A stretch of DNA of 64,000 nt from Microlunatus phosphovorus NM-1. GTDB taxonomy: Bacteria > Actinomycetota > Actinomycetes > Propionibacteriales > Propionibacteriaceae. The notes under the pieces are model-generated. The model did not search any database, was not told the origin of the DNA, and saw only the letters and a program-made list of their open reading frames with translations. The stretch is taken from contig NC_015635.1 of assembly GCF_000270245.1 (NCBI RefSeq), positions 5,332,001-5,396,000 on the forward strand. Direction: 5' to 3'. Positions 1-64,000 of the stretch are shown one piece after another. The position numbers and the translations under genes are program-made. Positions within the stretch are counted from its first letter, which is position 1. Every line of letters begins with the position of its first letter.

Positions 1-1
1 C

Positions 2-3000
2 AACACCGCGACCGTCGACGGCACCAACACCGACCCGGCAACCGACGACTTCACCGTCGTCCCCAGCGTGCCGACAGACCTCGAGGCCAGCACGGACAAA
101 TCCTTCGATCCCGACTCCGCAGTCGCCGATCCCGGCACCGAGACCACGCTCACGCTGACCGGCGGCAATGCGTCCAACATCGCTGTGGACGAGATCGTGC
201 TCACCGATCCCAGCGGTGACCCGCCGGGCGCTTTCGCCTATCTCGGACTCACCAGCGACACCCTCGAGGTGTCCTTGCCCGAGGGCGCCGAGCAAGTTCA
301 GGTCGACTGCTGGGTGGACGACGGCTGGGTGGACGGTTCACCGAACGCGCCACCAGCCACCCTGCCTGATGGCGTCGATCCAGCGGACTGCGCGGGACTG
401 CGGGTCCACTTCATCTCGACCGACGGCCAGGGCATCCCGCCTGGCGAGAGCGGCACCATCACCGTCGGGCTGGAACAGCGTGACAATATCGGCGATGCCG
501 GCGAGGGCCCGATCAGCAACGAGGTCGCCACCACCGTCACCCTCGATGACGAGACCTCTGACCCGGCCACCGCATCCGACGACTACGTCATCACCTCGGC
601 CGAGCTGCCACTCGATGCCTCGAAGGTCTTCCAGCCCGATGTCATCGCCGCCGGTGGCCAGAGCACCGTCACTCTCGGCGCGACCAACAGCAGCGACCGT
701 ACGCTCACCAGCCTCTCGATCACCGAACCCGGCGGCGATCCCGACCTGTTCGAGAACGGCCTCACTTTCAGCGGCTGGACGGACGACGTGCAGTGGCCGA
801 GCGGGGCGACCGGAGCGAGCGTCACCTACACCTACGACGACGGCAGCAGCGAGACACTCACCGCCGATTCACCCGACACCCTGCCCGATCCGCCGGATGG
901 CAAGGTGGTCACCGGCTTCACGGTCGAGTTCACCGGACCGATCGTTCCCGGCGCCGAGGCGAGCATCCCCTTCACGGTGACCGCCGACGAGACCCAGGCT
1001 GAGGCAGAGATCCAGCACCCGAACTCCATCAGCGCCGAGTCCAGCGCCCCCGGCGGCTATCACGGCGAGGCCGAAGCCGACGACACCCTCACCACCATCG
1101 AGCAGCGGCTCGCCGTCGAGGTGGACAAGGAAATCAGCCCCGACGAGATCTTTGCGATCCCCGGCCAGGAAGCCGTCGTCCAGCTGACCGGCAAGGTGTC
1201 CGACTTCCCCGAGTCGACGACCGACGCCCATCAGATCATCGTCCAGGACCCCGCCGATCTGACCAATGACGGCTGGTACGACGCGTTCGCCCCGCAGACC
1301 ATTGCCGAGACCCCGATCCCCGCCGACGCAACCTTGACCGTGCAGTACTACAACGGGACCGAGTGGGTGGACGTGCCCGGCATGGTGGACCTCGAGGGCC
1401 CGCAGATCTTCACCGGCGAACTGCCGCCCGAGGTCCAGGAGAACGCGCAGGGCATCCGGTTCGTCTACGAGTCCGAGGAGGGTTTCCCGCCAGGCACCAC
1501 GGTCAATCCCAATATCAATTTCGAGCTCAAGCCCGAGATGGCGGGCCAGGAGCTGAGCGTCGAGAATTGTGCCAGCTCGGCGCTAGCACGCCCGCACCCG
1601 GGGTCGACGATGCCAGCGCCGCCCAGGAGTCCCCCGACTGCCCGGTCATCGAGCTGATCGACCCCGACCCCGGCAACGCCGACTTCATCGAGAAGGACTG
1701 GGACAGTCCGAAGCTGGTCGGCGAGCGCTCACAGAACGAGCACGGCGCATCATTGCGCTGGTCCACCAGCGGCGCGACCGGCATCGACCAGATGCGCATC
1801 TACGACGTGCCGGATCCGACCCCACTGCCGGGCAGCGTGTACGACAGCTTCGACCTGGTCCGGATCGACCCGATCACCGCCACGATGGATCCACTGCTGA
1901 CCTACGACCGGGTCGCCGGCATCCAGCTGTTCAGCCGCTCGGCGAATGACTGGGTCGCAGCTCCCAACGACCCCTGCCCAGCCGCCTGCGACGGCACCTT
2001 CCCCGGCTACACCTTGACTGCCGAGCAGCGGGCTGATGTCATCGGTTTCGCCCTGGTGTTCGAGGAGAGTCCGACCCGCGCCGACCGGATCGGCGGCAAC
2101 CCGACCGCCCCACAGGTCGGCAGCGGCGTAGCCCGTTCCTCAGGCAACAACCGCACCATCCACCCGGTGTTCCAACTCCGCGACGAGCTCCGCTCGAACG
2201 CCGACGTACCGGTCGTCGCCGACCAGGTCTACAACGTCGGCGACGACGAGGGCGAGGTCCGCAACGACGTCTCCGCCCAGCTCTGGGTCGACGGCGACCT
2301 CTACTACACCGAGCGCGACTCCGACATCATCACCATCACCCCGGTCCCGGTGACCGCCGACATCACCAAGGACTGGGACGGTGGACCGTTGGGCGTCCCG
2401 GCTCCGGGGACGGCGGTCTTCCCGGACGAGTACCCCACCGGCCGGGTCACCATCGATGCGCACAACACCACCCCGCGGAAGGTCGATCGGCTGACGATCA
2501 GGGAGCCCGCCGGCGGCACGAGCCCGTTCGACCAGTTCAATCTGCGTGCGTTCACCCAGATCACCGCACCGGCTGACATCGGCGCGACCGAGGTGGTGAT
2601 CACACTCGAGCGGCAGGGCGGCGCCACGGAGGACCTCACCCGCGATCAGGCGCTCGCCGCAACCGAGGCCGAGTTGAGCGATGTCATCGGGTTCACCATC
2701 GTCTACACCGGCCGGATCGACGCCGACGCCCATGCCCTGGTCGGCTTCGACACCCGGCTGCGACAGACCAACCGGGAGACCGACGCCGCGGTCACCGCTC
2801 CGGCGACGGTCCCCAACGTGGCCACCGTGCTGGTCGAGGATCTGATCGACTATCCGGATGTCGACCCGCAGTCCCAAGGCGACGCCGACGACGCCTCGAT
2901 CACGTTGGTCGATGCCGGCATCGATCTGGAGGTGACCAAGACCATCGATCCGGCGACCCAGACCGAGCCGGACCGTTCCCCCGTCACCGTGCGACTGACC

Positions 3001-6000
3001 GGGCAGCCGGAGGGACCGTCGAGGACGAACTGGATGGAGATCGTCGACGAGGACTACACCTTCTTCAATCAGTACGACTTCGTGGGATTCGGCTCGTTCT
3101 CCTTCACGGCACCGATCGACCGAGTGCAGGTGGACGCGTACGTCGGCGGCACCTTCGAGGCTGCCGGTGACACGGTGAGCAGAGTCGGCGGCAGCTGGGT
3201 GAACGGCGAGCCGGGATCGACCCTCGTGCTGCCGGACGGAGTGACCCCAGATGAGGTGATCGGGCTGCGCTTCACTTTCACCAAGGCCGACGGGACGATC
3301 TGGGAGAACCCCGCGACTCCCACTCAGGCGATCGAGTTCCAGGTCGAGCGGCGAGAGACCCTGCGGTCCGGCGGACCGGTGCTGAGCGACCTGACCGGGA
3401 ACGCCCCTGCTCCGGGCGAGGAGAACCCCGGCGAGGCCAGCGACACCATCCAAGGTGAGAACCGGGCGGCGGACACGATCGACGGCGAGCCGCTGACCGC
3501 GCACGACGAGGCGACCGACACCATCGTCTACCAGCACGCGAACAACGCCGTCTTGGTGACCAAGGCCCCCGACGGCGCCCACTCGCCGGGGACGAACATC
3601 CCGTACACGCTGACCTTCACCAACACCGGCGACGTGCCGATCACCAACCCGGTGATCACCGACCACATCCCCTCCGACGGCGACGGCCCGTTGCTGGTCC
3701 TTGATCCGAGCCGAGATCAACCGGGCACCGGGTACACCTACGCCCTGACCGGCGCTGCCGCACCCGACCCGGCGAACGGTCCGGCCATGCCCACCGATCC
3801 GGCCGAGATCACGGTGCGCGAGGAAGCCGACGCGATCCAGTTCACCTTCCCGGAAGGGACCGTGCTGGAGGTGGATCAGACCTACACGATCACGTTGCCG
3901 CTGCAGTTCCGGCCGGGTCTGGCCGGCGGCACCGAGGTCACCAACACCACCGGTATCACCGGTGACCGCCCCTGGGACGAGTGCGAGGCCAGCCTCGACG
4001 ACGAGTCCGGCGAGTGTCAGGCGAGCAGCACCGTCACTCCCGTCACGGCGGGCTCGCTGAGCGGTCAGAAGTCGGTCAAGGCTGCCGATGACGATGATCT
4101 CGGCGTGTTGAACACCCGCAATCTGCCCGACCCCGGCTGCGTACCCGACAGCGACGGGTTCTACCGCAATGGCTGCACCCCGATCACCAAGCCGGGCAGC
4201 GACGAGATCTGGCGGATGACCTTCACCAACACCGGCAACCTGCCGCAAGACCGCGTCTATGCGATCGACCGGCTGCCGATCCCCGGCGACACCGGCGTCA
4301 TCACCGGTGAGCGCGGCTCCCAGTGGCGACCGATCCCGAAAGCGATCCACTACGGCGGGGTGGCGAAGGGCTCGGTCAGTGAAGTGCGGATCTACTACGA
4401 CACCGACGAGGAGCTGTGCACCGACGACCTCCAACTCGGCGAGGAGTGCCCCGAAGGAGCGTGGACGCTGCTCGCCACGATCCCGAATCCGGTCGTCGGC
4501 GGCACGGTCGACCTGCCGGCGAACGCGACGGCGATCAAGATCGAGGCGGACTTCTTCGACGAAGGCCTGTTCCAACCGACCGGGACCGTCTCGGTGGACC
4601 TGATCACCACCACGCCGGCGCAGTCGCCCACGGCCGGGCCCGACACGATCGCCTGGAACAACGTGACCGTCGCGGCCCGCAACCTGGACGGCGACACCCA
4701 CACCGCAACGCCACCGACCGAAGGCAACAAGGTCGGCGTGGCACTGGCCACCGGCCCACTGAAGATCCGCAAGGAGGTCTCCGGGCCGGCAGCGCAGTAT
4801 GCCCCGGCCAGCTTCGCCCTCACCGTCGAATGCACCTCCGTCGGTGAAGATGTCGATCTGGGCGACCGGGCCCAGGTGACGATCACCGCTGACGAGACGG
4901 TGACCATCGAGGACCTGCCGTGGGGGTCGGAGTGCACGGTGTCCGAAGACACTGCCGCCGCAGGCGATCCGGAGTTCTCCGCCACCACCGTGACGGTGGT
5001 CCGGGAGGACCAGACCGTGCCGATCGTGATCGCGACCAACATCTATCCGAGCGCTTCCCTGGTGATCAGGAAGACGGTCGAGGCGTCGGCGGTCGACGCC
5101 GACGGCAATCCGCTGACGTACGGACCGTTCGTCTTCGAAGTCGAGTGCAGCTATCTGGGTCAGCCGGTGTATGCGACCGACTACGACCCCGATCGTCCGA
5201 TGACGGCGGCGTTCTCGTCCGGTGAGTCGGTCACCTTCAGCGGACTGCCGGCCGGTGCGAGTTGCACGGCCACCGAAACCGAGGACGACGGCGCGAGCTC
5301 GACGACCTCGACCGGCACCGCCGGCGATGCCGACCCGATCACCGGCACCACCGTGATCGGCCCGTTGGTGCTCGCTGCCGACGGGGAGAACGAACCGCCG
5401 ACGAACGAGGTCGCCTTCGTCAACATCTTCGACACGGGTGCACTGACGATCACCAAGGAGATCACCGGGCCCGGCGCGGAGGCGTACGGCACCGGCCCGT
5501 TCTTCGTCCAGCTCACCTGTGTCGATGCCAGGGACCGCAGGCGAGTGGTGTTCGAGGGAGAAACCCAGCTCGGTGACGGCGAGCCGCTGTCGGTGACGGT
5601 CGAGAATCTGTACGTGGACTCGATCTGCCGGGTCACCGAGACCGGCACCGGCGGAGCGACGAGCTCGACCGTGTCTCCAGCCGGGCCGTTCCGGGTCACC
5701 GCCGAGTCGGCCGAGGAGCCGGTGCAGATCAGCGTCACCAACCGGTTCGACGTCGGTTCGCTCCGGGTCGTCAAGAAGATCGTCGGCGACGAGTCGCAGG
5801 TCGGTGACGATCAGCTGTTCTGGTTCGCGCTGAGCTGCGAGCTGACGGTCGACGGCGAACCAGTGCCGATCGACCTCGGCGACGACGCCGAGTTCAACCT
5901 CTCCATCGACGGCGGGCTCAGCCAGACGTTCGCGGGGCTGCCCACCGGGGCAGTGTGCACCGTCACCGAGACCGATAACGGCGGTGCCGACAACAGCATC

Positions 6001-6219
6001 GTGCAACCCGAACAGGTGACGATCGGCAATGCCACCACCGTGGACGTACTGGCCACGAACACCTTCGATCCGCCGCCCACACCCGACACACCCAGCACGC
6101 CGAGCGATCGCAGCCCGCTGGCAGACACCGGCGGACCCAGCAGGATCATCCTGCTCGCCGGCCTCGTGCTGATACTGGTCGGCGGAGCCCTGCTGGTCGC
6201 CCGGCGCCGTCAAAGCTGA
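2..6219 (+). CDS. Giant LAxTG-anchored surface protein with DUF5979 repeats (5' truncated, frameshifted)
   Basis: The reading frame is open at the left edge of the window, so the start is missing. Frame 2 runs to about base 1590 and frame 1 takes over to the stop at 6219; the two frames join sensibly as ...ENCASSA / STPAPGVDDA..., so one base appears to be missing near 1575-1590. The protein is a chain of secreted beta-sandwich modules of the DUF11/isopeptide adhesin kind. Four DUF5979-like repeats of about 100 residues follow (roughly 4753-5040, 5050-5430, 5436-5750, 5755-6070), each opening with a 'G-L-x-I-x-K' strand. A Pro/Thr spacer leads to LADTG, a hydrophobic helix and RRRQS, which is a sortase (class E type) anchoring tail. 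Role: cell-wall-attached surface protein, possibly an adhesin; the ligand is unknown. Composition is acidic, low in Lys and rich in Thr/Asp. Confidence 0.85.
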
Positions 6220-6441
6220 ACTGGGAGGCTACCCGCGTACCTCGTTCTCGCTTCGGTCCAGAGTTTATCCATCTGGGCTGACCGGAGAATCCGCGTCGCG
6301 AATTCGTACATCTGTGGTTCATCATTCGTGCATCTATCGCTCACATTGAGGGATACGGACCGAAGGTCCCTCCCGCTGGCGGCGGGACTCCGCTACGGTC
6401 TCCACAAACATCGACCCGTCCGGTAACTCGAGAGGCCCAAG

Positions 6442-7278
6442 GTGAGCAAGAAGAAGCAAAAGCCACGCAAGATCCCCAACGACGTTTACGAGGCCGAGAT
6501 CTTCCGACTGCAGTCGGAGTTGGTGAAGCTGCAGGAGTGGGTCCGCCACACCGGTGCTCGCGTCGTGGTGATCTTCGAAGGCCGTGATGCGGCGGGCAAG
6601 GGCGGCACGATCAAGCGGGTCACCGAATACTTGAGCCCTCGCGTCGCGCGGGTCGCAGCCCTGCCGACACCGACAGAGCGTGAGAAGACTCAGTGGTATT
6701 TCCAGCGCTACATCCAGCATCTGCCCGCGGCGGGCGAAATCGTGCTGTTCGACCGTTCCTGGTACAACCGGGCCGGCGTCGAGAAGGTGATGGGCTTCTG
6801 CACGCCACAGCAGTACGCCCTCTTCATGCGGCAGGCCCCGCTGTTCGAGCAGATGCTGATCGATGAAGGCATCCTGCTTCGCAAGTACTGGTTCTCGGTG
6901 TCCGACTCCGAGCAACTCCGACGGTTCCGCTCCCGGATGAGCGACCCGGTCCGGCAGTGGAAGCTGTCGCCGATGGATCTCGAGTCGATCAACCGATGGG
7001 AGGACTACTCCCGGGCCAAGGACGAGATGATGGTGCACACCGACATCCCGGTCAGCCCCTGGTTCGTCGTCGAATCCGACATCAAGAAGCATGCCCGGCT
7101 GAACATGATCTCGCACCTGCTGTCGACCATCCCCTACACCGACGTACCGGGACAGAAGGTGCACCTGCCGAAGCGACTGCCAGCCAGCGAGAACTACCAG
7201 CGGCCGCCGCGGGAGCTCTCGCATTACGTGCCCGACCACGTCTCACAGGTCATGGGCGATCCGGAGAAGAGCTCCTGA
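6442..7278 (+). CDS. ppk2: Polyphosphate kinase 2 (PPK2 family)
   Basis: 278 residues, the normal length for single-domain PPK2. The Walker A-type loop GRDAAGKGG lies near residues 47-55 and the Walker B/lid segment FDRSWYNRAGVE follows near 110; both are family hallmarks. PPK2 enzymes transfer phosphate between polyphosphate and nucleoside mono- or diphosphates in the cytoplasm, usually in the direction of nucleotide synthesis. A basic N-terminus (SKKKQKPRK) is typical. The start is GTG with a weak purine-rich site upstream. The gene stands alone, with a strong hairpin terminator just after it. Whether it prefers ADP, GDP or AMP cannot be read with certainty. Confidence 0.95.
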   Translation: MSKKKQKPRKIPNDVYEAEIFRLQSELVKLQEWVRHTGARVVVIFEGRDAAGKGGTIKRVTEYLSPRVARVAALPTPTEREKTQWYFQRYIQHLPAAGEIVLFDRSWYNRAGVEKVMGFCTPQQYALFMRQAPLFEQMLIDEGILLRKYWFSVSDSEQLRRFRSRMSDPVRQWKLSPMDLESINRWEDYSRAKDEMMVHTDIPVSPWFVVESDIKKHARLNMISHLLSTIPYTDVPGQKVHLPKRLPASENYQRPPRELSHYVPDHVSQVMGDPEKSS

Positions 7279-7310
7279 CCTCGTGAACGCCTGAACAGAT
7301 CGACCAGCAG

Positions 7311-7339
7311 ACTCCGCGGGTGAGCATCACCCGCGGAGT
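7311..7339 (+). terminator. Rho-independent terminator after ppk2
   Basis: A perfect 13-bp stem (ACTCCGCGGGTGA / TCACCCGCGGAGT) with a 3-nt loop, followed by TTTGTGCTT, lies 33 bases after the ppk2 stop. Confidence 0.85.
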
Positions 7340-7431
7340 TTGTGCTTGTCAGGCCGATCGTCAACAGGACCCCTCGTGGTGCGACAACCCTCGGATGAGG
7401 CAGGATCAAACGGGATCCACTGAGGAGTGAG

Positions 7432-9048
7432 ATGTCAGTGTCGCGTGCTGCCTGGAAGGTTCGCCTCGCTGACGCGATCGCGCTGCTCATCGTGGTGGCA
7501 GCTCTGCTGCTCCCGGACCGGCTGACGTCCACCGATTTCGGCTCGTTCGCCGCGATACCGCTGGAGCTGATGCTCGGCGCGATGCTGCTGTTGCTGCTGC
7601 CATCGACCGTGCGACTGCCGGTGGCGACCACCCTGGCACTGCTGCTCGCCGCCCTGACCGTGCTCAAGATCATCGATGCCTGCTTCTACGCCAGCTTGTC
7701 GCGACCCTTCGACCTGGTGCTCGACTGGGGGCTGGCCGGCGGCGCATGGGCCTTGCTGACCTCGTCCCTCGGTCTGCCTGCTGCCCTCCTCATCGCGTTC
7801 GCCGCCTTGCTGGTCGTCCTCGGTGTGCCGGTGGCCCTGCTTCTCGCGGTTCGCCGGCTGACCCGGCTGCTGGATACGCACACGTCTGTCGTCGTCGCGG
7901 TCGTCGCCGCCGCGGCGCTGTGGCTCGCCTGTTGGGTCGCCGGGATCGTGATCGCCGCACCCTACCCGGTCGCCTCCCACGCCAGCACGACCAAGGTCAT
8001 CAACGAGGTCAAGCGCATCCGGGACGGCCGCCAGGAGCAACAGGCTTTCGCCACTCAGATCGCCGCCGACCAGGTCGCCGCGACGCCGGCCGACCAGCTG
8101 CTCACCGGGCTGCGGGGCAAGCGAGTGCTGTTGGTCTTCGTGGAGAGCTACGGTCGGGTGGCACTGGAGGATCCCACGATCGGCGCACAGATTCGCCCGG
8201 TGCTCGACTCCGGCACCACCGAGCTGGCGGCACACGGGATTCAGGCCCGCAGCGGCTACCTCACCTCCCCCATCGCCGGCGGCGGCAGTTGGCTGGCCCA
8301 CGCCACGTTGCTGTCCGGGCTGCGCATCGATCACCAACGGCGATATCTGACGCTGGTGGCCAGTGATCGGTTCACCTTGACCGAGGCATTCCACCGCGCG
8401 GGCTGGCACACGCTCGGGGTCATGCCTGGAGTCACCAGAGCCTGGCCGGAGGGTGCGTTCTACGACTACGACGAGATCTACGACTCCGCCGCTCTCGACT
8501 ATGCCGGGCCTGCCTTCGGCTGGTCGCGGATCCCGGACCAGTTCACCCTGGCCAGACTCGATCAGCTCACCTCGGGATCTCCACAGCGGCCGGCCATGGC
8601 CATGGTGCCGCTGATCACCAGCCACGCACCGTGGTCGGCCGTGCCGCCGATACTTCCCTGGGATGATCTCGGGGACGGCAGTGTCTACGGATCCTCCGCC
8701 GACGACACGGAGCAGCCCGAGGCGATCCTGGCCCGTGACCCCACCCGGGTACGCGCCGACTACGCACGCTCGATCAGCTATTCATTGCAGAGCCTCATCT
8801 CCTACACAGCAAAGGAATCCGGCGACGACCTGGTGGTGGTCATGCTCGGTGATCACCAACCGGCACCGGCGGTCACCGGCCCTGACGCAGGCAAGGACGT
8901 GCCGATCACCGTGATCAGCGGCGATCCGGCGGTCCTGCAACGGATCGACAGCTGGGGCTGGTCGTCCGGGCTGCGTCCGGCGCCGGACGCCCCGGTCTGG
9001 CCGATGGAGTCCTTCCGGAACCGGTTCCTCGCCGCCTACGCGCGCTAG
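7432..9048 (+). CDS. Membrane-anchored sulfatase / LtaS-like phosphotransferase-fold protein
   Basis: 538 residues. The N-terminal ~190 residues hold four to five hydrophobic helices. The rest is an extracytoplasmic alkaline-phosphatase-superfamily domain: VLLVFVESYGR is the usual first metal-binding strand, followed by a Gly/Ser-rich segment (PIAGGGSWLAHATLLSG) where the catalytic Ser/Thr would sit, and VVVMLGDHQP is the C-terminal metal-binding DH motif. Relatives include lipoteichoic acid synthases and phosphoethanolamine transferases, so a role in modifying envelope glycolipids or polymers is plausible, but the substrate is unknown. ATG start with a good GAGGAG site. It ends 13 bases before the convergent neighbour. 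Confidence 0.75.
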   Translation: MSVSRAAWKVRLADAIALLIVVAALLLPDRLTSTDFGSFAAIPLELMLGAMLLLLLPSTVRLPVATTLALLLAALTVLKIIDACFYASLSRPFDLVLDWGLAGGAWALLTSSLGLPAALLIAFAALLVVLGVPVALLLAVRRLTRLLDTHTSVVVAVVAAAALWLACWVAGIVIAAPYPVASHASTTKVINEVKRIRDGRQEQQAFATQIAADQVAATPADQLLTGLRGKRVLLVFVESYGRVALEDPTIGAQIRPVLDSGTTELAAHGIQARSGYLTSPIAGGGSWLAHATLLSGLRIDHQRRYLTLVASDRFTLTEAFHRAGWHTLGVMPGVTRAWPEGAFYDYDEIYDSAALDYAGPAFGWSRIPDQFTLARLDQLTSGSPQRPAMAMVPLITSHAPWSAVPPILPWDDLGDGSVYGSSADDTEQPEAILARDPTRVRADYARSISYSLQSLISYTAKESGDDLVVVMLGDHQPAPAVTGPDAGKDVPITVISGDPAVLQRIDSWGWSSGLRPAPDAPVWPMESFRNRFLAAYAR

Positions 9049-9061
9049 GGCTGTGCTGTCG

Positions 9062-11020
9062 TCACTCGCGACGGGCCAGCAACCCGCCGACATAGCCGAG
9101 CACCGCACCCACCACGATCAGGATCGTCCCCGAGCCAGGTGTGGCGCTCAGACCGACCACTCCGATCGTGACCAGCAGCGCCACCGTCAGCAGCACTGCG
9201 ATCACGGCGCTGAAGCGGGTCAACCGGCCAGAGCTGCCGGTGAGACCGAACGCCATCAATCCGGTCAGCACCAGGAGCACGATGCCGAGGTTGACCAGCT
9301 GACCCAACACACCGAGGTCGACGGGCGCGTCGATCAGGTCAACCACCGTGGCGGCACTGACACCGAACGAGGTCGGGTTGCCGACTGCGCGCAACGGCAG
9401 CATCGCACCCATCACCACCGCCACCGCGCCGGCCAGGGTGAGCAGCACCCGCGCCCAGGGTCGCCGATCAGCGGCGGTCTGGATGATCGTGCCCTCAGCC
9501 GACACCGAGCTCTGCCCATCCGTCACGAAGACCGTCACCGGGCGGCTGACCTCACGACCGGCAGGCGGTCGAGGCGCCGACATGGTGACCCGACTGGTCA
9601 GCAGCTGACCCGGACCCACGATCAGCTCGGTCGGCGAGAAGCCGAAGGAGACGGAGTTCTCGGGGTCATCGCCCTGCAGCCAGACCCGAGCGGCCCTGGC
9701 GCCACGGCGATTGTCCACCACGACCGACGCCGCGCCCCTTCGACCGGAGCCCAGTCGGAGCACGCTCGGATCGAGCCCGACCACCAGCGTGGTCATCGGC
9801 GAAGCGCTCGCGCTGTGCACCATCGACACCTGGGTACGCGCGACCCGGCGGCCGTCCGAGGCGGTCAGCGTCACGATCCGAGTGGTCTCGGTCCCTGGTT
9901 CGGGGGCGGGTCCGACCAACTGCAGCTCGACATTGGTGGTGCCACCGGCCGGCACGTGGACATCGGCGGATCTCCAGTACACCTGGACCACGCCCTCGGG
10001 GTCCGTGGCCGCCAGCCGTACGGTGGTCGCGTGCCGTCCGGCACGATTGTCGAGGGTCAGCCAGACCTGGGCGGCGACGTCGTCACGCACGCGTACCAGG
10101 GCCGGTGCCACGACCAGCTCGACGGCCGGATCCTCGATCACCACAGACGTCGACTGCACCAGCGTCGCCGTCGTATTCACCCGGCGGGCGCCCTCAGTCG
10201 CGGACACAGTGAGGGTACGTGACAGCTCCGTGCCCGGCTCGGGCCGACGAGATGTCGTCACCGCGCGAACTCGAACCGACTCCCCGGGGCTCACGACGAC
10301 CACCTCAGGGTCGAAATGGAAGCTCACGGCGAGTTCGGGATCGCTACCGGACAGCCGGATCCGTGCGGCTCGGTTGGAGCCGCCGTTGTCCACCACGACG
10401 ACGAACCGGCCGGTCTCCACGTCGCGGATCCGCACCACGCTCGGCTCGGTCCGCAGCTGCACCGGGGCTTCCACCACCGGCACCAGCACGGTGACGCTGA
10501 CGGTCTCCTGCGCCGTCGGCTGGGCCAGGGAGCGAACGGACAGCCGTACGACACCCGACCCCGCCGGCACCAATGCCTCGGACTCGATCCGGAAGGAGAG
10601 GACGAGCCGATCCTCGCTGCCGGGCAGCAGCCGCACCGTCGACGACTCAACCCGGAGCCACCCCGGGGCCCCGCTGACGTCCACCTCATAGCCGTCGACG
10701 ATGCTGGATCGGTTGACGATCACCAGACCGAGCTGGACCGGCTCACCGGAGACCGGCACGGTGAGGCTGTCCTGCTCGGCCCGGACCGCCAGCACCGGCT
10801 TTCGCTCGCTGGGGTGCTCGTCGAAGGAGATCCGCTGGATCACCCGGGTCTCGACGCTCGCCTCGTCGGGCGGTACGGCACGCGGGCCGGCGGTCGAGTC
10901 CGGCTTCGGGATCATGGAGGTCCGGTCCCAGCCGAGAAAGGCACCACACCCCTGGTTCTGGCAGAAGGTCGCGTCGGCAGGATTCGAGTCCCCGCACGCC
11001 TCGCACACGATGGAGTGCAT
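9062..11020 (-). CDS. Zinc-ribbon protein with beta-sandwich repeats and C-terminal membrane domain
   Basis: Unrecognised architecture of 652 residues. The N-terminus has a CxxC...C-x4-C zinc ribbon (CEACG...FCQNQGCGAF) in the first 30 residues. A variable beta domain and three related ~105-residue immunoglobulin-like repeats follow, with recurring 'VxLDNRxGxxAxxVxLxxxDPE' and 'EPGTExxRxxTVxxxDG' segments. The last ~130 residues form four hydrophobic helices. It is probably a membrane protein whose repeats face one side and whose zinc ribbon is cytoplasmic; there is no evidence for an enzymatic function. I chose ATG 11020 because AGGAGG precedes it and the ribbon starts at once; GTG 11053 is an alternative. 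Convergent with the sulfatase-like gene. Confidence 0.6.
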   Translation of the reverse strand: MHSIVCEACGDSNPADATFCQNQGCGAFLGWDRTSMIPKPDSTAGPRAVPPDEASVETRVIQRISFDEHPSERKPVLAVRAEQDSLTVPVSGEPVQLGLVIVNRSSIVDGYEVDVSGAPGWLRVESSTVRLLPGSEDRLVLSFRIESEALVPAGSGVVRLSVRSLAQPTAQETVSVTVLVPVVEAPVQLRTEPSVVRIRDVETGRFVVVVDNGGSNRAARIRLSGSDPELAVSFHFDPEVVVVSPGESVRVRAVTTSRRPEPGTELSRTLTVSATEGARRVNTTATLVQSTSVVIEDPAVELVVAPALVRVRDDVAAQVWLTLDNRAGRHATTVRLAATDPEGVVQVYWRSADVHVPAGGTTNVELQLVGPAPEPGTETTRIVTLTASDGRRVARTQVSMVHSASASPMTTLVVGLDPSVLRLGSGRRGAASVVVDNRRGARAARVWLQGDDPENSVSFGFSPTELIVGPGQLLTSRVTMSAPRPPAGREVSRPVTVFVTDGQSSVSAEGTIIQTAADRRPWARVLLTLAGAVAVVMGAMLPLRAVGNPTSFGVSAATVVDLIDAPVDLGVLGQLVNLGIVLLVLTGLMAFGLTGSSGRLTRFSAVIAVLLTVALLVTIGVVGLSATPGSGTILIVVGAVLGYVGGLLARRE

Positions 11021-11141
11021 GGTCGACCGACCTCCTCCGGCAATGCTGCTCACGGCAACGCTCCCTCATCAGACGTTACTCGTCAGAGGATGAGCCGAGG
11101 GATACAGATACCTCTTTTACCTCTTTGCGCGGAGGCGAGGA

Positions 11142-12407
11142 TCAGCGCCCAGTGCCGGCGTAGACCACGGCCTCCTCTTCGGCGTCCAGGCCGAAGGCGG
11201 TGTGGGCGGCGGCCACGGCTCGATCGACGTCGTCGGTGTCGACGACGACCGAGATCCGGATCTCGGAGGTGGAGATCATCTCGATGTTGACCCCGACCTC
11301 GGCCAGTGCGGTGAAGAACCTGGCGGTCACGCCGGGATGCGAGCGCATTCCGACGCCGACCACCGAGACCTTGCCGATCCGGTCGTCGTACAAGATGTCG
11401 GAGAAGCCCAGTTCATCCTGCAGTTGCCTCAGCGCGGCGATCGCGGTCGCACCATCGGTCTTCGGCAGCGTGAAGGAGATATCGGTGCGATGAGTCTCCA
11501 CCGCCGACACGTTCTGCACGATCATGTCGATGTTGATGTCGGCGGCGGCCACGGCCTCGAAGATGCGAGCCGCCTCACCGACCACGTCGGGCACCCCGAC
11601 GATGGTGATCTTGGCCTCGCTGCGGTCGTGCGCAACGCCCGAGATGATCGCCTGCTCCATCTGGCTTCCTTCCTCCCAGTCTTCGACCCAGGTGCCGTCC
11701 TTGTCGGTGAACGAGGACCGGACGTGCACCTTCACGTGCTCACGGCGCGCGTACTCCACACAACGCAAGTGCAGGATCTTGGCCCCGCACGCTGCCATCT
11801 CCAGCATCGTCTCGTACGAGATCCGCGGGATCCGCCGCGCGCTCGGCACGATCCGCGGGTCGGCGGTGAACACGCCGTCGACATCGGTGTAGATCTCGCA
11901 GTGGTCGGCGCCGAGCGAGGCCGCCAGCGCGACCGCGGTGGTGTCCGACGCACCCCGACCCAGGGTGGTCACGTCCTTGGTGTCTTGAGCAACGCCTTGG
12001 AAGCCGGCCACGATCACGATGTCGCCCTTCTCCAGGGCTTTGGTGATCCGACCAGGGGTGATGTCGATGATGCGGGCGTTGCCGTGCGTGCCGGTGGTGA
12101 TGATGCCCGCCTGTGAACCGGTCAGCGAACGAGCCTTCAGGCCCTGATCGGCGATCGCCATGGCGAGCAGCGCCGCGCTCATCCGCTCGCCGGCGGTGAG
12201 CAGCATGTCCAACTCACGGGGCGGAGGCTGCGGGGACACCTTGAGCGCGAGGTCCATCAGATCGTCGGTGGTGTCGCCCATCGCCGAGATGACCACGACC
12301 ACGTCATGACCCAACTGGCGAGTTGCGACGATCCGCTTCGCCACGCGCTTGATGCTCTCCGCATCCGCGACCGACGAACCGCCGTACTTCTGGACTATGC
12401 GGCCCAC
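11142..12407 (-). CDS. lysC: Aspartate kinase
   Basis: 421 residues, standard length for a monofunctional aspartokinase. The N-terminal kinase domain begins [10 protein letters not shown] (the KYGG/KFGG ATP site) and contains [14 protein letters not shown] and the aspartate/nucleotide segment [16 protein letters not shown]. Two ACT domains fill the C-terminus (from about residue 265) and would bind lysine/threonine for feedback control. It phosphorylates L-aspartate, the first step to Lys, Thr, Met and diaminopimelate. In many actinomycetes this gene overlaps an internal start for the beta subunit and is followed by asd; no asd is present here. GTG start. The next gene upstream is divergent. 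Confidence 0.95.
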
Positions 12408-12571
12408 GCCGCCTCCCTACTCTCCGCTCGGCTCTGTCATCTCTCCTCGGGCTCCCGCCGCTGGAAATCCGCAGGCAACTCTATGCCCTCCCGGCCACCG
12501 AGGGCGGCGATCTGGACCGGCCGAGACGCGGCTTGCCGGCAGGTGGGGTTTCCACTGACTACTCTCGACCC

Positions 12572-13618
12572 GTGACCACCCCCGTACCATCCCTGAGCCG
12601 CCGCCTGTTCCTCGGCGGCTCGTTGTCGGCGATCCTGCTCGGCGGTCTGGCCGCCTGCAGCGACAAGAAAGTGGAATCGTCGGAGTCGCCGACTGGGCCG
12701 AGCCCGGCGTCGAACCCGGCCTTCCCGGCGACGGTCGAGCACAAGTACGGGACGACCACGATCAAGGCGGCACCGCAGCGGATCGTGGTCGTCGGTTTCA
12801 CCGAGCAGGACGCACTGCTGGCGCTCGGCGTCGCACCGATCGCGACCACCACAGCGACCTGGGCCGGCGACGACGTGGAGTACAACATCTATCCGTGGGC
12901 GAAGGACAAGCTGGGCGACGCGAAGCCCACCGTGCTGGACTCCACCGAGGGTCTGCAGTACGACCAGATCAAGGCGCTCAAGCCGGACCTGATCATCGGC
13001 ACCAACGCCGGCCTCAGCAAGGACGACTACACCGAGCTGAGCAAGATCGCGCCGACGATCGCCAACAGCGGCACGTACGACAGCGACTGGTACGAGCCCT
13101 GGGACACGCAGACGGAGATGATCGGCGAGGCGGTCGGCAAGGTGCCCGAGGCGAAGCAGCTGATCGCCGATCTGAATCAGCGGTTCGCCGACGCGCAGGC
13201 AGACCATCCCAAGTTCCAGGGGGTCACGGCCGCCTTCGTCCAGGCGCCCTACACCGATGGCAGCGTGATCGCCTGGCCGGCCGGGCTGAGCAGCGACTTC
13301 CTCACCGATCTGGGCTTCGTCATCCCCAAGTCGCTGGACAAATTCGTCGACGAGCAGGTCGCCCAGGCAGAGATCCCGGCCGAGGACACCAAGGTGCTCA
13401 ATGACGCGAAGGTCCTGGTCTGGGGCAACGAAGGTGCCGAGGACGAGGCCGACATCCGCGCTGACAAGGTGCTCAGCCAGCTGGATGCGATGAAGGCCGG
13501 ACGCGTCGTGTTCACCGGGGACACGGTGACCTCAGCAATCTATTTCGGCTCGATCCTGTCCATCCCGTACGTGTTGGACGCCTTGATCCCCAAGCTCGAC
13601 GAGGTCGTACCGGCCTGA
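12572..13618 (+). CDS. Siderophore-type ABC transporter substrate-binding lipoprotein (paralog 1)
   Basis: About 348 residues. The signal has a Tat-like SRRLFLGG and a lipobox ending LGGLAAC, so the protein is an exported lipoprotein. The mature part is a class III (FepB/FhuD-like, TroA-fold) binding protein: RIVVVGFTEQDALLALG and KPDLIIGTNAGLS are the classic lobe motifs, and a long helix linker follows. Such proteins deliver ferric siderophores or related chelates to FecCD-type permeases; no permease lies next to it. GTG 12572 is preferred because the signal peptide starts there; a TACTCT -10-like box lies only 7 bases upstream, suggesting leaderless mRNA. It is strongly similar to the next binding protein, so the pair is a tandem duplication. 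Confidence 0.88.
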   Translation: MTTPVPSLSRRLFLGGSLSAILLGGLAACSDKKVESSESPTGPSPASNPAFPATVEHKYGTTTIKAAPQRIVVVGFTEQDALLALGVAPIATTTATWAGDDVEYNIYPWAKDKLGDAKPTVLDSTEGLQYDQIKALKPDLIIGTNAGLSKDDYTELSKIAPTIANSGTYDSDWYEPWDTQTEMIGEAVGKVPEAKQLIADLNQRFADAQADHPKFQGVTAAFVQAPYTDGSVIAWPAGLSSDFLTDLGFVIPKSLDKFVDEQVAQAEIPAEDTKVLNDAKVLVWGNEGAEDEADIRADKVLSQLDAMKAGRVVFTGDTVTSAIYFGSILSIPYVLDALIPKLDEVVPA

Positions 13619-13648
13619 TCCTCAGGCCAGCCCGAGTCTGCCCTCCCG

Positions 13649-13717
13649 GATCTGCTCGAGTTTGTCGGGCTTGCTCGACCTACAGGTAGAGCGAAGCCGA
13701 CAAGATCGAGCAAATCG
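13649..13717 (+). terminator. Long imperfect hairpin between the tandem binding-protein genes
   Basis: Arms 13649-13680 and 13684-13717 are inverted copies with few mismatches (GATCTGCTCGAG... against ...GATCGAGCAAATC) around a 3-base loop. It sits after the first binding-protein gene and before the iron box of the second, so it is a likely terminator insulating the second promoter. There is no clear U-tract. Confidence 0.6.
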
Positions 13718-13726
13718 ACAAATGGT

Positions 13727-13745
13727 TTAGGTTAGGCTCGCCTAT
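13727..13745 (+). promoter_or_regulatory. DtxR/IdeR-type iron box
   Basis: TTAGGTTAGGCTCGCCTAT matches the established DtxR/IdeR consensus (TTAGGTTAGGCTAACCTAA) at 16 of 19 positions. It ends directly before the ATG of the second binding-protein gene, implying a promoter and operator that overlap a leaderless start and repression when iron is plentiful. Confidence 0.85.
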
Positions 13746-14798
13746 ATGTCCGACCTGGCCAGTTCCGCTCATTCCCGGCCCGTTGCCCGAGTCAGCCGAC
13801 GCCTGCTGCTGGGTGGTTCGCTTTCCGCCGCCCTCGTCGCCGGTCTCGCCGCCTGCAACTCCTCGGCCGCCCCGGCTGGCGAGGAACAGCCCTCGGCCCC
13901 TGCCGCTGCTGTCTTCCCGGTGACGGTGACGCACAAGTACGGAGACACCGTCGTCCCGACCGCCCCGGAACGGATCGTGGTCGTCGGCTTCACCGAACAG
14001 GACATCCTGCTGGCACTCGGCATCACTCCCGTCGCGACCACCGAGTGGTACGGAGACCAGCCGTACGCCGTGTGGCCGTGGGCAACCTCGAAGCTCGGCG
14101 AGGCGAAGCCCGAGGTCATCAGGGCTCCCGACAAGCTGCCACTGGAGAAGATCGCTGCGCTCACGCCCGACCTGATCATCGGCACCAACGCGGGTCTGAG
14201 CAAGGAGGTCTACGACTCCCTCAGCAAGATCGCGCCCACCATCGCCAACAGCGGCAAGTACGACAGCGACTGGTTCGAACCCTGGCCGGTCCAGACGCTC
14301 CTGGTCGGCAAGGCCGTGGGCAAGGAAGCCGAGGCCCAGCAGCTCGTCGACGAGCTGACCAAGAGGTTCGCCGACACGGCAGCCTCGCACCAGCAGTTCG
14401 CCGGGGTGCCGGCGATCTTCCTGCAGTCGCCGTACTACGAGGGTCACGCGATCGCGTACCAGGATGGGCTCAGCACCGACTTCCTGACCGATCTGGGCTT
14501 CGTCATCCCGAAGGAGCTGGACGCCTATGAGCGCGACGGCGAGCAGGCCTTCATCCCCGTCGAGAAGCTGGACGTGCTGAACGCCGGCGACGTACTCATC
14601 TGGGCGACCGAGAACGACAAGTCCGAGGCCGAACTGGCGAAGAACAAGCTGTTCGGCCAGCTGGAGGCGGTGAAAGCCGGGCGGTCGATCTACACCGGCG
14701 CCGAGCTGGCCGGAGCCATCTATTTCGCGACCGTGCTCAGCCTGCCCTATGTGCTCGACGCTCTCGTCCCGCAACTGGAGAAGGCGTTGCCGGCCTGA
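13746..14798 (+). CDS. Iron-siderophore substrate-binding lipoprotein (paralog 2)
   Basis: 350 residues; Tat-like SRRLLLGG signal and lipobox VAGLAAC. The same TroA-fold motifs as the upstream paralog are present (RIVVVGFTEQDILLALG, DLIIGTNAGLSKE, IAPTIANSGKYDSDW), and identity runs along the whole length. Known relatives bind ferric siderophores outside the membrane and hand them to FecCD permeases. The IdeR-like box touching the start codon supports an iron-uptake role. No transport permease or ATPase is adjacent, so this lipoprotein must share a permease encoded elsewhere (the FecCD unit at 47-49 kb is under a different type of box). Confidence 0.9.
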   Translation: MSDLASSAHSRPVARVSRRLLLGGSLSAALVAGLAACNSSAAPAGEEQPSAPAAAVFPVTVTHKYGDTVVPTAPERIVVVGFTEQDILLALGITPVATTEWYGDQPYAVWPWATSKLGEAKPEVIRAPDKLPLEKIAALTPDLIIGTNAGLSKEVYDSLSKIAPTIANSGKYDSDWFEPWPVQTLLVGKAVGKEAEAQQLVDELTKRFADTAASHQQFAGVPAIFLQSPYYEGHAIAYQDGLSTDFLTDLGFVIPKELDAYERDGEQAFIPVEKLDVLNAGDVLIWATENDKSEAELAKNKLFGQLEAVKAGRSIYTGAELAGAIYFATVLSLPYVLDALVPQLEKALPA

Positions 14799-14874
14799 CC
14801 CGGACATCCCAGCCTGACCCGAGCACTGAGGAATGTCACGGCGCGGGTGAGCCGCCCGGTGGGATACTGGCGCG

Positions 14875-15402
14875 GTGAGTGAGCCAGTTCCGCAGCGGAT
14901 CGGCGACGCGGAACGAGACCGCGCCGCGGAGTACCTCCGGGAGCACATGAGCGTCGGTCGACTCACCCAGGACGAATTCGACGAGCGCCTCACCGCGGCA
15001 TTGCAGGCTCGGACCTCCGCTGACCTCGAGCCGCTGTTCGCCGATCTGCCCGCGCCGAAGCCCGGACAGGAGAACGCTTCGACCGGCAGCCCCTGGCCGG
15101 TCTACCAGGCACCGGCTCTCCCGTCACCGACCAGCTATGGCGCAGCCACCTCATCATCGTCATCGGCCCTGCAGCCGATACCGCCGATGCCGAGCAGCAC
15201 GGTCGCCAATGTGTTGGCGACGGTCACCGGCGTGGCCTGGGCCTTGTTCGTCCTCAACTTCATCGTCGGCCCAGGCCTGTGGTGGCTGGTGTTCGTGCCG
15301 ATCGTGTTGTCCTCCATCGCCGGCCAGCAACGGCAGGAACTCAACCGCCGCGAGAAGCTCTGGCGGGAAGCTCAGCATCGCCAACTCCCACCAAACTCGT
15401 AG
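14875..15402 (+). CDS. DUF1707 (SHOCT-like) protein with two membrane helices
   Basis: 175 residues, GTG start. Residues 8-60 form a DUF1707 domain (RIGDAERDRAAEYLREHMSVGRLTQDEFDERL...), a short helical module common in actinomycetes. A Pro/Ser linker is followed by a 2TM-type segment (two hydrophobic helices near 105-150) and a charged C-terminus. The function is unknown; related proteins are membrane-associated. It is 10 bases upstream of the oxidoreductase gene and may be co-transcribed with it. A second DUF1707 protein lies at 55.6-56.3 kb. Confidence 0.8.
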   Translation: MSEPVPQRIGDAERDRAAEYLREHMSVGRLTQDEFDERLTAALQARTSADLEPLFADLPAPKPGQENASTGSPWPVYQAPALPSPTSYGAATSSSSSALQPIPPMPSSTVANVLATVTGVAWALFVLNFIVGPGLWWLVFVPIVLSSIAGQQRQELNRREKLWREAQHRQLPPNS

Positions 15403-15412
15403 GGTGAGTCCC

Positions 15413-16417
15413 ATGGGCGCCGAAGCAGACATCAGATGGGGCATCGTCGGACCGGGCCGGATCGCGGCCAAGGTGATGCCTGACTTCGCGTACGTGCCGA
15501 ATGCGGTCTGCGTGGCCGCGGCCTCCCGCTCCCTCGATCGGGCGCAGGCGTTCGTCGACGAGTTTGGCCTGGAGCGAGCGTACGGGTCGTACGGCGAGCT
15601 GATCGCTGCGCCCGACATCGATGCCCTCTATATCGCCACCCCGCATCCACAGCACCACAAGCTCGCGGTGGCGGCGCTGCAGGCCGGCAAGGCCGTGCTG
15701 GTGGAGAAGACGTTCACTGCAACAGTGGCCGGGGCGGAGGACATCATCGCCACCGCGCGGGCCTGCGACGTCTTCGCCATGGAGGCGATGTGGACCCGAT
15801 TCCAACCGGCGATCATCGCCGCCCGTTCCCTGATCGAGGACGGTGCGATCGGCGAGGTTCGCCAGGTGCAGGCCGATCTCGGCGTCGACCGCCCGTACGA
15901 CGAGTCCGATCGGCTCTTCGACCCCGCCCAAGGGGGCGGTGCGCTGCTGGATCTGGGGGTCTATGTGGTGAGCTTCGCCCAGTATTTCCTGGGCGAGCCC
16001 GACCGGATCGAGGTCACCGGCTCATTGGCCCCGACCGGGGTCGACTGGGAAATCGGGCTCTTGCTGGGCTATGCGGACGGGCGGGCAGCCACGCTGCTCG
16101 GCTCACTGCGACACCACACTCCGGGGGCCGCGCGGATCTTCGGCACCAAGGGATGGATCGAGGTCCCACCGCGCTTCCACCATCCCGACCGCATCGTGCT
16201 ACACCGCAAGGGAGCCGACCCGGAGCAGATCATCCGACCGCCGGACGGAGTGGGCTATTCGCACGAGCTGGCTGAGGCCACCCAATGCCTGCGTGCGGGT
16301 CGGACGGAATCATCGGTGATGCCGCTGTCCGACACTCTTGCCGTGCAGCGGATCCTGAACGAGGCATCCGAGCGACTCGGCGTCTTCCACCGCGAGGACG
16401 ACTCGATCGAGGTCTAG
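15413..16417 (+). CDS. Gfo/Idh/MocA family NAD(P)-dependent oxidoreductase
   Basis: 334 residues. The N-terminal Rossmann fold opens IRWGIVGPGRIAAKV (GxGxxA variant). ALYIATPHPQHHKLAVAALQAGKAVLVEKTFT contains the family EK(P/T) catalytic-lysine segment near residue 95. The C-terminal alpha/beta domain has GGGALLDLGVY. These enzymes oxidise or reduce sugars, inositols and related polyols in the cytoplasm; the substrate cannot be told. ATG 15413 fits the domain start and follows GGGTGAG. It stands just after a DUF1707 gene, with no sugar-uptake genes beside it. Confidence 0.88.
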   Translation: MGAEADIRWGIVGPGRIAAKVMPDFAYVPNAVCVAAASRSLDRAQAFVDEFGLERAYGSYGELIAAPDIDALYIATPHPQHHKLAVAALQAGKAVLVEKTFTATVAGAEDIIATARACDVFAMEAMWTRFQPAIIAARSLIEDGAIGEVRQVQADLGVDRPYDESDRLFDPAQGGGALLDLGVYVVSFAQYFLGEPDRIEVTGSLAPTGVDWEIGLLLGYADGRAATLLGSLRHHTPGAARIFGTKGWIEVPPRFHHPDRIVLHRKGADPEQIIRPPDGVGYSHELAEATQCLRAGRTESSVMPLSDTLAVQRILNEASERLGVFHREDDSIEV

Positions 16418-16553
16418 GCGTGGTCTAAGGCGGCCAACCTGCGTACGTTCTTGGCCCCGCGGCGCCAGACGCCCGAGCCGCGCACCTGACAGCCCGCGGG
16501 GCTCGTCGGATTCGAGTGTCGAGATGTCCCTACCGTGCGAATTGACCGGTGGC

Positions 16554-17153
16554 TCACGCGTCGATGTAGCGGCGGCCCTCGAAGGCACGTCCCAGGGTGA
16601 CCTCGTCGGCATACTCCAGATCGCCACCGACAGGCAGGCCGCTCGCCAGCCGACTGACCCGCACACCCATCGGGATCAGCAGCCGGCTCAGATAGGTGGC
16701 CGTGGCCTCGCCCTCGAGATTCGGGTCGGTGGCGAGAATGACCTCGGTGACCACGCCATCGGCGAGCCGCAGGCAGAGCTCGCGGATCTTCAGGTCGCCG
16801 GGTCCGATGCCATCGATCGGGCTGATCGCGCCACCGAGCACGTGGTAGCGCCCGCGGAACTCCCGAGTCCGCTCCACCGCGACGACGTCCTTGGACTCCT
16901 CGACCACACAGATCAGCGACGGATCCCGCCGGGGATCACGGCAGACCCGGCACTGTGTCTCCTCCGACACGTTGAAGCAGATCTCGCAGAACTTGACGGT
17001 GTCCTTGACCAGCCGCAGGGTGTCGGCCAGCCGCAGCACATCTTCCGCGTCGGCCGCGAGGATGTGGAACGCAAGTCGTTGCGCGCTCTTCGGACCGATG
17101 CCGGGCAGTCGGCCGAGCTCATCGATCAGGTCCTGGACCGGGCCTTCGTACAC
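16554..17153 (-). CDS. recR: Recombination mediator protein RecR
   Basis: 199 residues, full length. The helix-hairpin-helix ([17 protein letters not shown]), the four-cysteine zinc finger (CEICFN...CRVC, residues ~57-72) and the Toprim domain ([14 protein letters not shown], then the conserved [14 protein letters not shown]) are in order. With RecO and RecF it loads RecA on SSB-coated gaps. It is the last gene of the leftward dnaX-ybaB-recR block, 41 bases after ybaB, an arrangement conserved across many bacteria. GTG start. Confidence 0.97.
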
Positions 17154-17194
17154 CTACCTGCGCTCCTTGATGCCGTACGTGTGATCGCCGCAGG

Positions 17195-17530
17195 TCAGAA
17201 CGGCAGCCCGCCACCAAGACCGCCACCAAGACCACCAGCCAGCGGACCGAGCTTTGCGGCCGTCACAGCCTGCACCTGATGATTGGCGTCTCGGACGGCG
17301 GCGACGACCAGGTCGGCCAGTGTCTCCGTGTCCTCGGGATCCGCGGCCTCGGGCTGAATGACCAGGCCGACCAACTCGCCCGTACCGCGCACTGTCGCCG
17401 TCACCAGACCACCACCAGCCGAGCCGGTCACCTCGGTCTCGGCCAGCTCCTGCTGCGCCTGCAGCAGCTGCTGCTGCATCGCCTGGGCCTGAGCCAAGAA
17501 GCCGGACATGTCGCCATCGGACGGAAGCAT
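17195..17530 (-). CDS. ybaB: YbaB/EbfC family nucleoid-associated protein
   Basis: About 111 residues. The N-terminal helix is Gln-rich ([19 protein letters not shown]) and the core is [23 protein letters not shown], both typical of YbaB. The family binds DNA as a dimer and sits between dnaX and recR in most genomes, as here. The C-terminus is a Gly-rich tail (repeated GGLGGG) ending in PF. ATG 17530 is preferred over the upstream GTG 17605 because the family starts at the Gln-rich helix. Confidence 0.93.
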
Positions 17531-17654
17531 CGAAGAACCGTTCTCTCGTGGTGGGCCGTGTTGGTGTGGAATAGGTGGGATCTGAGGATCGCCGGGTGGT
17601 CGCACTCAAGCCTATGTGCCGTACGCCGCCTGAGGTGGGAGTCGAGCGTATGGG

Positions 17655-20231
17655 TCATACCTCATGCGGCTCCTCTCCGATGATCTCCGCGCCGAGCTGC
17701 CGGGCGAGCAGCTCGGTGTGGGACTCCTCGAGATCCTCGATGTTGGAGTCATAGACCGACACCGCCTCATCGCGCAGGTCCTCGACCTCGCCGGAAGCTC
17801 CTACCCCACCTTGTCGGGTCGGTCGGATGCCCTGCCGGGCCTGTTCCCGCCATCGTGGGTCAACCCCGCCCGGCGGTCCACCGCGCTGGCTGTCGTCATC
17901 GCTCCCGCTGTCTCGAGCAGCAGTCTCCGAATGACTGAGGGGACCCGGCTCTGCAGCGCTCGGCGCAGGGGGATTCCAAGCAGGGGCAAGCGCAGCTGAA
18001 CCTGCCGCACTCGCGGTCGGTGTCGAGCCATCGCTGGCCTCGGACGAGCCGCTGCCGAACGAGCCACCGGCGGCCGACCCGCCGGGGGCCCCAGAACCAC
18101 TGCCGACAGGGACTCTGGAGCCACTACCTGGGCCAGGACCTCCTCGGCCACCGGAAGAAACACTCGGGTCGACGATCGTCTCGATCCGCAGATCGACCCC
18201 GAGAGCATCGTTCAGGGCGTCTCGCAAGATGTTCTCGCTGCCGCCCTTGGCGAAGCTGTCCCGCGGACCGATGCCGGCCATCGCCAGCACCAGCACCCCG
18301 TCGCGAACATCGGCGACGTGCGCGTTCTGGCTCAGCAAGATCCAGGTGAATCTGCGCCGACCCTTGACCTCCTCCAGCACCTCCGGCCAGAGCCGCCGGA
18401 CATCGGTCACCGTGAGCTGCTGGCGTCCGGCCGATTGGCCTGCGGCTGGCGGCGCTGCCGTTGGCGACCCGGCAGTCGGCGGCGGTGCGGCAGGCGCTCG
18501 AGGACCGGGCGGTTGGGTTGCCGGCACCTGGGTTGCCGGCACCTGGGGCGGAGCTGACGCCGGCTGGGTCGGGACCGGTGCTGCCGTTCGGTCGGACAGT
18601 CCGCCCCATCCACCGGGCCCCGAACTCGATGTCTGGCTGGGCGGGGCGGCTGGGCGGGGCGTGCTGTCCGCCTGAACGTCCTGTGACTGCGCGGGGGCAC
18701 CTACCGCTCTGGTCGGCTGCAGCGCCGCGCGGGCGGCAGCCGACCCTGACGCCGCTGCCCCAGGCTCGGCCGGCGCGCCTCCTGCCGGAACATCGGCCGG
18801 TCCCGGGCCGGCTGATCCCGAGCCAGTCGGTGTCGGTCCGTCGCCCGCCCCAGTCATCCCGAGCCGCTTCTCGACCCGATCGAGACGAGCATGAATGCCA
18901 CGGCCATCAACGTCGGCGCCAGGCAGCAGGACCCGGGCGCACATCAGCTCCAGGTGAAGCCGCGGTGCGGTCGTGCCACGCATATCCGTCAAGCCCTTGG
19001 CGATCACCTCAGCAGCCCGGGTCAGCTCGCCAGCGCCCAGACCCGCGGCCTGCGACGTGAGCCGTTCGGCCTGGTCAGCAGCGACATCGACCAGTCCGGA
19101 CGTCAAGGCATCCGGCACCGCGGCGACGATCACCAGGTCACGCAGCCGCCTCAGCAGATCCTCCGCGAACCGCTTGGGGTCCTGACCGACCTCGATCACC
19201 TTGTCGACGCAGGCGAACACACCGCCTGCATCGCCGGCCGCGAAGGCGTCCACGAACTCATCGAGCAACGAATCCGGGGTATAGCCGAGCAGCGCGGCTG
19301 CCTGCCGATAGCCAACCCCGTGCTCGTCAGCCCCGCCCAGGAGCTGATCGAGCACCGACAACGAGTCGCGTACCGATCCCGCGCCGGCGCGGACCACCAA
19401 CGGCAGCACTGCCGGTTCCACGGCGATGCCTTCGGCCTCGCACAGTTGCGCCAGGTAGTCGCCCAGCACCTTCGGCGGCACGAGCCGGAACGGATAGTGA
19501 TGGGTACGCGACCGGATGGTGCCGATCACCTTCTCCGGCTCGGTCGTCGCGAAGACGAACTTCACATGCGGCGGCGGCTCCTCGACCAGCTTCAGCAAGG
19601 CATTGAAGCCCTGCGTGGTCACCATGTGCGCCTCGTCGACGATGTAGATCTTGTAGCGGCTTGCCACCGGCGCAAAGAACGCCCGCTCCCGCAGATCCCG
19701 GGCGTCGTCGACACCACCGTGGCTGGCGGCGTCGATCTCGATCACGTCGATGCTGCCCGGGCCACCGCGCGCCAGATCCCGGCAAGACCGGCACTCCCCG
19801 CACGGCTCCGGCCGCGGTCCCTGCTCGCAGTTCAGCGCCCTGGCGAGGATCCGGGCCGAGGTGGTCTTGCCGCAGCCACGCGGTCCGGAGAACAGATAGG
19901 CATGATTGACCCGGTTGTTGGCCAGCGCCCGCTGCAACGGCTCGGTGACGTGCTCCTGGCCGATGACTTGGCTGAAGGTATCCGGCCGATAGCGCCGATA
20001 GAGGGCCAGCGGCGGTGCGGACGCTGAGGAGGCGGTCGCCTCGGTGGGACGGGCAGTCGGAGGCTGATCATCCGGAGCGGACGGCTCGCCCTCGTCGGCC
20101 CCTTCGAGCCCCTCCTCGGCCCCTTCGAACAGGGCCTCCTCCTGGCTGAACTCCGGCAGATCCGGCGGCAGATCGGCGTCATCGGGCGCATCCCAGCGGC
20201 CGGCGCCCTCGGCCGTCTCAGACCACGTCAT
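17655..20231 (-). CDS. dnaX: DNA polymerase III subunit gamma/tau
   Basis: About 858 residues. The clamp-loader AAA+ domain starts near residue 75 (LALYRRYRPDTFSQVIGQEHV), with Walker A GPRGCGKT, a zinc module (C-x8-CGEC-x2-C), Walker B/DEAH (IYIVDEAHM) and sensor segments (FATTEPEKVI, TRSRTHHY). A long Pro/Ala/Ser/Gly-rich linker precedes a C-terminal tau-like domain (LTVTDVRRLWPEVLEEVKGRR). It organises the clamp loader in the replisome. An acidic ~70-residue extension precedes the AAA+ domain, which is unusual. ATG 20231 is chosen; 20285 is possible. No slippery heptamer for a gamma form was noticed. Confidence 0.95.
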   Translation of the reverse strand: MTWSETAEGAGRWDAPDDADLPPDLPEFSQEEALFEGAEEGLEGADEGEPSAPDDQPPTARPTEATASSASAPPLALYRRYRPDTFSQVIGQEHVTEPLQRALANNRVNHAYLFSGPRGCGKTTSARILARALNCEQGPRPEPCGECRSCRDLARGGPGSIDVIEIDAASHGGVDDARDLRERAFFAPVASRYKIYIVDEAHMVTTQGFNALLKLVEEPPPHVKFVFATTEPEKVIGTIRSRTHHYPFRLVPPKVLGDYLAQLCEAEGIAVEPAVLPLVVRAGAGSVRDSLSVLDQLLGGADEHGVGYRQAAALLGYTPDSLLDEFVDAFAAGDAGGVFACVDKVIEVGQDPKRFAEDLLRRLRDLVIVAAVPDALTSGLVDVAADQAERLTSQAAGLGAGELTRAAEVIAKGLTDMRGTTAPRLHLELMCARVLLPGADVDGRGIHARLDRVEKRLGMTGAGDGPTPTGSGSAGPGPADVPAGGAPAEPGAAASGSAAARAALQPTRAVGAPAQSQDVQADSTPRPAAPPSQTSSSGPGGWGGLSDRTAAPVPTQPASAPPQVPATQVPATQPPGPRAPAAPPPTAGSPTAAPPAAGQSAGRQQLTVTDVRRLWPEVLEEVKGRRRFTWILLSQNAHVADVRDGVLVLAMAGIGPRDSFAKGGSENILRDALNDALGVDLRIETIVDPSVSSGGRGGPGPGSGSRVPVGSGSGAPGGSAAGGSFGSGSSEASDGSTPTASAAGSAALAPAWNPPAPSAAEPGPLSHSETAARDSGSDDDSQRGGPPGGVDPRWREQARQGIRPTRQGGVGASGEVEDLRDEAVSVYDSNIEDLEESHTELLARQLGAEIIGEEPHEV

Positions 20232-20285
20232 GCCCTCACCCACGCAACGCACCCTATGCCCCACCTCAGACAGTGTCTTCGTCAC

Positions 20286-20940
20286 TCGCTGCTCGGGGGC
20301 GTAGGTCAGCTCTGTGGTCGGGCTCGGCCGGACCTGTGAGTGGCGCGGGCAGCCCGCCGTCGTGTTGGTCGTCTGTGGCCCACGGGCACCAGACGTACGG
20401 GTCTTCCGTCTGATCCACGGTCACTTATGGCCGTGGCGCCGGGGCCGGGGGGAAACCGTGCGCCGGGCACGGCTGACTGCCGATCATCTTGGGCCCGTCG
20501 GCGCGGCCCGATCGCAACTTCGCACCAACTGCTATCACTGCGCACCACGTACGCGGGGTGCGAAGTTGCATCAGCTGGTGCGAAGTGGGGATTGGGGTGG
20601 CTGACCTGCGGTCGCCGGTCCGGCTGGCGCCGCCAGCCAAAGATGTACGCGGCCCTGACGGGATGCTGAGTCGTTTCGCGCCGCCGGGCCACCGACGACC
20701 ACCAGTTGCGCGTGCGCGGCGTACGGTTTGCGCCACCGGGCCACGGACGGTCGTTGAGCGGACGCGCACGGCGTACCTCTCGCGCCGCGGGGCCACAGAC
20801 AAGCGCCGGAGCGGTGACCTCTGGCTCTGTCAGGTGGGATCGCTGATCGAGAAGGAGGCAAGGCACCTGTTCACGGCCGAAACAGGTGCCAAACCTCCTT
20901 CTCGCGAGCGGGGTAGCAGCAGCTGGTGCGAAGTCGGAAC
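20286..20940. repeat. Gene-free stretch with copy 1 of a ~400-bp dispersed repeat
   Basis: No convincing gene lies between dnaX and the MFS gene. Bases ~20515-20920 are closely similar to the reverse complement of ~59425-59770, including shared runs such as CTGATCGAGAAGGAGG and GTCGCCGGTCCGGCTGGCGC; this copy has an extra ~45 bases near 20640-20690. It opens with palindromic units built on ACTTCGCACC/GGTGCGAAGT (20515-20592) and closes with the large hairpin 20848-20904. Peptides encoded here in some frames look gene-like only because the repeat lacks stops. Confidence 0.8.
20848..20904 (-). terminator. Large two-tier hairpin inside the repeat, downstream of the MFS gene
   Basis: Outer stem of 11 bp (CGAGAAGGAGG / CCTCCTTCTCG), a 3/3 internal loop, inner stem of 10 bp (GGCACCTGTT / AACAGGTGCC) and a 9-base loop. 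It lies 37 bases beyond the MFS stop, so it may end that transcript. The same hairpin recurs at 59426-59482. Confidence 0.65.
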
Positions 20941-22395
20941 TCAGTTGCCTTTGCGAAAGTCCCAGTACGCGGCGGCGAGGGCGACCAGCAGGATCGCGAG
21001 CGATACCGCCAAGGTGACCTCGAGCCCGGCGATCGGGCCGCCGGCGTGACCCACCTGATAGGCGGTCACCAAGACCGCGGCACCGAGGGCACTGCCGATC
21101 CGCTGACCGGTCTGCACCACGGCACCTGCGGCACCACCCATCCGCGGCGGCACCGCGGCCAACGAGAGGGTCTGGTTCGGCGAGATCACCGCACCGCCGC
21201 CGATCCCGGCCAGCAGCAGCGGTGCGGCCACCACCCACCAGCGGAACTGGTCCACCGAGGAGGGCAGCGCGATCCACAGCACGATCAGGCCTGACATCAT
21301 GACGGCGATCGCCATCACGGTCAGCCGACGGCCCACCCGGGAGACCAGCCGGCCCGCGATCGGCGACATCACGGTCGTACCGACGGCAAACGGTGTGGTG
21401 ATCAACCCGGCCTGCAGCGGCGTGAATCCCATCCCTTCCTGTAGGAAGATCGTCACCACCAGCAGCACCCCGGTGAACCCGGTGAAATAGAGCGTCCCGA
21501 TCAGCACGCCGTTGGCGAATCCGCGGGTGCCCCGGAGCAGGGTGAGGTCCAGCAGCGGCGCCCGACCCGCCGCCTGCTGCCGCCGTTCCCACCGGACGAA
21601 CGCGACCAGGAACACCGGCACGGCGAGCAACAGGAACAGCCAGGGTCCGAGCCCCTCCTCCGACTCGACCACCGGCAGCAACAGGCTGAACACTGCGGCG
21701 CCGAGCAGCAGCGCACCGACCACGTCGATGTGGCGCTCCGCCTTGGCACCCAGCTCGGCGCCAGACCGATCTGCCGGACTCGGACGACCGGGCACCCAGC
21801 GCCAGATGAAGATCAGCGCGACCAGCCCGATCGGCACATTGATCCCGAAGATGTAACGCCACCCGTCGCTCTGGCCGAACAGAGCGATCAACGCGCCACC
21901 CAGGATCGGACCTATCGCACTCGCCACACCAACGGTGGTGCCGAAGTAGCCGAACGCGATCCCGCGTTCCTTGCCCCGGAACAGTTGCTGGATCAGCCCA
22001 CTGCTCTGCGGAGTCAGCAAGCCTGCCGCCATGCCTTGGACGACTCGAGCCGCGATCACCAGCCGCGCGTCCGAACCCAGACCTGAGGCTGCGCTCCCCG
22101 CAATGAAACCGGCCAGACCGATCATCATCAGCGCCCGGCGACCGTACACGTCGCCCAGCCGTCCGCCGGCAACCAGGGTGAGACCGAACGCAAGCGCGTA
22201 GCCGGACACCACCCACTGAATCGTCGCCGTGTCGGTCTGCAGACCGGTCTGCATGGAGGGGATGGCGACGTTCACGATGGTCACGTCGAGCAGTGCCATG
22301 AATCCGACGGCCAGGGTCACACCCAGGATCCGCCAGCGGTCCGGGCGTGGCTCTTCCACCATCTTGCCGGAGCGATCGGAGGACTCATAGGGCAC
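20941..22395 (-). CDS. MFS multidrug efflux transporter, DHA2 (14-helix) family
   Basis: About 484 residues with 14 predicted membrane helices. The motifs are those of DHA2 drug:proton antiporters: LDVTIVNVAIPSM in helix 1, GRLGDVYGRRALM (motif A) after helix 2, and RVVQGMAAGLLTPQSSGLI followed by GPILGGALI (motif C). Members export quaternary ammonium compounds, dyes and antibiotics; the substrate here is unknown. GTG 22395 and ATG 22362 are both possible starts, since neither has a strong ribosome site. It is divergent from the sugar dehydrogenase gene with about 50-80 bases between them. Confidence 0.88.
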   Translation of the reverse strand: MPYESSDRSGKMVEEPRPDRWRILGVTLAVGFMALLDVTIVNVAIPSMQTGLQTDTATIQWVVSGYALAFGLTLVAGGRLGDVYGRRALMMIGLAGFIAGSAASGLGSDARLVIAARVVQGMAAGLLTPQSSGLIQQLFRGKERGIAFGYFGTTVGVASAIGPILGGALIALFGQSDGWRYIFGINVPIGLVALIFIWRWVPGRPSPADRSGAELGAKAERHIDVVGALLLGAAVFSLLLPVVESEEGLGPWLFLLLAVPVFLVAFVRWERRQQAAGRAPLLDLTLLRGTRGFANGVLIGTLYFTGFTGVLLVVTIFLQEGMGFTPLQAGLITTPFAVGTTVMSPIAGRLVSRVGRRLTVMAIAVMMSGLIVLWIALPSSVDQFRWWVVAAPLLLAGIGGGAVISPNQTLSLAAVPPRMGGAAGAVVQTGQRIGSALGAAVLVTAYQVGHAGGPIAGLEVTLAVSLAILLVALAAAYWDFRKGN

Positions 22396-22443
22396 GACGC
22401 GATTCTGCCCCCGAAGCTCACAGGTACGGCGAGGAGAATCAGC

Positions 22444-23625
22444 ATGGTGGTGACCAGACGACAACTGCTGTACGCCTCCGCCGGCCTCGGTCTCGGCGCT
22501 CTCGTCGGCTGCAGCGCTTCCACGACCGATGCGCCAACCGGTTCGACGAGTCCGTCGAGCACCCCCGCCCCGCCCGAGACCCCGACGCCGAGCAGCTCGG
22601 TCAGCGCATCGGCGAGTTCACCGACCCCGACGCCGACCGCCTCCGCGACCGGAGCGCCGAAACCCAAACTCGGCGACGCCATCGCCGAGAACTTCGACGT
22701 CCCGTGGGGACTGATCTTCCTCGCCAACGGCGATGCCCTGGTCTCCGAGCGCAACAGCGCCAAGATCATCCGAGTGACACCCACAGGCAAGAAGACCACC
22801 CTCGGCACCGTCTCCGGCGTGGTCCCGCCGAGCGGTATCGGCGAGGGCGGTCTGCTCGGTATCGCCACTGCCCCGGGCGACGAGGAGACCCTGTTCGTCT
22901 ACTACACCTCGTCCTCGGACAACCGGGTCGCCCGGATCAGTCTCCGCGGCGGCAAGGTCGGCAAACCCAAGGCCGTGCTGACCGACATCCCGACGAGCAC
23001 CCATCACCACGGCGGCCGGCTGCTGTTCGACGCGGACGGCATGCTGCTGATCTCGACCGGCGATGCTGAGCAGTCCTCGCTCGCTCAAGACCGGGACTCG
23101 CTCGCCGGCAAGATCCTGCGCATCCGGCCCGACGGGCGCGCCGCACCGGGCAACCCGTACCGCAATCGCACCTGGTCGTACGGTCACCGCAACATCGAGG
23201 GCCTCGCCTTCGATGCCGGCGGTCGCTTGTGGGCGACCGAGTTCGGCGAGAAGGCCGCCGATGAGCTCAACCTGATACGCAAGGGCGGGAACTATGGCTG
23301 GCCCAAGGTCGAGGGTGAGTCCGACGACAAGGCCTTCGTGAATCCGAAGCTGACCTGGGAGCCCACCAGCAGCTGCTCTCCGGCCGGACTGGCGATCACC
23401 CGCTCCACGGCATTCGTCGGCGCTCTCCAAGGCAGGTGCCTGTTCGCCGTCCCGCTCGATGGGACCAAAGCAGGCAAGTCCAAGGCCTACTTCGCCGACG
23501 ATCTCGGTCGGATCCGCAACGCCGTGGCTGCGCCCGACGGATCACTGTGGATCACCACCTCCAACACCGACGGGCGGATCGACCCCCGCCGGGACGACGA
23601 CAAAATCCTGCGGGTATCGCTCTGA
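22444..23625 (+). CDS. PQQ-type soluble aldose sugar dehydrogenase, Tat lipoprotein
   Basis: 393 residues. A Tat-type signal (TRRQLLYASAG...) and lipobox ALVGC are followed by a Ser/Thr/Pro spacer to about residue 75. The rest is a six-bladed propeller of the GDH-B/YliI family: NFDVPWGLIFLANGDALVSER, GEGGLLGIA, STHHHGGRLLFDADGMLLISTGD with the catalytic His region, and the late WSYGHRNIEGLAFD and NYGWPKVEG motifs. Family members oxidise aldoses with PQQ outside the cell; homologs without proven PQQ use are common. The role is inferred from family only. Confidence 0.85.
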   Translation: MVVTRRQLLYASAGLGLGALVGCSASTTDAPTGSTSPSSTPAPPETPTPSSSVSASASSPTPTPTASATGAPKPKLGDAIAENFDVPWGLIFLANGDALVSERNSAKIIRVTPTGKKTTLGTVSGVVPPSGIGEGGLLGIATAPGDEETLFVYYTSSSDNRVARISLRGGKVGKPKAVLTDIPTSTHHHGGRLLFDADGMLLISTGDAEQSSLAQDRDSLAGKILRIRPDGRAAPGNPYRNRTWSYGHRNIEGLAFDAGGRLWATEFGEKAADELNLIRKGGNYGWPKVEGESDDKAFVNPKLTWEPTSSCSPAGLAITRSTAFVGALQGRCLFAVPLDGTKAGKSKAYFADDLGRIRNAVAAPDGSLWITTSNTDGRIDPRRDDDKILRVSL

Positions 23626-23645
23626 CCGAGGCAGGCTGATCGTGA

Positions 23646-24500
23646 ATGACTGAGGTGCACATCGGCATCTCCGGCTGGACCTACCCACCGTGGCGCGGGG
23701 ACTTCTATCCGCCGGGGCTGCCGCACAAGCGTGAACTCGGCTATGCCGCCTCCCGACTCGGCTCGATCGAGGTCAACGGCACCTTCTACGGCCTGCTCCG
23801 GCCGGCTACCTTCGCCAGCTGGGTGCCCGAAGTGCCATCACGCTTCGTGTTCGCTGTCAAGGGCAGCCGGTTCATCACCCATCTCAAGAAGCTCGGCGAC
23901 GTACGGACTCCGTTGGCCAACTTCTTCGCCTCGGGCGTGCTGGCTCTGGAGGAGCATCTCGGCCCGCTGTTGTGGCAACTGCCGCCCAATCTCGGCTATG
24001 ACCGGGAGCGGCTCGCGGCATTCTTCGAGCTGTTGCCGCGCACTCTCGGCCAGGCGGCCGTGCTCGCTCGCGAGCACGATCACCGCATCTCCGCCGATCG
24101 GGAACTGCTCACCACGGGCCATCCACGACACCCGATCCGGCATGCGCTCGAGGTGCGCCACGACAGCTTCCGCACCCCCGAGCTGGCCGAACTGCTTCGT
24201 GCGCACGAGATCGCGCTCGTGCTGGCCGACAACCCGGGCAGCTGGCCCGTTCTGGACGAGGCGACCACCGACTTCCGTTACGTCCGCCTGCACGGCGACA
24301 CGGAGCTGTACGCCAGCGGGTACTCGGCGGCGGCACTCGACAGCTGGGCTGCGCGGATCGCAGCATGGTCGGGCACGGGCCAAGACGTGTACGTCTACTG
24401 CGACAACGACGCGAAGATCCACGCGCCGTACGACGCCATGGGCCTCATGGAGCGCCTTGGGCTGTCGCCAAGCGACGACGCCCCGGCGATGAAGACATAG
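23646..24500 (+). CDS. DUF72 (YecE-like) protein
   Basis: 284 residues of the DUF72/YecE TIM-barrel family: HIGISGWTYPPWRGDFYP at the start, then EVNGTFYGLLRPATFASW, FVFAVKGSRFITHLKKL, LLWQLPPNL and YVRLHGDTELYASGYS. The biochemical function is not established. It follows the sugar dehydrogenase by 20 bases and may be co-transcribed. Its stop codon abuts the SRP RNA gene on the other strand. Confidence 0.92.
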   Translation: MTEVHIGISGWTYPPWRGDFYPPGLPHKRELGYAASRLGSIEVNGTFYGLLRPATFASWVPEVPSRFVFAVKGSRFITHLKKLGDVRTPLANFFASGVLALEEHLGPLLWQLPPNLGYDRERLAAFFELLPRTLGQAAVLAREHDHRISADRELLTTGHPRHPIRHALEVRHDSFRTPELAELLRAHEIALVLADNPGSWPVLDEATTDFRYVRLHGDTELYASGYSAAALDSWAARIAAWSGTGQDVYVYCDNDAKIHAPYDAMGLMERLGLSPSDDAPAMKT

Positions 24501-24592
24501 AAGTCCCCCGCGCACCCGAAAGAGCTCACTTACCCTTGCTGCCTTCCGGCCCTGGGGGGATTGGGCGAGATATCGCCACGCGGGGGACCGGC
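24501..24592 (-). ncRNA. ffs: Signal recognition particle small RNA (4.5S type)
   Basis: Read leftwards, the sequence contains the universally conserved SRP domain IV core AGGGCCGGAAGGCAGCAAGG within a long hairpin. The ends pair (GTCCCCCGCG near 24588 with CGCGGGGGAC near 24503). It pairs with Ffh to target membrane proteins. The exact ends are estimated from the outer stem. Confidence 0.93.
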
Positions 24593-24812
24593 GACCAGTG
24601 TACAGATCATCCGGTACCGGCGCCGCCACGCTGCTCATGCCGGCTTGTGTGTGAATCTTGCGCCGAGTTGGCACCCTGAAGTCACACGCAACTTCGTGAG
24701 ATGGGCGTCGGACTGGTCGACCGGAATCAGGACTGCCGCAATCGCGGCCCAACGAGCTGGCGATTGCCCGTCCGGCAGTATGTGCATCGAACAAACCAGG
24801 ACCGGAGTCACC

Positions 24813-25478
24813 ATGTCGAGCACCGCACCAGCAGATCCACCAGCAGCGCCGATCGGCCTGCCGGCCGCGATCTTCATCATCCGGCACGGTGAGAAGCCGA
24901 CCACGGTCAGCGCAACAGACACCCCCGACTCCAACGCCAGCACCTCGGACGGGAAGCCCCAGCAGATCCTCGGGGTCGACATCAACGGGCAGAACGACGG
25001 CGATTCGCTCATCCCCCAGGGTTGGCAGCGGGCCGGCGGTCTGGCGACGCTCTTCGATCCAACAGACGACCAATTCCCCAGCCCGTACCTGAGCCGTCCG
25101 ACGCTGATCACCTCGCCCTCGTACGGCAAGCCCGAGAAACACCGGACGTACCAGACGGTCTGGCCGTTGGCGCTCAGATTCGGCGCCACCCCGACGGTCA
25201 CCGTCGCGGTCGGTGAGGAGGATCAGCTGGTCGACTGGCTGTTGCAGCAAGCCGACCAGACGGTCCTGGTCTGCTGGGAGCACGACCACATCTCAGACAT
25301 CACTGCCGGGCTCGCGCCGGTGATCTCCGGCGGCGACGTGCCGGGACCGTGGCCCTCCGACCGTTTCGACGTCGTGGTCGCCCTCACCTCGAATCCAGCT
25401 GCTCCGGGCACCTTCTACTGCCACCAGGTGCCGCAACTGCTGCTCGCCGGGGACTCCAGCGAACCGATCCCGGCATAG
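24813..25478 (+). CDS. Histidine phosphatase superfamily protein
   Basis: About 221 residues. IFIIRHGEKP carries the RHG catalytic histidine of the branch 1-2 phosphoglycerate-mutase-like fold, and VCWEHDHI supplies the second histidine region late in the protein; a middle arginine region (SRPTLITSPSYGKPEKHRTYQTV) also fits. A Gly/Asp-rich insertion lies between. The substrate is unknown. ATG 24813 is chosen because the fold starts 20 residues later and CCGGAG precedes it. Confidence 0.75.
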   Translation: MSSTAPADPPAAPIGLPAAIFIIRHGEKPTTVSATDTPDSNASTSDGKPQQILGVDINGQNDGDSLIPQGWQRAGGLATLFDPTDDQFPSPYLSRPTLITSPSYGKPEKHRTYQTVWPLALRFGATPTVTVAVGEEDQLVDWLLQQADQTVLVCWEHDHISDITAGLAPVISGGDVPGPWPSDRFDVVVALTSNPAAPGTFYCHQVPQLLLAGDSSEPIPA

Positions 25479-25496
25479 GTCGGGTAGACACCTAAC

Positions 25497-25513
25497 GCCC
25501 CCTGACCAGGGGC
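25497..25513 (+). terminator. Short hairpin after the phosphatase gene
   Basis: GCCCCCTGACCAGGGGC forms a compact stem 18 bases after the stop. There is no U-tract, so its role is uncertain. Confidence 0.35.
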
Positions 25514-25553
25514 TGGTGGCCGCCCAAGACCGGTGCCCTACCATCAGCCCACT

Positions 25554-26540
25554 ATGGAGAGCATCACGAAGAACCGGCAGTCGCTGGACACCCTGCGAGC
25601 CATGGTCTCGCGGGCGTACGGGCCCGACGAAGTGATCCCGGACGGCGAGGACTGGGTCAGCGAGCTGGGACACGGTTGGTTCAACGTCGCCTACCGGATC
25701 CGACTGCGCAGTGGGCGCGAGTCCGTGCTCAAGATCGCTCCGCCCCCGGGGGTGGAGGTGATGACCTACGAGCAGGGCGCCATGGGGATCGAACTGGCAT
25801 CGCTGCGGATGATCGAGGAGCAGACCGATGTGCCGGTGCCGCACGTCGACTACGCGGATCAGAGCCACGAGTTGTGCGACGCCGACTACTTCTTCATGCC
25901 CTACATCGACGGCGACAACCTCGGCATCGTCGAGGCCACGCTGGAGCCGGCTGAGCGGGTGGCCTACAACGAGTCGCTCGGTGCGCTGAACCGGAAGCTC
26001 AACTCCGTTGTCGGGCCGTGGTTCGGCCGGCTGGCAGGTCCACCGGATCCCACCTGGCGTACGGCGTTTCGGCGGATGATCGACGACGTCCTGTCCGACG
26101 GCGAACGCCGCTCGGTCGATCTGGGTGTCAGCTATGACCTGGTCCGTGAGTTGATCGCCGAGGCCGAGCCGAGCCTGGACGCGGTGACTGAGCCTCGGTT
26201 CATCGAGTGGGACCTGTGGACGAGCAACGTGATGATCCGCGACGGCGAGATCGTCTGCATCATCGACCACGAGCGTGCCTGCTACGGCGATCCGCTGATG
26301 GAGGCCGGTTTCACGGCACTGGATCTGCCCGTGTTCGGCGATCCGGCACCGTTCATGCGCGGGTACGGCTGGGGTCCTCTGACCGAGAACGAGGTCACTC
26401 GGCGCCGGCTGTATTCGCTCTACCTGATCTTGATCATGATCATCGAGACGGACTATCGCGGGCACACCGACACCGTCCAGTACGACTGGGCGCGAGAGCG
26501 GATGGCCGAGCTACTGGCGCTCTTCGGACGGTCGCGCTGA
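25554..26540 (+). CDS. APH/ChoK-like phosphotransferase
   Basis: 328 residues with the aminoglycoside phosphotransferase/choline kinase fold. Features are a Gly-containing N-lobe (LGHGWFNVAYRI), the ATP-binding lysine in ESVLKIAPP, the catalytic loop FIEWDLWTSNVMI (Asp and Asn kept; the preceding His of the usual HxD is Trp) and the metal-binding IIDHERACYGDP. Such enzymes phosphorylate small alcohols or antibiotics; the substrate is unknown and resistance should not be assumed. ATG 25554 is preferred; a TACCAT -10-like box 9 bases upstream suggests leaderless translation. GTG 25533 is an alternative. Confidence 0.82.
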   Translation: MESITKNRQSLDTLRAMVSRAYGPDEVIPDGEDWVSELGHGWFNVAYRIRLRSGRESVLKIAPPPGVEVMTYEQGAMGIELASLRMIEEQTDVPVPHVDYADQSHELCDADYFFMPYIDGDNLGIVEATLEPAERVAYNESLGALNRKLNSVVGPWFGRLAGPPDPTWRTAFRRMIDDVLSDGERRSVDLGVSYDLVRELIAEAEPSLDAVTEPRFIEWDLWTSNVMIRDGEIVCIIDHERACYGDPLMEAGFTALDLPVFGDPAPFMRGYGWGPLTENEVTRRRLYSLYLILIMIIETDYRGHTDTVQYDWARERMAELLALFGRSR

Positions 26541-26591
26541 CGTCGGCATCGGGTTCTAGCCAGGATCGCGGTTCTGAGGAGGAACCCGATC

Positions 26592-27090
26592 TTGCAGAGG
26601 ATCACGGAGCAGGCGCCGAGGCCAGCCACCGGTGATCCGGCCCGAGCCGCCCGCGCCGCGGGCAACGCGTTCATCATGTTCTGGGCCGTCGCGGTGCTGA
26701 CCTCCGTCGGTGGACTGCTGGCGCTGGAACCGCTGCTCACGGTGTTCGGGACGACCGAGGAACTGCGGGGCATGGCCCGCGACTATGCGGTGATCATCCT
26801 GGCCGGGGCGATCTTCGCCACCGGATTCTCCTCCCTGGTCCGGGCCGAGGGACGAATGCGGTTCTCCACCTTGCTGTGGGTGGTGCCGGTGCTGGTGCAG
26901 ATCACCTTGGATCCGTTGCTGATCTTCGGTTTCGGGATGGGGGTACGCGGTGCCGCGCTCGGCACCGTTGGCGGTCAGGCGTCTGGCTCGGGCTGGCCGC
27001 CGGCGAGCTGGCCGCTGCCGTGGCCGCGCTGATCGTGCTCCGGGTCACCTGCTCGGACTGGGCTTGTCCGAGGACGGTTGGGGATTCGCG
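26592..27090 (+). pseudogene. Fragment of a MATE-family efflux transporter
   Basis: Bases 26592-27032 encode only the middle of a MATE protein: AAGNAFIMFWAVAV, LEPLLTVFGTTEEL, ILAGAIFATGFSSLVRAEGRMRFS and LDPLLIFGFGMGVRGAALGT match the end of helix 2 through helix 5 or so of a ~450-residue family. The N-terminal ~80 residues and the C-terminal half are missing. After GGQ the frame is lost, and related residues continue in another frame (VWLGLAAGELAAAVAALIVL) before decay. It is therefore a remnant, ending just before tRNA-Ser. Confidence 0.8.
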
Positions 27091-27121
27091 GGACGCGGCA
27101 GAGCCCTGTAAGGTTCCGCGC

Positions 27122-27209
27122 GGAGGATTCGCCTAGAGGCCTATGGCGCTCGCTTGGAAAGCGGGTTGGGTTCACGCCCTCGCGGGTTCGAATCCCGCAT
27201 CCTCCGCCA
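27122..27209 (+). tRNA. tRNA-Ser (anticodon GGA)
   Basis: Canonical class II tRNA with a long variable arm. The acceptor stem GGAGGAT pairs with ATCCTCC, the anticodon loop is CTTGGAAAG with GGA at 27156-27158, the T arm is GCGGGTTCGAATCCCGC, and CCA is encoded at the 3' end. Confidence 0.97.
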
Positions 27210-27223
27210 AGTGAGTCACGTTG

Positions 27224-27260
27224 AACCCTCGACACGCGAAAGCGGTCCGAGGGTTTTGTT
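27224..27260 (+). terminator. Terminator after tRNA-Ser
   Basis: AACCCTCG pairs with CGAGGGTT across a loop, followed by TTTGTT, 15 bases after the tRNA. Confidence 0.8.
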
Positions 27261-27470
27261 ATGTCCGCCCTCCTCGTCGGTGTCTTCAGCGCCACCAACT
27301 GCCGCGGCCGCGCATTCCGACGCAAGTCGGCCTTCCACCGGCCCGAGACAACGTGGGAAAGAGATCGGGCCAAACTGCGGACCCGCCGCAGAACTGACGC
27401 ACGCCCACTCAGACGGGTTGATCTGTTCGGCTGAGGGTCTCAGACGGTACCGTCGATCCCGGAGGTGACG

Positions 27471-28103
27471 GTGACCAACATCTACAAGACACCGATCCTG
27501 ACCGCGCGCGAGACCGCTCGGTATCTCCGCATGCACGAAAGCACTCTTGACCGCTGGCTGGCCACGGATGACCCGCTGGTCCACAGCGTGACACCTGAGC
27601 GCCGCGGCTGGCCGCGAGTTCCCTTCGTTGGTGTCATCGAGGCCTACGTACTCCGCGCTCTCAGGGAACTACGAATGCCGATGCGGGACATCCGCGCAGC
27701 CGCCGCAATCGCGCGGGAAGAGTTCGACGACCCCTACGCGCTAGCGCGTCAGCGGATCGCTACGGATGGCGTTGCCGTCTTCGTCCGTCTCGCTGACGAG
27801 CAGCTGGTTCATGCGTCCAGCGGACAGCTAGCGATCCGAGAGGTGCTGGAAGAGCATCTCCGCTACATCGAGTGGGACTCCGAAGGCGGAGCACAGCGTC
27901 TTCGGCTCAAGCAGTTCCCTGAATTTGCCGACGTCATCATCGATCCGCGCTTCGGGTGGGGCTCGCCGGTACTCGGCAGATCGAAAGTCCGCGTGACGGA
28001 TCTGGTCGAACTGTGGCGCGCGGGCGAGCCGATTGCCGGGGTCGCGGAAGAGTATGACCTCGACGTGAACATAGTTGAGGATGTCCTCCGGTTCGCCGCC
28101 TGA
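27471..28103 (+). CDS. DUF433 antitoxin-like protein with N-terminal HTH
   Basis: About 210 residues. The N-terminus is a MerR/excisionase-like helix-turn-helix (LTARETARYLRMHESTLDRWL). The C-terminus is a DUF433 domain (VIIDPRFGWGSPVLGRSKVRVTDLVELWRAGEPIAGVAEEYDL...), the module found in antitoxins paired with DUF5615 PIN-like toxins. A partner gene overlaps its 3' end but is broken. GTG 27471 is preferred because GGAGG sits 5 bases upstream; GTG 27465 is in frame. Confidence 0.78.
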   Translation: MTNIYKTPILTARETARYLRMHESTLDRWLATDDPLVHSVTPERRGWPRVPFVGVIEAYVLRALRELRMPMRDIRAAAAIAREEFDDPYALARQRIATDGVAVFVRLADEQLVHASSGQLAIREVLEEHLRYIEWDSEGGAQRLRLKQFPEFADVIIDPRFGWGSPVLGRSKVRVTDLVELWRAGEPIAGVAEEYDLDVNIVEDVLRFAA

Positions 28104-28263
28104 GTTCTTCCTTGACCGGCAACGCGACGGTAGCTGAGATGTCACACGACTTCTCGTGGCGCTACCGTCCATTGCCCGCGCCGTTCCCCGGGCTGCTGCC
28201 CGCTTTTCGGCAACCTTCTGGCACATCCATGCGGATGGGTCAATCAAGAGAATGTGGCCGTGA
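28082..28263 (+). pseudogene. Remnant of the DUF5615 PIN-like toxin partner
   Basis: An ATG at 28082, overlapping the antitoxin gene, opens MSSGSPPEFFLDRQRDGS and then stops; PPEFFLDR is the usual start of these toxins. In another frame, up to a stop at 28261-28263, the sequence reads FWHIHADGSIKRMWP, which resembles the usual toxin C-terminus. The middle is gone, so the toxin is deleted and only its ends remain. Family assignment is from motif memory, not a search. Confidence 0.6.
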
Positions 28264-30622
28264 AGCCCATCTGTCGGTACGCAGTTCGCCGTCGGGAGAA
28301 CTGGGCCTTCAGGACCGGGACGTCGGCATCCACGTAGTCATGGACGATGACCTCGGTCTTGCCTTCGTGGCGGCGTAGCGCCCGGCCGACTGCCTGTGTG
28401 AGCAGTCCTGGGAAGGAGATCGGGCCGACCAGGAAGACCGTGTCGATGATGGGCGCGTCGAATCCCTCCCCTCCGTACGGGACGGTCGTCATGACCAGGA
28501 GCGGGTCACCGGGATCAGTATCGGCGATGCGGCCGCGGATGGCAGCCAGCGCCTTGGCACCGATGCCGCCACGCATGATCAAGGCCTCCGTGTCCGGCAG
28601 CAGCTCGGCAAGCGTGGTGAGGTGATCGCGCCGACGGGACAGCACCAGACACTTACGTCCCTGTTCGAGGGCGATCGCAACATCGGCGGCGATCTGCTGG
28701 TTGCGACCGACGTCGACGGCGAGCAAGCCGTCCAGCTGAGTCATGGCACCAGGCAGAGCGGGGTCCAGATCGACTGGGCAGCGGTAGGCGGTCTCGCGGA
28801 TGCGCAGTTCGCGACGCGGTCCCTCGTACGGCGTGACCAGGCTGGACTCGCTAGGCAGCGTGTCCTTCATGACATGCCGGATCGGACCGAGCTGCCAGCT
28901 GGTGACCTGCTCCAGACCGTCCTTGCGCTCGGGTGTCGCGGTGAGACCCAGCCACCAGGCGGCGCCGATCTGGGATACGACGCCTTCAAAGGATCCGGCA
29001 GCAAGGTGGTGGCATTCGTCGACGATGACCTGACCGTAGTCCTTCGTGAGCTCGCGGACCTTGGCCGAGTCATGGCGGGCCAAGGTCTGCAGCAGCATGA
29101 TGTCGACCTGCCCTCGGAGCTTGGTCCGTCCGCCTCCGAGCTGGCCGGCCTTGATGCCGAGCAGGTCGCGGAGCTGCGCTCGCCATTGCGCGGCGAGCGC
29201 GGTCTTGTTGATCAAGATCAGCGTGCTGACGGCGCGCTCGGCGATGACAGCACAGGCCATCACGGTCTTTCCGGAGCCTGTCGGCGCATGCAGGATCCCG
29301 TCCTCGTGAGCCAGCAGCGCGTCCACCGCCGCGGTCTGCCGGTCATCAAGTCTCCCGAGGAAGGACACCGCCAGTTCGTTGCCTTGGCCGCGTTCGTCCT
29401 CGCAGGTCAGTTCACCGCCCGACTGCGCGATCAGGGCCGTTGCCTGTTCAAGCAGCCCACGAGGCAAGATCAGGTCCCCGTTGACCGCAACATCGAAACC
29501 CTGAATGAACCTCGGGATCTGCCAGGTCGACCGTCGTGCGCGCTGCGCCTCATAAAAGCCCGGATTGTGGATCGTCGCCGCGTGCCGGAGCGCCGCCGAC
29601 AATCCCGGCGTCAGGTCCTTGTCCAGGATCGTCAGTCTTGCGGCCAGCGTGCCGCGTACGTGGGCGGGCGGCCGCGGCTGGATCGCGGTCGCGGGCGAGG
29701 CCTCCAGCCTGATCACTTCCGGGCCGACACTGATCCGGTCCTTACGAGCGACCGACGCAACCTGGCGTGGCGTCATCCGGTCCAGTCGGGACAGATACTC
29801 CCATTGATCGGGCCACGGTTCCCAGGTCGCAAGGTCGACGAACACGGTCGTACGCCGCTCGATGCGTCGCTTCCCGTTCAATGGAGCCGCAATCAGGCTC
29901 CCGACACCGGACGCCCCGACCGGCACCGTGTCTTGGTTGGGGAACAGCCGGTCATAGCTGGTCAGCGGCATGGAACCGCGCAGCGCCATCGCGCGGTGGA
30001 GGCAGGCAGTGCCCATCGCTCTCGCGTCCGCGGCTGAGACCGGCGCGGTGAAGAAGGTCCAGGCGTGTGCCCCACGACCCGACTGGGAGATCTCCAGCCC
30101 GCATGGCACACCCAACGAGGCAGCAGCCTTCACGTAGGCATGGGCATCGAGCATCGCCTGCGGACCGTCGAAGTCGGCGGCCAGCCACCAGCAAGTCGCA
30201 TCCGCCAGCAACGGATACAGGCCGATGAACAGCTCCGTGTCCTTGTGCAGGTGGTCGGCCACGACCTCGGCGGTCAGCGGGAGCGGTCGCCGGTCCCACA
30301 GTGAGCCTTTGCGAAACGGATCCCGCGTCACCGGATACCAGCCCTTGGTTCGCTTCCTCGGGTTCTCCCAGTACTTCGCGTAGACGTCTGGGCGTGCCGC
30401 GAACAACCGCTGGTACAGCGCGAGCTTCGCCGCGGGCGGTGAGGAATTCGTCACCAAGCCGGGATCGGAGGGTGCCAAGGTGGGCTGGTCCGGCGGCGGC
30501 TCGACGCCATCGCTCACCTTGAGCAGGTTTCGCAGGCGCTGGTTCTCGACCCGGAGCAAAGCCAGTCGCCGCTCGAGATCGGTCAGCCGCGCCGACTGGT
30601 CATTGGCCCTGGAGTCAGACAT
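28244..30622 (-). CDS. TOTE-type archaeo-eukaryotic primase fused to DEAD/DEAH helicase
   Basis: About 792 residues. A short coiled coil (residues 10-36) precedes an AEP-like primase domain, with the DxD in WLAADFDG near residue 150 and SGRGAHAW near 185 supplying the conserved histidine. A superfamily 2 helicase follows: motif I APTGSGKT, motif II VDECHHL, motif III LTATPERKDG and motif VI QAVGRALRR. This arrangement matches the primase-helicase of TOTE conflict systems, predicted to act against foreign nucleic acid. ATG 30622 follows GAGGTGACC. Its neighbours are a Fic gene and a decayed toxin-antitoxin, consistent with a defence patch. Confidence 0.8.
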   Translation of the reverse strand: MSDSRANDQSARLTDLERRLALLRVENQRLRNLLKVSDGVEPPPDQPTLAPSDPGLVTNSSPPAAKLALYQRLFAARPDVYAKYWENPRKRTKGWYPVTRDPFRKGSLWDRRPLPLTAEVVADHLHKDTELFIGLYPLLADATCWWLAADFDGPQAMLDAHAYVKAAASLGVPCGLEISQSGRGAHAWTFFTAPVSAADARAMGTACLHRAMALRGSMPLTSYDRLFPNQDTVPVGASGVGSLIAAPLNGKRRIERRTTVFVDLATWEPWPDQWEYLSRLDRMTPRQVASVARKDRISVGPEVIRLEASPATAIQPRPPAHVRGTLAARLTILDKDLTPGLSAALRHAATIHNPGFYEAQRARRSTWQIPRFIQGFDVAVNGDLILPRGLLEQATALIAQSGGELTCEDERGQGNELAVSFLGRLDDRQTAAVDALLAHEDGILHAPTGSGKTVMACAVIAERAVSTLILINKTALAAQWRAQLRDLLGIKAGQLGGGRTKLRGQVDIMLLQTLARHDSAKVRELTKDYGQVIVDECHHLAAGSFEGVVSQIGAAWWLGLTATPERKDGLEQVTSWQLGPIRHVMKDTLPSESSLVTPYEGPRRELRIRETAYRCPVDLDPALPGAMTQLDGLLAVDVGRNQQIAADVAIALEQGRKCLVLSRRRDHLTTLAELLPDTEALIMRGGIGAKALAAIRGRIADTDPGDPLLVMTTVPYGGEGFDAPIIDTVFLVGPISFPGLLTQAVGRALRRHEGKTEVIVHDYVDADVPVLKAQFSRRRTAYRQMGFTATFS

Positions 30623-30798
30623 CTGGTCACCTCGTCGGTTTGGTCGATCCAAGCCCGTTGACAGGGCCTGAGCGTAGTAACCAAGCCCAGGCAATGACAG
30701 GCGTGACTCAGCTATGCGCACGTCGCTTCGATCAGATCTGGTGCGTCATCCGGAATGATTGAGCCAAGATTTGCTCGACCTAGGACAAGGAGCACGCC

Positions 30799-31470
30799 AT
30801 GCCAGCGATCGAAGTCGTCGACCTCGCCGGAGTCGTGTATTCCTCGGGCAAGGTGTTCGACGGGCTGTCGACCGGGCGCCTCGACACTGAGAGCTTTCTC
30901 CGCTCCGGGAGCCTGGCGGGAGTCCGCTCTCGTGCGGACCTGGCATTGCTCGAGGATCTGCGCGATGTCGCGCAGTTCATCATCGACCACCGGGCAGAGC
31001 CGATCGACGTGAAGTTCGTCCGCGCCGTCAACGCCAAGATCACCCGCAGCGGAGCGATACACCCTGGACAGCTCAGGGCGCAGGACCAGCAGATCGGCGT
31101 ACGCACCCGTTACGGCCGACATACGCCCGATGCACTCACGGAAGCAGAACTCCAGCGCATCATCGACACCGCGCTCCACAGTGGCGACCAGATCGAGAAC
31201 GCCTTGGACCTCTTCGTCAATCTAGCGAAGGCTCAACCGTTCGAAGACGGCAACAAGCGCACCGCGCTGTTCGTTGCGAACAGTCTGCTGATCGGCTCCC
31301 GGACCCCCAAGCTTTTGACGATCCCCGTCGATGAGAATGACCCAACCCTGTCCGACTCGTTCAACGACCTACTCGCGAGGGCCTATGTCTTCGGCGAGCA
31401 TGACGAAGTGAAGAGACTCCTGCGCACTCAGGGCGTCACCGAACGCAAGAGTCGCAGGAGTCGAGAGTGA
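30799..31470 (+). CDS. Fic/Doc-family protein with a Gln in place of the motif His
   Basis: 223 residues. The Fic core is present near residue 145 as QPFEDGNKRTA, where the family motif is HPFx(D/E)GNxR. The catalytic His that activates the target hydroxyl in AMPylation or phosphorylation is Gln here; the phosphate-binding loop GNKR is kept. Helices before it (IDVKFVRAVNAKITR) match the Fic fold. It may be inactive as an AMPylase, act by another chemistry, or be an antitoxin-free relict. AAGGAG precedes the ATG. No small antitoxin gene was seen beside it. Confidence 0.75.
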   Translation: MPAIEVVDLAGVVYSSGKVFDGLSTGRLDTESFLRSGSLAGVRSRADLALLEDLRDVAQFIIDHRAEPIDVKFVRAVNAKITRSGAIHPGQLRAQDQQIGVRTRYGRHTPDALTEAELQRIIDTALHSGDQIENALDLFVNLAKAQPFEDGNKRTALFVANSLLIGSRTPKLLTIPVDENDPTLSDSFNDLLARAYVFGEHDEVKRLLRTQGVTERKSRRSRE

Positions 31471-31491
31471 CCCACTCGATCTCGCGAACAG

Positions 31492-33312
31492 TCAGTCGCG
31501 CGGGAGCAGTTCCTGCAGGCCACGCCACTGGTCGAGCACCAGGTGTCGGTAGGTCGCCGACCCAGCCAGCAGCTCCGGGTGCTTGCCGGTCGCGACCACC
31601 CGACCTCTTTCGAGTACGACGACCCGGTCCGCGGCGACGACGGTGGAGAGCCGGTGGGCGATCAGCAAGGTCGCCCGGCCCGCCGCACCCTCCGCCATCG
31701 ACGCCCGCAGCTCCTGCTCACTCAGCGCGTCGAGCATCGAAGTGCCCTCGTCCACGACCAGCACAGCCGGTGCCCGGACGAGGGCCCGAGCGAGCGCCAC
31801 CCGCTGCCGTTCGCCACCCGAGAGCCGGGCGCCCCGATCGCCTACCACCGTGTCCAGCCCGGACGGCAGGCGTTCGACCACGGAGTCGAGTCCGACGGTC
31901 GTCACGATGTCCGCCAGCACCTCGTCGGCCAGTTCCGGCCGGCCAAGTCTCAGATTCGCCGCCAGGGTGTCGTGCATGAGCAGCACATCCTGCGGCACGG
32001 TGACGACAGCGCGATGCAGTTCCCGCTGCGCCAAGGCGGTGATCTCGATGCCGCCAACCAGGATCGTTCCGTCGTCCGGATCGGACATCCGGGCCACCAA
32101 ATGCGCCAAAGTCGACTTGCCCGCCCCGGAGTGGCCCACAAGCGCGACAGTCTCCCCCGGCCGGATCTCCAGGTCGACCCCATCGAGCGCCGGCGTGGCC
32201 GATCCCGGGTAGCTGAACCGGACCCCACGGATCTCCAAGCCGCGGTCCGGGTCAAGGTCCCCCCGCCCCGCGGTGCCGGCATCGGGCACGGCGGCGGGCT
32301 GCTCGAGCAGATCGAAGACTCGGTCTGCGGCGGCTGTTGTCACTCCCCACACCTTGGTCGCGGCCAGCAACGTGTGCAGGGGATCGAACGTGGCAAGGGT
32401 GAGCGCGACCACGACGAGTACGGCGACCGGCCCCGGCGAGTCGCGGCCCAGCAACTGCCAGCCAACGACTGCGACGAGGGTGATGGCGGACGCGGCATAC
32501 GCCAGGCCCTGCTCGAGCGCGGCCCGGGCCGACTGCCTGGCCTGCAGTCTCGCCGTCCGATGCCCGGAACCGACCAAACGCTGCACCAGCTGGTTCCCAC
32601 CCGGCAACGCGGTGACCTCGGCCAACCCGTCGACGATGTCGACGACATCTGCGTTGAGACGAGCCAGCGCGCTCCGCAGCTCGTGCCCGTCGCGGTGGTT
32701 GGCACGGCGCAACAGCAACGGCCCGATACCTGCCACCGCGGCGCCGAACAGCACGATCACGCCGCTGACCGGATCAACGACGAACAACACGATCACGACC
32801 ATCGGACTGAGAATCGCCGCCACCACCGCATAGAGCAGCGAGTGGGCATAGAACATCTCCATCGCCTGACTGTCGTCCATGGCGGCGCTCACGTCGTCGC
32901 CGGACCGATGCCGCCCCCGCCGGCCCGGCGCCAGCCGGACGAACGCATCGAACAGCCACATCCGCACCTCCGCGAGGATCCGATAGGCGAGCTCGTGAGA
33001 CAGGTGCGCTTCGAGCCACAACGCGACCGCGCGCAGCAGCACGGCCGCAGCCGCGGCGACACCCCAGCCGACGACCTCGCGTCCCGAGCCGCCCTCGAGC
33101 GCGGTGCCGAGCAGCACCGCCCCGAGCACCAGGGTGGCCGCGCCGAGGCCCCGGGTGAAGACCCCGGCTACGGCCGACAGCACGAACGGCAGCCGATGCC
33201 GACCGAGCACGACCCACAGCCCTCGGAGTCCGCGTCGGCCGGCGACGTCGGGCGCCAACCGGCCAGGCTCCCACTGTGCGGCCCCGACTGCGCTCATCCG
33301 AAGACCACTCAT
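31492..33312 (-). CDS. ABC transporter, exporter fold (TM domain plus ATPase), subunit 2
   Basis: 606 residues: about six membrane helices in the first ~320, then a full nucleotide-binding domain with Walker A GHSGAGKST, signature LSGGERQRV and Walker B VLVVDEGTS. The Walker B Glu is kept. Its start overlaps the stop of the upstream half-transporter by 4 bases (ATGA), so the two make a heterodimer. The transmembrane part recalls CydC and exporter-fold siderophore transporters. It is divergent from the RiPP genes and shares their control region, so transport of the RiPP product, out or in, is the likely job. Confidence 0.85.
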   Translation of the reverse strand: MSGLRMSAVGAAQWEPGRLAPDVAGRRGLRGLWVVLGRHRLPFVLSAVAGVFTRGLGAATLVLGAVLLGTALEGGSGREVVGWGVAAAAAVLLRAVALWLEAHLSHELAYRILAEVRMWLFDAFVRLAPGRRGRHRSGDDVSAAMDDSQAMEMFYAHSLLYAVVAAILSPMVVIVLFVVDPVSGVIVLFGAAVAGIGPLLLRRANHRDGHELRSALARLNADVVDIVDGLAEVTALPGGNQLVQRLVGSGHRTARLQARQSARAALEQGLAYAASAITLVAVVGWQLLGRDSPGPVAVLVVVALTLATFDPLHTLLAATKVWGVTTAAADRVFDLLEQPAAVPDAGTAGRGDLDPDRGLEIRGVRFSYPGSATPALDGVDLEIRPGETVALVGHSGAGKSTLAHLVARMSDPDDGTILVGGIEITALAQRELHRAVVTVPQDVLLMHDTLAANLRLGRPELADEVLADIVTTVGLDSVVERLPSGLDTVVGDRGARLSGGERQRVALARALVRAPAVLVVDEGTSMLDALSEQELRASMAEGAAGRATLLIAHRLSTVVAADRVVVLERGRVVATGKHPELLAGSATYRHLVLDQWRGLQELLPRD

Positions 33313-35075
33313 GCGAAGACCACCTGCGCCGCAACCAGGTCGGCCAATCGACCACCCGAGCGCGCAAGTGCGGTCGGCGTGCCCACTTCGAGCAACCGTC
33401 CCGCCTCCAGCACGGCAATCCGGTCCGCCCCGGCGGCGGTCGAGAGGCGGTGGGCGATGAGCAGCGTGGTCCGCCCCTGACGCAGGTCGGCAACGGCCCC
33501 CATCACCGCGGCTTCCGTGCGGCCGTCCAGCGCCGAGGTCGCCTCGTCCAGGACCAGCAGCGGGGCACCGGAGAGGAAGGCCGTGGCGATCGCGATCCGC
33601 TGCCGTTCCCCGCCCGACAACCGGGCGCCGCGTTCGCCAAGGGGCGTGTCGATCCCATCAGGCAGACCGGCCACCACGTCGAGGGCACGAGCCCGATGCA
33701 AGACGTCGAGCAGCATGGCGTCCTCGGCGTCAGGCCGGGCGAGGAGCAGATGATCCCGGATGGTGGATCCGAGCAGGTGAACATCTTGCGAGACCACCGC
33801 GATCCGGTGCCGATGGTCGGTCAGCTCGATGGTGGCGATGTCCTGGCCATTCACCAGCACCCGGCCCTGGTCCGGGTCGTACCAGCGCTGCAGCAGGTGC
33901 ACCAGAGTCGACTTGCCCGCACCCGAGCGCCCGACCAGGGCCAGCGTCTCACCAGGGGCGATGTCGAGGTCGATCCCGACCAGTGCCGCCGCGGCCGACC
34001 CCGGGTGGGTGAAGGACACCCGCTCGAAGCGGACCGCCGGGCCGCCCAGACTCGCTGAACAGCCGCCGGACACCACCCCCGAGCCGGCAGACACCTCCGA
34101 GCCGGCCGACATCACGAGCGGCCGTGGTGCACCCAGGATCTCGTCGATGGCCTCCGCAGCGGCGCGGCCACGGAAGCCGGCACTCCAGAAGCTTTCCAAC
34201 TCCAGCAGTGGCCGGAACACCTCGGCTACGCCCAGCACCAGCACCAGGGCGGTGAGCGGCCCGATCCGGCCGCTCACCAGACCGAGACCGGCCAGCACCG
34301 TGACCACCACCGTGCCCAGCCCGACCGCCACGGTCGCGAGGCAGTACGCAATGAGCGAGATCGCCAGACCAGAACGATTCTCGCGTTTCAGTCGCTCCGT
34401 GTCCCGAGCGATCTCGGCGCGACGATCGCCGGTAGCGTCCAGCAGCCGGAGCGTCGGCATGCCGGCCAGCGCCTCCTGCATGCGGGCCGACAAGGTCGCG
34501 TACGCCTCCCAGTGGGCGCGGCTGCGATCACCGACCAGACGGGTCCACAACGGCTTGGACAGTGGCAGCAGCACCGCGGCGATGCCTGCGGCGAGCCCGG
34601 CCGGCGGATCGATCACGATGCCCAGGAGCACGAGCACCGTCGGTGCAATCGTCGCTACAGCCAGCTGCGGCAGATATGCCGAGACATAACCCTGCAGCGC
34701 TTCGACGCCATCGCCGACGGTCGCCTGCACCCGCCCGGCCCGCTGACCACGCAGCCAGCCGGGACCAAGCTCGACCAGCGCGGCAACCAGCCGCGCGCGG
34801 ACCTGTCCGAGCACCCGGGTCGACAACCGAGCGGCGGCCAGGGCACCGAGCACCCGGATGCCGAGCTCGGCAAGACCGGCAGCCGACGCCACCACGAGCA
34901 GCGGGGTCACCTCCGCGAAGGGTCGGGCCTGGATCAGGGCCCGGTCGATCGCCAGCGCCAACGACCCGAGCAGGGTCACCCGGGCGGCCACCACAGCGAC
35001 GCCGGCCAGGACCGTCCCGGCAAACGCCAGCGGTGCCGCGGCGACGTACGTCACGGCACGCGGGATCACCAGCAT
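33309..35075 (-). CDS. ABC transporter, exporter fold (CydD-like), subunit 1
   Basis: About 588 residues from ATG 35075 (AAGGG upstream). Six hydrophobic helices are followed by an ATPase with GRSGAGKST, LSGGERQRI and LLVLDEATSALD. The membrane part has CydD-like features (VGDGVEALQGYVSAYLPQL). Exporter-fold pairs can also import metal chelates, as IrtAB and YbtPQ do, so direction is open. The Fur/Zur-like box at 35113-35139 is 38-64 bases upstream of this start. First gene of a two-gene operon. Confidence 0.83.
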   Translation of the reverse strand: MLVIPRAVTYVAAAPLAFAGTVLAGVAVVAARVTLLGSLALAIDRALIQARPFAEVTPLLVVASAAGLAELGIRVLGALAAARLSTRVLGQVRARLVAALVELGPGWLRGQRAGRVQATVGDGVEALQGYVSAYLPQLAVATIAPTVLVLLGIVIDPPAGLAAGIAAVLLPLSKPLWTRLVGDRSRAHWEAYATLSARMQEALAGMPTLRLLDATGDRRAEIARDTERLKRENRSGLAISLIAYCLATVAVGLGTVVVTVLAGLGLVSGRIGPLTALVLVLGVAEVFRPLLELESFWSAGFRGRAAAEAIDEILGAPRPLVMSAGSEVSAGSGVVSGGCSASLGGPAVRFERVSFTHPGSAAAALVGIDLDIAPGETLALVGRSGAGKSTLVHLLQRWYDPDQGRVLVNGQDIATIELTDHRHRIAVVSQDVHLLGSTIRDHLLLARPDAEDAMLLDVLHRARALDVVAGLPDGIDTPLGERGARLSGGERQRIAIATAFLSGAPLLVLDEATSALDGRTEAAVMGAVADLRQGRTTLLIAHRLSTAAGADRIAVLEAGRLLEVGTPTALARSGGRLADLVAAQVVFA

Positions 35076-35112
35076 CTGGGCGCCCTTGCACAGCAGAACA
35101 TCACATCGCAAC

Positions 35113-35139
35113 TGAAAACCATTATCGATATCATTGTCA
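35113..35139. promoter_or_regulatory. Fur/Zur-type metalloregulator box (double)
   Basis: TGAAAACCATTATCG, overlapped by TGACAATGATATCG on the other strand, together make an imperfect 27-bp inverted repeat. The first unit matches 13 of 15 bases of the box at 48993-49007. It lies just upstream of the ABC pair and 219 bases before the peptide gene. The fit to the Zur/Fur TGAnAATnATTnTCA pattern is by eye. Confidence 0.7.
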
Positions 35140-35240
35140 GATGTTGTACCAGCCCAGACGGTCGATGGGCCACTCGAGTCGAGTTGTCCCCGCTCAGTCG
35201 AGCTACCCACTCAGTCGAGCACTCCCCGCCCAGCTGGGCC

Positions 35241-35274
35241 TCGGTGCAATTTCGCACTCGGTGCAATTTCGCAC
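35241..35274 (+). repeat. 17-bp direct tandem repeat in the RiPP leader region
   Basis: TCGGTGCAATTTCGCAC occurs twice head to tail, 84 bases before the peptide start. It resembles the GGTGCGAA/TTCGCACC cores of the dispersed repeats at 20.5 and 59.3-59.7 kb. It may be an activator site or a repeat scar. Confidence 0.75.
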
Positions 35275-35357
35275 TGCAGGGCGCCGGAGGCTGGCGAACA
35301 CTCGGCTCGTCACCGGCGACCGCCGGTGGTCAGTCACGCAGAAAGGAAAGGTCCCCC

Positions 35358-35465
35358 ATGGACAAGAAGCTGCTCCGTCGCGTCAGCACCCGCACCCGCA
35401 CTGGCGCCCCCGTGCTCCACTCGGGCAACCACGCCACGGCCTCCGCGCCGTTCGCCTGGGAGTGA
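35358..35465 (+). CDS. Candidate RiPP precursor peptide, 35 residues
   Basis: Small gene with an excellent ribosome site (AGGAAAGG, 7 bases from the ATG) directly upstream of the RRE/E1-like gene. The N-terminal half is basic (MDKKLLRRVSTRTRTGAP, residues 1-18). The C-terminal half VLHSGNHATASAPFAWE holds two His, one Asn and several Ser/Thr but no Cys. In this setting it is the natural substrate of the YcaO enzymes: Ser/Thr could become (methyl)oxazolines and a backbone amide a thioamide. The His/azoline content would suit metal binding. I recognise no known family; the assignment rests on position, ribosome site and size. Confidence 0.65.
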   Translation: MDKKLLRRVSTRTRTGAPVLHSGNHATASAPFAWE

Positions 35466-35471
35466 GCATCG

Positions 35472-35502
35472 GCCGGGGCGGGTCTTGCTGACTCGCCCCG
35501 GC
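35472..35502 (+). promoter_or_regulatory. Hairpin (attenuator-like) between precursor and modification genes
   Basis: A 13-bp stem (GCCGGGGCGGGTC / GACTCGCCCCGGC, one G-U) with a 5-base loop starts 7 bases after the peptide stop. There is no U-tract. RiPP operons often place a partial terminator here, giving more precursor than enzyme mRNA. Confidence 0.6.
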
Positions 35503-35536
35503 ACGCCGCCGTCGTCCACCGACCCGACGAGGATCC

Positions 35537-36367
35537 GTGACCATCTCTCTCGAACCCGCAGCACCCGCTCAGGGCGGCCCCCTTCGGCCGATCTCCACCA
35601 CCCACCTGTTCACGGTGGGGGAAGACTTCGTCGTCTACGCCGGCGGCGAGGACTTCCTGACCCTCGAGCTCGGCGCCGCAGCAGCTGCCGAACTGGTCAG
35701 CGTGCTGCGCGGTGAAACGGATCTGAGCAGCTGCACTGCCCTCGACCAGGCGATCGCCGCCGAGGTGACGGCCGAGCTCGCCGCCGAGGGCCTACTCGCC
35801 GAGCCGGGCGCCTTCTCCTTCTCGACCCCGCCTCACGCGCACGCCGTCATTCTCGGTGACGGCGTCGTCGCCGATGCGGTCCGCACCCTGCTGCCCGGCG
35901 CCGCGACAAGCCTCACCGACGACGTCACTGACCTCGTCATCGCCTGCGCAGGCTGGCTCCCCGATGCCGCCTGGCTGCGGCTGGACGCCGAGCTCGCCGC
36001 CCGGGGCATCGCCTGGCACCGCTGCTGGGGCGACGGCACCGCCCTGCACATCGGCCCGTTGACCGTGCCCGGCGAAGGCCCGGGCTACGACGACGTCCGC
36101 CGCCGCCAGCTCGCCGCAACGGACTCGCCTGACCTGCTGCTCGCTCTCTGGAGCCATTGGGACCGCACCGCCCCGGACTATCCCTCGCCCGATCCCGGCA
36201 GTGCGGCGATCGCAGCTGGACTGCTCGCAGCCGATGCACTCGACCTCCTCGCCGGTCGGGTGCCGCTGGGGTCGACCGAGCAGCGCGAGCTCGACCTGCG
36301 CACCCGCGACATCATCAGCCACCCCGTCCTGCCCGTGCCCGGCTCGGCCTGGCTGCCGACCCGGTGA
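35537..36367 (+). CDS. RRE / E1-like (cyclodehydratase C-type) leader-binding protein
   Basis: 276 residues. Residues ~20-95 look like a RiPP recognition element (winged-helix: LFTVGEDFVVYAGGEDFLTLELG, then helices ending AAEGLLAEPG). The rest resembles the degenerate ThiF/E1-like half of TOMM C proteins (HAVILGDGVVADAVRTLLPG as the nucleotide-like strand), without the four Cys of a zinc site. In azoline biosynthesis such proteins bind the leader and activate the YcaO enzyme. GTG start with GAGG upstream. It overlaps YcaO 1 by 4 bases (GTGA). Family call from motifs and context. Confidence 0.72.
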   Translation: MTISLEPAAPAQGGPLRPISTTHLFTVGEDFVVYAGGEDFLTLELGAAAAAELVSVLRGETDLSSCTALDQAIAAEVTAELAAEGLLAEPGAFSFSTPPHAHAVILGDGVVADAVRTLLPGAATSLTDDVTDLVIACAGWLPDAAWLRLDAELAARGIAWHRCWGDGTALHIGPLTVPGEGPGYDDVRRRQLAATDSPDLLLALWSHWDRTAPDYPSPDPGSAAIAAGLLAADALDLLAGRVPLGSTEQRELDLRTRDIISHPVLPVPGSAWLPTR

Positions 36368-37773
36368 CCGAGATGGATCTGGACGGGCTACCCGCCGCCC
36401 ACCGTCGACTCGTCGACGAGCAGCTCGGGCTGGTGCGGCGACTCGTCGACTACCCCATGCCCCCGTGGTTCCCGCAGGGACTCATCACCAGGGGCGCCGA
36501 CGTCGCCAACTCGCTCGACCCCGTGCACTGGCACGCGGACCGGGCGGCGATCGGAGCGACGTTCGGCGATCCGATCGGAGCCGCGGTCGCGGCGATCGGT
36601 GAGGCCGTCGAACGCTACTGCGGCAATCACGTGCCGACGAACCTGGTACGCGGCAGCTACGCCGAGCTGCTCCGGCGCGGTCACCGCGTCCTCGACCCGA
36701 CGAGCATCGTGCTCTTCTCCGCCGAGCAGTATCACACCGCTGGCTTCCCGTTCGTGCCCTTCACCCGTGACCTCGACGTGCTGTGGGCGCCGGGAGAGGA
36801 CCTCCACGACGGGAGCCCATGCCTGCTGCCGGCCTCGCTCGTCTACTGCAACTTCCACTGGAGTCCGGATCGCACGACCGAGCCGCGCACCAACGGCCTG
36901 GTCTACGCCGGCATCGCCGCCGGGCCGGACCGAACGTTCGCCGAGACCTCCGCCCTGGAGGAGCTGATCGAACGCGACGCCACGGCGCTGTGGTGGCACA
37001 GCGGCGCCTCGCCTCGCGGCCTGGACGTGAGCGGTGACCCACGGCTGACCGCCGCACTCGCGGTCCGGGACGACGCCAATCGAGTCGACTATCACTTCTT
37101 CGAGATCCCCACCGCCTTCGACACCCAGGTCGTCGGCTGTCTGCTGGAGGACCGGGAACTGCAGATCGTCGGTGCCGGATTCGCCTGCCGGTCCGATCCC
37201 GGTGAGGCCGCGCTCAAGGCCGCCGCCGAGGCCATCGGCACCTGGTTCTATTCGACCGGAATCCTCGATCCCGATGGCGCCATCTGGCAGGCGATCGCTA
37301 CCGGCGGTCTGGACCCGCGGGCGTACAAGCCCTATCGCGCCGACCGGTGCTACCTCGACGACTTCCGCGATGACTATCGCGACATCATCGACCTCGGCGC
37401 CCAGATGCAGTTCTATCTCGACCCGCGCGCTCGATCGCTGGTCACCCGGATCACCGACCCAGACGTACGGATCCCGCTGGCCGCACCGCCGACCAGAACC
37501 AACCGCGAGCCAGCCGTACGAAGGGCTCGACTGCTCGACGGCCTCGCCGAGCAAGGCATGCGGGCGTACGCCGTCGATGTCACCACGCCCGACATCGCCC
37601 GGGTCGGTCTGCACGTCAGTCGCGTCCTCACCCCGGATCTGACCTCCAACGCTCCCGCCTCCGCACCGTACTTCGGCGGTGACCGCATCCGCACCGAGCC
37701 GCACCGGCTCGGGCTGGTGCCGGCGCCACTGCGCGAGCAGGACCTCGTCCGCGCCCCGATCCCGCACGTGTGA
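36364..37773 (+). CDS. YcaO cyclodehydratase 1 (azoline type)
   Basis: 469 residues, GTG start overlapping the preceding stop. The YcaO ATP-binding motifs are GEAVERYCG (residue ~80) and SALEELIERDATALWW (~200), followed by AALKAAAEAIG. YcaO enzymes phosphorylate a peptide backbone amide, letting a Ser, Thr or Cys side chain close to an azoline. The protein ends RAPIPHV, a variant of the Pro-rich C-terminus that azoline-forming YcaO proteins need. It is paralogous to the next gene; the two may form a heteromer or act on different sites. Confidence 0.87.
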   Translation: MTEMDLDGLPAAHRRLVDEQLGLVRRLVDYPMPPWFPQGLITRGADVANSLDPVHWHADRAAIGATFGDPIGAAVAAIGEAVERYCGNHVPTNLVRGSYAELLRRGHRVLDPTSIVLFSAEQYHTAGFPFVPFTRDLDVLWAPGEDLHDGSPCLLPASLVYCNFHWSPDRTTEPRTNGLVYAGIAAGPDRTFAETSALEELIERDATALWWHSGASPRGLDVSGDPRLTAALAVRDDANRVDYHFFEIPTAFDTQVVGCLLEDRELQIVGAGFACRSDPGEAALKAAAEAIGTWFYSTGILDPDGAIWQAIATGGLDPRAYKPYRADRCYLDDFRDDYRDIIDLGAQMQFYLDPRARSLVTRITDPDVRIPLAAPPTRTNREPAVRRARLLDGLAEQGMRAYAVDVTTPDIARVGLHVSRVLTPDLTSNAPASAPYFGGDRIRTEPHRLGLVPAPLREQDLVRAPIPHV

Positions 37774-37780
37774 GGTGACC

Positions 37781-39064
37781 ATGAGCACTGACACCAACTC
37801 GCTGACCCGGCTGGTCGACTCTCGGCTGGGCCTGGTGACCGCCATCGACGAGCCGGCGCGGCACCCGAGCCTGCCGGATGCGTTGTCGATCGCCTCCGCG
37901 CGGCTGGCCGGCCTGCCTCCGGGAGCGGCGAGCCCCGGCGGAGCCGCCTGGTGGTCCCGGACGACGGCGCGCACGGCCGCCCTCGGTGAGGCCGTGGAAC
38001 GCTATGCCGCCACCCACCGGGTGATCATTCGCCGCGCGAGTGCCGATGAGCTGACCGCCGAGGGCGTGGCGCATCTTGACCCCGTCGCCCTCGCCCCCCA
38101 CTCCGCCGGCCAGTACGCCGCCCCGGGCTTCCCGTTCACCGCGCCCGACCGCGGTCGGACGATCTCCTGGTGCCGAGCCGTGGACGTGCCGGGCGCCGAG
38201 GTGCTGGTGCCGGCCAGTCGGGTCGGCCTCGAGATCATCGGTGGTGAGCCGATTCCGCACCTGCCGATCAATGCCGGGATCGCGGCCGGGTCGGATCTGG
38301 CCAGAGCCGGAGCCGCGGCCCTGGAGGAGGCGCTCGAGCGGCACGCCGTCGCCACCTCGTGGATCGGCGGCTTGAGCTGGCCGCGTCTGCCCGTCCCCGA
38401 CTGGCTCCTCGCGGTGCTCGGCGGCCGCGCAGCGTGCTACGACATAGCGGTCCACGCCGTCCCGGATCCCTTCGGTCTGCCCGTCACCGCGGTCCTGCTG
38501 ACCCAGAAGGACGGTCCGGTCCTCGGGATGGGCACCGCCCTGCGACCCCGGCGTGCCGACGCGATCGCCAAGGCTGCCGCCGAGGCCGTCGTCTCGTGCC
38601 AGGCAGCCCACCAGCTCGACGATCCCGAGACGCTCGCCGCCTGGGCCGGCGGACCGCTCCGGGCCTGGCGTGCCGATCGTCACTATCGCGACTCGTATCG
38701 CGCCGATCTGCACGACCTGGTCGATGTCTTCTGCCACGTGCAGCTGTATCTGGATCCGCGCGCCCGCGCCGATGTGCTTGACCGGCTGGCGTCCGGACGA
38801 CCGGCGACCGGCTGGCCGGAGGCGGCTGATGTGCCCGATCGCCGTGTCTATGTCGAGCGCGTGGTCGCGGCCGGGCGCCTCCCCTACCTGGTCGACCTCA
38901 CCACGCCGGATCTCGCCCGTGTCGGATTCGCGGCGGCGGCCAGCGTCGTCCCCGGGCTCCGCTGCACCGCGCCGGCCGCCTTCCCACATCTCGGCGGTGC
39001 CTGGCCGCAGCCGCTTTCCACACCCGAGTCCGAGCTGCTCCCGCCGCCCCTACCGCATGCCTGA
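37781..39064 (+). CDS. YcaO cyclodehydratase 2 (azoline type)
   Basis: 427 residues from ATG 37781, with GAGGTGA upstream; GTG 37775 is an in-frame alternative. It carries LGEAVERYAATH, AALEEALERHAVATSW and AIAKAAAEAVVS, the paired Glu motifs of the YcaO ATP site, and ends LPPPLPHA, again a Pro-rich tail like PxPxP. The N-terminal region is shorter than in YcaO 1. It has 30-40% apparent similarity to its neighbour by eye, consistent with old duplication. The gene lies 7 bases after YcaO 1. Confidence 0.87.
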   Translation: MSTDTNSLTRLVDSRLGLVTAIDEPARHPSLPDALSIASARLAGLPPGAASPGGAAWWSRTTARTAALGEAVERYAATHRVIIRRASADELTAEGVAHLDPVALAPHSAGQYAAPGFPFTAPDRGRTISWCRAVDVPGAEVLVPASRVGLEIIGGEPIPHLPINAGIAAGSDLARAGAAALEEALERHAVATSWIGGLSWPRLPVPDWLLAVLGGRAACYDIAVHAVPDPFGLPVTAVLLTQKDGPVLGMGTALRPRRADAIAKAAAEAVVSCQAAHQLDDPETLAAWAGGPLRAWRADRHYRDSYRADLHDLVDVFCHVQLYLDPRARADVLDRLASGRPATGWPEAADVPDRRVYVERVVAAGRLPYLVDLTTPDLARVGFAAAASVVPGLRCTAPAAFPHLGGAWPQPLSTPESELLPPPLPHA

Positions 39065-39119
39065 TCCCGCCACATGCCTGACCCTGCCCATGCCTGAAGA
39101 AGCTGCCCGGAGGACCCCG

Positions 39120-40430
39120 ATGACCGATCTGCTCGACGCGTCACCACGCAGTCGACTGCTGCCCGGACCGACCGCCGTGCCGAAGACACACCGCAGCGGG
39201 ACCCACCGCACCACCGATCCGGCCGTCACCGTCGCCCGGGTCTGGGCACACCGACGGACGATGGGAATCACCCGCATCGCCGACGTGACCGGCCTGGACC
39301 GAGTCGGGGTGCCGGTCACGATGGTGACCCGGCCGAACGCCCGCTCGCTGGCAGTGAACCAAGGCAAGGGACTGACCCTCGACGCGGCGCGGGCATCGGG
39401 GCTGATGGAGGCTGCCGAGACCTTCCACGCCGAGCACCCGCGGCTGCCGTTGCGTCTTTCGTCCTGGCGTCACCTCCGCGAAGAGCTCGAGACCGTCGAC
39501 TGCCACCGGCTGCCCCGGCACCCTTACGGCTCGTTCGACGACGATCGGATGCTGCTCTGGGCCTCCGGTGTCGATCTGCGCACCGGCGCCCCTGTCCAGC
39601 TGCCCTACGAACTCGTGCACACCCACTACACAACGCTGGCGCTGCCCGGGGCCGGTGCGTTCCTCGCCAGCTCCAACGGGCTGGCGTCGGGCAATCATCC
39701 GCTCGAGGCGGTGCTGCACGGGCTGTACGAGGTGGTCGAGCGCGACGCCACCGTGCTGTGGGAACTGTCCGACACCGCTCAGCAAGACGCGACGGCGGTC
39801 GACCTGCGTACCGTCACCGACCCGGGCTGCCGGGGCGTGCTGGATCGTTTTGCCGAGGCCGGGCTGGTGGTCGCCTGCTGGGAACAGACCAGCGACATCG
39901 GCATCGCGGTCTTCGCGGTCGAGGTGATCGACAGCGCCGACGGGATGGACGGTGCGCCGGCGGCAGCCGGGATGGGCGCACACCACGACGCGACGGTCGC
40001 GCTGGCGCGTGCGCTGACGGAGGCGGCCCAGAGCCGACTGACCGCGATCGCCGGGTCACGAGACGACCAGCCACCGTCGGCGTACGCGGTGGCGCACGAT
40101 CCCGCGACCCTGGCGTTGCACCGAGCCGAGCTGCAGCGGGTCAATGCTCAGGCGACCAGGTCTTTCGCCCAGGCTCCGCACGCGGTCCGCGACACCCTCG
40201 ACGAGGACCTGGCACAGCTGCTGGACGCGCTCGCCGCCGCGGGGCTGGATCACGTGGTCGCGGTCGACCTGAGCCGCACCGACCTGGGCATCGACGTCGT
40301 CCGGGTCGTGGTGCCAGGGCTGGAGCACCTGGCGTTCGCGCACGAGGAGTTCGTGCCGGGAAAACGTGCCCTGGCGGTGCTGGAAGCAACAGACACCACC
40401 GCCGAGCACGCCGCCGAGCAGCCGCGATGA
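39120..40430 (+). CDS. YcaO 3, TfuA-partner (thioamidation) type
   Basis: 436 residues. It belongs to the YcaO group that pairs with TfuA: GITRIADVTGLDRVGVPV, VTRPNARSLAVNQGKGLT and ASGLMEAAETFHAEHP are its hallmark segments, followed by LEAVLHGLYEVVERDATVLWE. It lacks the Pro-rich tail of the other two. In methanogens the YcaO-TfuA pair installs thioglycine in McrA, so thioamidation of the peptide is the leading idea. CGGAGGA sits 6 bases before ATG 39120; an upstream ATG at 39057, overlapping YcaO 2, is possible. ATGA overlap with tfuA. Confidence 0.88.
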   Translation: MTDLLDASPRSRLLPGPTAVPKTHRSGTHRTTDPAVTVARVWAHRRTMGITRIADVTGLDRVGVPVTMVTRPNARSLAVNQGKGLTLDAARASGLMEAAETFHAEHPRLPLRLSSWRHLREELETVDCHRLPRHPYGSFDDDRMLLWASGVDLRTGAPVQLPYELVHTHYTTLALPGAGAFLASSNGLASGNHPLEAVLHGLYEVVERDATVLWELSDTAQQDATAVDLRTVTDPGCRGVLDRFAEAGLVVACWEQTSDIGIAVFAVEVIDSADGMDGAPAAAGMGAHHDATVALARALTEAAQSRLTAIAGSRDDQPPSAYAVAHDPATLALHRAELQRVNAQATRSFAQAPHAVRDTLDEDLAQLLDALAAAGLDHVVAVDLSRTDLGIDVVRVVVPGLEHLAFAHEEFVPGKRALAVLEATDTTAEHAAEQPR

Positions 40431-41716
40431 GCGTCGGGTCCGGTACCGAGCTGCGGGTCATCCACGACCCGCAGCAGATCGTCGTGTTCCTCGGGCCGTC
40501 GCTCCCCGCGGACGCCGCCCGTCGGCTGCTCGATGCCGACTTCCGGCCGCCCGCCGCTCAGGGTGACGTGTATCGGGCCGCGCTCGGCGGCGCCGCGGTG
40601 ATCGTGCTCATCGATGGCCGGTTCGGCAGCGTCCCCGCGGTCTGGCACAAGGAGGTGCTGGCTGCGCTGGCCCAAGGCGTCCATGTGCTCGGGGCCGCCA
40701 GCATGGGTGCGCTGCGCGCCGCCGAGCTCGCCGACTTCGGGATGGAGGGCCACGGTGTGATCTTCGGCCGATATCACCGCGGCGAACTGACCGCTGACGA
40801 CGCCGTCGCGGTGGCGCACGCGGGGCCGGAGAGCGGACATCGCCGCCTGTCGGAGGCTCTGGTCGACATCCAGGCCACCCTTGACGCGGCGCACGCGGCC
40901 GGCATCGTGGATGTCGAGACGGCGGCGGCACTGGCCGCGACCGCTGAACGGCTCCACTACCCTCGCCGGACCTGGGGCGAACTGCTGGAGCAGTGTCCGC
41001 AGACCGCACTGGCGGACTGGCTGCCGACCGGCCGGGTGGAGCAGAAGCGCCGCGACGCCGAAGAGGTGCTGCGCACCGTCGCCGACCGCCTCGTCGCCGG
41101 GATCGCGCCCCGCCCGGTCGACCTGGCGGTCGAGGACAGCCAGGTGTGGGCTCGGGCGCGCACCGCCGCTGCCGACACGACCTCCTCGGATCACTCCGAC
41201 GTGCCGTTCGAGCTGATCGCCGACGAGCTTCGCCTGACCCCTGGGCGACCAGCCGCGAGCCGGTACGCCGCCGCCTACCGCGAGGCGCTGCTCCGACACG
41301 CCTTGCTGGAACTCGCCGGCGCCCTGCAACTGGGCCGACCCGATCTCACCGCAAAGACGGCCGAGGAACGCGCCGAGGCGGAGCAGGAGGTCTTGCGCCG
41401 AGTCGAGGCGCAGGTCTACGACGGTGTCCTCGCCCGGCTGCCCGGTGTGCTGGCCGCCGCCGACGATCTGACTCCTGCCGTCCGATGCGCTCGTCGGATC
41501 CGGGATGTGCTTGCCGAGCTCGGCGGCGTGGTGCCCCGCGCCACGGAAATCGGCACCAGTGACGAGGCGCTGCTCGCCGCCCATGCCGGCATCGCGTCCG
41601 ACGGCAACCATCGTCGGCGCTCTGCTCGGGCAGCCGGGTTCGCCTCGGAGGACGACCTGCGGCGCGCCCTGGTCCTCCGCCACCTCGCAGGTCTCAAGCC
41701 CGAGAACGCCTCGTGA
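40427..41716 (+). CDS. tfuA: TfuA-like protein
   Basis: 429 residues. The N-terminal TfuA domain is clear: IVVFLGPSLPADAARRLL, RPPAAQGDVYRAAL, VIVLIDGRFGSVPAVWHKEVLAAL and VLGAASMGALRAAELADFGM. TfuA is named after trifolitoxin production and cooperates with YcaO in thioamide formation, probably in sulfur delivery. The C-terminal ~200 residues are Ala/Arg-rich helices, longer than in minimal TfuA proteins; their role is unknown. ATG overlaps the YcaO 3 stop by 4 bases, suggesting translational coupling. Confidence 0.9.
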   Translation: MSVGSGTELRVIHDPQQIVVFLGPSLPADAARRLLDADFRPPAAQGDVYRAALGGAAVIVLIDGRFGSVPAVWHKEVLAALAQGVHVLGAASMGALRAAELADFGMEGHGVIFGRYHRGELTADDAVAVAHAGPESGHRRLSEALVDIQATLDAAHAAGIVDVETAAALAATAERLHYPRRTWGELLEQCPQTALADWLPTGRVEQKRRDAEEVLRTVADRLVAGIAPRPVDLAVEDSQVWARARTAAADTTSSDHSDVPFELIADELRLTPGRPAASRYAAAYREALLRHALLELAGALQLGRPDLTAKTAEERAEAEQEVLRRVEAQVYDGVLARLPGVLAAADDLTPAVRCARRIRDVLAELGGVVPRATEIGTSDEALLAAHAGIASDGNHRRRSARAAGFASEDDLRRALVLRHLAGLKPENAS

Positions 41717-41765
41717 CCGAACGACACACCACCCAACCACTGACACCGAGAAGCGAGTCGATCGC

Positions 41766-43904
41766 ATGAGCGAACTGCAGGACCTGAACCTCACCTACCC
41801 CGTGGCTCGGCAAGATGCCGTGGTCGAGCGGCTGCACGGCGTCGACGTGCCCGATCCGTACCGCTGGCTCGAAGACCTCGGTGATCCCGACACCCTGCCC
41901 TGGGTCCGGGCTCAAGGTGCTCTCGCCCGCACGGTCCTGGATGCCTCCCCGTGGAAGGCCCACTTCAGCGAGCGGCTCCGTCAGGTGTGGAGCCAACGCA
42001 CTTGCCACACCGCATTGATGCAAGGGGGCAAGTACTTCTACTTCTTCAACGACGGCAGCCAGGAACAAGACGGGCTGTACGTGATGGACGCGCCCGACGG
42101 TGAGCCGCGGCTGCTGCTCGACCCGTCGGCCGAACACAGTGAGGCGGGCAGCGCCACGATCTCCTATGCCACCGCGAGCCCCGACGGGTCGCTGCTGGCC
42201 TACAGCCTCAGCTTCGGCGGCTCGGACTGGCAGCAGTGGCGGGTGCGGGAGGTCGCGACCGGCGAGGATCTGCCGGAGCGGCTGGAAGGCAGCAAATTCT
42301 CGGCCGCCGGCTGGAACGCCGACTCGACCGGCTTCTACTACACCTGCTTCGCTGAACGGGACAGCGCAGCGGAGCCCGACGCCGAGACCAACTCCGAAGC
42401 CGCCGCCAAGACCAGTGCTGAGTGGGAACCTGATCTCGACCCGGTCGTCGCGTTCCACCGGGTCGGCACCGACCAGGCCGAGGACGAGCTCGTCTACGAA
42501 GACCCAGCACACCCCGAGCAGGGCATCACCGTACTCACCTCCGAGGACGGCAGCCACCTGATCCTCTTTCTCTGGCGGGGTGATGCGGCGACCACCGGCA
42601 TCATCGTCAAAGACATCACCGACGCAGCCTCGGCGACAGACCCGGGGTTCGTGGAACTGCTGCCCGACTTCGACGCGTCCTATTCCTACGTCGCGGGCGA
42701 GGGGCCGATCATGTGGTTCCAGACCGATCGGGATGCCCCGATGGGCCGCATCATCCGCACCGATGCCCGGCGTCCCGGCGAGATCGTCGAGGTGGTGGCC
42801 GAGGGCTGCCACGCGATCCAGGGCGCGGGTCTGATCGGCGGCAAGCTCTATGTCGTCCAGCTGGTCGACGCGTGCAGCCGGATCCACGTACACGACCCGT
42901 ACGACGGCCGGTATCTCGGCGAGGTGTCGCTGCCCGGCGCAGGCACGGTCGAGGGACTGCGCAGCGATCCCGCCGGCACCGAGTGCTTCTACTCCTTCAC
43001 CGATTTCTTGCGCCCGGCCACCGTTTATCGGCTGGACACCCGCGACGACACCAGCACCGTCTTCTTCGAGCCCGAGCTCACCTTCGACCCGGACGACTTC
43101 GTCGTCGAGCAGGTCCGCTTCACCGCCGACGACGGTGTCGAGGTGCCGGTTTGGCTCGGCCGGCACCGCGATACGCCTCGCGATGGCGCCCGACCGACCT
43201 TCCTCGCCGCGTACGGCGGGTTCGGGTTTGCCATCACGCCGTCGTTCACCCCCGGGCCCCTGGCCTGGATGGAGCTGGGCGGCATCTACGCGCTGGCCAA
43301 CGTGCGGGGCGGCGGTGAGTTCGGCGAGGCGTGGCACGAGGCCGGCTCGGGCCGGCGCAAGGTGCGCGCCGTCGACGATCTCATCGGCGCCGCCGAGTGG
43401 TTGGCCGAGTCTGGCTGGACCGAGCCGGAGCGGCTAGCGGTCGGCGGGATGAGCAACGGTGGTCTGCTGACCACCGCGCTGCTCACCCGCCGGCCGGACG
43501 TGTGCGCCGGGGTGCTGGCGGTCAATGGGGTGATGGACCTGGTGCGCTTCGACCGGTTCACCATCGGCTGGTCCTGGCGGTTCGAGTACGGCGACCCCGG
43601 CGGCCCCGACGATTTCGCCGCGTTGCTGGCTCTGTCGCCGTTGCACAACGTCACTGACGAGACCGCCTATCCGGCTGCCCTGATCTGCACGGCGGTCCGT
43701 GATGACCGGGTGGTGCCCGCGCACAGCTTCAAATTCGCTGCGGCCCTGCAGCGGGCACAGGCGACGAGCGCCCCAGCGCTGCTGCGCGTCGACGAGGAGG
43801 CTGGTCATGGCCGTGATGCCCGGCTGGATGCCGGGCTGTCCGATCTGAGCGACCGCTGGGCGTTCTCGGCGGAGGTGGTCGGGCTGACGCGGACGACGCC
43901 GTGA
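41766..43904 (+). CDS. Prolyl oligopeptidase (S9A) family peptidase
   Basis: 712 residues with no signal peptide. An N-terminal beta-propeller (to ~430) is followed by an alpha/beta-hydrolase: Ser in GGMSNGGLL (~562), Asp in VRDDRVV (~646) and His in EEAGHGRD (~681). POP enzymes cut short peptides after Pro. The candidate precursor has Pro at 'GAP' and 'SAP', so leader removal or macrocyclisation inside the cell is plausible. Located 49 bases after tfuA and overlapping the MATE gene by 4 bases, it is part of the operon. A stretch rich in Glu/Ala (near residue 205-220) is an unusual insertion. Confidence 0.9.
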   Translation: MSELQDLNLTYPVARQDAVVERLHGVDVPDPYRWLEDLGDPDTLPWVRAQGALARTVLDASPWKAHFSERLRQVWSQRTCHTALMQGGKYFYFFNDGSQEQDGLYVMDAPDGEPRLLLDPSAEHSEAGSATISYATASPDGSLLAYSLSFGGSDWQQWRVREVATGEDLPERLEGSKFSAAGWNADSTGFYYTCFAERDSAAEPDAETNSEAAAKTSAEWEPDLDPVVAFHRVGTDQAEDELVYEDPAHPEQGITVLTSEDGSHLILFLWRGDAATTGIIVKDITDAASATDPGFVELLPDFDASYSYVAGEGPIMWFQTDRDAPMGRIIRTDARRPGEIVEVVAEGCHAIQGAGLIGGKLYVVQLVDACSRIHVHDPYDGRYLGEVSLPGAGTVEGLRSDPAGTECFYSFTDFLRPATVYRLDTRDDTSTVFFEPELTFDPDDFVVEQVRFTADDGVEVPVWLGRHRDTPRDGARPTFLAAYGGFGFAITPSFTPGPLAWMELGGIYALANVRGGGEFGEAWHEAGSGRRKVRAVDDLIGAAEWLAESGWTEPERLAVGGMSNGGLLTTALLTRRPDVCAGVLAVNGVMDLVRFDRFTIGWSWRFEYGDPGGPDDFAALLALSPLHNVTDETAYPAALICTAVRDDRVVPAHSFKFAAALQRAQATSAPALLRVDEEAGHGRDARLDAGLSDLSDRWAFSAEVVGLTRTTP

Positions 43905-45349
43905 CCGGCGCGGCGGACAACGCCGAGAGTGCCCCGGCCGCTGCCACGGCGCCGGCAGCACCGGCGGCGCTGCCGAGGCGGGTTCGTGCGGCGTGGATCG
44001 TCACGTATCCGCTGATCGTCGCGAGCGCGGCCAGCACCACACTGGCGGTGGTCGACACGCTGCTGCTGGGTCGGTTCGGCACCGCGGCCCTCGCCACGAT
44101 CGCGTTGGCGACACCGGTCTTCGTCTTCGGCTCGGCTCTGGTGGTGCCGTGGGGAACCGCCGTGCAGGTCCTCATCGCCCGGCTCCACGGGGCCGAGGAC
44201 ACCGCCAGGATCGGTCGGCTGCTCGGGATCGGTCTGCGTGTCTGCCTCGCGGCCGCCCTACTGCCGACCCTGACCATCATCGCGGCCGCGCCGTGGATTC
44301 TGCACGTGCTGGCCGGAGGAGAGGTGCCGGTCGAGGCGAGCACCGTCGTCCGGATCCTTGCCTGCACCCTGCCGTTGACCGCGGTGACCGCGCACTACCG
44401 AGGGGTCTTCGGCGGCCTGGGGAGGACTCGCATCACCATGCAAGTCGCCCTGGGGGTCAACATCGTCAACATCCCGTTGGACGTGCTCCTGGTCTATGGA
44501 CTCGGTCTGGGCGCCGTCGGCTCCGCCCTCGGCACGCTCGCCGCCGTCGCCAGCGGCGCCGGCTACATTGCCTGGCTCGCACGCCGTGAGCTGCGCCCCG
44601 ACTATCCGGCACCGCCCATCCACCGATCCCGTTGGCGCCGTGCGGCGGGGGGCGATGAGAAGGCAGAAGGACCTGCGTCCCGGGCCCTTGCGGGGGAGGT
44701 ATGGAAGATCGGCTGGCCCGACACCACCTTCGCGGTGATCGTCTACGGCGCCGACGTGCTGCTGACCGCCATCGTCGCGACCATCGGCACGGCTGACCTC
44801 GCGGGCTACCGTTTGATGGTCACCACCGTCACGGTGCTGTGGGTGGTCGTGTTCTCCTGCAGCAGCGGCATCTCGATCCTCGCCGGGCAGCGACTCGGCG
44901 CCGACGACGAGCCTGGTGCTCGCGCGGCGCTCCGAGCCGGCGCGGTGCTGATGGCAGGCCTGTGCGTGCTCGTCGTGCTGCTGCCGCTGCTTGTTCCGTA
45001 CTGGTACTTCGGCCTGTTCTCCACCGACCGCGGCGTCGTGGACGCCGCCACCAGCGCGGTCTGGGTGCTGCTGCTGCTCGTGCCCGCCATGGTCGTCGCC
45101 ATGAGTTTGGCGGGGCTGCTCCGCGCCGGTGGCGACACCAAGGGGATCATGTACGCGGGTGGCCTGAGCCAGTTCGTGCTCGCGCTGCCGGTGGCCTGGT
45201 TCGCGGTGCAGGTGCTGGGCTGGGGCATCGCCGGTGCCTATCTCGGCTTCGCCACCGGGATCCTCGGCCGCGCTGTCTTCACCGTGCTGCGCTGGCGTCA
45301 GGGTCGGTGGCGTACCGCGCTGTCGAGCGCTGCGATCGGCAGCAAATAG
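43901..45349 (+). CDS. MATE-family exporter
   Basis: 482 residues with 12 hydrophobic helices. Typical MATE features are VDTLLLGRFGTAALATIALATPVF in the first bundle, YRGVFGGLGRTRITM in the middle and RAGGDTKGIMYAGGLSQ in the second bundle. It would export the mature RiPP using an ion gradient. The GTG start overlaps the peptidase stop (GTGA), so it closes the biosynthetic operon. Its 3' end overlaps the convergent regulator gene by 52 bases. Confidence 0.92.
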   Translation: MTGAADNAESAPAAATAPAAPAALPRRVRAAWIVTYPLIVASAASTTLAVVDTLLLGRFGTAALATIALATPVFVFGSALVVPWGTAVQVLIARLHGAEDTARIGRLLGIGLRVCLAAALLPTLTIIAAAPWILHVLAGGEVPVEASTVVRILACTLPLTAVTAHYRGVFGGLGRTRITMQVALGVNIVNIPLDVLLVYGLGLGAVGSALGTLAAVASGAGYIAWLARRELRPDYPAPPIHRSRWRRAAGGDEKAEGPASRALAGEVWKIGWPDTTFAVIVYGADVLLTAIVATIGTADLAGYRLMVTTVTVLWVVVFSCSSGISILAGQRLGADDEPGARAALRAGAVLMAGLCVLVVLLPLLVPYWYFGLFSTDRGVVDAATSAVWVLLLLVPAMVVAMSLAGLLRAGGDTKGIMYAGGLSQFVLALPVAWFAVQVLGWGIAGAYLGFATGILGRAVFTVLRWRQGRWRTALSSAAIGSK

Positions 45350-45903
45350 CGCTGAGCCGGTCCGCTGCCGGCAATCGTCAGCTGACCCGCGCGCCGCAGT
45401 CGCTGCAGCGCGCGGGTCACTGTCGGTCGGGTGCGGCCGGTGGCAGCAGCCAACAGCCCGTGAGTGAGGGCCACGTCGATCCGCACCCACGACCCCGCCA
45501 CCACCCCGAACCGCGCGGCGAGCAATGCCAGCAGCTCGAACAGCTGGTCCTCGGTGTGGGAGTGGGCCATCGCCGCTGCCCACGCCTCCCGCCAATGCAG
45601 CTGGTCACGCAGAGCGCCGGCGACCTCGGCAGAGGCGAGCGCCTGCTCCCAGACCAGTTCCTCGACCAACACGTCAGTCAGCGCGTGGTGCCGGATGTGA
45701 CACAGGTCCGTGCCGTGGCCGGTGACCAGATGCCCGGTGCCGGCGAGATCAAGCAACCAGGCGTCTCCGCTCGGGTGCTCGGCCCAGGTGGCGAGGACCC
45801 CCTGGCGGACCAGGGCGATGCTCCGCTCCGCCAGGGCCAGGTCCTCGCCGGCCTCACGGCCGACCAAATGCTCGCGTCGATCAAGCACCGTCGACCATCG
45901 CAA
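45298..45903 (-). CDS. Crp/Fnr-like transcriptional regulator
   Basis: 201 residues. The C-terminus is a Crp-type helix-turn-helix (LLAAATGRTRPTVTRALQRLRRAGQLTI). The N-terminal ~120 residues have a beta-roll-like pattern but no recognisable phosphate-binding cassette for cAMP. It may sense something else and regulate the adjacent import operon or the RiPP genes. TTG 45903 is used; GTG 45888 is an alternative, and neither has a good ribosome site. It is convergent with the MATE gene and follows the import operon by 25 bases. Confidence 0.7.
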   Translation of the reverse strand: MRWSTVLDRREHLVGREAGEDLALAERSIALVRQGVLATWAEHPSGDAWLLDLAGTGHLVTGHGTDLCHIRHHALTDVLVEELVWEQALASAEVAGALRDQLHWREAWAAAMAHSHTEDQLFELLALLAARFGVVAGSWVRIDVALTHGLLAAATGRTRPTVTRALQRLRRAGQLTIAGSGPAQRYLLPIAALDSAVRHRP

Positions 45904-45927
45904 TCGTGCCCCGGGGGGCTCCGGACC

Positions 45928-47037
45928 TCAGAACGCGTCGGGATGGAGCTGCTCGGCCACGTACCGCACCGCCGCCGGCGTGGTCATCGAGCCGGGCAGC
46001 GACGCCGAGGAGCTGTAGGCGATCAGCTTGTCGTTCCGCACCGCCGGTGTGCTGGGGAAGGTCTTGCGCAGGGTCGCGCGGACCTGGTCTGCCTCCTTCT
46101 CGCTGCCGGCGCTGAAGACGAACGCCTCGGGTTGGGTGGCAGCCACGACCTCGGCCGAGAGATTGGCGAAGAGCATCCCCTTGAACTGTGGGTCTCCAGG
46201 GGCGAAGACGTTCACGCCACCGGCAGCGCGGACCAGATCGTTCTCGGTCGAGCCGACCAGGCTCTGGATGTCGCTGCCCCAGATGTACACCTCGGCCACC
46301 TTCACCGGTTTGGTGCCTTGGAGCGCGTCGGCGACCTCGTCGAGCTGGCCCGTGTAGTCGCTCGCCAACTCCTTGGCGCGGTCCTGCACTCCGAAGATCT
46401 GGCCGAGGGAGTCGAGGTCGACCAGCGTGTCCTTGACCGAACGGTGGATCCGCCGCTCCGGGCAGCCGCCGGCGGCAAGATACGGCGCGATGTCGGCTGC
46501 CTCGAGGTCCTTCATCGTCGCGAACCCCTGCTCCCCGTCGAATTCATAGGTCGTCGGAGCCAGCACGAGGTCGGGCGACTGCGAGACGGTGACCTCCTTG
46601 GCCGGGACACCACTCTTGGCGATCACCGGGATGTTCTCGCTCCCTTCGGGTTCGGCGCTGCCCGCCAGGCCGTCGACGACCCCCAGCTGGGCCTGCCCGA
46701 CGACCCGGTCGACCAAGCCCAGATCGACCACGACATCGGTCTGCGGCTGCGCCAGACTCACGACGCGCTTCGGCGCGTGGTCGAAGGTCAGGGTGCGGTC
46801 ACAGTTGCTGATCGTCACGGGGTAGGCGCCCCCAGCGGGCTTGGCCGAGGATGCGCTCGACGGTGCTGATCCGCCGGCCTCGGGCGTACTGCTGCCGCAG
46901 GCCGCGGTCAGCGCGAGCAGCACGGAAGCGACCAATACCGGACCGCCGCGGCGGAACGGGCGAAACGCTCTCGGCCGTGCGGCAGCCGCGGACTCAGCGG
47001 CGGAAACCGACGTTGTGGACATGGACGTTGTGGACAT
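45928..47037 (-). CDS. Metallophore-type ABC substrate-binding lipoprotein
   Basis: About 369 residues with a signal ending in lipobox ALTAAC (near residue 48) after a long basic lead (RAFRPFRRGG). The mature part is a TroA/FepB-fold binding protein: RTLTFDHAPKRVVSLAQPQTDVVVDLGL, PDLVLAPTTYEF and an RAAGGVNVFAP segment. It would capture a metal chelate for the FecCD permease. ATG 47037 has GAGGAGG upstream; the first codons contain a 15-bp tandem duplication (MSTTS twice) that also offers an in-frame ATG 15 bases later. Last gene of the import operon, 71 bases after the ATPase. Confidence 0.88.
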   Translation of the reverse strand: MSTTSMSTTSVSAAESAAAARPRAFRPFRRGGPVLVASVLLALTAACGSSTPEAGGSAPSSASSAKPAGGAYPVTISNCDRTLTFDHAPKRVVSLAQPQTDVVVDLGLVDRVVGQAQLGVVDGLAGSAEPEGSENIPVIAKSGVPAKEVTVSQSPDLVLAPTTYEFDGEQGFATMKDLEAADIAPYLAAGGCPERRIHRSVKDTLVDLDSLGQIFGVQDRAKELASDYTGQLDEVADALQGTKPVKVAEVYIWGSDIQSLVGSTENDLVRAAGGVNVFAPGDPQFKGMLFANLSAEVVAATQPEAFVFSAGSEKEADQVRATLRKTFPSTPAVRNDKLIAYSSSASLPGSMTTPAAVRYVAEQLHPDAF

Positions 47038-47108
47038 GGATGAGTGCCTCCTCGGGCATGAATGGGCGATCGGATGGGAACGGAGACGAGCGCTCGGCAA
47101 AGCGGTGG

Positions 47109-47876
47109 TCACTGGAGCCGATCCAGTGCGAGCAGGGTGCGACCGGTGACGGGATGGAGCACCCGGTGGCAGTCGAGCCGGAAGACCTCACGCAGCAGCT
47201 TGGGCGTCAGCACGTGTTCGGGTGCCCCGGCGGCAACCACCTTGCCGGCCGAAAGCACGGTGACCAGGTCGCAGTAGGTCTGCGCGAGGTTGAGGTCGTG
47301 CAGCGCGACCACCACCGTGATGCCGAGCTCACGTACCAGCGCCAGCAGGTCGAGCTGGTGGCAGACATCGAGGTGGTTGGTCGGCTCGTCGAGCACGAGC
47401 ACGGGCGTGGCCTGGGTGAGCGCTCGGGCCAGCAGCACCCGCTGCCGCTCCCCACCCGACAAGCTCGGGGTCGAGCGATCCGCCAGGTGCGTCGCGTCGA
47501 CCCTGGCTAGCGCGGAGTAGGCGCGATCGAGGTCTTCCGAGCTGTCCCCGGCGAACGGCCGCTTGTGCGGCGTACGTCCCATCAGCACGGTGTCCAGCAC
47601 GCTGAACTCGACATCGACACCCGGGTCCTGGGCGACCACCGCGACCCGGGTCGCCGACCCGCGGGCCGACAGCGACCAGACATCGTCGTCACCGAGACGC
47701 ACCACGCCCACCTGAGGTCGCAGCGACCGGTAGACGGTGCGCAACAACGTGGACTTGCCGCTGCCGTTGGGCCCGACCAGGCCGACCACCGCGCCCGCCG
47801 GCACGACGAGTTCGACGTCACGGAGCAGCTCGGCTGCCCCGATTCGGACGGTGACTCCCTCGACCTGCACCCTCAT
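47109..47876 (-). CDS. FecE/BtuD-type ABC ATPase
   Basis: 255 residues, standard for importer ATPases of metal chelates. Walker A GPNGSGKST (~38), the Q-loop at VAQDPGVD, signature SLSGGERQR, Walker B PVLVLDEPTNHLD and the switch region VVVALHDLN are all intact. It powers the permease it overlaps by 4 bases. Family substrates are ferric siderophores, haem or cobalamin; here the linked RiPP is the likely cargo. Confidence 0.93.
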   Translation of the reverse strand: MRVQVEGVTVRIGAAELLRDVELVVPAGAVVGLVGPNGSGKSTLLRTVYRSLRPQVGVVRLGDDDVWSLSARGSATRVAVVAQDPGVDVEFSVLDTVLMGRTPHKRPFAGDSSEDLDRAYSALARVDATHLADRSTPSLSGGERQRVLLARALTQATPVLVLDEPTNHLDVCHQLDLLALVRELGITVVVALHDLNLAQTYCDLVTVLSAGKVVAAGAPEHVLTPKLLREVFRLDCHRVLHPVTGRTLLALDRLQ

Positions 47877-48988
47877 CGGCTGTCCACCCCGCCGCGCCGA
47901 GCGGCCCCGTCGCGACGCATCAGCCAGAGGAAGAACGGCGCCCCGACCAGCGCAGTGACCACGCCGATCGGCAACTCCAGCGGAGCCGCGACGGTCCGGG
48001 CGACCGTGTCGGCCAGCACAAGGAACACCGCACCCCCGGCGACGGCGGTCGGCAGCAAGCGCCGGTGCCCCGCGCCGACGACCATCCGGGTGATGTGCGG
48101 CACAACCAGACCGACGAAGCCGATGCCGCCGCTCACCGCGACGGCCACGCCGGTCAGCACCGAGGTGGTGAGCAGCATCTCGCCGCGAACCCGGTCCGCG
48201 GACACGCCGAGCGCGACGGCCGTCTCGTCGCCGGTCATCAAGGCGTCAAGCGCGCGAGCACGCCCGAGCACATGCAGGGCACCCAGCAGCAGGGCAATGG
48301 CGGGCAGCAAGAGGTCAGTGCGGTCCGCCTCTGCCACGCTGCCGAGCAGGAAATAGAGGATGCCGAAGACCTTGTTGGCGTCGCTGGTGAGCACCAGATA
48401 GCTGGTGCCGGCACTGAACAGATAGGACAGCGCGACCCCGGCCAACACCAGCCGCACCGGGGTAAGCCGTCCCTGTCGACGGGCCAACACGAACAACGCC
48501 GTCGTGGCGAGAGCGGAGCCTGCCGCGGCACCGCCTGCCAACGGCACGCCTGCTACCGCCGTGCCCGAGGCCAGCACCAGCGCGACGGCTCCGAGACCCG
48601 CACCGGACGAGACCCCGAGCACCCACGGGTCCGCGAGCGGGTTGCGCACGACCGCCTGCAGCACGGCACCGACCAGGGCGAGCAGGCCACCGACCAGGGC
48701 GGCGAGCAGCACCCGCGGGACGCGGTAGTCCCAGACGATCACTTCCTCGACGGTGGTCCAGCCGCCCTGGCCCCAGAAGCCGAGGCGATGACCGATGACG
48801 CCGATCGTGGTTCCCGGCGCCACCGCCACCGCACCGACTCCGATGCTCACCACAATTGCTGTCGCCAGCAGCCCGATCAGCACCGGCAGCGCCGCCAAGG
48901 CGGCGGCCGATCTCTGCCGCCGCCCGTTCCCGGCTGTCCGGGCACCCGCCGGCGCGAACGATGGCGAACTCAACCCGACCCCCGGCAT
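47873..48988 (-). CDS. FecCD-family permease
   Basis: 371 residues, about ten hydrophobic helices. Family motifs: DYRVPRVLLAALVGGLLALVGAVLQAVVRNPLADPWVLGVSSGAGLGA, shown in part as RVPRVLLAALVGG and NPLADPWVLGVSSGAG, and the late GFVGLVVPHITRMVVG. A single permease gene implies a homodimer. The ATG is only 4 bases from the Fur/Zur-type box, with GATAAT in the -10 position, so the mRNA is probably leaderless and repression by a metal-loaded regulator would block RNA polymerase directly. First gene of the permease-ATPase-binding-protein operon. Confidence 0.93.
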   Translation of the reverse strand: MPGVGLSSPSFAPAGARTAGNGRRQRSAAALAALPVLIGLLATAIVVSIGVGAVAVAPGTTIGVIGHRLGFWGQGGWTTVEEVIVWDYRVPRVLLAALVGGLLALVGAVLQAVVRNPLADPWVLGVSSGAGLGAVALVLASGTAVAGVPLAGGAAAGSALATTALFVLARRQGRLTPVRLVLAGVALSYLFSAGTSYLVLTSDANKVFGILYFLLGSVAEADRTDLLLPAIALLLGALHVLGRARALDALMTGDETAVALGVSADRVRGEMLLTTSVLTGVAVAVSGGIGFVGLVVPHITRMVVGAGHRRLLPTAVAGGAVFLVLADTVARTVAAPLELPIGVVTALVGAPFFLWLMRRDGAARRGGVDSR

Positions 48989-48992
48989 TTAA

Positions 48993-49007
48993 TGAAAATG
49001 ATTATCG
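48993..49007. promoter_or_regulatory. Fur/Zur-type metalloregulator box of the import operon
   Basis: TGAAAATGATTATCG fits the TGAnAAT-N-ATTnTCA pattern at all but the last base. It overlaps the apparent -10 of the leftward permease promoter. It differs clearly from the IdeR-type box at 13727-13745. Confidence 0.75.
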
Positions 49008-49172
49008 TTTGTATCACGCCGTTCTCGGGTCGTGCAAATGGGTGCCCGGGCTCAGCGGCGACCAGATCGGGCTTCATCGGCGGTGCGGCACGATACGCTC
49101 GCCAAGCGTTGGCTGAGTACGCCGAGCGAACTCGACGCAGCACCAGAAGATCTAGCAACGGAGGAAGGCGTC

Positions 49173-50630
49173 ATGCCCACGGGCGAATGGATTGCTTTGC
49201 TGGGTTCCGTGGCGCATGTCGTGATCGCGATCGTGGCCGCGGTCTATATCGCCTCGAATCGCAAGCCGTCCTCGGCGATCGCCTGGATCATGGCGATCGT
49301 CTTCATCCCGTACATCGGGATCTTGTTCTTCCTGCTGATCGGGAACTGGCGGCTCCCGAAGCACCGCCGCGAGAAGCAGGCGTACGTCTCGGAGCTCTTC
49401 CTCGAACGGACCAAGGGGCTGCACCTGGTCAGTCACGCCGACAAGTGGCCGGACTGGCTCCCGACCATCGTCACCTTGAACCGCAACCTCGGCGCCCTAC
49501 CGATGGTCGGCGGCAACACCGCCGAGCTGTACCCGGTGTATCGGGAATCGATCCAGGCCATGGCCGATGCGATCGACACCGCTGAGCGCTATGTCTACAT
49601 CGAGTTCTTCATCCTGGTCGATGACGAGTGGACCGCCCCGATCATCGAAGCCTGCGAGCGCGCCTGCGCCCGAGGAGTGCAGGTCCGGGTGCTGTCCGAT
49701 CACATCGCCCAGTTCTCCTACCCGAACCGCAAGGGGACGGTCGCTCGCTTCAAGGCGATGGGCGCGCACTACCTGCCGATGCTGCCGATCCAGCCGTTCA
49801 AGAAGCACTACCGGCGGCCGGACCTCCGCAACCACCGCAAGCTGGTCGTCGTCGACGGCTTGATCGGCTTCGTCGGCTCGCAGAACCTGATCATCGACCA
49901 CTACCACCAGAAGAAGAACATCCAGCGTGGGCTGCACTGGAAGGAGCTGATGTGCCGGATCGAGGGCCCGGCCGTGCGTGAGATCCAGGCCGTCTTCGTC
50001 ACCGATTGGTACAGCGAGTGCGATGAGCTGCTGCTCCCCGAGGTCGGCGACATCCAGCTGGGCGAGCTCGACGCCACGAAGCTGGACATGCAGATGGTGC
50101 CGAGCGGACCGAGCTTCGAGAACGACAACAACCTGAAGCTGTTCGCCGCCCTCTTCCAGAACGCGCGCCGCCGGATCAGCGTCACCAGCCCCTATTTCGT
50201 ACCGGACGACAGCATTCAGATGGCCCTGGTCACCGCCGGGGCCCGAGGACTGGACGTCGAACTGTTCGTCTCCGAGATCAGCGACCAGTTCATGGTCTAC
50301 CACGCCCAGCGCTCCTACTACGAGGAACTGCTGCGGGCCGGGGTGAAGATCTACGCGTACGCCGCCCCGACCATCCTGCACGCCAAGCACATGACCATCG
50401 ACGAAGACGTCTCGGTGATCGGATCGTCCAATATGGACATCCGTTCCCTCAGTCTGCACATGGAGATGATGATGATGGTGCACGGGAAGGAGTTCTGCGA
50501 CCGCATGCGCGCCGTCGAGGACTCCTACCGGGCGAACAGCAAGCAGATCCACCTCGACGAGTGGCTGAAGCGCCCGACCAGCGAGAAGGTCTTCGACAAC
50601 CTCATGCGGCTCACGTCATCCCTGCAGTGA
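49173..50630 (+). CDS. cls: Cardiolipin synthase (phospholipase D superfamily)
   Basis: 485 residues. Two N-terminal membrane helices (residues ~5-55) are followed by paired HKD motifs: HRKLVVVDGLIGFVGSQN (~225) and HAKHMTIDEDVSVIGSSN (~405). It condenses phosphatidylglycerol molecules to cardiolipin at the membrane. ATG 49173 has GGAGGAAGG upstream. Its promoter region borders the box of the divergent import operon, but it has no evident part in the RiPP system. Confidence 0.95.
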   Translation: MPTGEWIALLGSVAHVVIAIVAAVYIASNRKPSSAIAWIMAIVFIPYIGILFFLLIGNWRLPKHRREKQAYVSELFLERTKGLHLVSHADKWPDWLPTIVTLNRNLGALPMVGGNTAELYPVYRESIQAMADAIDTAERYVYIEFFILVDDEWTAPIIEACERACARGVQVRVLSDHIAQFSYPNRKGTVARFKAMGAHYLPMLPIQPFKKHYRRPDLRNHRKLVVVDGLIGFVGSQNLIIDHYHQKKNIQRGLHWKELMCRIEGPAVREIQAVFVTDWYSECDELLLPEVGDIQLGELDATKLDMQMVPSGPSFENDNNLKLFAALFQNARRRISVTSPYFVPDDSIQMALVTAGARGLDVELFVSEISDQFMVYHAQRSYYEELLRAGVKIYAYAAPTILHAKHMTIDEDVSVIGSSNMDIRSLSLHMEMMMMVHGKEFCDRMRAVEDSYRANSKQIHLDEWLKRPTSEKVFDNLMRLTSSLQ

Positions 50631-50680
50631 CATCAGTGCAGTGACATCAGTGCAGTGAAGTGACATCCCCGCAGTGACAT
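50627..50680 (+). repeat. Short tandem repeats after cls
   Basis: GCAGTGACATC recurs in slightly varied, partly overlapping copies (four full copies plus a shorter AAGTGACATC), the first overlapping the cls stop. The pattern suggests replication-slippage expansion. Confidence 0.8.
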
Positions 50681-50701
50681 CCCGACGGTGACCGTCGGGA
50701 T
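50679..50701 (+). terminator. Perfect 23-bp palindrome, probable cls terminator
   Basis: ATCCCGACGGT and ACCGTCGGGAT face each other around one base, 48 bases after the cls stop. In RNA the tip would open to a larger loop. There is no U-tract. Confidence 0.65.
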
Positions 50702-50904
50702 GGAACGTTCAGTTCTGGTCTCTGTATCCGGGACCTCGCACAACCTCCTGCTTTGATCACGATCTGGCGTCTTCGGTGCACATGGTGTCCGCAGGTCGAA
50801 GAAATGTGGGCAGTGGCGTAACGTCAGCGCTGGTCTCGGGCTGGTCGGCTCCCCTTGCCGGCCACTCGACAACGACGTCCCCACCGACGAAAGGCCGATA
50901 GGCG

Positions 50905-52257
50905 ATGACCCAAACCGTGACCCATGAGGAATCCAGTCCACCCGGATCAGGGGGTGAACAAAAGGCGAAGTGGGTCTACCCCGGGATGGGACTGCTGTTC
51001 GTCGCCATCGTCGGCTGCTTCACCGCCTGGGGTATCGCCGCCGACCTGACCACGCCGATGGTCGCGGGCTTCAAGCGCATCTTCGACATGTCCACGTTCC
51101 AGGCCAGTCTGGTCCAGTTGGCCTATTTCGGCGCCTACTTCCTGCTGGCCCTGCCGGCTGCCTTCATCAACGAGAAGTTCGGCTACAAGGTCGGCCTGCT
51201 GACCGGCCTCGCGCTGGCTGCTGCGGGCGCGTTCCTGTTCTATCCGGCCAGCAAGATCATGACCTTCTCGGCGTTCCTGATTGCGTTGTTCGCGATGGCC
51301 GCCGGATGCTCGATCCTGGAGACATCCGCCAACCCGTACGTGATGTCGTTGGGCCCCGAGGAGACCGCGACCCGGCGGCTGAACCTGGCGCAGGCGTTCA
51401 ACCCGGTGGGCACCAACATCGGCGTGCTGCTCGCGGCATCGCTGATCCTGCCGAAGTTGGACGCTCCGGTCGACCTCGCGTCAGCCACACCTGAACAGAT
51501 ACATGACATCCGAGCCGGTCAGTTGGCAGCGGTGATGGGGCCCTACATCGGCCTCGGTCTGCTGCTGGTGGTGATCTGGATCCTGATCGCGGTGCAGAAG
51601 TCGCCGAAGATCGTCGAGGAGTTCCCCGACACCGGCGACGGTGGCGGTTCCGGCGCGATGTTCAAGATCTTGTGGCGCAGCCGCCGCTATCGCTTCGGGG
51701 TGATCGCACAGTTCTTCAACGTCGCCGCCCAGGTCTGCACCTGGACCTACATCATCGTCTACGTCCAGGAAGCCCTCGACGGGTCGCTGGCGCTCGGTGG
51801 CCTCTTCCTGCAGGTCAGCCTCATCCTCTTCCTGATCTCCCGGTTCATCATGACCTGGCTGATCGGTCGGATCAGACCGACGAAGGTGCTGGCCGTGCTC
51901 TCGGTCCTCGCTGTCGTCTTGTGCCTGTACGCGATGGTCGCGTCCAACCTCAGTGGTGCCATCGCGCTGGTCGGCGTGTCGTTCTGCCTCTCCCTGATGT
52001 TCCCGACGATCTACGGCGTGGCGTTGACGGGTCTCGGCCCGGCCACCAAGTTCGGCGCCGCGGGTCTGGTCATGGCGATCGTCGGCGGCGCCATCATGCC
52101 GCTGGTTCAGGGCAGCTTGCTGGACGCCACCAGCGCGGCCTTCTCGTTCCTGGTGCCGGCCATCTGCTTCGCCGTGGTCGCCGCGTTCGCGTTCTTTGAC
52201 CTGAAGGCGAAGGAAGACGTGCACATCAGCTCGGCAGCAGAGGGAGAACTGGCATGA
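50905..52257 (+). CDS. FHS-family (FucP-like) sugar:proton symporter
   Basis: 450 residues, 12 helices. The FHS hallmarks are SLVQLAYFGAYFLLALPAAFINEKFGYKVGL split over helices 2-3, SILETSANPYVMSLGP and RRLNLAQAFNPVGTNIG. Known members import L-fucose, glucose, galactose or mannose with protons; the exact sugar is not readable. The stop overlaps the next gene's ATG (ATGA), an odd partnership since that gene encodes an ABC-type binding protein. Confidence 0.9.
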   Translation: MTQTVTHEESSPPGSGGEQKAKWVYPGMGLLFVAIVGCFTAWGIAADLTTPMVAGFKRIFDMSTFQASLVQLAYFGAYFLLALPAAFINEKFGYKVGLLTGLALAAAGAFLFYPASKIMTFSAFLIALFAMAAGCSILETSANPYVMSLGPEETATRRLNLAQAFNPVGTNIGVLLAASLILPKLDAPVDLASATPEQIHDIRAGQLAAVMGPYIGLGLLLVVIWILIAVQKSPKIVEEFPDTGDGGGSGAMFKILWRSRRYRFGVIAQFFNVAAQVCTWTYIIVYVQEALDGSLALGGLFLQVSLILFLISRFIMTWLIGRIRPTKVLAVLSVLAVVLCLYAMVASNLSGAIALVGVSFCLSLMFPTIYGVALTGLGPATKFGAAGLVMAIVGGAIMPLVQGSLLDATSAAFSFLVPAICFAVVAAFAFFDLKAKEDVHISSAAEGELA

Positions 52258-53540
52258 AGCTCAAGCGCGCACTAGCCGCCGTCGCGGCCACCATGGCGCT
52301 GACCACCGGTATCGCCGCCTGCGGAGCCCCGTCCTCGCCCAACACCGAGGCCACCAACGAGCTCGAGGTGATCTCGTGGTGGACCTCGGGTTCGGAGGAG
52401 CAGGCGCTCAACGTCTTGATCGACGCCTTCAAGGCCAAGTACCCCGATGTCGAGGTCGTCAACGCCCCGGTCACCGGTGGCGGCGGTGCCCCAGCGCAGG
52501 TCGTCCTCGCCCAGCGGCTGCTGGCGGGTGATCCGCCGGACGTCTGGCAGACCTTCCCGAACGGGGCCCTGCAGTCCTACGTCGGCCAGCGCCAGGTCGC
52601 CGACGTCAGCACGATCGTCACCGACACCGGATTGGACAAGGCCTTGCCGCAGGTCGTCCTGGACGGGCTGACGGTGGAGGGCAAGCAGTACGGAGTCCCG
52701 ACCAGCTCACACCGCGGCAACGTCTTGTTCTTCAACCTCGACGAGCTACGGAAGGCCGGCGTGGCGAAGCCGGGCAACGGCTACACCACCAAGGCCTGGA
52801 TCGCTGATCTGAAGAAGGTGAAGGCGTCCGGCGGCGTCCCGCTCTGCCTCGGCGCCCAGGACTCCTTCACCACCGTCGCGCTGTTCGAGAACATCCTGCT
52901 GTCGGTGATCGGGCCCGCAGGCTGGGACCAGATCGCGGCCGACCGGTTCAACTGGCGTGGCGCCCAGGTCAGGGAAGCCCTCGATCAGTTCGGCGAGGTG
53001 CTGGACCTGGCCGACCCGGCAGCGGCCGGATTGTCCTGGGATGCGGCGACCAAGAAGCTGGGCGACGGCGGCTGCGCGTTCGAGACCATGAACGACTCGG
53101 CGTACGGCGAGCTGGTCAAGGCCGGCGCCGTCGACGGCAGGACCTTCGGCGAGGTGCCGTTCCCCGGCACCGAGTCCAGCTACGTCGCGGTGGTCGACAC
53201 CTTCGTCCAGGCCCGCGCGGCCGAGAACGGCAAGAACGCCGCGGAGTTCCTCGCCGTCCTCGCGGATCCGACCGTGCAGCTGAACTTCAGCAAGGCGAAG
53301 GGGTCGGTGCCGGTGCGGACCGATGTGGACGTCAGCTCACTGAGCCCGTACCAGCAGTCGGCGTCCAAGGCGCTGCGTGACTCCCGCGTGCTGTGGTCGA
53401 TCACGCACGGGTCGCTGATGAGCCCGAGCTTCCAGCAGGGCTTCTACAGCGCGGTGAACGCCTATGTCCGCACCAGGGACGCGAAGGCCTTCAGCTCGAC
53501 CCTGATCGACGCGGTGGCGGCAGCACCGCCGCAGCGCTGA
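52254..53540 (+). CDS. Family 1 sugar ABC substrate-binding lipoprotein (orphan)
   Basis: 428 residues with a signal peptide and lipobox TGIAAC. The mature part is a large carbohydrate-binding protein: ELEVISWWTSGSEEQALNVLIDAFKAKYP, GDPPDVWQTF, YGVPTSSHRGNVLFFN and CAFETMNDSAYGEL. Such proteins serve MalFG-type permeases, but no permease follows. It is translationally coupled to the FHS permease, so it may donate sugar to that symporter, act as a sensor, or work with a distant ABC permease. A strong terminator follows. Confidence 0.9.
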   Translation: MKLKRALAAVAATMALTTGIAACGAPSSPNTEATNELEVISWWTSGSEEQALNVLIDAFKAKYPDVEVVNAPVTGGGGAPAQVVLAQRLLAGDPPDVWQTFPNGALQSYVGQRQVADVSTIVTDTGLDKALPQVVLDGLTVEGKQYGVPTSSHRGNVLFFNLDELRKAGVAKPGNGYTTKAWIADLKKVKASGGVPLCLGAQDSFTTVALFENILLSVIGPAGWDQIAADRFNWRGAQVREALDQFGEVLDLADPAAAGLSWDAATKKLGDGGCAFETMNDSAYGELVKAGAVDGRTFGEVPFPGTESSYVAVVDTFVQARAAENGKNAAEFLAVLADPTVQLNFSKAKGSVPVRTDVDVSSLSPYQQSASKALRDSRVLWSITHGSLMSPSFQQGFYSAVNAYVRTRDAKAFSSTLIDAVAAAPPQR

Positions 53541-53556
53541 GGCGAGTACATAAGTC

Positions 53557-53585
53557 GCGGCCAGCCGGGTCTCCCGGCTGGCCGC
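53557..53585 (+). terminator. Terminator after the sugar-binding protein gene
   Basis: A perfect 13-bp stem (GCGGCCAGCCGGG / CCCGGCTGGCCGC) with TCT loop, followed by AGTCTTGTT. Confidence 0.88.
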
Positions 53586-53780
53586 AGTCTTGTTCCGACC
53601 GGGTGAGCGCGGGTGGCACTCAGACAGCGCACAGGCGATTTCATCTGATGACCAACTTTCTCGACTTCTCCCCGGATGGCACCCCAGTCACCTATTCTCT
53701 GTAGCCAGGGGATTGGGCCCGCGACAGTGGGCCGGAGCAAGGCGTACGATGCTGGGGCGTCGGCGTCACGGGAAGGCAGT

Positions 53781-55592
53781 ATGAGCGACGAGACGATGAG
53801 GGTCCGCGACGAGTCCGGTCGTTCGAGTGCGCCCGCATTGCACTCCCGGAGAGTTGCTCGCCGCGCCCGCAAGGCAGTCTCGGTGACCGCCGCCTTCGCC
53901 TTGGCCGTACCGCTGTTCGGACTCGCCGAAGCCATCACCCCGCGTTCGGCCGCGGCCGCGCCGAACGCCGAAACCTGTCTCGCCAACGACTCCGCGCTGC
54001 CGGCCACCAAGAGCGACCGCGAGCGCGTTGCCGCCAAGGCCGCCGCGAAGTACTTCCCGGCCGATCAAATCGCGATGGCCACCGCGATCGCCGGGGCGGA
54101 GTCGTCCTGGAACCCGACCGCAGTCAACAAGGCGGCCCGGGGCAACTACGGTCTGTGGCAGATCAATTCGGTCCACAAGAGCCTGCTCAAGGCCAGGGAG
54201 TGGAGCAATCCGAGCGACAACGCCTGGATGGCCTATCAGGTCTGGGATGCCGCCGACGGCACGACAGGCAACAGGCAGGGTTCCTGGAAGCCGTGGTCGG
54301 TCTACAACTCCGGCAGCTACAAGGCCTACCTGCGTGCCTCGTCGAGCTCCCAGGATCCGTCCAGCCAAGCGACCGTCTGCGTCGAGGCGACCGGCAGCGC
54401 CCCGGTGACCGTTGCCACCTGGAACGTGCTGAACACCAACGCCAAGGGCCAGATCGGCAAGGGAATCCGCGAACTCACCGGCAAGGCGGACGTTTTCGGC
54501 TTGCAGGAGATGGGCAGCCGTTCCGACCGCGCGGTGGCCGCCCAGGCCGCGGAGGGTTACACGATGACCACCGATCGGACCGCGGTCCCGATCTTCTATC
54601 GCAGCGACAAGTACACCGCGGTCGATCAGGGCAAGGTCCGCGCCTTCCCCAGCGGAGAGACCGTCGAGCGGCGCAGCGGCAAGGGCACCGAGAAGACCAC
54701 CGGCAAGTCGATCACCTGGATCCAGCTGCGCGACAATGCGACCTCCGAGACCTTCTACGTGGTCAACACCCACATGCTGGTCGGAGCATTCAACAGCACC
54801 AAGGCCAAGCACAACAGCCGTCGGGTGGCGCTCTACAAGCAGCAGCTCAACGCGCTCGGCAACCTGGTCGACAGTCTCCAGGCCAACGGCGCCGCCGTGT
54901 ACGTGACCGGCGACTTCAACGTGAACTACAACCGCGATGCCGCAGCGGTCGACGTCTTGTCCGACCATGGGCTGACGCCGAACTGGCAGCATCTCGATGG
55001 TGCGGCCACCATCGGCAAGAAGACCCGGCTGGACTATGTCTGGTCGAACCGGGCGCCTTCGGAGCAGACTGTCGGCAGCAAGTACGGCTCCGATCACTCC
55101 ACGGTCTTCGTGACCTACCCGCCGTCGACCGGCGTCTCCGGCACCATGACTCCGGTCAACGGCAGCCCGAAGCAAGAGATCTACAGCATGCGCACGATCA
55201 CCGACCCGAGCTCGGGCCAGACCTATCTGGTGCCGATCCCGACCGGTGTCGCCGGCAAGGTGCTGAACAAGGCCCTTGACCAGGTGGGCGACCGTTGGGA
55301 GTACGGCGGCGCCGGGCCCAACGTCTGGGACTGCTCCGGGCTGACGGCCGGCGCCTGGGCCGCGGCCGGCATCACGCTGCCGCATCAGTCCGAGGCGCAG
55401 CAGCGCGAAGTCAAGAACGTCAAGCTGGCCGATGCACAGCCGGGTGACGTGCTCTGGCGGGAGGGCTACACCGCGATCTATCTCGGCACCGTGGGTGGCA
55501 AGCCGCTCGTGGTCGGGGCAGCCAAGTCGAAGGGCTCCGCGGTGGTCATCCACGCCATGGAAGATGTCGCGGCCGCCCTGCAGCCAGCCTGA
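53781..55592 (+). CDS. Secreted three-domain protein: SLT lysozyme-like, EEP nuclease/phosphatase, NlpC/P60
   Basis: 603 residues, signal peptide at ~25-60. Domain 1 (~75-165) is a transglycosylase SLT-like fold: AIAGAESSWNPTAVNKAARG with the catalytic Glu, then GLWQIN. Domain 2 (~210-450) is an endonuclease/exonuclease/phosphatase: VATWNVLN, FGLQEMG, VNTHM, TGDFNVNY, LDYVWSN and GSDHSTV carry its metal and catalytic residues. Domain 3 (~495-603) is NlpC/P60 with Cys in VWDCSGLT (~516) and a His in ITLPHQSEAQQ; the usual downstream catalytic His region (GYTAIYLG) is weak. Two wall-cutting activities flank a nuclease-like domain in one exported protein. GGAAGG precedes the ATG. Confidence 0.85.
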   Translation: MSDETMRVRDESGRSSAPALHSRRVARRARKAVSVTAAFALAVPLFGLAEAITPRSAAAAPNAETCLANDSALPATKSDRERVAAKAAAKYFPADQIAMATAIAGAESSWNPTAVNKAARGNYGLWQINSVHKSLLKAREWSNPSDNAWMAYQVWDAADGTTGNRQGSWKPWSVYNSGSYKAYLRASSSSQDPSSQATVCVEATGSAPVTVATWNVLNTNAKGQIGKGIRELTGKADVFGLQEMGSRSDRAVAAQAAEGYTMTTDRTAVPIFYRSDKYTAVDQGKVRAFPSGETVERRSGKGTEKTTGKSITWIQLRDNATSETFYVVNTHMLVGAFNSTKAKHNSRRVALYKQQLNALGNLVDSLQANGAAVYVTGDFNVNYNRDAAAVDVLSDHGLTPNWQHLDGAATIGKKTRLDYVWSNRAPSEQTVGSKYGSDHSTVFVTYPPSTGVSGTMTPVNGSPKQEIYSMRTITDPSSGQTYLVPIPTGVAGKVLNKALDQVGDRWEYGGAGPNVWDCSGLTAGAWAAAGITLPHQSEAQQREVKNVKLADAQPGDVLWREGYTAIYLGTVGGKPLVVGAAKSKGSAVVIHAMEDVAAALQPA

Positions 55593-55607
55593 GCGTCGGT
55601 CTCGGTC

Positions 55608-56264
55608 TTACTGACCGAGGCGGCGCAGCTCCCGGGCGGAAGCTGGACGGATCTTGAGGCTGCCGAGGCCCACGCTGCCGTAGAGCACGAGCAGCGGGGC
55701 ACCCGGAGCAGGAATCCGTGACACCTTGATCGCCTTGCTGCCCATGCCTTTGCCCAGCCGGTCATCATTGGCCGCCCAGCCGTCCGGGACGATGATCAGC
55801 ACACTGCCCGCGCCGGCGACTACCTCGATCTCGATCACCGGTGCCGCCACCGTGGCCCGCAGGCAATTGAGCTTGACCGTGCCAGCGCCGGAGCTGATGC
55901 GAAGGTAGGGCGGCACCGTCCAGACGCCCTCGCGCTTCTCCGTGCCCATCCCGCCGTCCAGCCGCAGCGGATCCTCCCGTGAGTATCCGGCCGGCGGCGG
56001 TCCTGGCGGCACGGACGGCGGCACGGGAACCGGCGGCGCCGAGGCACTTCTGCTCGACCGCCACGGCAGTTCGGCCGAGAGATCCGCGACCAGGGGTTCG
56101 AGATCCCCGTAGGTCTTCGCCTGCAGGGCCTTGCCCAGTCGTTCGTCGAGCTCATCCATGCCGAGCCGTCCGTCCACTGCAGCTTCTTGCAGGATCGCGG
56201 CAACAGCGTCGCGCTCGGCATGTCCCACCCGCAGCCCGCTCAGCGGCAGCTCTTGGTGCACCAT
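55608..56264 (-). CDS. DUF1707 protein with C-terminal LiaF-like beta domain
   Basis: 218 residues. DUF1707 occupies residues ~10-62 (LRVGHAERDAVAAILQEAAVDGRLGMDELDERL), a Pro-rich linker follows (~72-92), then a beta-rich domain like the cell-wall-stress LiaF/DUF2154 C-terminus (LRISSGAGTVKLNC, VAGAGSVLIIVPDGW, YGSVGLGSLKI). No membrane helix is evident. Function unknown; membrane- or envelope-stress sensing is a guess from the C-terminal fold. Convergent with the three-domain secreted protein. Confidence 0.78.
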   Translation of the reverse strand: MVHQELPLSGLRVGHAERDAVAAILQEAAVDGRLGMDELDERLGKALQAKTYGDLEPLVADLSAELPWRSSRSASAPPVPVPPSVPPGPPPAGYSREDPLRLDGGMGTEKREGVWTVPPYLRISSGAGTVKLNCLRATVAAPVIEIEVVAGAGSVLIIVPDGWAANDDRLGKGMGSKAIKVSRIPAPGAPLLVLYGSVGLGSLKIRPASARELRRLGQ

Positions 56265-56316
56265 GTCCTGACTTTAGTAGGCGTGCGTGCCATCCGAAGA
56301 GCCATACCGCGCCCCG

Positions 56317-57486
56317 CTATCGCGGCGGATGCCAGTCGGTCGCACGCGCGACGCTGCGAGCGGCGATCCTCGGTGGGGTGAGCCGCACCATCAGGTCCCG
56401 GAGGAACAGCGCGACCGGATGACGTACCTGAGTGATCTTCGCTATCTGATCCGAGGCAGCCGCCAATCGCTGATCGCGAGGCCGCCGGGCCTGGTCGTAC
56501 GCCAGCAGTGCGGCGTTGAGGTCAACACCACCAGGCTCGTCGCCTGTCAAAGACAACACCGCGGCAAGCACCACCGCATCCTCCAGCGCCAGGCAGCCAC
56601 CTTGCCCCAGGGTCGGCAGCATCGCATGTGCGGCATCGCCGAGCAGCGCGATCCGATCGCGGACGAACGACGGGTACGGGCGCGGCAGCCGATAGAGGTC
56701 GTGGCGGAGCACCCGCTCGGGCGACGTCGCTTCGACGACCTGGCGGATCGGCGCATGCCACCCACCGATCCGGCGAAGCACCTCGGCGCGCTCGTCCGGC
56801 GCCGTCGTCCCCTCGGCGTCGTCACCGGTGGCGTACCAATAGACCCGCCCGTCCTGTAGCTGGATGACTCCCACCTCCGTTGCCGGCCCGAAGGTCTGGG
56901 ACTGCTCGGCGAGCGGAAACGGCTGGTCGGTGACGCCGCGCCAGGCTGTGACACCGGAATAGCGAGGAGCGAACTGGACCGGCCACAACTGGGCGCGAAC
57001 CACGCTGCGGATACCGTCGGCTGCGACCAGCAGGTCGGCCCGATCGGTGACCTGTCCCGCCGAGGTGGCCAGGTGAACCGTGACCGCGTCCAGTCCTTCA
57101 TCGACGCGCTCCAGGCGGTGACCGAAGCGGACGGCCTCAGGAGGCAGCGCCGCAAGCAAGGCTTCATGCAGATCCGCCCGGTGCACCATCACCATGGTCA
57201 CGTCCTCGTCGGACAGCACCGCATCGGCCAGCGACCGCGACAGCCAGCGTCCCGATGGCGTACGGACGCCGCCGCCGAGCCGGACCGCGCCGCGGCTGCG
57301 GATGGTCTCCCCGACGCCGAGCCATTCCAGCGCGCGGAGCGCGTTCGACCACAGCGAAATGCCCGCACCCACCGGTTCGGCCGAGGACGCCTGCTCGTAG
57401 ACGGTCACGTCCCAACCCATCCGGCGCAGACCGACGGCGGCAGCCAGCCCGCCGATCCCCGCACCCACCACGATCGCACGACTCAT
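56317..57486 (-). CDS. FAD-dependent monooxygenase
   Basis: 389 residues of the salicylate/p-hydroxybenzoate hydroxylase group. FAD-binding AIVVGAGIGGLAAAVGL at the N-terminus, DLLVAADGIRSVVR in the middle (DG motif), and RIALLGDAAHAMLPTLGQGGCLALEDAVVLA (GD motif), given here in parts as RIALLGDAAHAM and GQGGCLALEDA. These enzymes hydroxylate aromatic or related substrates with NAD(P)H and O2; the substrate is unknown. ATG 57486 fits the Rossmann start. It is divergent from the P5C dehydrogenase gene across the 70-bp element. Confidence 0.85.
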   Translation of the reverse strand: MSRAIVVGAGIGGLAAAVGLRRMGWDVTVYEQASSAEPVGAGISLWSNALRALEWLGVGETIRSRGAVRLGGGVRTPSGRWLSRSLADAVLSDEDVTMVMVHRADLHEALLAALPPEAVRFGHRLERVDEGLDAVTVHLATSAGQVTDRADLLVAADGIRSVVRAQLWPVQFAPRYSGVTAWRGVTDQPFPLAEQSQTFGPATEVGVIQLQDGRVYWYATGDDAEGTTAPDERAEVLRRIGGWHAPIRQVVEATSPERVLRHDLYRLPRPYPSFVRDRIALLGDAAHAMLPTLGQGGCLALEDAVVLAAVLSLTGDEPGGVDLNAALLAYDQARRPRDQRLAAASDQIAKITQVRHPVALFLRDLMVRLTPPRIAARSVARATDWHPPR

Positions 57487-57491
57487 TGGCT

Positions 57492-57561
57492 GATCATACA
57501 AATGGACAGCGCGAACGCTGTTCTGTCTGACAAGGACGCGGCGTCCGCCATGCGATTGAAT
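57492..57561. promoter_or_regulatory. Conserved proline-gene control element, copy 1
   Basis: It aligns over ~70 bp with 61566-61636: shared GATCATAC, GCTGT...GACAAGGACGCGG, CGCCATG and TTGAAT. The centre is TGTTCTGTCTGACA, an imperfect version of the palindrome in copy 2. It precedes the P5C dehydrogenase gene by about 50 bases. Confidence 0.78.
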
Positions 57562-57613
57562 GTGGACCAGTGGATGTGATCCACCCACCTTCTCGATCTC
57601 AAAGGACAGCCCC

Positions 57614-59239
<1,626 letters not shown>

Positions 59240-59822
59240 GCCCTCGCCGTTCCTGATCGCCGATCCCCGATTTCCACTTCGCACCAGCTAGTGCGACTGC
59301 GCATCAGGTCTACCTGGTGCGCAGTCGCAGGAAATGGTGCGAAGTCGATGCGGGATCTTGGCGGTCGGCGGTAGAGGCGGGTGCAGGCACGTCCCCTTCG
59401 GCCTACCCTTCGGCGCCGGTCCTCGCGAGAAGGAGTTATGGCACCTGTTTCGGCCGTGAACAGGTGCCTTGCCTCCTTCTCGATCAGCGATCCCACCCGA
59501 CAGAGCCAGAAGTCACCGCTCCAGCGCTGATCTGCGGCCCCGCGGCGCGAGACGTACGCCGTACGCGCCCGGTCAACGATCGTTTGTGGCCCGGCGGCGC
59601 GAAACGTACGCCGTGCACGCGCAACTGGTGATCGTCGGTGGCCCGGCGGCGCCAGCCGGACCGGCGACCGCAGCCACCCCAATCCCCACTGCGCACCAAC
59701 TGATGCAACTTCGCACCCCGCGTACCTGGTGCGCAGTCGCAGGAAATGGTGCGAAGTGGGAATTGGGTTGCCGGCGGCCCGTCGCGAGGGGCTTAAGCGC
59801 GGGAGCGAACAGCGAGTGACGA
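59240..59822. repeat. Gene-free stretch with copy 2 of the dispersed repeat, inverted
   Basis: No gene lies between P5C dehydrogenase and the convergent pucR-type gene. Bases 59425-59770 are the inverted counterpart of 20515-20920. Palindromic ACTTCGCACC/GGTGCGAAGT units occur at 59275-59345 (arms pairing over ~30 bp) and 59700-59765. A hairpin with stems CGAGAAGGAG/CTCCTTCTCG and GGCACCTGTT/AACAGGTGCC lies at 59426-59482 and could terminate both flanking genes. Confidence 0.8.
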
Positions 59823-61472
59823 CTACCCAGCCTCGCGGCGCCGGCATTGCAGCTGGATCTGCAGCAGCAGCCGGTCCTCCGGGTCGTCGAGACGCATGCC
59901 CAACACGTGCTCGGCGCGCCGGATCCGATAGCGCAGGGTATTCGGATGAACATGTAGCGCGGCAGCGGCGGCCCGGACGTCGCCGAACCGGTCCAAGTAG
60001 TGTTCGACACTCGCCACCAGGGCACCGCCACGCGCCTCATCGTCGTCGAGCAAGGTTTGCAGTCGGGGATCTCGCAACTGCTCCTGCGCCGCCACCAGTT
60101 CGACGATCTCACCCAGCAGTACGGAGGTCCGCGAGTCGGCGAGCGTGCTCACCTGGTCGGCCCCGGCCCGATCCAGCACCCGATCGGCCTCCGCGCGCGC
60201 CGATCCGAGGTCGGCCAACGACGCCACTGGCGCCGCCACGGCGGCCCGCAGAGTGAGGCCGGCCCGCCGGCCCAGCCGGTCCAGCATGCTGGACACCCAG
60301 GCCGACAAGCCGGCCGCTCTCGCCCGCGGGATGACCACATAGATCCGCTGCTCGGTCGTGGTCACCAGCGACTCACGGGCGTAGGCGCTGGCATGCAGCC
60401 GGACCCCAGCAGCGACGTCGTGAATGACACTCGTCCACGTACCGTCCGGCCTAGTCGTGGCGGTGATCCCGACGACGGTGGCCGGGCCGCTCGACGGCAG
60501 CGACAGCGCGGCCGCGAGGGAGGGAACATCGACGCCGCCGCCGCGCAGGCCGAGCAGTCGCTGGATCTGCAGGGCCTCCTGCGTCGGCGCACTGCGAGAT
60601 CGCTCGATCAACCTTGCCGCGAGCACGGCCGCGCCCTCCAGCACCGCCGCCGCGTCCGGATCCAGTTCTCGACTGCCCTCCTGCAGCCAGACCGTACCCA
60701 AGGACGGCTCGACCGGCGTTCCGGTTGCGTCGGAGAAGGCGCGAATGTCCACGGCCAGCCGGCGACGCCAGCCAAGTTCCTTGTCGGCAGGCACCTCGAC
60801 CGCTCCGCGCTCGCGCCTGAGCCGGTCGTAGACCCCCCACTCCCGCAGTCGCCGCAGGTAGTCCGCGGGTCCTTCCCGACCGAGGATCGACAGCATCCGA
60901 AGCTCGTCGGCCAGGCCATCGCTCGCCGAGTACGCCAGCATCTGCGCGCGCTCGTCCTCGATCGTGACCAGACCGCCGGTCATGGTCGCCACGGTCTGGG
61001 CCAGCCCGTACAGGTCATGCTCACCCGCCACCGGTTCATCTGCATACCCACCGAATGGGGCGTGGCTCGCACCGGCCAGCACGCTGCGTACGGTCGACAG
61101 CACCAGGTCGATCCGCGCCTGCGGATGCACCGCGACCAAGGCCACGCCTGCTCGCGTCGCGGCCCGTTCCACCTCAGCCGAGAGGACCTTGGTGGCCACC
61201 GCCCGTGGCCGTTGCTCCCGGCCTCGGGAGGCCAGGCTGATCAACCAGGTGAGGATCTCCGACGCCCGCACGCCGACCAGAACGCAGAGGTCCCCGGACT
61301 GCGGCGGTCCGGCATGGGCCTCTTCGGCCAGATCCGAGGACTCCAACAAGGTCACGGAGCGAATCAACGCCCCGCTCGCCGCGGGGGCACTGACGGCGCT
61401 CGCAACGGTGGATCCGAGAGTCTGCAACAGCGTCTCCAACGAGACCCCGGACACCGTGGTCGGCGCCGTCAT
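59823..61472 (-). CDS. PucR-family transcriptional regulator
   Basis: 549 residues. The C-terminal PucR helix-turn-helix is clear (DVRAAAAALHVHPNTLRYRIRRAEHVLGM). A middle GGDEF-like/PucR linker domain and an N-terminal sensory region (with TMTGGLVTIEDERAQMLAYS, a GAF-like strand pattern) precede it. The arrangement matches activators of purine, amino-acid and proline catabolism in Gram-positive bacteria. Its place between the two proline genes, both preceded by the same element, makes it their likely regulator; the effector could be proline or P5C. ATG start, divergent from proline dehydrogenase. Confidence 0.88.
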   Translation of the reverse strand: MTAPTTVSGVSLETLLQTLGSTVASAVSAPAASGALIRSVTLLESSDLAEEAHAGPPQSGDLCVLVGVRASEILTWLISLASRGREQRPRAVATKVLSAEVERAATRAGVALVAVHPQARIDLVLSTVRSVLAGASHAPFGGYADEPVAGEHDLYGLAQTVATMTGGLVTIEDERAQMLAYSASDGLADELRMLSILGREGPADYLRRLREWGVYDRLRRERGAVEVPADKELGWRRRLAVDIRAFSDATGTPVEPSLGTVWLQEGSRELDPDAAAVLEGAAVLAARLIERSRSAPTQEALQIQRLLGLRGGGVDVPSLAAALSLPSSGPATVVGITATTRPDGTWTSVIHDVAAGVRLHASAYARESLVTTTEQRIYVVIPRARAAGLSAWVSSMLDRLGRRAGLTLRAAVAAPVASLADLGSARAEADRVLDRAGADQVSTLADSRTSVLLGEIVELVAAQEQLRDPRLQTLLDDDEARGGALVASVEHYLDRFGDVRAAAAALHVHPNTLRYRIRRAEHVLGMRLDDPEDRLLLQIQLQCRRREAG

Positions 61473-61565
61473 CCAGCCAGCCCTGTCATCCCCACCGACT
61501 CCGTCATCTGGATGCCTCGTCTCGATGGATCAGCCGCCCCGCGGGGCACGCCCGAGTGATCGTTC

Positions 61566-61636
61566 GATCATACGACAAGCGGCCGCAAATGCTGTCCGAT
61601 CGGACAAGGACGCGGTGGTACGCCATGGCGTTGAAT
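61566..61636. promoter_or_regulatory. Conserved proline-gene control element, copy 2
   Basis: The ~70-bp element aligned with 57492-57561. It contains the perfect palindrome TGTCCGATCGGACA, probably the operator, followed by AAGGACGCGG and TTGAAT. It lies in the pucR/proline dehydrogenase divergent region. Confidence 0.8.
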
Positions 61637-61682
61637 TCTCACCATCCGCCAGTCCATTGCTGATCCGAGGGAGACCTGCCAG

Positions 61683-62642
61683 ATGCCAACTCTCACCAAT
61701 CCACTCCGACCGGCACTGCTGGCCGCCGCGCGGTCGGAGCGGATAGAGCGGACTATCACCCACTCCAAGCTCACCCGGCGGCTGGTGACGAAGTTCGTGC
61801 CCGGCGCCTCTGAAGACGCCGCGATCGAGGCTGTCAAGGCATTGGTCAACTCCGGACGCTTCATCTCGGTCGACTTCCTCGGCGAGGACATCAGTGATGC
61901 CAGCGAGGCCGACCAGACCGTGGCGGCGTACCTCTCGCTGCTCGACGCCTACGCGGCCCTCGGCATCGAACCCGTCGCCGGCGCCCAGCCGCTGGAGGTG
62001 TCGATCAAGTTGTCCGCGCTCGGCCAGTCGCTGCCCGGCGGCGAGGAGTTGGCCCTGACGAATGCCCGGATCATCTGCGCGGCGGCGGACCGGGCCGGCA
62101 GCTGGGTCAACGTCGACGCCGAAGATCACACCACAACCGATTCGACGCTGCGGATCGTGCGCGAGCTGCGTCAGGAGTTTCCGTCCGTCGCGACCGTGCT
62201 GCAGGCGTACCTGCACCGGACCGAGGACGACTGCCGAGACCTGGCTGGTCCTGGTTCGAGGATCCGGCTCTGCAAGGGCGCCTACAAGGAGCCTGCCGAG
62301 GTCGCCTACCAGAGCAAGGAGGACGTGACGGCCTCCTACCTGCGCTGCCTGAGGATCTTGATGGAGGGTCAGGGATACCCGATGGTCGCCTCGCACGACC
62401 CGCAGATCATCTCCTCGGCCCAGGCGTACGCGATCGCCGCCGGACGCGACGCCAGCAAATTCGAGATCCAGATGCTCTACGGCATCCGCGATGCGGAGCA
62501 GAGCCAACTGATCAACGATGGTCTCCATGTGCGTACGTACCTGCCGTTCGGTAACGACTGGTACGGCTATTTCATGCGTCGGTTGGCCGAGCGCCCCGCC
62601 AACCTGGTCTTCTTCCTGCGCGCCCTCGTCGGCCGCAAGTAG
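61683..62642 (+). CDS. Proline dehydrogenase
   Basis: 319 residues, the short monofunctional form. FAD/substrate-site motifs along the barrel: VSIKLSALGQSLPGG, WVNVDAEDHTTTDST, VLQAYLHRTEDDC, RIRLCKGAYKEP and the late FEIQMLYGIRDAEQ and YLPFGNDWYGYFMRRLAERPAN, quoted here in parts. It oxidises L-proline to P5C, passing electrons to the quinone pool at the membrane. It is the first step of the pathway completed by the P5C dehydrogenase 2.4 kb upstream. Confidence 0.95.
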   Translation: MPTLTNPLRPALLAAARSERIERTITHSKLTRRLVTKFVPGASEDAAIEAVKALVNSGRFISVDFLGEDISDASEADQTVAAYLSLLDAYAALGIEPVAGAQPLEVSIKLSALGQSLPGGEELALTNARIICAAADRAGSWVNVDAEDHTTTDSTLRIVRELRQEFPSVATVLQAYLHRTEDDCRDLAGPGSRIRLCKGAYKEPAEVAYQSKEDVTASYLRCLRILMEGQGYPMVASHDPQIISSAQAYAIAAGRDASKFEIQMLYGIRDAEQSQLINDGLHVRTYLPFGNDWYGYFMRRLAERPANLVFFLRALVGRK

Positions 62643-62775
62643 CGGACCCGCCTCCCGTCGCGAGCGACCGAGAGGTGGAGCGACGGCTCCGTCTGGAACG
62701 ACGAGCGAGCAAACACGTATCTGGAACCCCAGTGCGGTACACCTTTCCGATAAGGCCATGCGAAAGGTTCCGACG

Positions 62776-64000
62776 ATGAGCAGATCCACCCAATCCGCAT
62801 CCGATGTCGCGCCCCTGCCGGCGCGGGCCGACCTCGAGGGCGGGCTCTCGGTGTCGGAGTTCCTCAAGAACTCGGCCGGCACCCTGACGCTGGCCGATCG
62901 GCGTCTCATCGTGGATCAGGCCCTGGTCCTGCTGGAGCAGAACTACGTCCATCTGCCGCTCAAGATCGCGATGCACGCGGTCAATCCGGTCCAGCGGCTC
63001 CGGCTGCTGCGTACCCAGCTCACCCGCGTGACCCAGCAGACGATGGGCCCGGAGTGGCAGTTCCACCGCGAGATGGCCAGCATCTTCATGTCGGTACGCG
63101 ACCTGCACACCAACTACCTGCTGCCCAAGCCCTTCGCCGGACAGGTCGCCTATCTGCCGTTCGTGCTGGAGAAGGCGACCGAAGACGGCATCGACCACTA
63201 CCTGGTGACCAGCATCATCACCGGCTTCAGCGCGCCCGGTTTCGAGCTCGGTGTCGAAGTGACCCATTGGAACGGCGTACCAATCGGCACGGCGGTCGCC
63301 ATCAACGGGCTCCGCCTGGCCGGCAGCAACCAGGCCGCCAACCTGGCCCGCGGGCTGGACTCGTTGACCATCCGCCCGCTGATCACGCAACTGCCGCCGG
63401 AGGAGGAATGGGTGCAGGTCACCTATCTGACCGGGGACGGCAGCGTCGCAGAGACCCGGGTGGCCTGGGAGGTCGGACCGAACCTGCCGCCGACGACCGA
63501 TCTGGACACCCTCTCACCGGCTTCCCTGGCCTCGGCCGTCGATCTCGACGCCGACGCCCGTAACCAGGCCCGCAAGCAGCTTTATCACCACGACGTGGTG
63601 CGGCTGGAGCAGGAGCAGCAGGTGCATGCCGAGAGTGGGCAACCTGCCGAGCCTGCGGCCGTCGGCAGCGCCGATATCCCGACCACCATGCCTGCGGTCT
63701 TCCGAGCTCGGACAGTGCAGACCACGCATGGCACCTTCGGCCAGATCCGGATCTTCACCTTCTCGGTGACCGATCCGATCGCCTTCCGCGACGAGTTCGT
63801 CCGGTTGATCGGACTGTTGCCGCAGCACGGTCTGATCGTCGACGTGCGCGGCAACGGGGGTGGTCACCTGCACGCCAGCGAGTTCACGCTGCAGACGCTC
63901 ACCCCGCGGGCGATCACGCCGGAGCCGGTGCAGTTCATCGCCACCCCGCTCAATCTCGCGCTGTGCCGACGGCATGCCGCCGGCGCCGAGGGCATCGATC
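62776..64000 (+). CDS. S41-like peptidase, 3' truncated by the window
   Basis: An open frame runs from ATG 62776 (GAAAGG upstream; ATG 62758 also in frame) to the end of the window, at least 408 codons. An N-terminal helical region contains MSVRDLHTNYLLP, like the domain before the active site in C-terminal-processing proteases. A beta region follows, then GLIVDVRGNGGGHLHASEF, which matches the S41 strand (DxRxNxGG) leading to the catalytic site. The nucleophile Ser and Lys are beyond the window. There is no signal peptide, so it is probably cytoplasmic. It is 133 bases after proline dehydrogenase. Confidence 0.75.
   Translation, partial: MSRSTQSASDVAPLPARADLEGGLSVSEFLKNSAGTLTLADRRLIVDQALVLLEQNYVHLPLKIAMHAVNPVQRLRLLRTQLTRVTQQTMGPEWQFHREMASIFMSVRDLHTNYLLPKPFAGQVAYLPFVLEKATEDGIDHYLVTSIITGFSAPGFELGVEVTHWNGVPIGTAVAINGLRLAGSNQAANLARGLDSLTIRPLITQLPPEEEWVQVTYLTGDGSVAETRVAWEVGPNLPPTTDLDTLSPASLASAVDLDADARNQARKQLYHHDVVRLEQEQQVHAESGQPAEPAAVGSADIPTTMPAVFRARTVQTTHGTFGQIRIFTFSVTDPIAFRDEFVRLIGLLPQHGLIVDVRGNGGGHLHASEFTLQTLTPRAITPEPVQFIATPLNLALCRRHAAGAEGID

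Follow-up and report, generated by a model that had tools for sequence, protein, structure and literature searches.

Organisation of the locus

The locus lies in Microlunatus phosphovorus NM-1 (NC_015635.1), in a 64-kb stretch of DNA that was analysed as a whole and is called the window here (Table 1). A preliminary description of this DNA had named a peptide gene, an RRE/E1-like protein, two azoline-type YcaOs, a YcaO-TfuA pair, a prolyl oligopeptidase (POP), a MATE transporter, an ABC pair and a FecCD-type importer, and all of these parts were recovered with Pfam/NCBIfam models and a check of the open reading frames (ORFs), with corrected boundaries for ycaO2, ycaO3 and tfuA. Both Zur-box matches and the Crp-type HTH gene were absent from that description, as was the observation that all operon genes are accounted for, with none left over for a dehydrogenase. 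From the precursor to the MATE gene the gaps between genes range from -4 to 71 bp, and the precursor ORF is preceded by AAAGGA. The most likely start of abcB is the ATG at 35075, because the longest ORF, from a GTG at 35210, would place the Zur-box match inside the gene.

Table 1 Features of the locus, with positions in the window
Feature	Position	Strand	Basis and remarks
abcA, ABC half-transporter, CydC-like, likely exporter subunit (cf. amiT1/T2)	31492..33312	-	ABC_membrane + ABC_tran
abcB, ABC half-transporter, CydD-like	33309..35075	-	Pfam/NCBIfam
Zur-box match TGAAAACCATTATCG	35113..35127	.	starts an imperfect 27-bp palindrome reaching 35139
precursor peptide, 35 aa, MDKKLLRRVSTRTRTGAPVLHSGNHATASAPFAWE	35358..35465	+	predicted core VLHSGNHATASAP
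RRE/E1-like partner protein, AmiB-like, 276 aa	35537..36367	+	weak TIGR03882; AlphaFold2 + Foldseek
ycaO1, azoline-type YcaO	36364..37773	+	PF02624, passes SagD cut-off
ycaO2, second SagD-like YcaO	37781..39064	+	PF02624, below SagD cut-off
ycaO3, TfuA partner, likely thioamidation	39090..40430	+	PF02624
tfuA	40427..41716	+	PF07812
prolyl oligopeptidase (POP), S9	41766..43904	+	PF02897 + PF00326
MATE transporter, likely exporter	43901..45349	+	PF01554; 57% in Nocardiopsis exhalans
Crp-type HTH protein	45298..45903	-	PF13545, 1.7e-8; same strand as fecB, 3' of fecB
fecB, chelate-binding (periplasmic-binding) protein	45928..47112	-	PF01497; 51% in N. exhalans
fecE, importer ATPase	47109..47876	-	PF00005; 60% in N. 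exhalans
fecCD, importer permease	47873..48988	-	PF01032, 1.9e-86; 65% in N. exhalans
Zur-box match TGAAAATGATTATCG	48993..49007	.	4 bp 5' of fecCD start

Precursor and modifying enzymes

The core of the precursor carries the pattern L-H-S-x-N-H. Neither NF040714 nor NF040715, the NCBIfam streptamidine models, matched the window precursor even at E 10, and the precursors of loci L008 and L017 were likewise missed, although the models work on other loci (L191, L079 and L164 pass NF040714; L014 passes NF040715). When 16 precursors of the window's class were aligned (the window, N. exhalans, whose precursor is 86% identical, and 14 others), both His residues and the Asn of H-[S/T]-x-N-H were invariant, most rows having been picked partly by that very pattern. 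We regard H-[S/T]-x-N-H as an added precursor class that the NCBIfam streptamidine models miss.

The three YcaO proteins found in the genome are all encoded here. The first, YcaO1, falls in a 74-row clade with the YcaOs of motif A and motif B clusters (SH-aLRT support of 94, marginally below the threshold of 95, from a quick tree search), and ycaO3 and tfuA are adjacent, as in YcaO-TfuA thioamide RiPPs. Next to the precursor lies the AmiB-type RRE/E1-like protein, whose one weak family match, TIGR03882, stays below the cut-off. The protein's AlphaFold2 model, which has a mean pLDDT of 78 and is weak in its N-terminal part, retrieved cyanobactin heterocyclases including TruD, together with McbB and MccB, in a Foldseek search (best E 1.8e-10); the matches had TM values of 0.4-0.5 and an rmsd of about 22 A, and the structural match is therefore piecewise.

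A search of positions 30001 to 55000 of the window with the AmiC-like S15 hydrolase of plasmid pNit gave no homologue, and relatives of this hydrolase occur at seven other loci (L008, L009, L013, L017, L169, L079 and L014). The POP may stand in for the missing AmiC-type enzyme and would likely release the core by cuts after Pro18 and Pro31. A POP was present in exactly the 3/20 loci with a proline 3-5 residues before the core, an association of three positive loci in which the L010 precursor start was chosen by the analyst. The protein assumed to be AmiE of pNit, used as a query under that assumption, gave no matches, including none in the streptamidine-type locus L079.

Related clusters and importer linkage

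An orthologous cluster is present in Nocardiopsis exhalans, with identical gene order from the precursor to the MATE gene, followed by FecB-FecE-FecCD. The preliminary description had proposed a search for loci that keep the peptide, three YcaOs, TfuA and FecCD together, and six genomes were found to do so. Micromonospora craniellae encodes a YcaO1 relative at 58% identity. An orthologue within the host's own family was sought and rejected: 11 of 197 genomes, including the host, encode a YcaO1 relative (E 1e-20), and the others are 32-44% identical.

A single-protein scan of the genome contigs gave no matches. The alignment-based contig scan covered the best 80 of 215 relatives. One later profile search, to whose profile at least G000, G548 and G571 had contributed rows, gave six strong and five weak matches (E 8e-4 to 9e-3). 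Two plasmid records were found, one a streptamidine cluster and the other with neither a precursor nor an importer annotated in the stretch.

The ABC half-transporters are closest to the CydC/CydD models, below their cut-offs, with AbcA nearest to TIGR02868 of NCBIfam. AbcA homologues occur at L167, L169, L170 and L177 (43-46% identity), and the N. exhalans stretch held no close homologue of the pair. Linkage of the importer is conserved: FecCD was present in 52/61 loci with a recognised precursor, so the case of an importer never linked in homologous loci, which had been named as refuting a metallophore, does not arise. It was also found at 8/19 loci without a recognised precursor, and three of the nine precursor loci lacking it lie on stretches of more than 20 kb (L024, L070 and L071).

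Zur-box matches at the locus and in the host genome

Two actinobacterial Zur motifs, TGANNATSATNNTCA (from 172 ChIP sites) and TGANAANNNTTNTCA (from 17 znuA genes), were taken from published work. The match at 48993 has one mismatch to each. The match at 35113, which lies 38 bp upstream of abcB and 245 bp upstream of the precursor, has one mismatch to the znuA-derived motif and two to the ChIP motif; it is the weaker site and fails a strict two-motif rule. No other place in the window matches the znuA-derived motif with at most one mismatch.

In the 5.68-Mb genome a box pattern of our own, set before the published motifs (which replaced it in the family counts and the strict two-motif rule), was found at seven places with at most two mismatches, and its reversed form at none. 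Two of the seven are the divergent promoters of this locus. One precedes znuA, which is followed by an ABC ATPase, an ABC-3 permease and a Fur-family gene (znuACB-zur), and one lies between the genes for ribosomal proteins L31 (no Cys) and L28. With motif matches in its promoters, and a Zur-type gene by the znu genes, the locus has the sequence features of a Zur-regulon member. Iron regulation was considered and rejected: no stretch of the promoters came closer to the DtxR/IdeR box than 9/19 mismatches.

Zur-box matches across the family

A match to the znuA-derived motif with at most one mismatch was present within 400 bp upstream of 36/49 distinct precursors, compared with 28/980 random windows of the same loci (2.9%), which could overlap real boxes, and 2/980 shuffles; for ORFs of more than 68 aa the upstream stretch also took in as much as 150 nt of the coding frame itself. 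The 13 precursors lacking a box at one mismatch comprise five of motif B, two of the window's class and all six of the NHALV and NHGH types, and two NHGH loci have a match near the ABC/fecCD genes instead.

A set chosen by NF040714, plus one plasmid amiA, had the box in 12/16 cases, all 12 at 85-102 bp before the start, compared with 0/232 random windows. For this test 21 loci were entered; L201, L209 and L210 lacked the regex motif, the duplicates L214 (boxed) and L216 (unboxed) were dropped, and the second-repeat loci L211, L212, L213 and L215 were left out. The plasmid amiA, which encodes the published streptamidine core HLSATH, has a box with no mismatch at 94 bp.

In N. exhalans boxes precede its own precursor, an adjacent streptamidine-type precursor and one of two fecCD genes; the FecBECD unit most similar to that of the window has no box, which lies instead at the other, less similar unit. 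At L169 and L170 a match stands just 5' of abcB too, and by the strict two-motif rule L017, L173 and L177 have no box. One relative, G624, adjoins a Fur-family (zur-type) gene, znuA and a cation-efflux gene. COG0523-type neighbours (27-34% identity) were seen at L004, L015, L036, L043 and L077, which is only suggestive.

Proposed function and its alternatives

Since Zur-box matches are present at the locus and before family precursors, these clusters are probably induced by zinc starvation, and a zincophore is their most likely product. The metal link drawn in the preliminary description is upheld and narrowed to zinc by these matches, by the lack of a DtxR/IdeR box and by the linked importer. 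We give a probability of roughly 0.58 to the reading that the locus makes, secretes and re-imports a His-bearing, YcaO-modified peptide that scavenges zinc under zinc starvation.

What the sequence shows directly is the genes, the motif matches and how far these are conserved, and the linkage; from this we infer the following course. When zinc runs short, Zur would release abcBA, the precursor operon and fecCD-E-B from repression. The leader would be bound by the RRE/E1-like protein, which would hand the core to YcaO1 and YcaO2 for cyclisation of Ser/Thr in L-H-S-x-N-H to an azoline or amidine; the rings would stay reduced, because no dehydrogenase gene is apparent in the operon, and YcaO3-TfuA would add a backbone thioamide. 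Cuts by the POP after both prolines (AP/VLHSGNHATASAP/FAWE) would free a core of 13 residues, which the MATE transporter, the ABC pair or both would export. The two His flanking the modified Ser would serve as Zn(II) ligands, and FecB-FecCD-FecE would take up the complex. Against this core stands the amidine rule of streptamidine (x-x-Ser from the N terminus), which misfits an N terminus cut after Pro18. Against zinc scavenging itself, PMC8442711 reports that streptamidine, once purified, failed to bind Fe(II), Co, Cu, Mg, Mn, Ni or Zn in its assays and that an amiD mutant behaved as wild type under metal starvation, a result that other zinc uptake may have masked.

An unlikely alternative, though the strongest of the three considered, is a cluster induced by zinc starvation whose product acts as an antibiotic or a signal, with FecBCD serving immunity, signal uptake or the uptake of another chelate. 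Two kinds of exporter would suit a secreted inhibitor, and the lack of metal binding by streptamidine, for which its authors suggested signalling or development, also favours this view (PMC8442711). However, the same source reports that deletion of the FecBCDE-type genes abolished streptamidine production and that streptamidine showed neither antibacterial nor antifungal activity (PMC8442711), and the importer accompanies most precursors.

We consider it improbable that the peptide is a metallophore for iron, copper, nickel or cobalt, with Zur-box matches that are incidental or read by another of the three Fur-family proteins encoded in the genome. FecCD-type importers handle the chelates of several metals, and azolines and thioamides bind copper in methanobactin, but the same motif stands at znuA, at the L31/L28 genes and before most family precursors, and the DtxR/IdeR comparison points away from iron. 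Least of all do we expect the RiPP cluster and FecBCD to be unrelated neighbours and the peptide to lack a metal role: FecCD also lies near loci with no recognised precursor and is missing from some that have one, yet its frequency at precursor loci is far above chance from the four places in the host genome with a FecCD gene above cut-off, and both units here have Zur-box matches.

Returning to zinc scavenging, Zur control, if true, would explain the linked FecBCD importers, and the matches before precursor genes make the role of the streptamidine family directly testable. A wider proposal is more tentative, falling somewhat short of even odds: the streptamidine superfamily may consist of widespread, Zur-controlled ribosomal zincophores, of which this locus would be a new branch, freed by the POP and with an N/S-donor Zn(II) site of His, azoline or amidine, and thioamide. 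What is new here is the link to zinc through Zur-box matches, metal import itself having been proposed by the streptamidine authors (PMC8442711). Should zinc binding be shown, the locus would represent a ribosomal zincophore system, of which no example was found among the matches listed in the open-access literature.

Comparison with known systems

Among described systems the locus is related, though divergently, to the streptamidine (ami) RiPP clusters, a family reported from over 230 species whose clusters contain a precursor, an RRE/E1-like protein, one or two YcaOs, a hydrolase, an ABC pair and FecBCDE (PMC8442711). As in the streptamidine cluster of Streptomyces albidoflavus J1074, the gene immediately upstream of that for the AmiB-type RRE/E1-like protein encodes a small precursor; a YcaO of the same clade, a FecBCDE-type importer and the ABC pair are common to the clusters, as are the Zur-box matches that we found before the precursors of family members. 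Unlike them, the window has a precursor outside both NCBIfam models, no AmiC-like S15 hydrolase homologue, two azoline-type YcaOs with a YcaO-TfuA pair, and an added POP and MATE transporter. The earlier view that no described RiPP has this composition thus needs dividing: streptamidine clusters share most of the parts (PMC8442711), and the combination of three YcaOs, TfuA and POP did not appear in the literature examined, as far as its available parts go.

Motif-B clusters (Frankia, Rhodococcus, Clavibacter; NF040715; PMC8442711) also have tandem YcaOs, an RRE/E1-like protein and FecBCD, but their precursor carries GTNALVHNPF with no His pair before it, and the motif-B loci searched gave no TfuA or POP match. 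Adjacent ycaO-tfuA genes are shared with thioviridamides, thiovarsolins, thiopeptins and std, for which the accessible portions of PMC6511847, PMC8120280 and PMC13174530 do not mention FecCD or a metal role; PMC8120280 does list clusters that carry additional ycaO genes and one for a prolyl endopeptidase.

Among metal-binding ribosomal peptides, bufferins, in the source as available, bind copper and are made with MNIO-type enzymes and no YcaO, unlike the peptide of the window. Methanobactin, too, is a copper-binding ribosomal peptide made with MNIO-type enzymes and with no YcaO known. The zincophores EDDS and pseudopaline are not known to be ribosomally made. Their biosynthesis genes, like those of coelibactin, which differs in not being ribosomally made, are under Zur (PMC5472717, PMC6103462), a control to which the locus described here corresponds at the level of its motif matches.

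Gene content and conservation of the locus

The preliminary description had read the locus as an ABC pair, a precursor operon and a FecCD-type unit, and this reading holds at the level of the genes. The central operon, with intergenic gaps of -4 to 71 bp, encodes a 35-aa precursor, an RRE/E1-like protein, two SagD-like YcaOs (ycaO1 and ycaO2), a YcaO-TfuA pair (ycaO3), a prolyl oligopeptidase (POP) and a MATE transporter; a search of the 5.68-Mb genome found no YcaO genes other than these three. Sequence searches with the RRE/E1-like protein returned almost no matches, and its AlphaFold2 model, weak in the N-terminal part, matches cyanobactin heterocyclases (e.g. TruD), McbB and MccB piecewise.

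Features of the locus and its left flank, in window coordinates
Feature	Position	Strand	Remark
TOTE conflict-system primase-helicase protein	28244-30721		PF22548, ResIII; with the Fic-domain gene, just left of the cluster
Fic-domain gene	30799-31470		PF02661; adjoins the TOTE primase-helicase gene
ABC pair	31492-35075	minus	flanks the operon on the left
Zur-box match	35113		
Tandem 17-bp direct repeat	35240-35273		CTCGGTGCAATTTCGCA; between Zur-box match and precursor
Exact TGCAATTTCGCA copies	35245 and 35262		within the tandem repeat
Precursor-to-MATE operon		plus	between ABC pair and FecCD-FecE-FecB unit
Crp-type gene	45298-45903		
FecCD-FecE-FecB unit	48988-45928	minus	flanks the operon on the right
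Zur-box match	48993		

The tandem repeat may be an operator, perhaps for the Crp-type gene; Nocardiopsis exhalans has a single match to it at up to two mismatches, inside the operon.

Ten proteins are related to ycaO1 at 56-78% identity, one of them from N. exhalans, in which the precursor-to-MATE order is the same as in the window and a FecBECD unit follows, at 51-65% identity. The two precursors are 86% identical, and their genes differ in 13 codons, eight of them synonymously. Homologous loci keeping the peptide, three YcaOs, TfuA and FecCD together had been proposed as a check, and the expectation was borne out, since the full set co-occurs in six genomes: the window's own, N. exhalans, Thermocatellispora tengchongensis (locus L017, the same as L167), G624, G625 and G628. 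Loci L025, L027, L032 and L033 likewise carry MATE relatives, at 34-36%.

N. exhalans also has a cluster of the streptamidine type (L163/L164, joined stretch, about 29-36 kb), which contains a two-repeat precursor and a Zur-box match of its own. It directly adjoins the window-type cluster, with a second FecBCD unit on the other side.

Zur-box matches in the genome and across the family

In 100 shuffles of the window its count of two Zur-box matches was never reached, and the znuA-derived motif, at up to one mismatch, finds the same two places only in the 64 kb. Genome-wide, our pattern occurs at seven places at up to two mismatches, and its reverse at none. Two of the seven are the sites at the locus. 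Of the other five, one precedes znuA, which leads into genes for an ABC ATPase, an ABC-3 permease and a Fur-family protein; one separates the ribosomal genes for L31 and L28; one stands in front of a pyridine-nucleotide-disulphide oxidoreductase gene, with a COG0523-type cobW gene some 3 kb further along; one (G000:C1:1957805, L160 position 7805; TGACAATCATTGTCA) has an ABC ATPase gene on one side and a methyltransferase gene on the other; and one falls within a coding frame. Textbook targets of Zur include COG0523 as well as znu genes and ribosomal proteins without Cys (PMC6103462). The ABC transporter beside TGACAATCATTGTCA is possibly a further zinc-starvation transporter.

Across the family we used the znuA-derived and ChIP motifs given in PMC5472717, with 49 distinct precursors: two are from N. 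exhalans, and the rest come from the window itself and from 52 of 80 loci, the remaining 28 yielding no precursor by regex. For the znuA-derived motif, 36 of the 49 have a match with no more than one mismatch in the 400 bp 5' of the precursor, against 28/980 random windows and 2/980 shuffles; the ChIP motif, at two mismatches, precedes 35/49 against a background of 7.2%. An independent set came from an NF040714 search of 394 genomes of the class (matches in 18, 17 over the cut-off) plus one plasmid copy. Here a box at one mismatch precedes 12 of 16 precursors, each time 85-102 bp before the start (0/232 random windows), and at two mismatches all 16. On the plasmid the gene is annotated as amiA, streptamidine family RiPP; it encodes the published core HLSATH and has a 0-mismatch box at 94 bp.

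A window-type precursor profile gave six matches below E 1e-10 in the 394 genomes, all within 5 kb of a ycaO1 match, although some had supplied profile rows. The G624 relative adjoins a Fur-family gene, znuA and a cation-efflux gene, and tblastn found genes resembling znuA and/or zur within the stretches of two Frankia loci and one Arthrobacter locus. The family upstream count found no box before NHALV and NHGH precursors, and the N. exhalans FecBECD unit more similar to that of the window has no Zur-box match. A single genome, G277, has three copies of one streptamidine-type precursor on its contigs C1 and C5 (L208, L214, L216); a box precedes two of them but not the third.

A candidate zincophore and the evidence against it

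The genes, the Zur-box matches with their conservation, and the linkage are observed; Zur control is inferred, as is a route in which the peptide would be modified, cleaved and exported, bind zinc and be re-imported as a candidate zincophore. In the core, a Ser/Thr that a YcaO could cyclise lies between two His. Among the loci compared, POP matches occur besides the window only in N. exhalans and MAG contig L010, these three being the loci with a Pro 3-5 residues before the core; POP is found in 0/17 others, two of which have Pro six residues before the core, and other S9-type peptidases are present in streptamidine-type clusters. In the window, as in N. exhalans, the core ends in a second Pro (AP|VLHSGNHATASAP|FAWE), and cutting at both prolines would free 13 residues. 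POPB cuts likewise for amatoxins. Among the matches listed, no published link of YcaO or RiPPs to Zur or zinc starvation was found.

The strongest counter-evidence to the zinc reading is the published work on streptamidine: according to PMC8442711, its authors raised a metal hypothesis and found no binding, zinc included, and metal starvation revealed no phenotype of its loss. The dehydrogenase is essential there, yet the product carries no oxidation, so a shortened or shunt product may be one reason for these results; redundant zinc uptake may be another.

Place in the streptamidine superfamily

PMC8442711 describes over 230 species with FecBCDE linked and the role unknown, and Zur is not named in the sections consulted. 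The window lacks a homologue of the AmiC-like hydrolase that other members of the family possess. Taking the small ORF 5' of the RRE gene without a motif requirement at the best 80 of 215 ycaO1-related loci in genome_contigs, we found mostly one broad kind: motif A (HLSATH-SNALVENPF, streptamidine), motif B (GTNALVHNPF), bridging forms (VHSNTHNHALVHNPFAW), His-rich forms (LAPNSHNHGHTTTVFAW) and the window's class, [VL]-H-[ST]-x-N-H-[AS]...A-W. The His-rich class (LAPNSHNHGHTTTVFAW, LAPHNHHTSLAPSFTWKK and similar) lies 5' of related YcaOs in L046, L061, L062, L063, L067, L071, L075 and L182, with no Zur box directly before the precursor in the three tested.

NCBIfam models exist for motifs A (NF040714) and B (NF040715), but members of the window's class hit neither of them, even at E 10. 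In a quick tree built from 151 YcaOs, ycaO2 falls in a 21-row clade (SH-aLRT 98), ycaO3 in a 7-row clade (100) and ycaO1 in one clade with the motif A and B YcaOs (94). Since the precursor falls outside both models while ycaO1 groups with their YcaOs, the locus is a new variant within the streptamidine superfamily.
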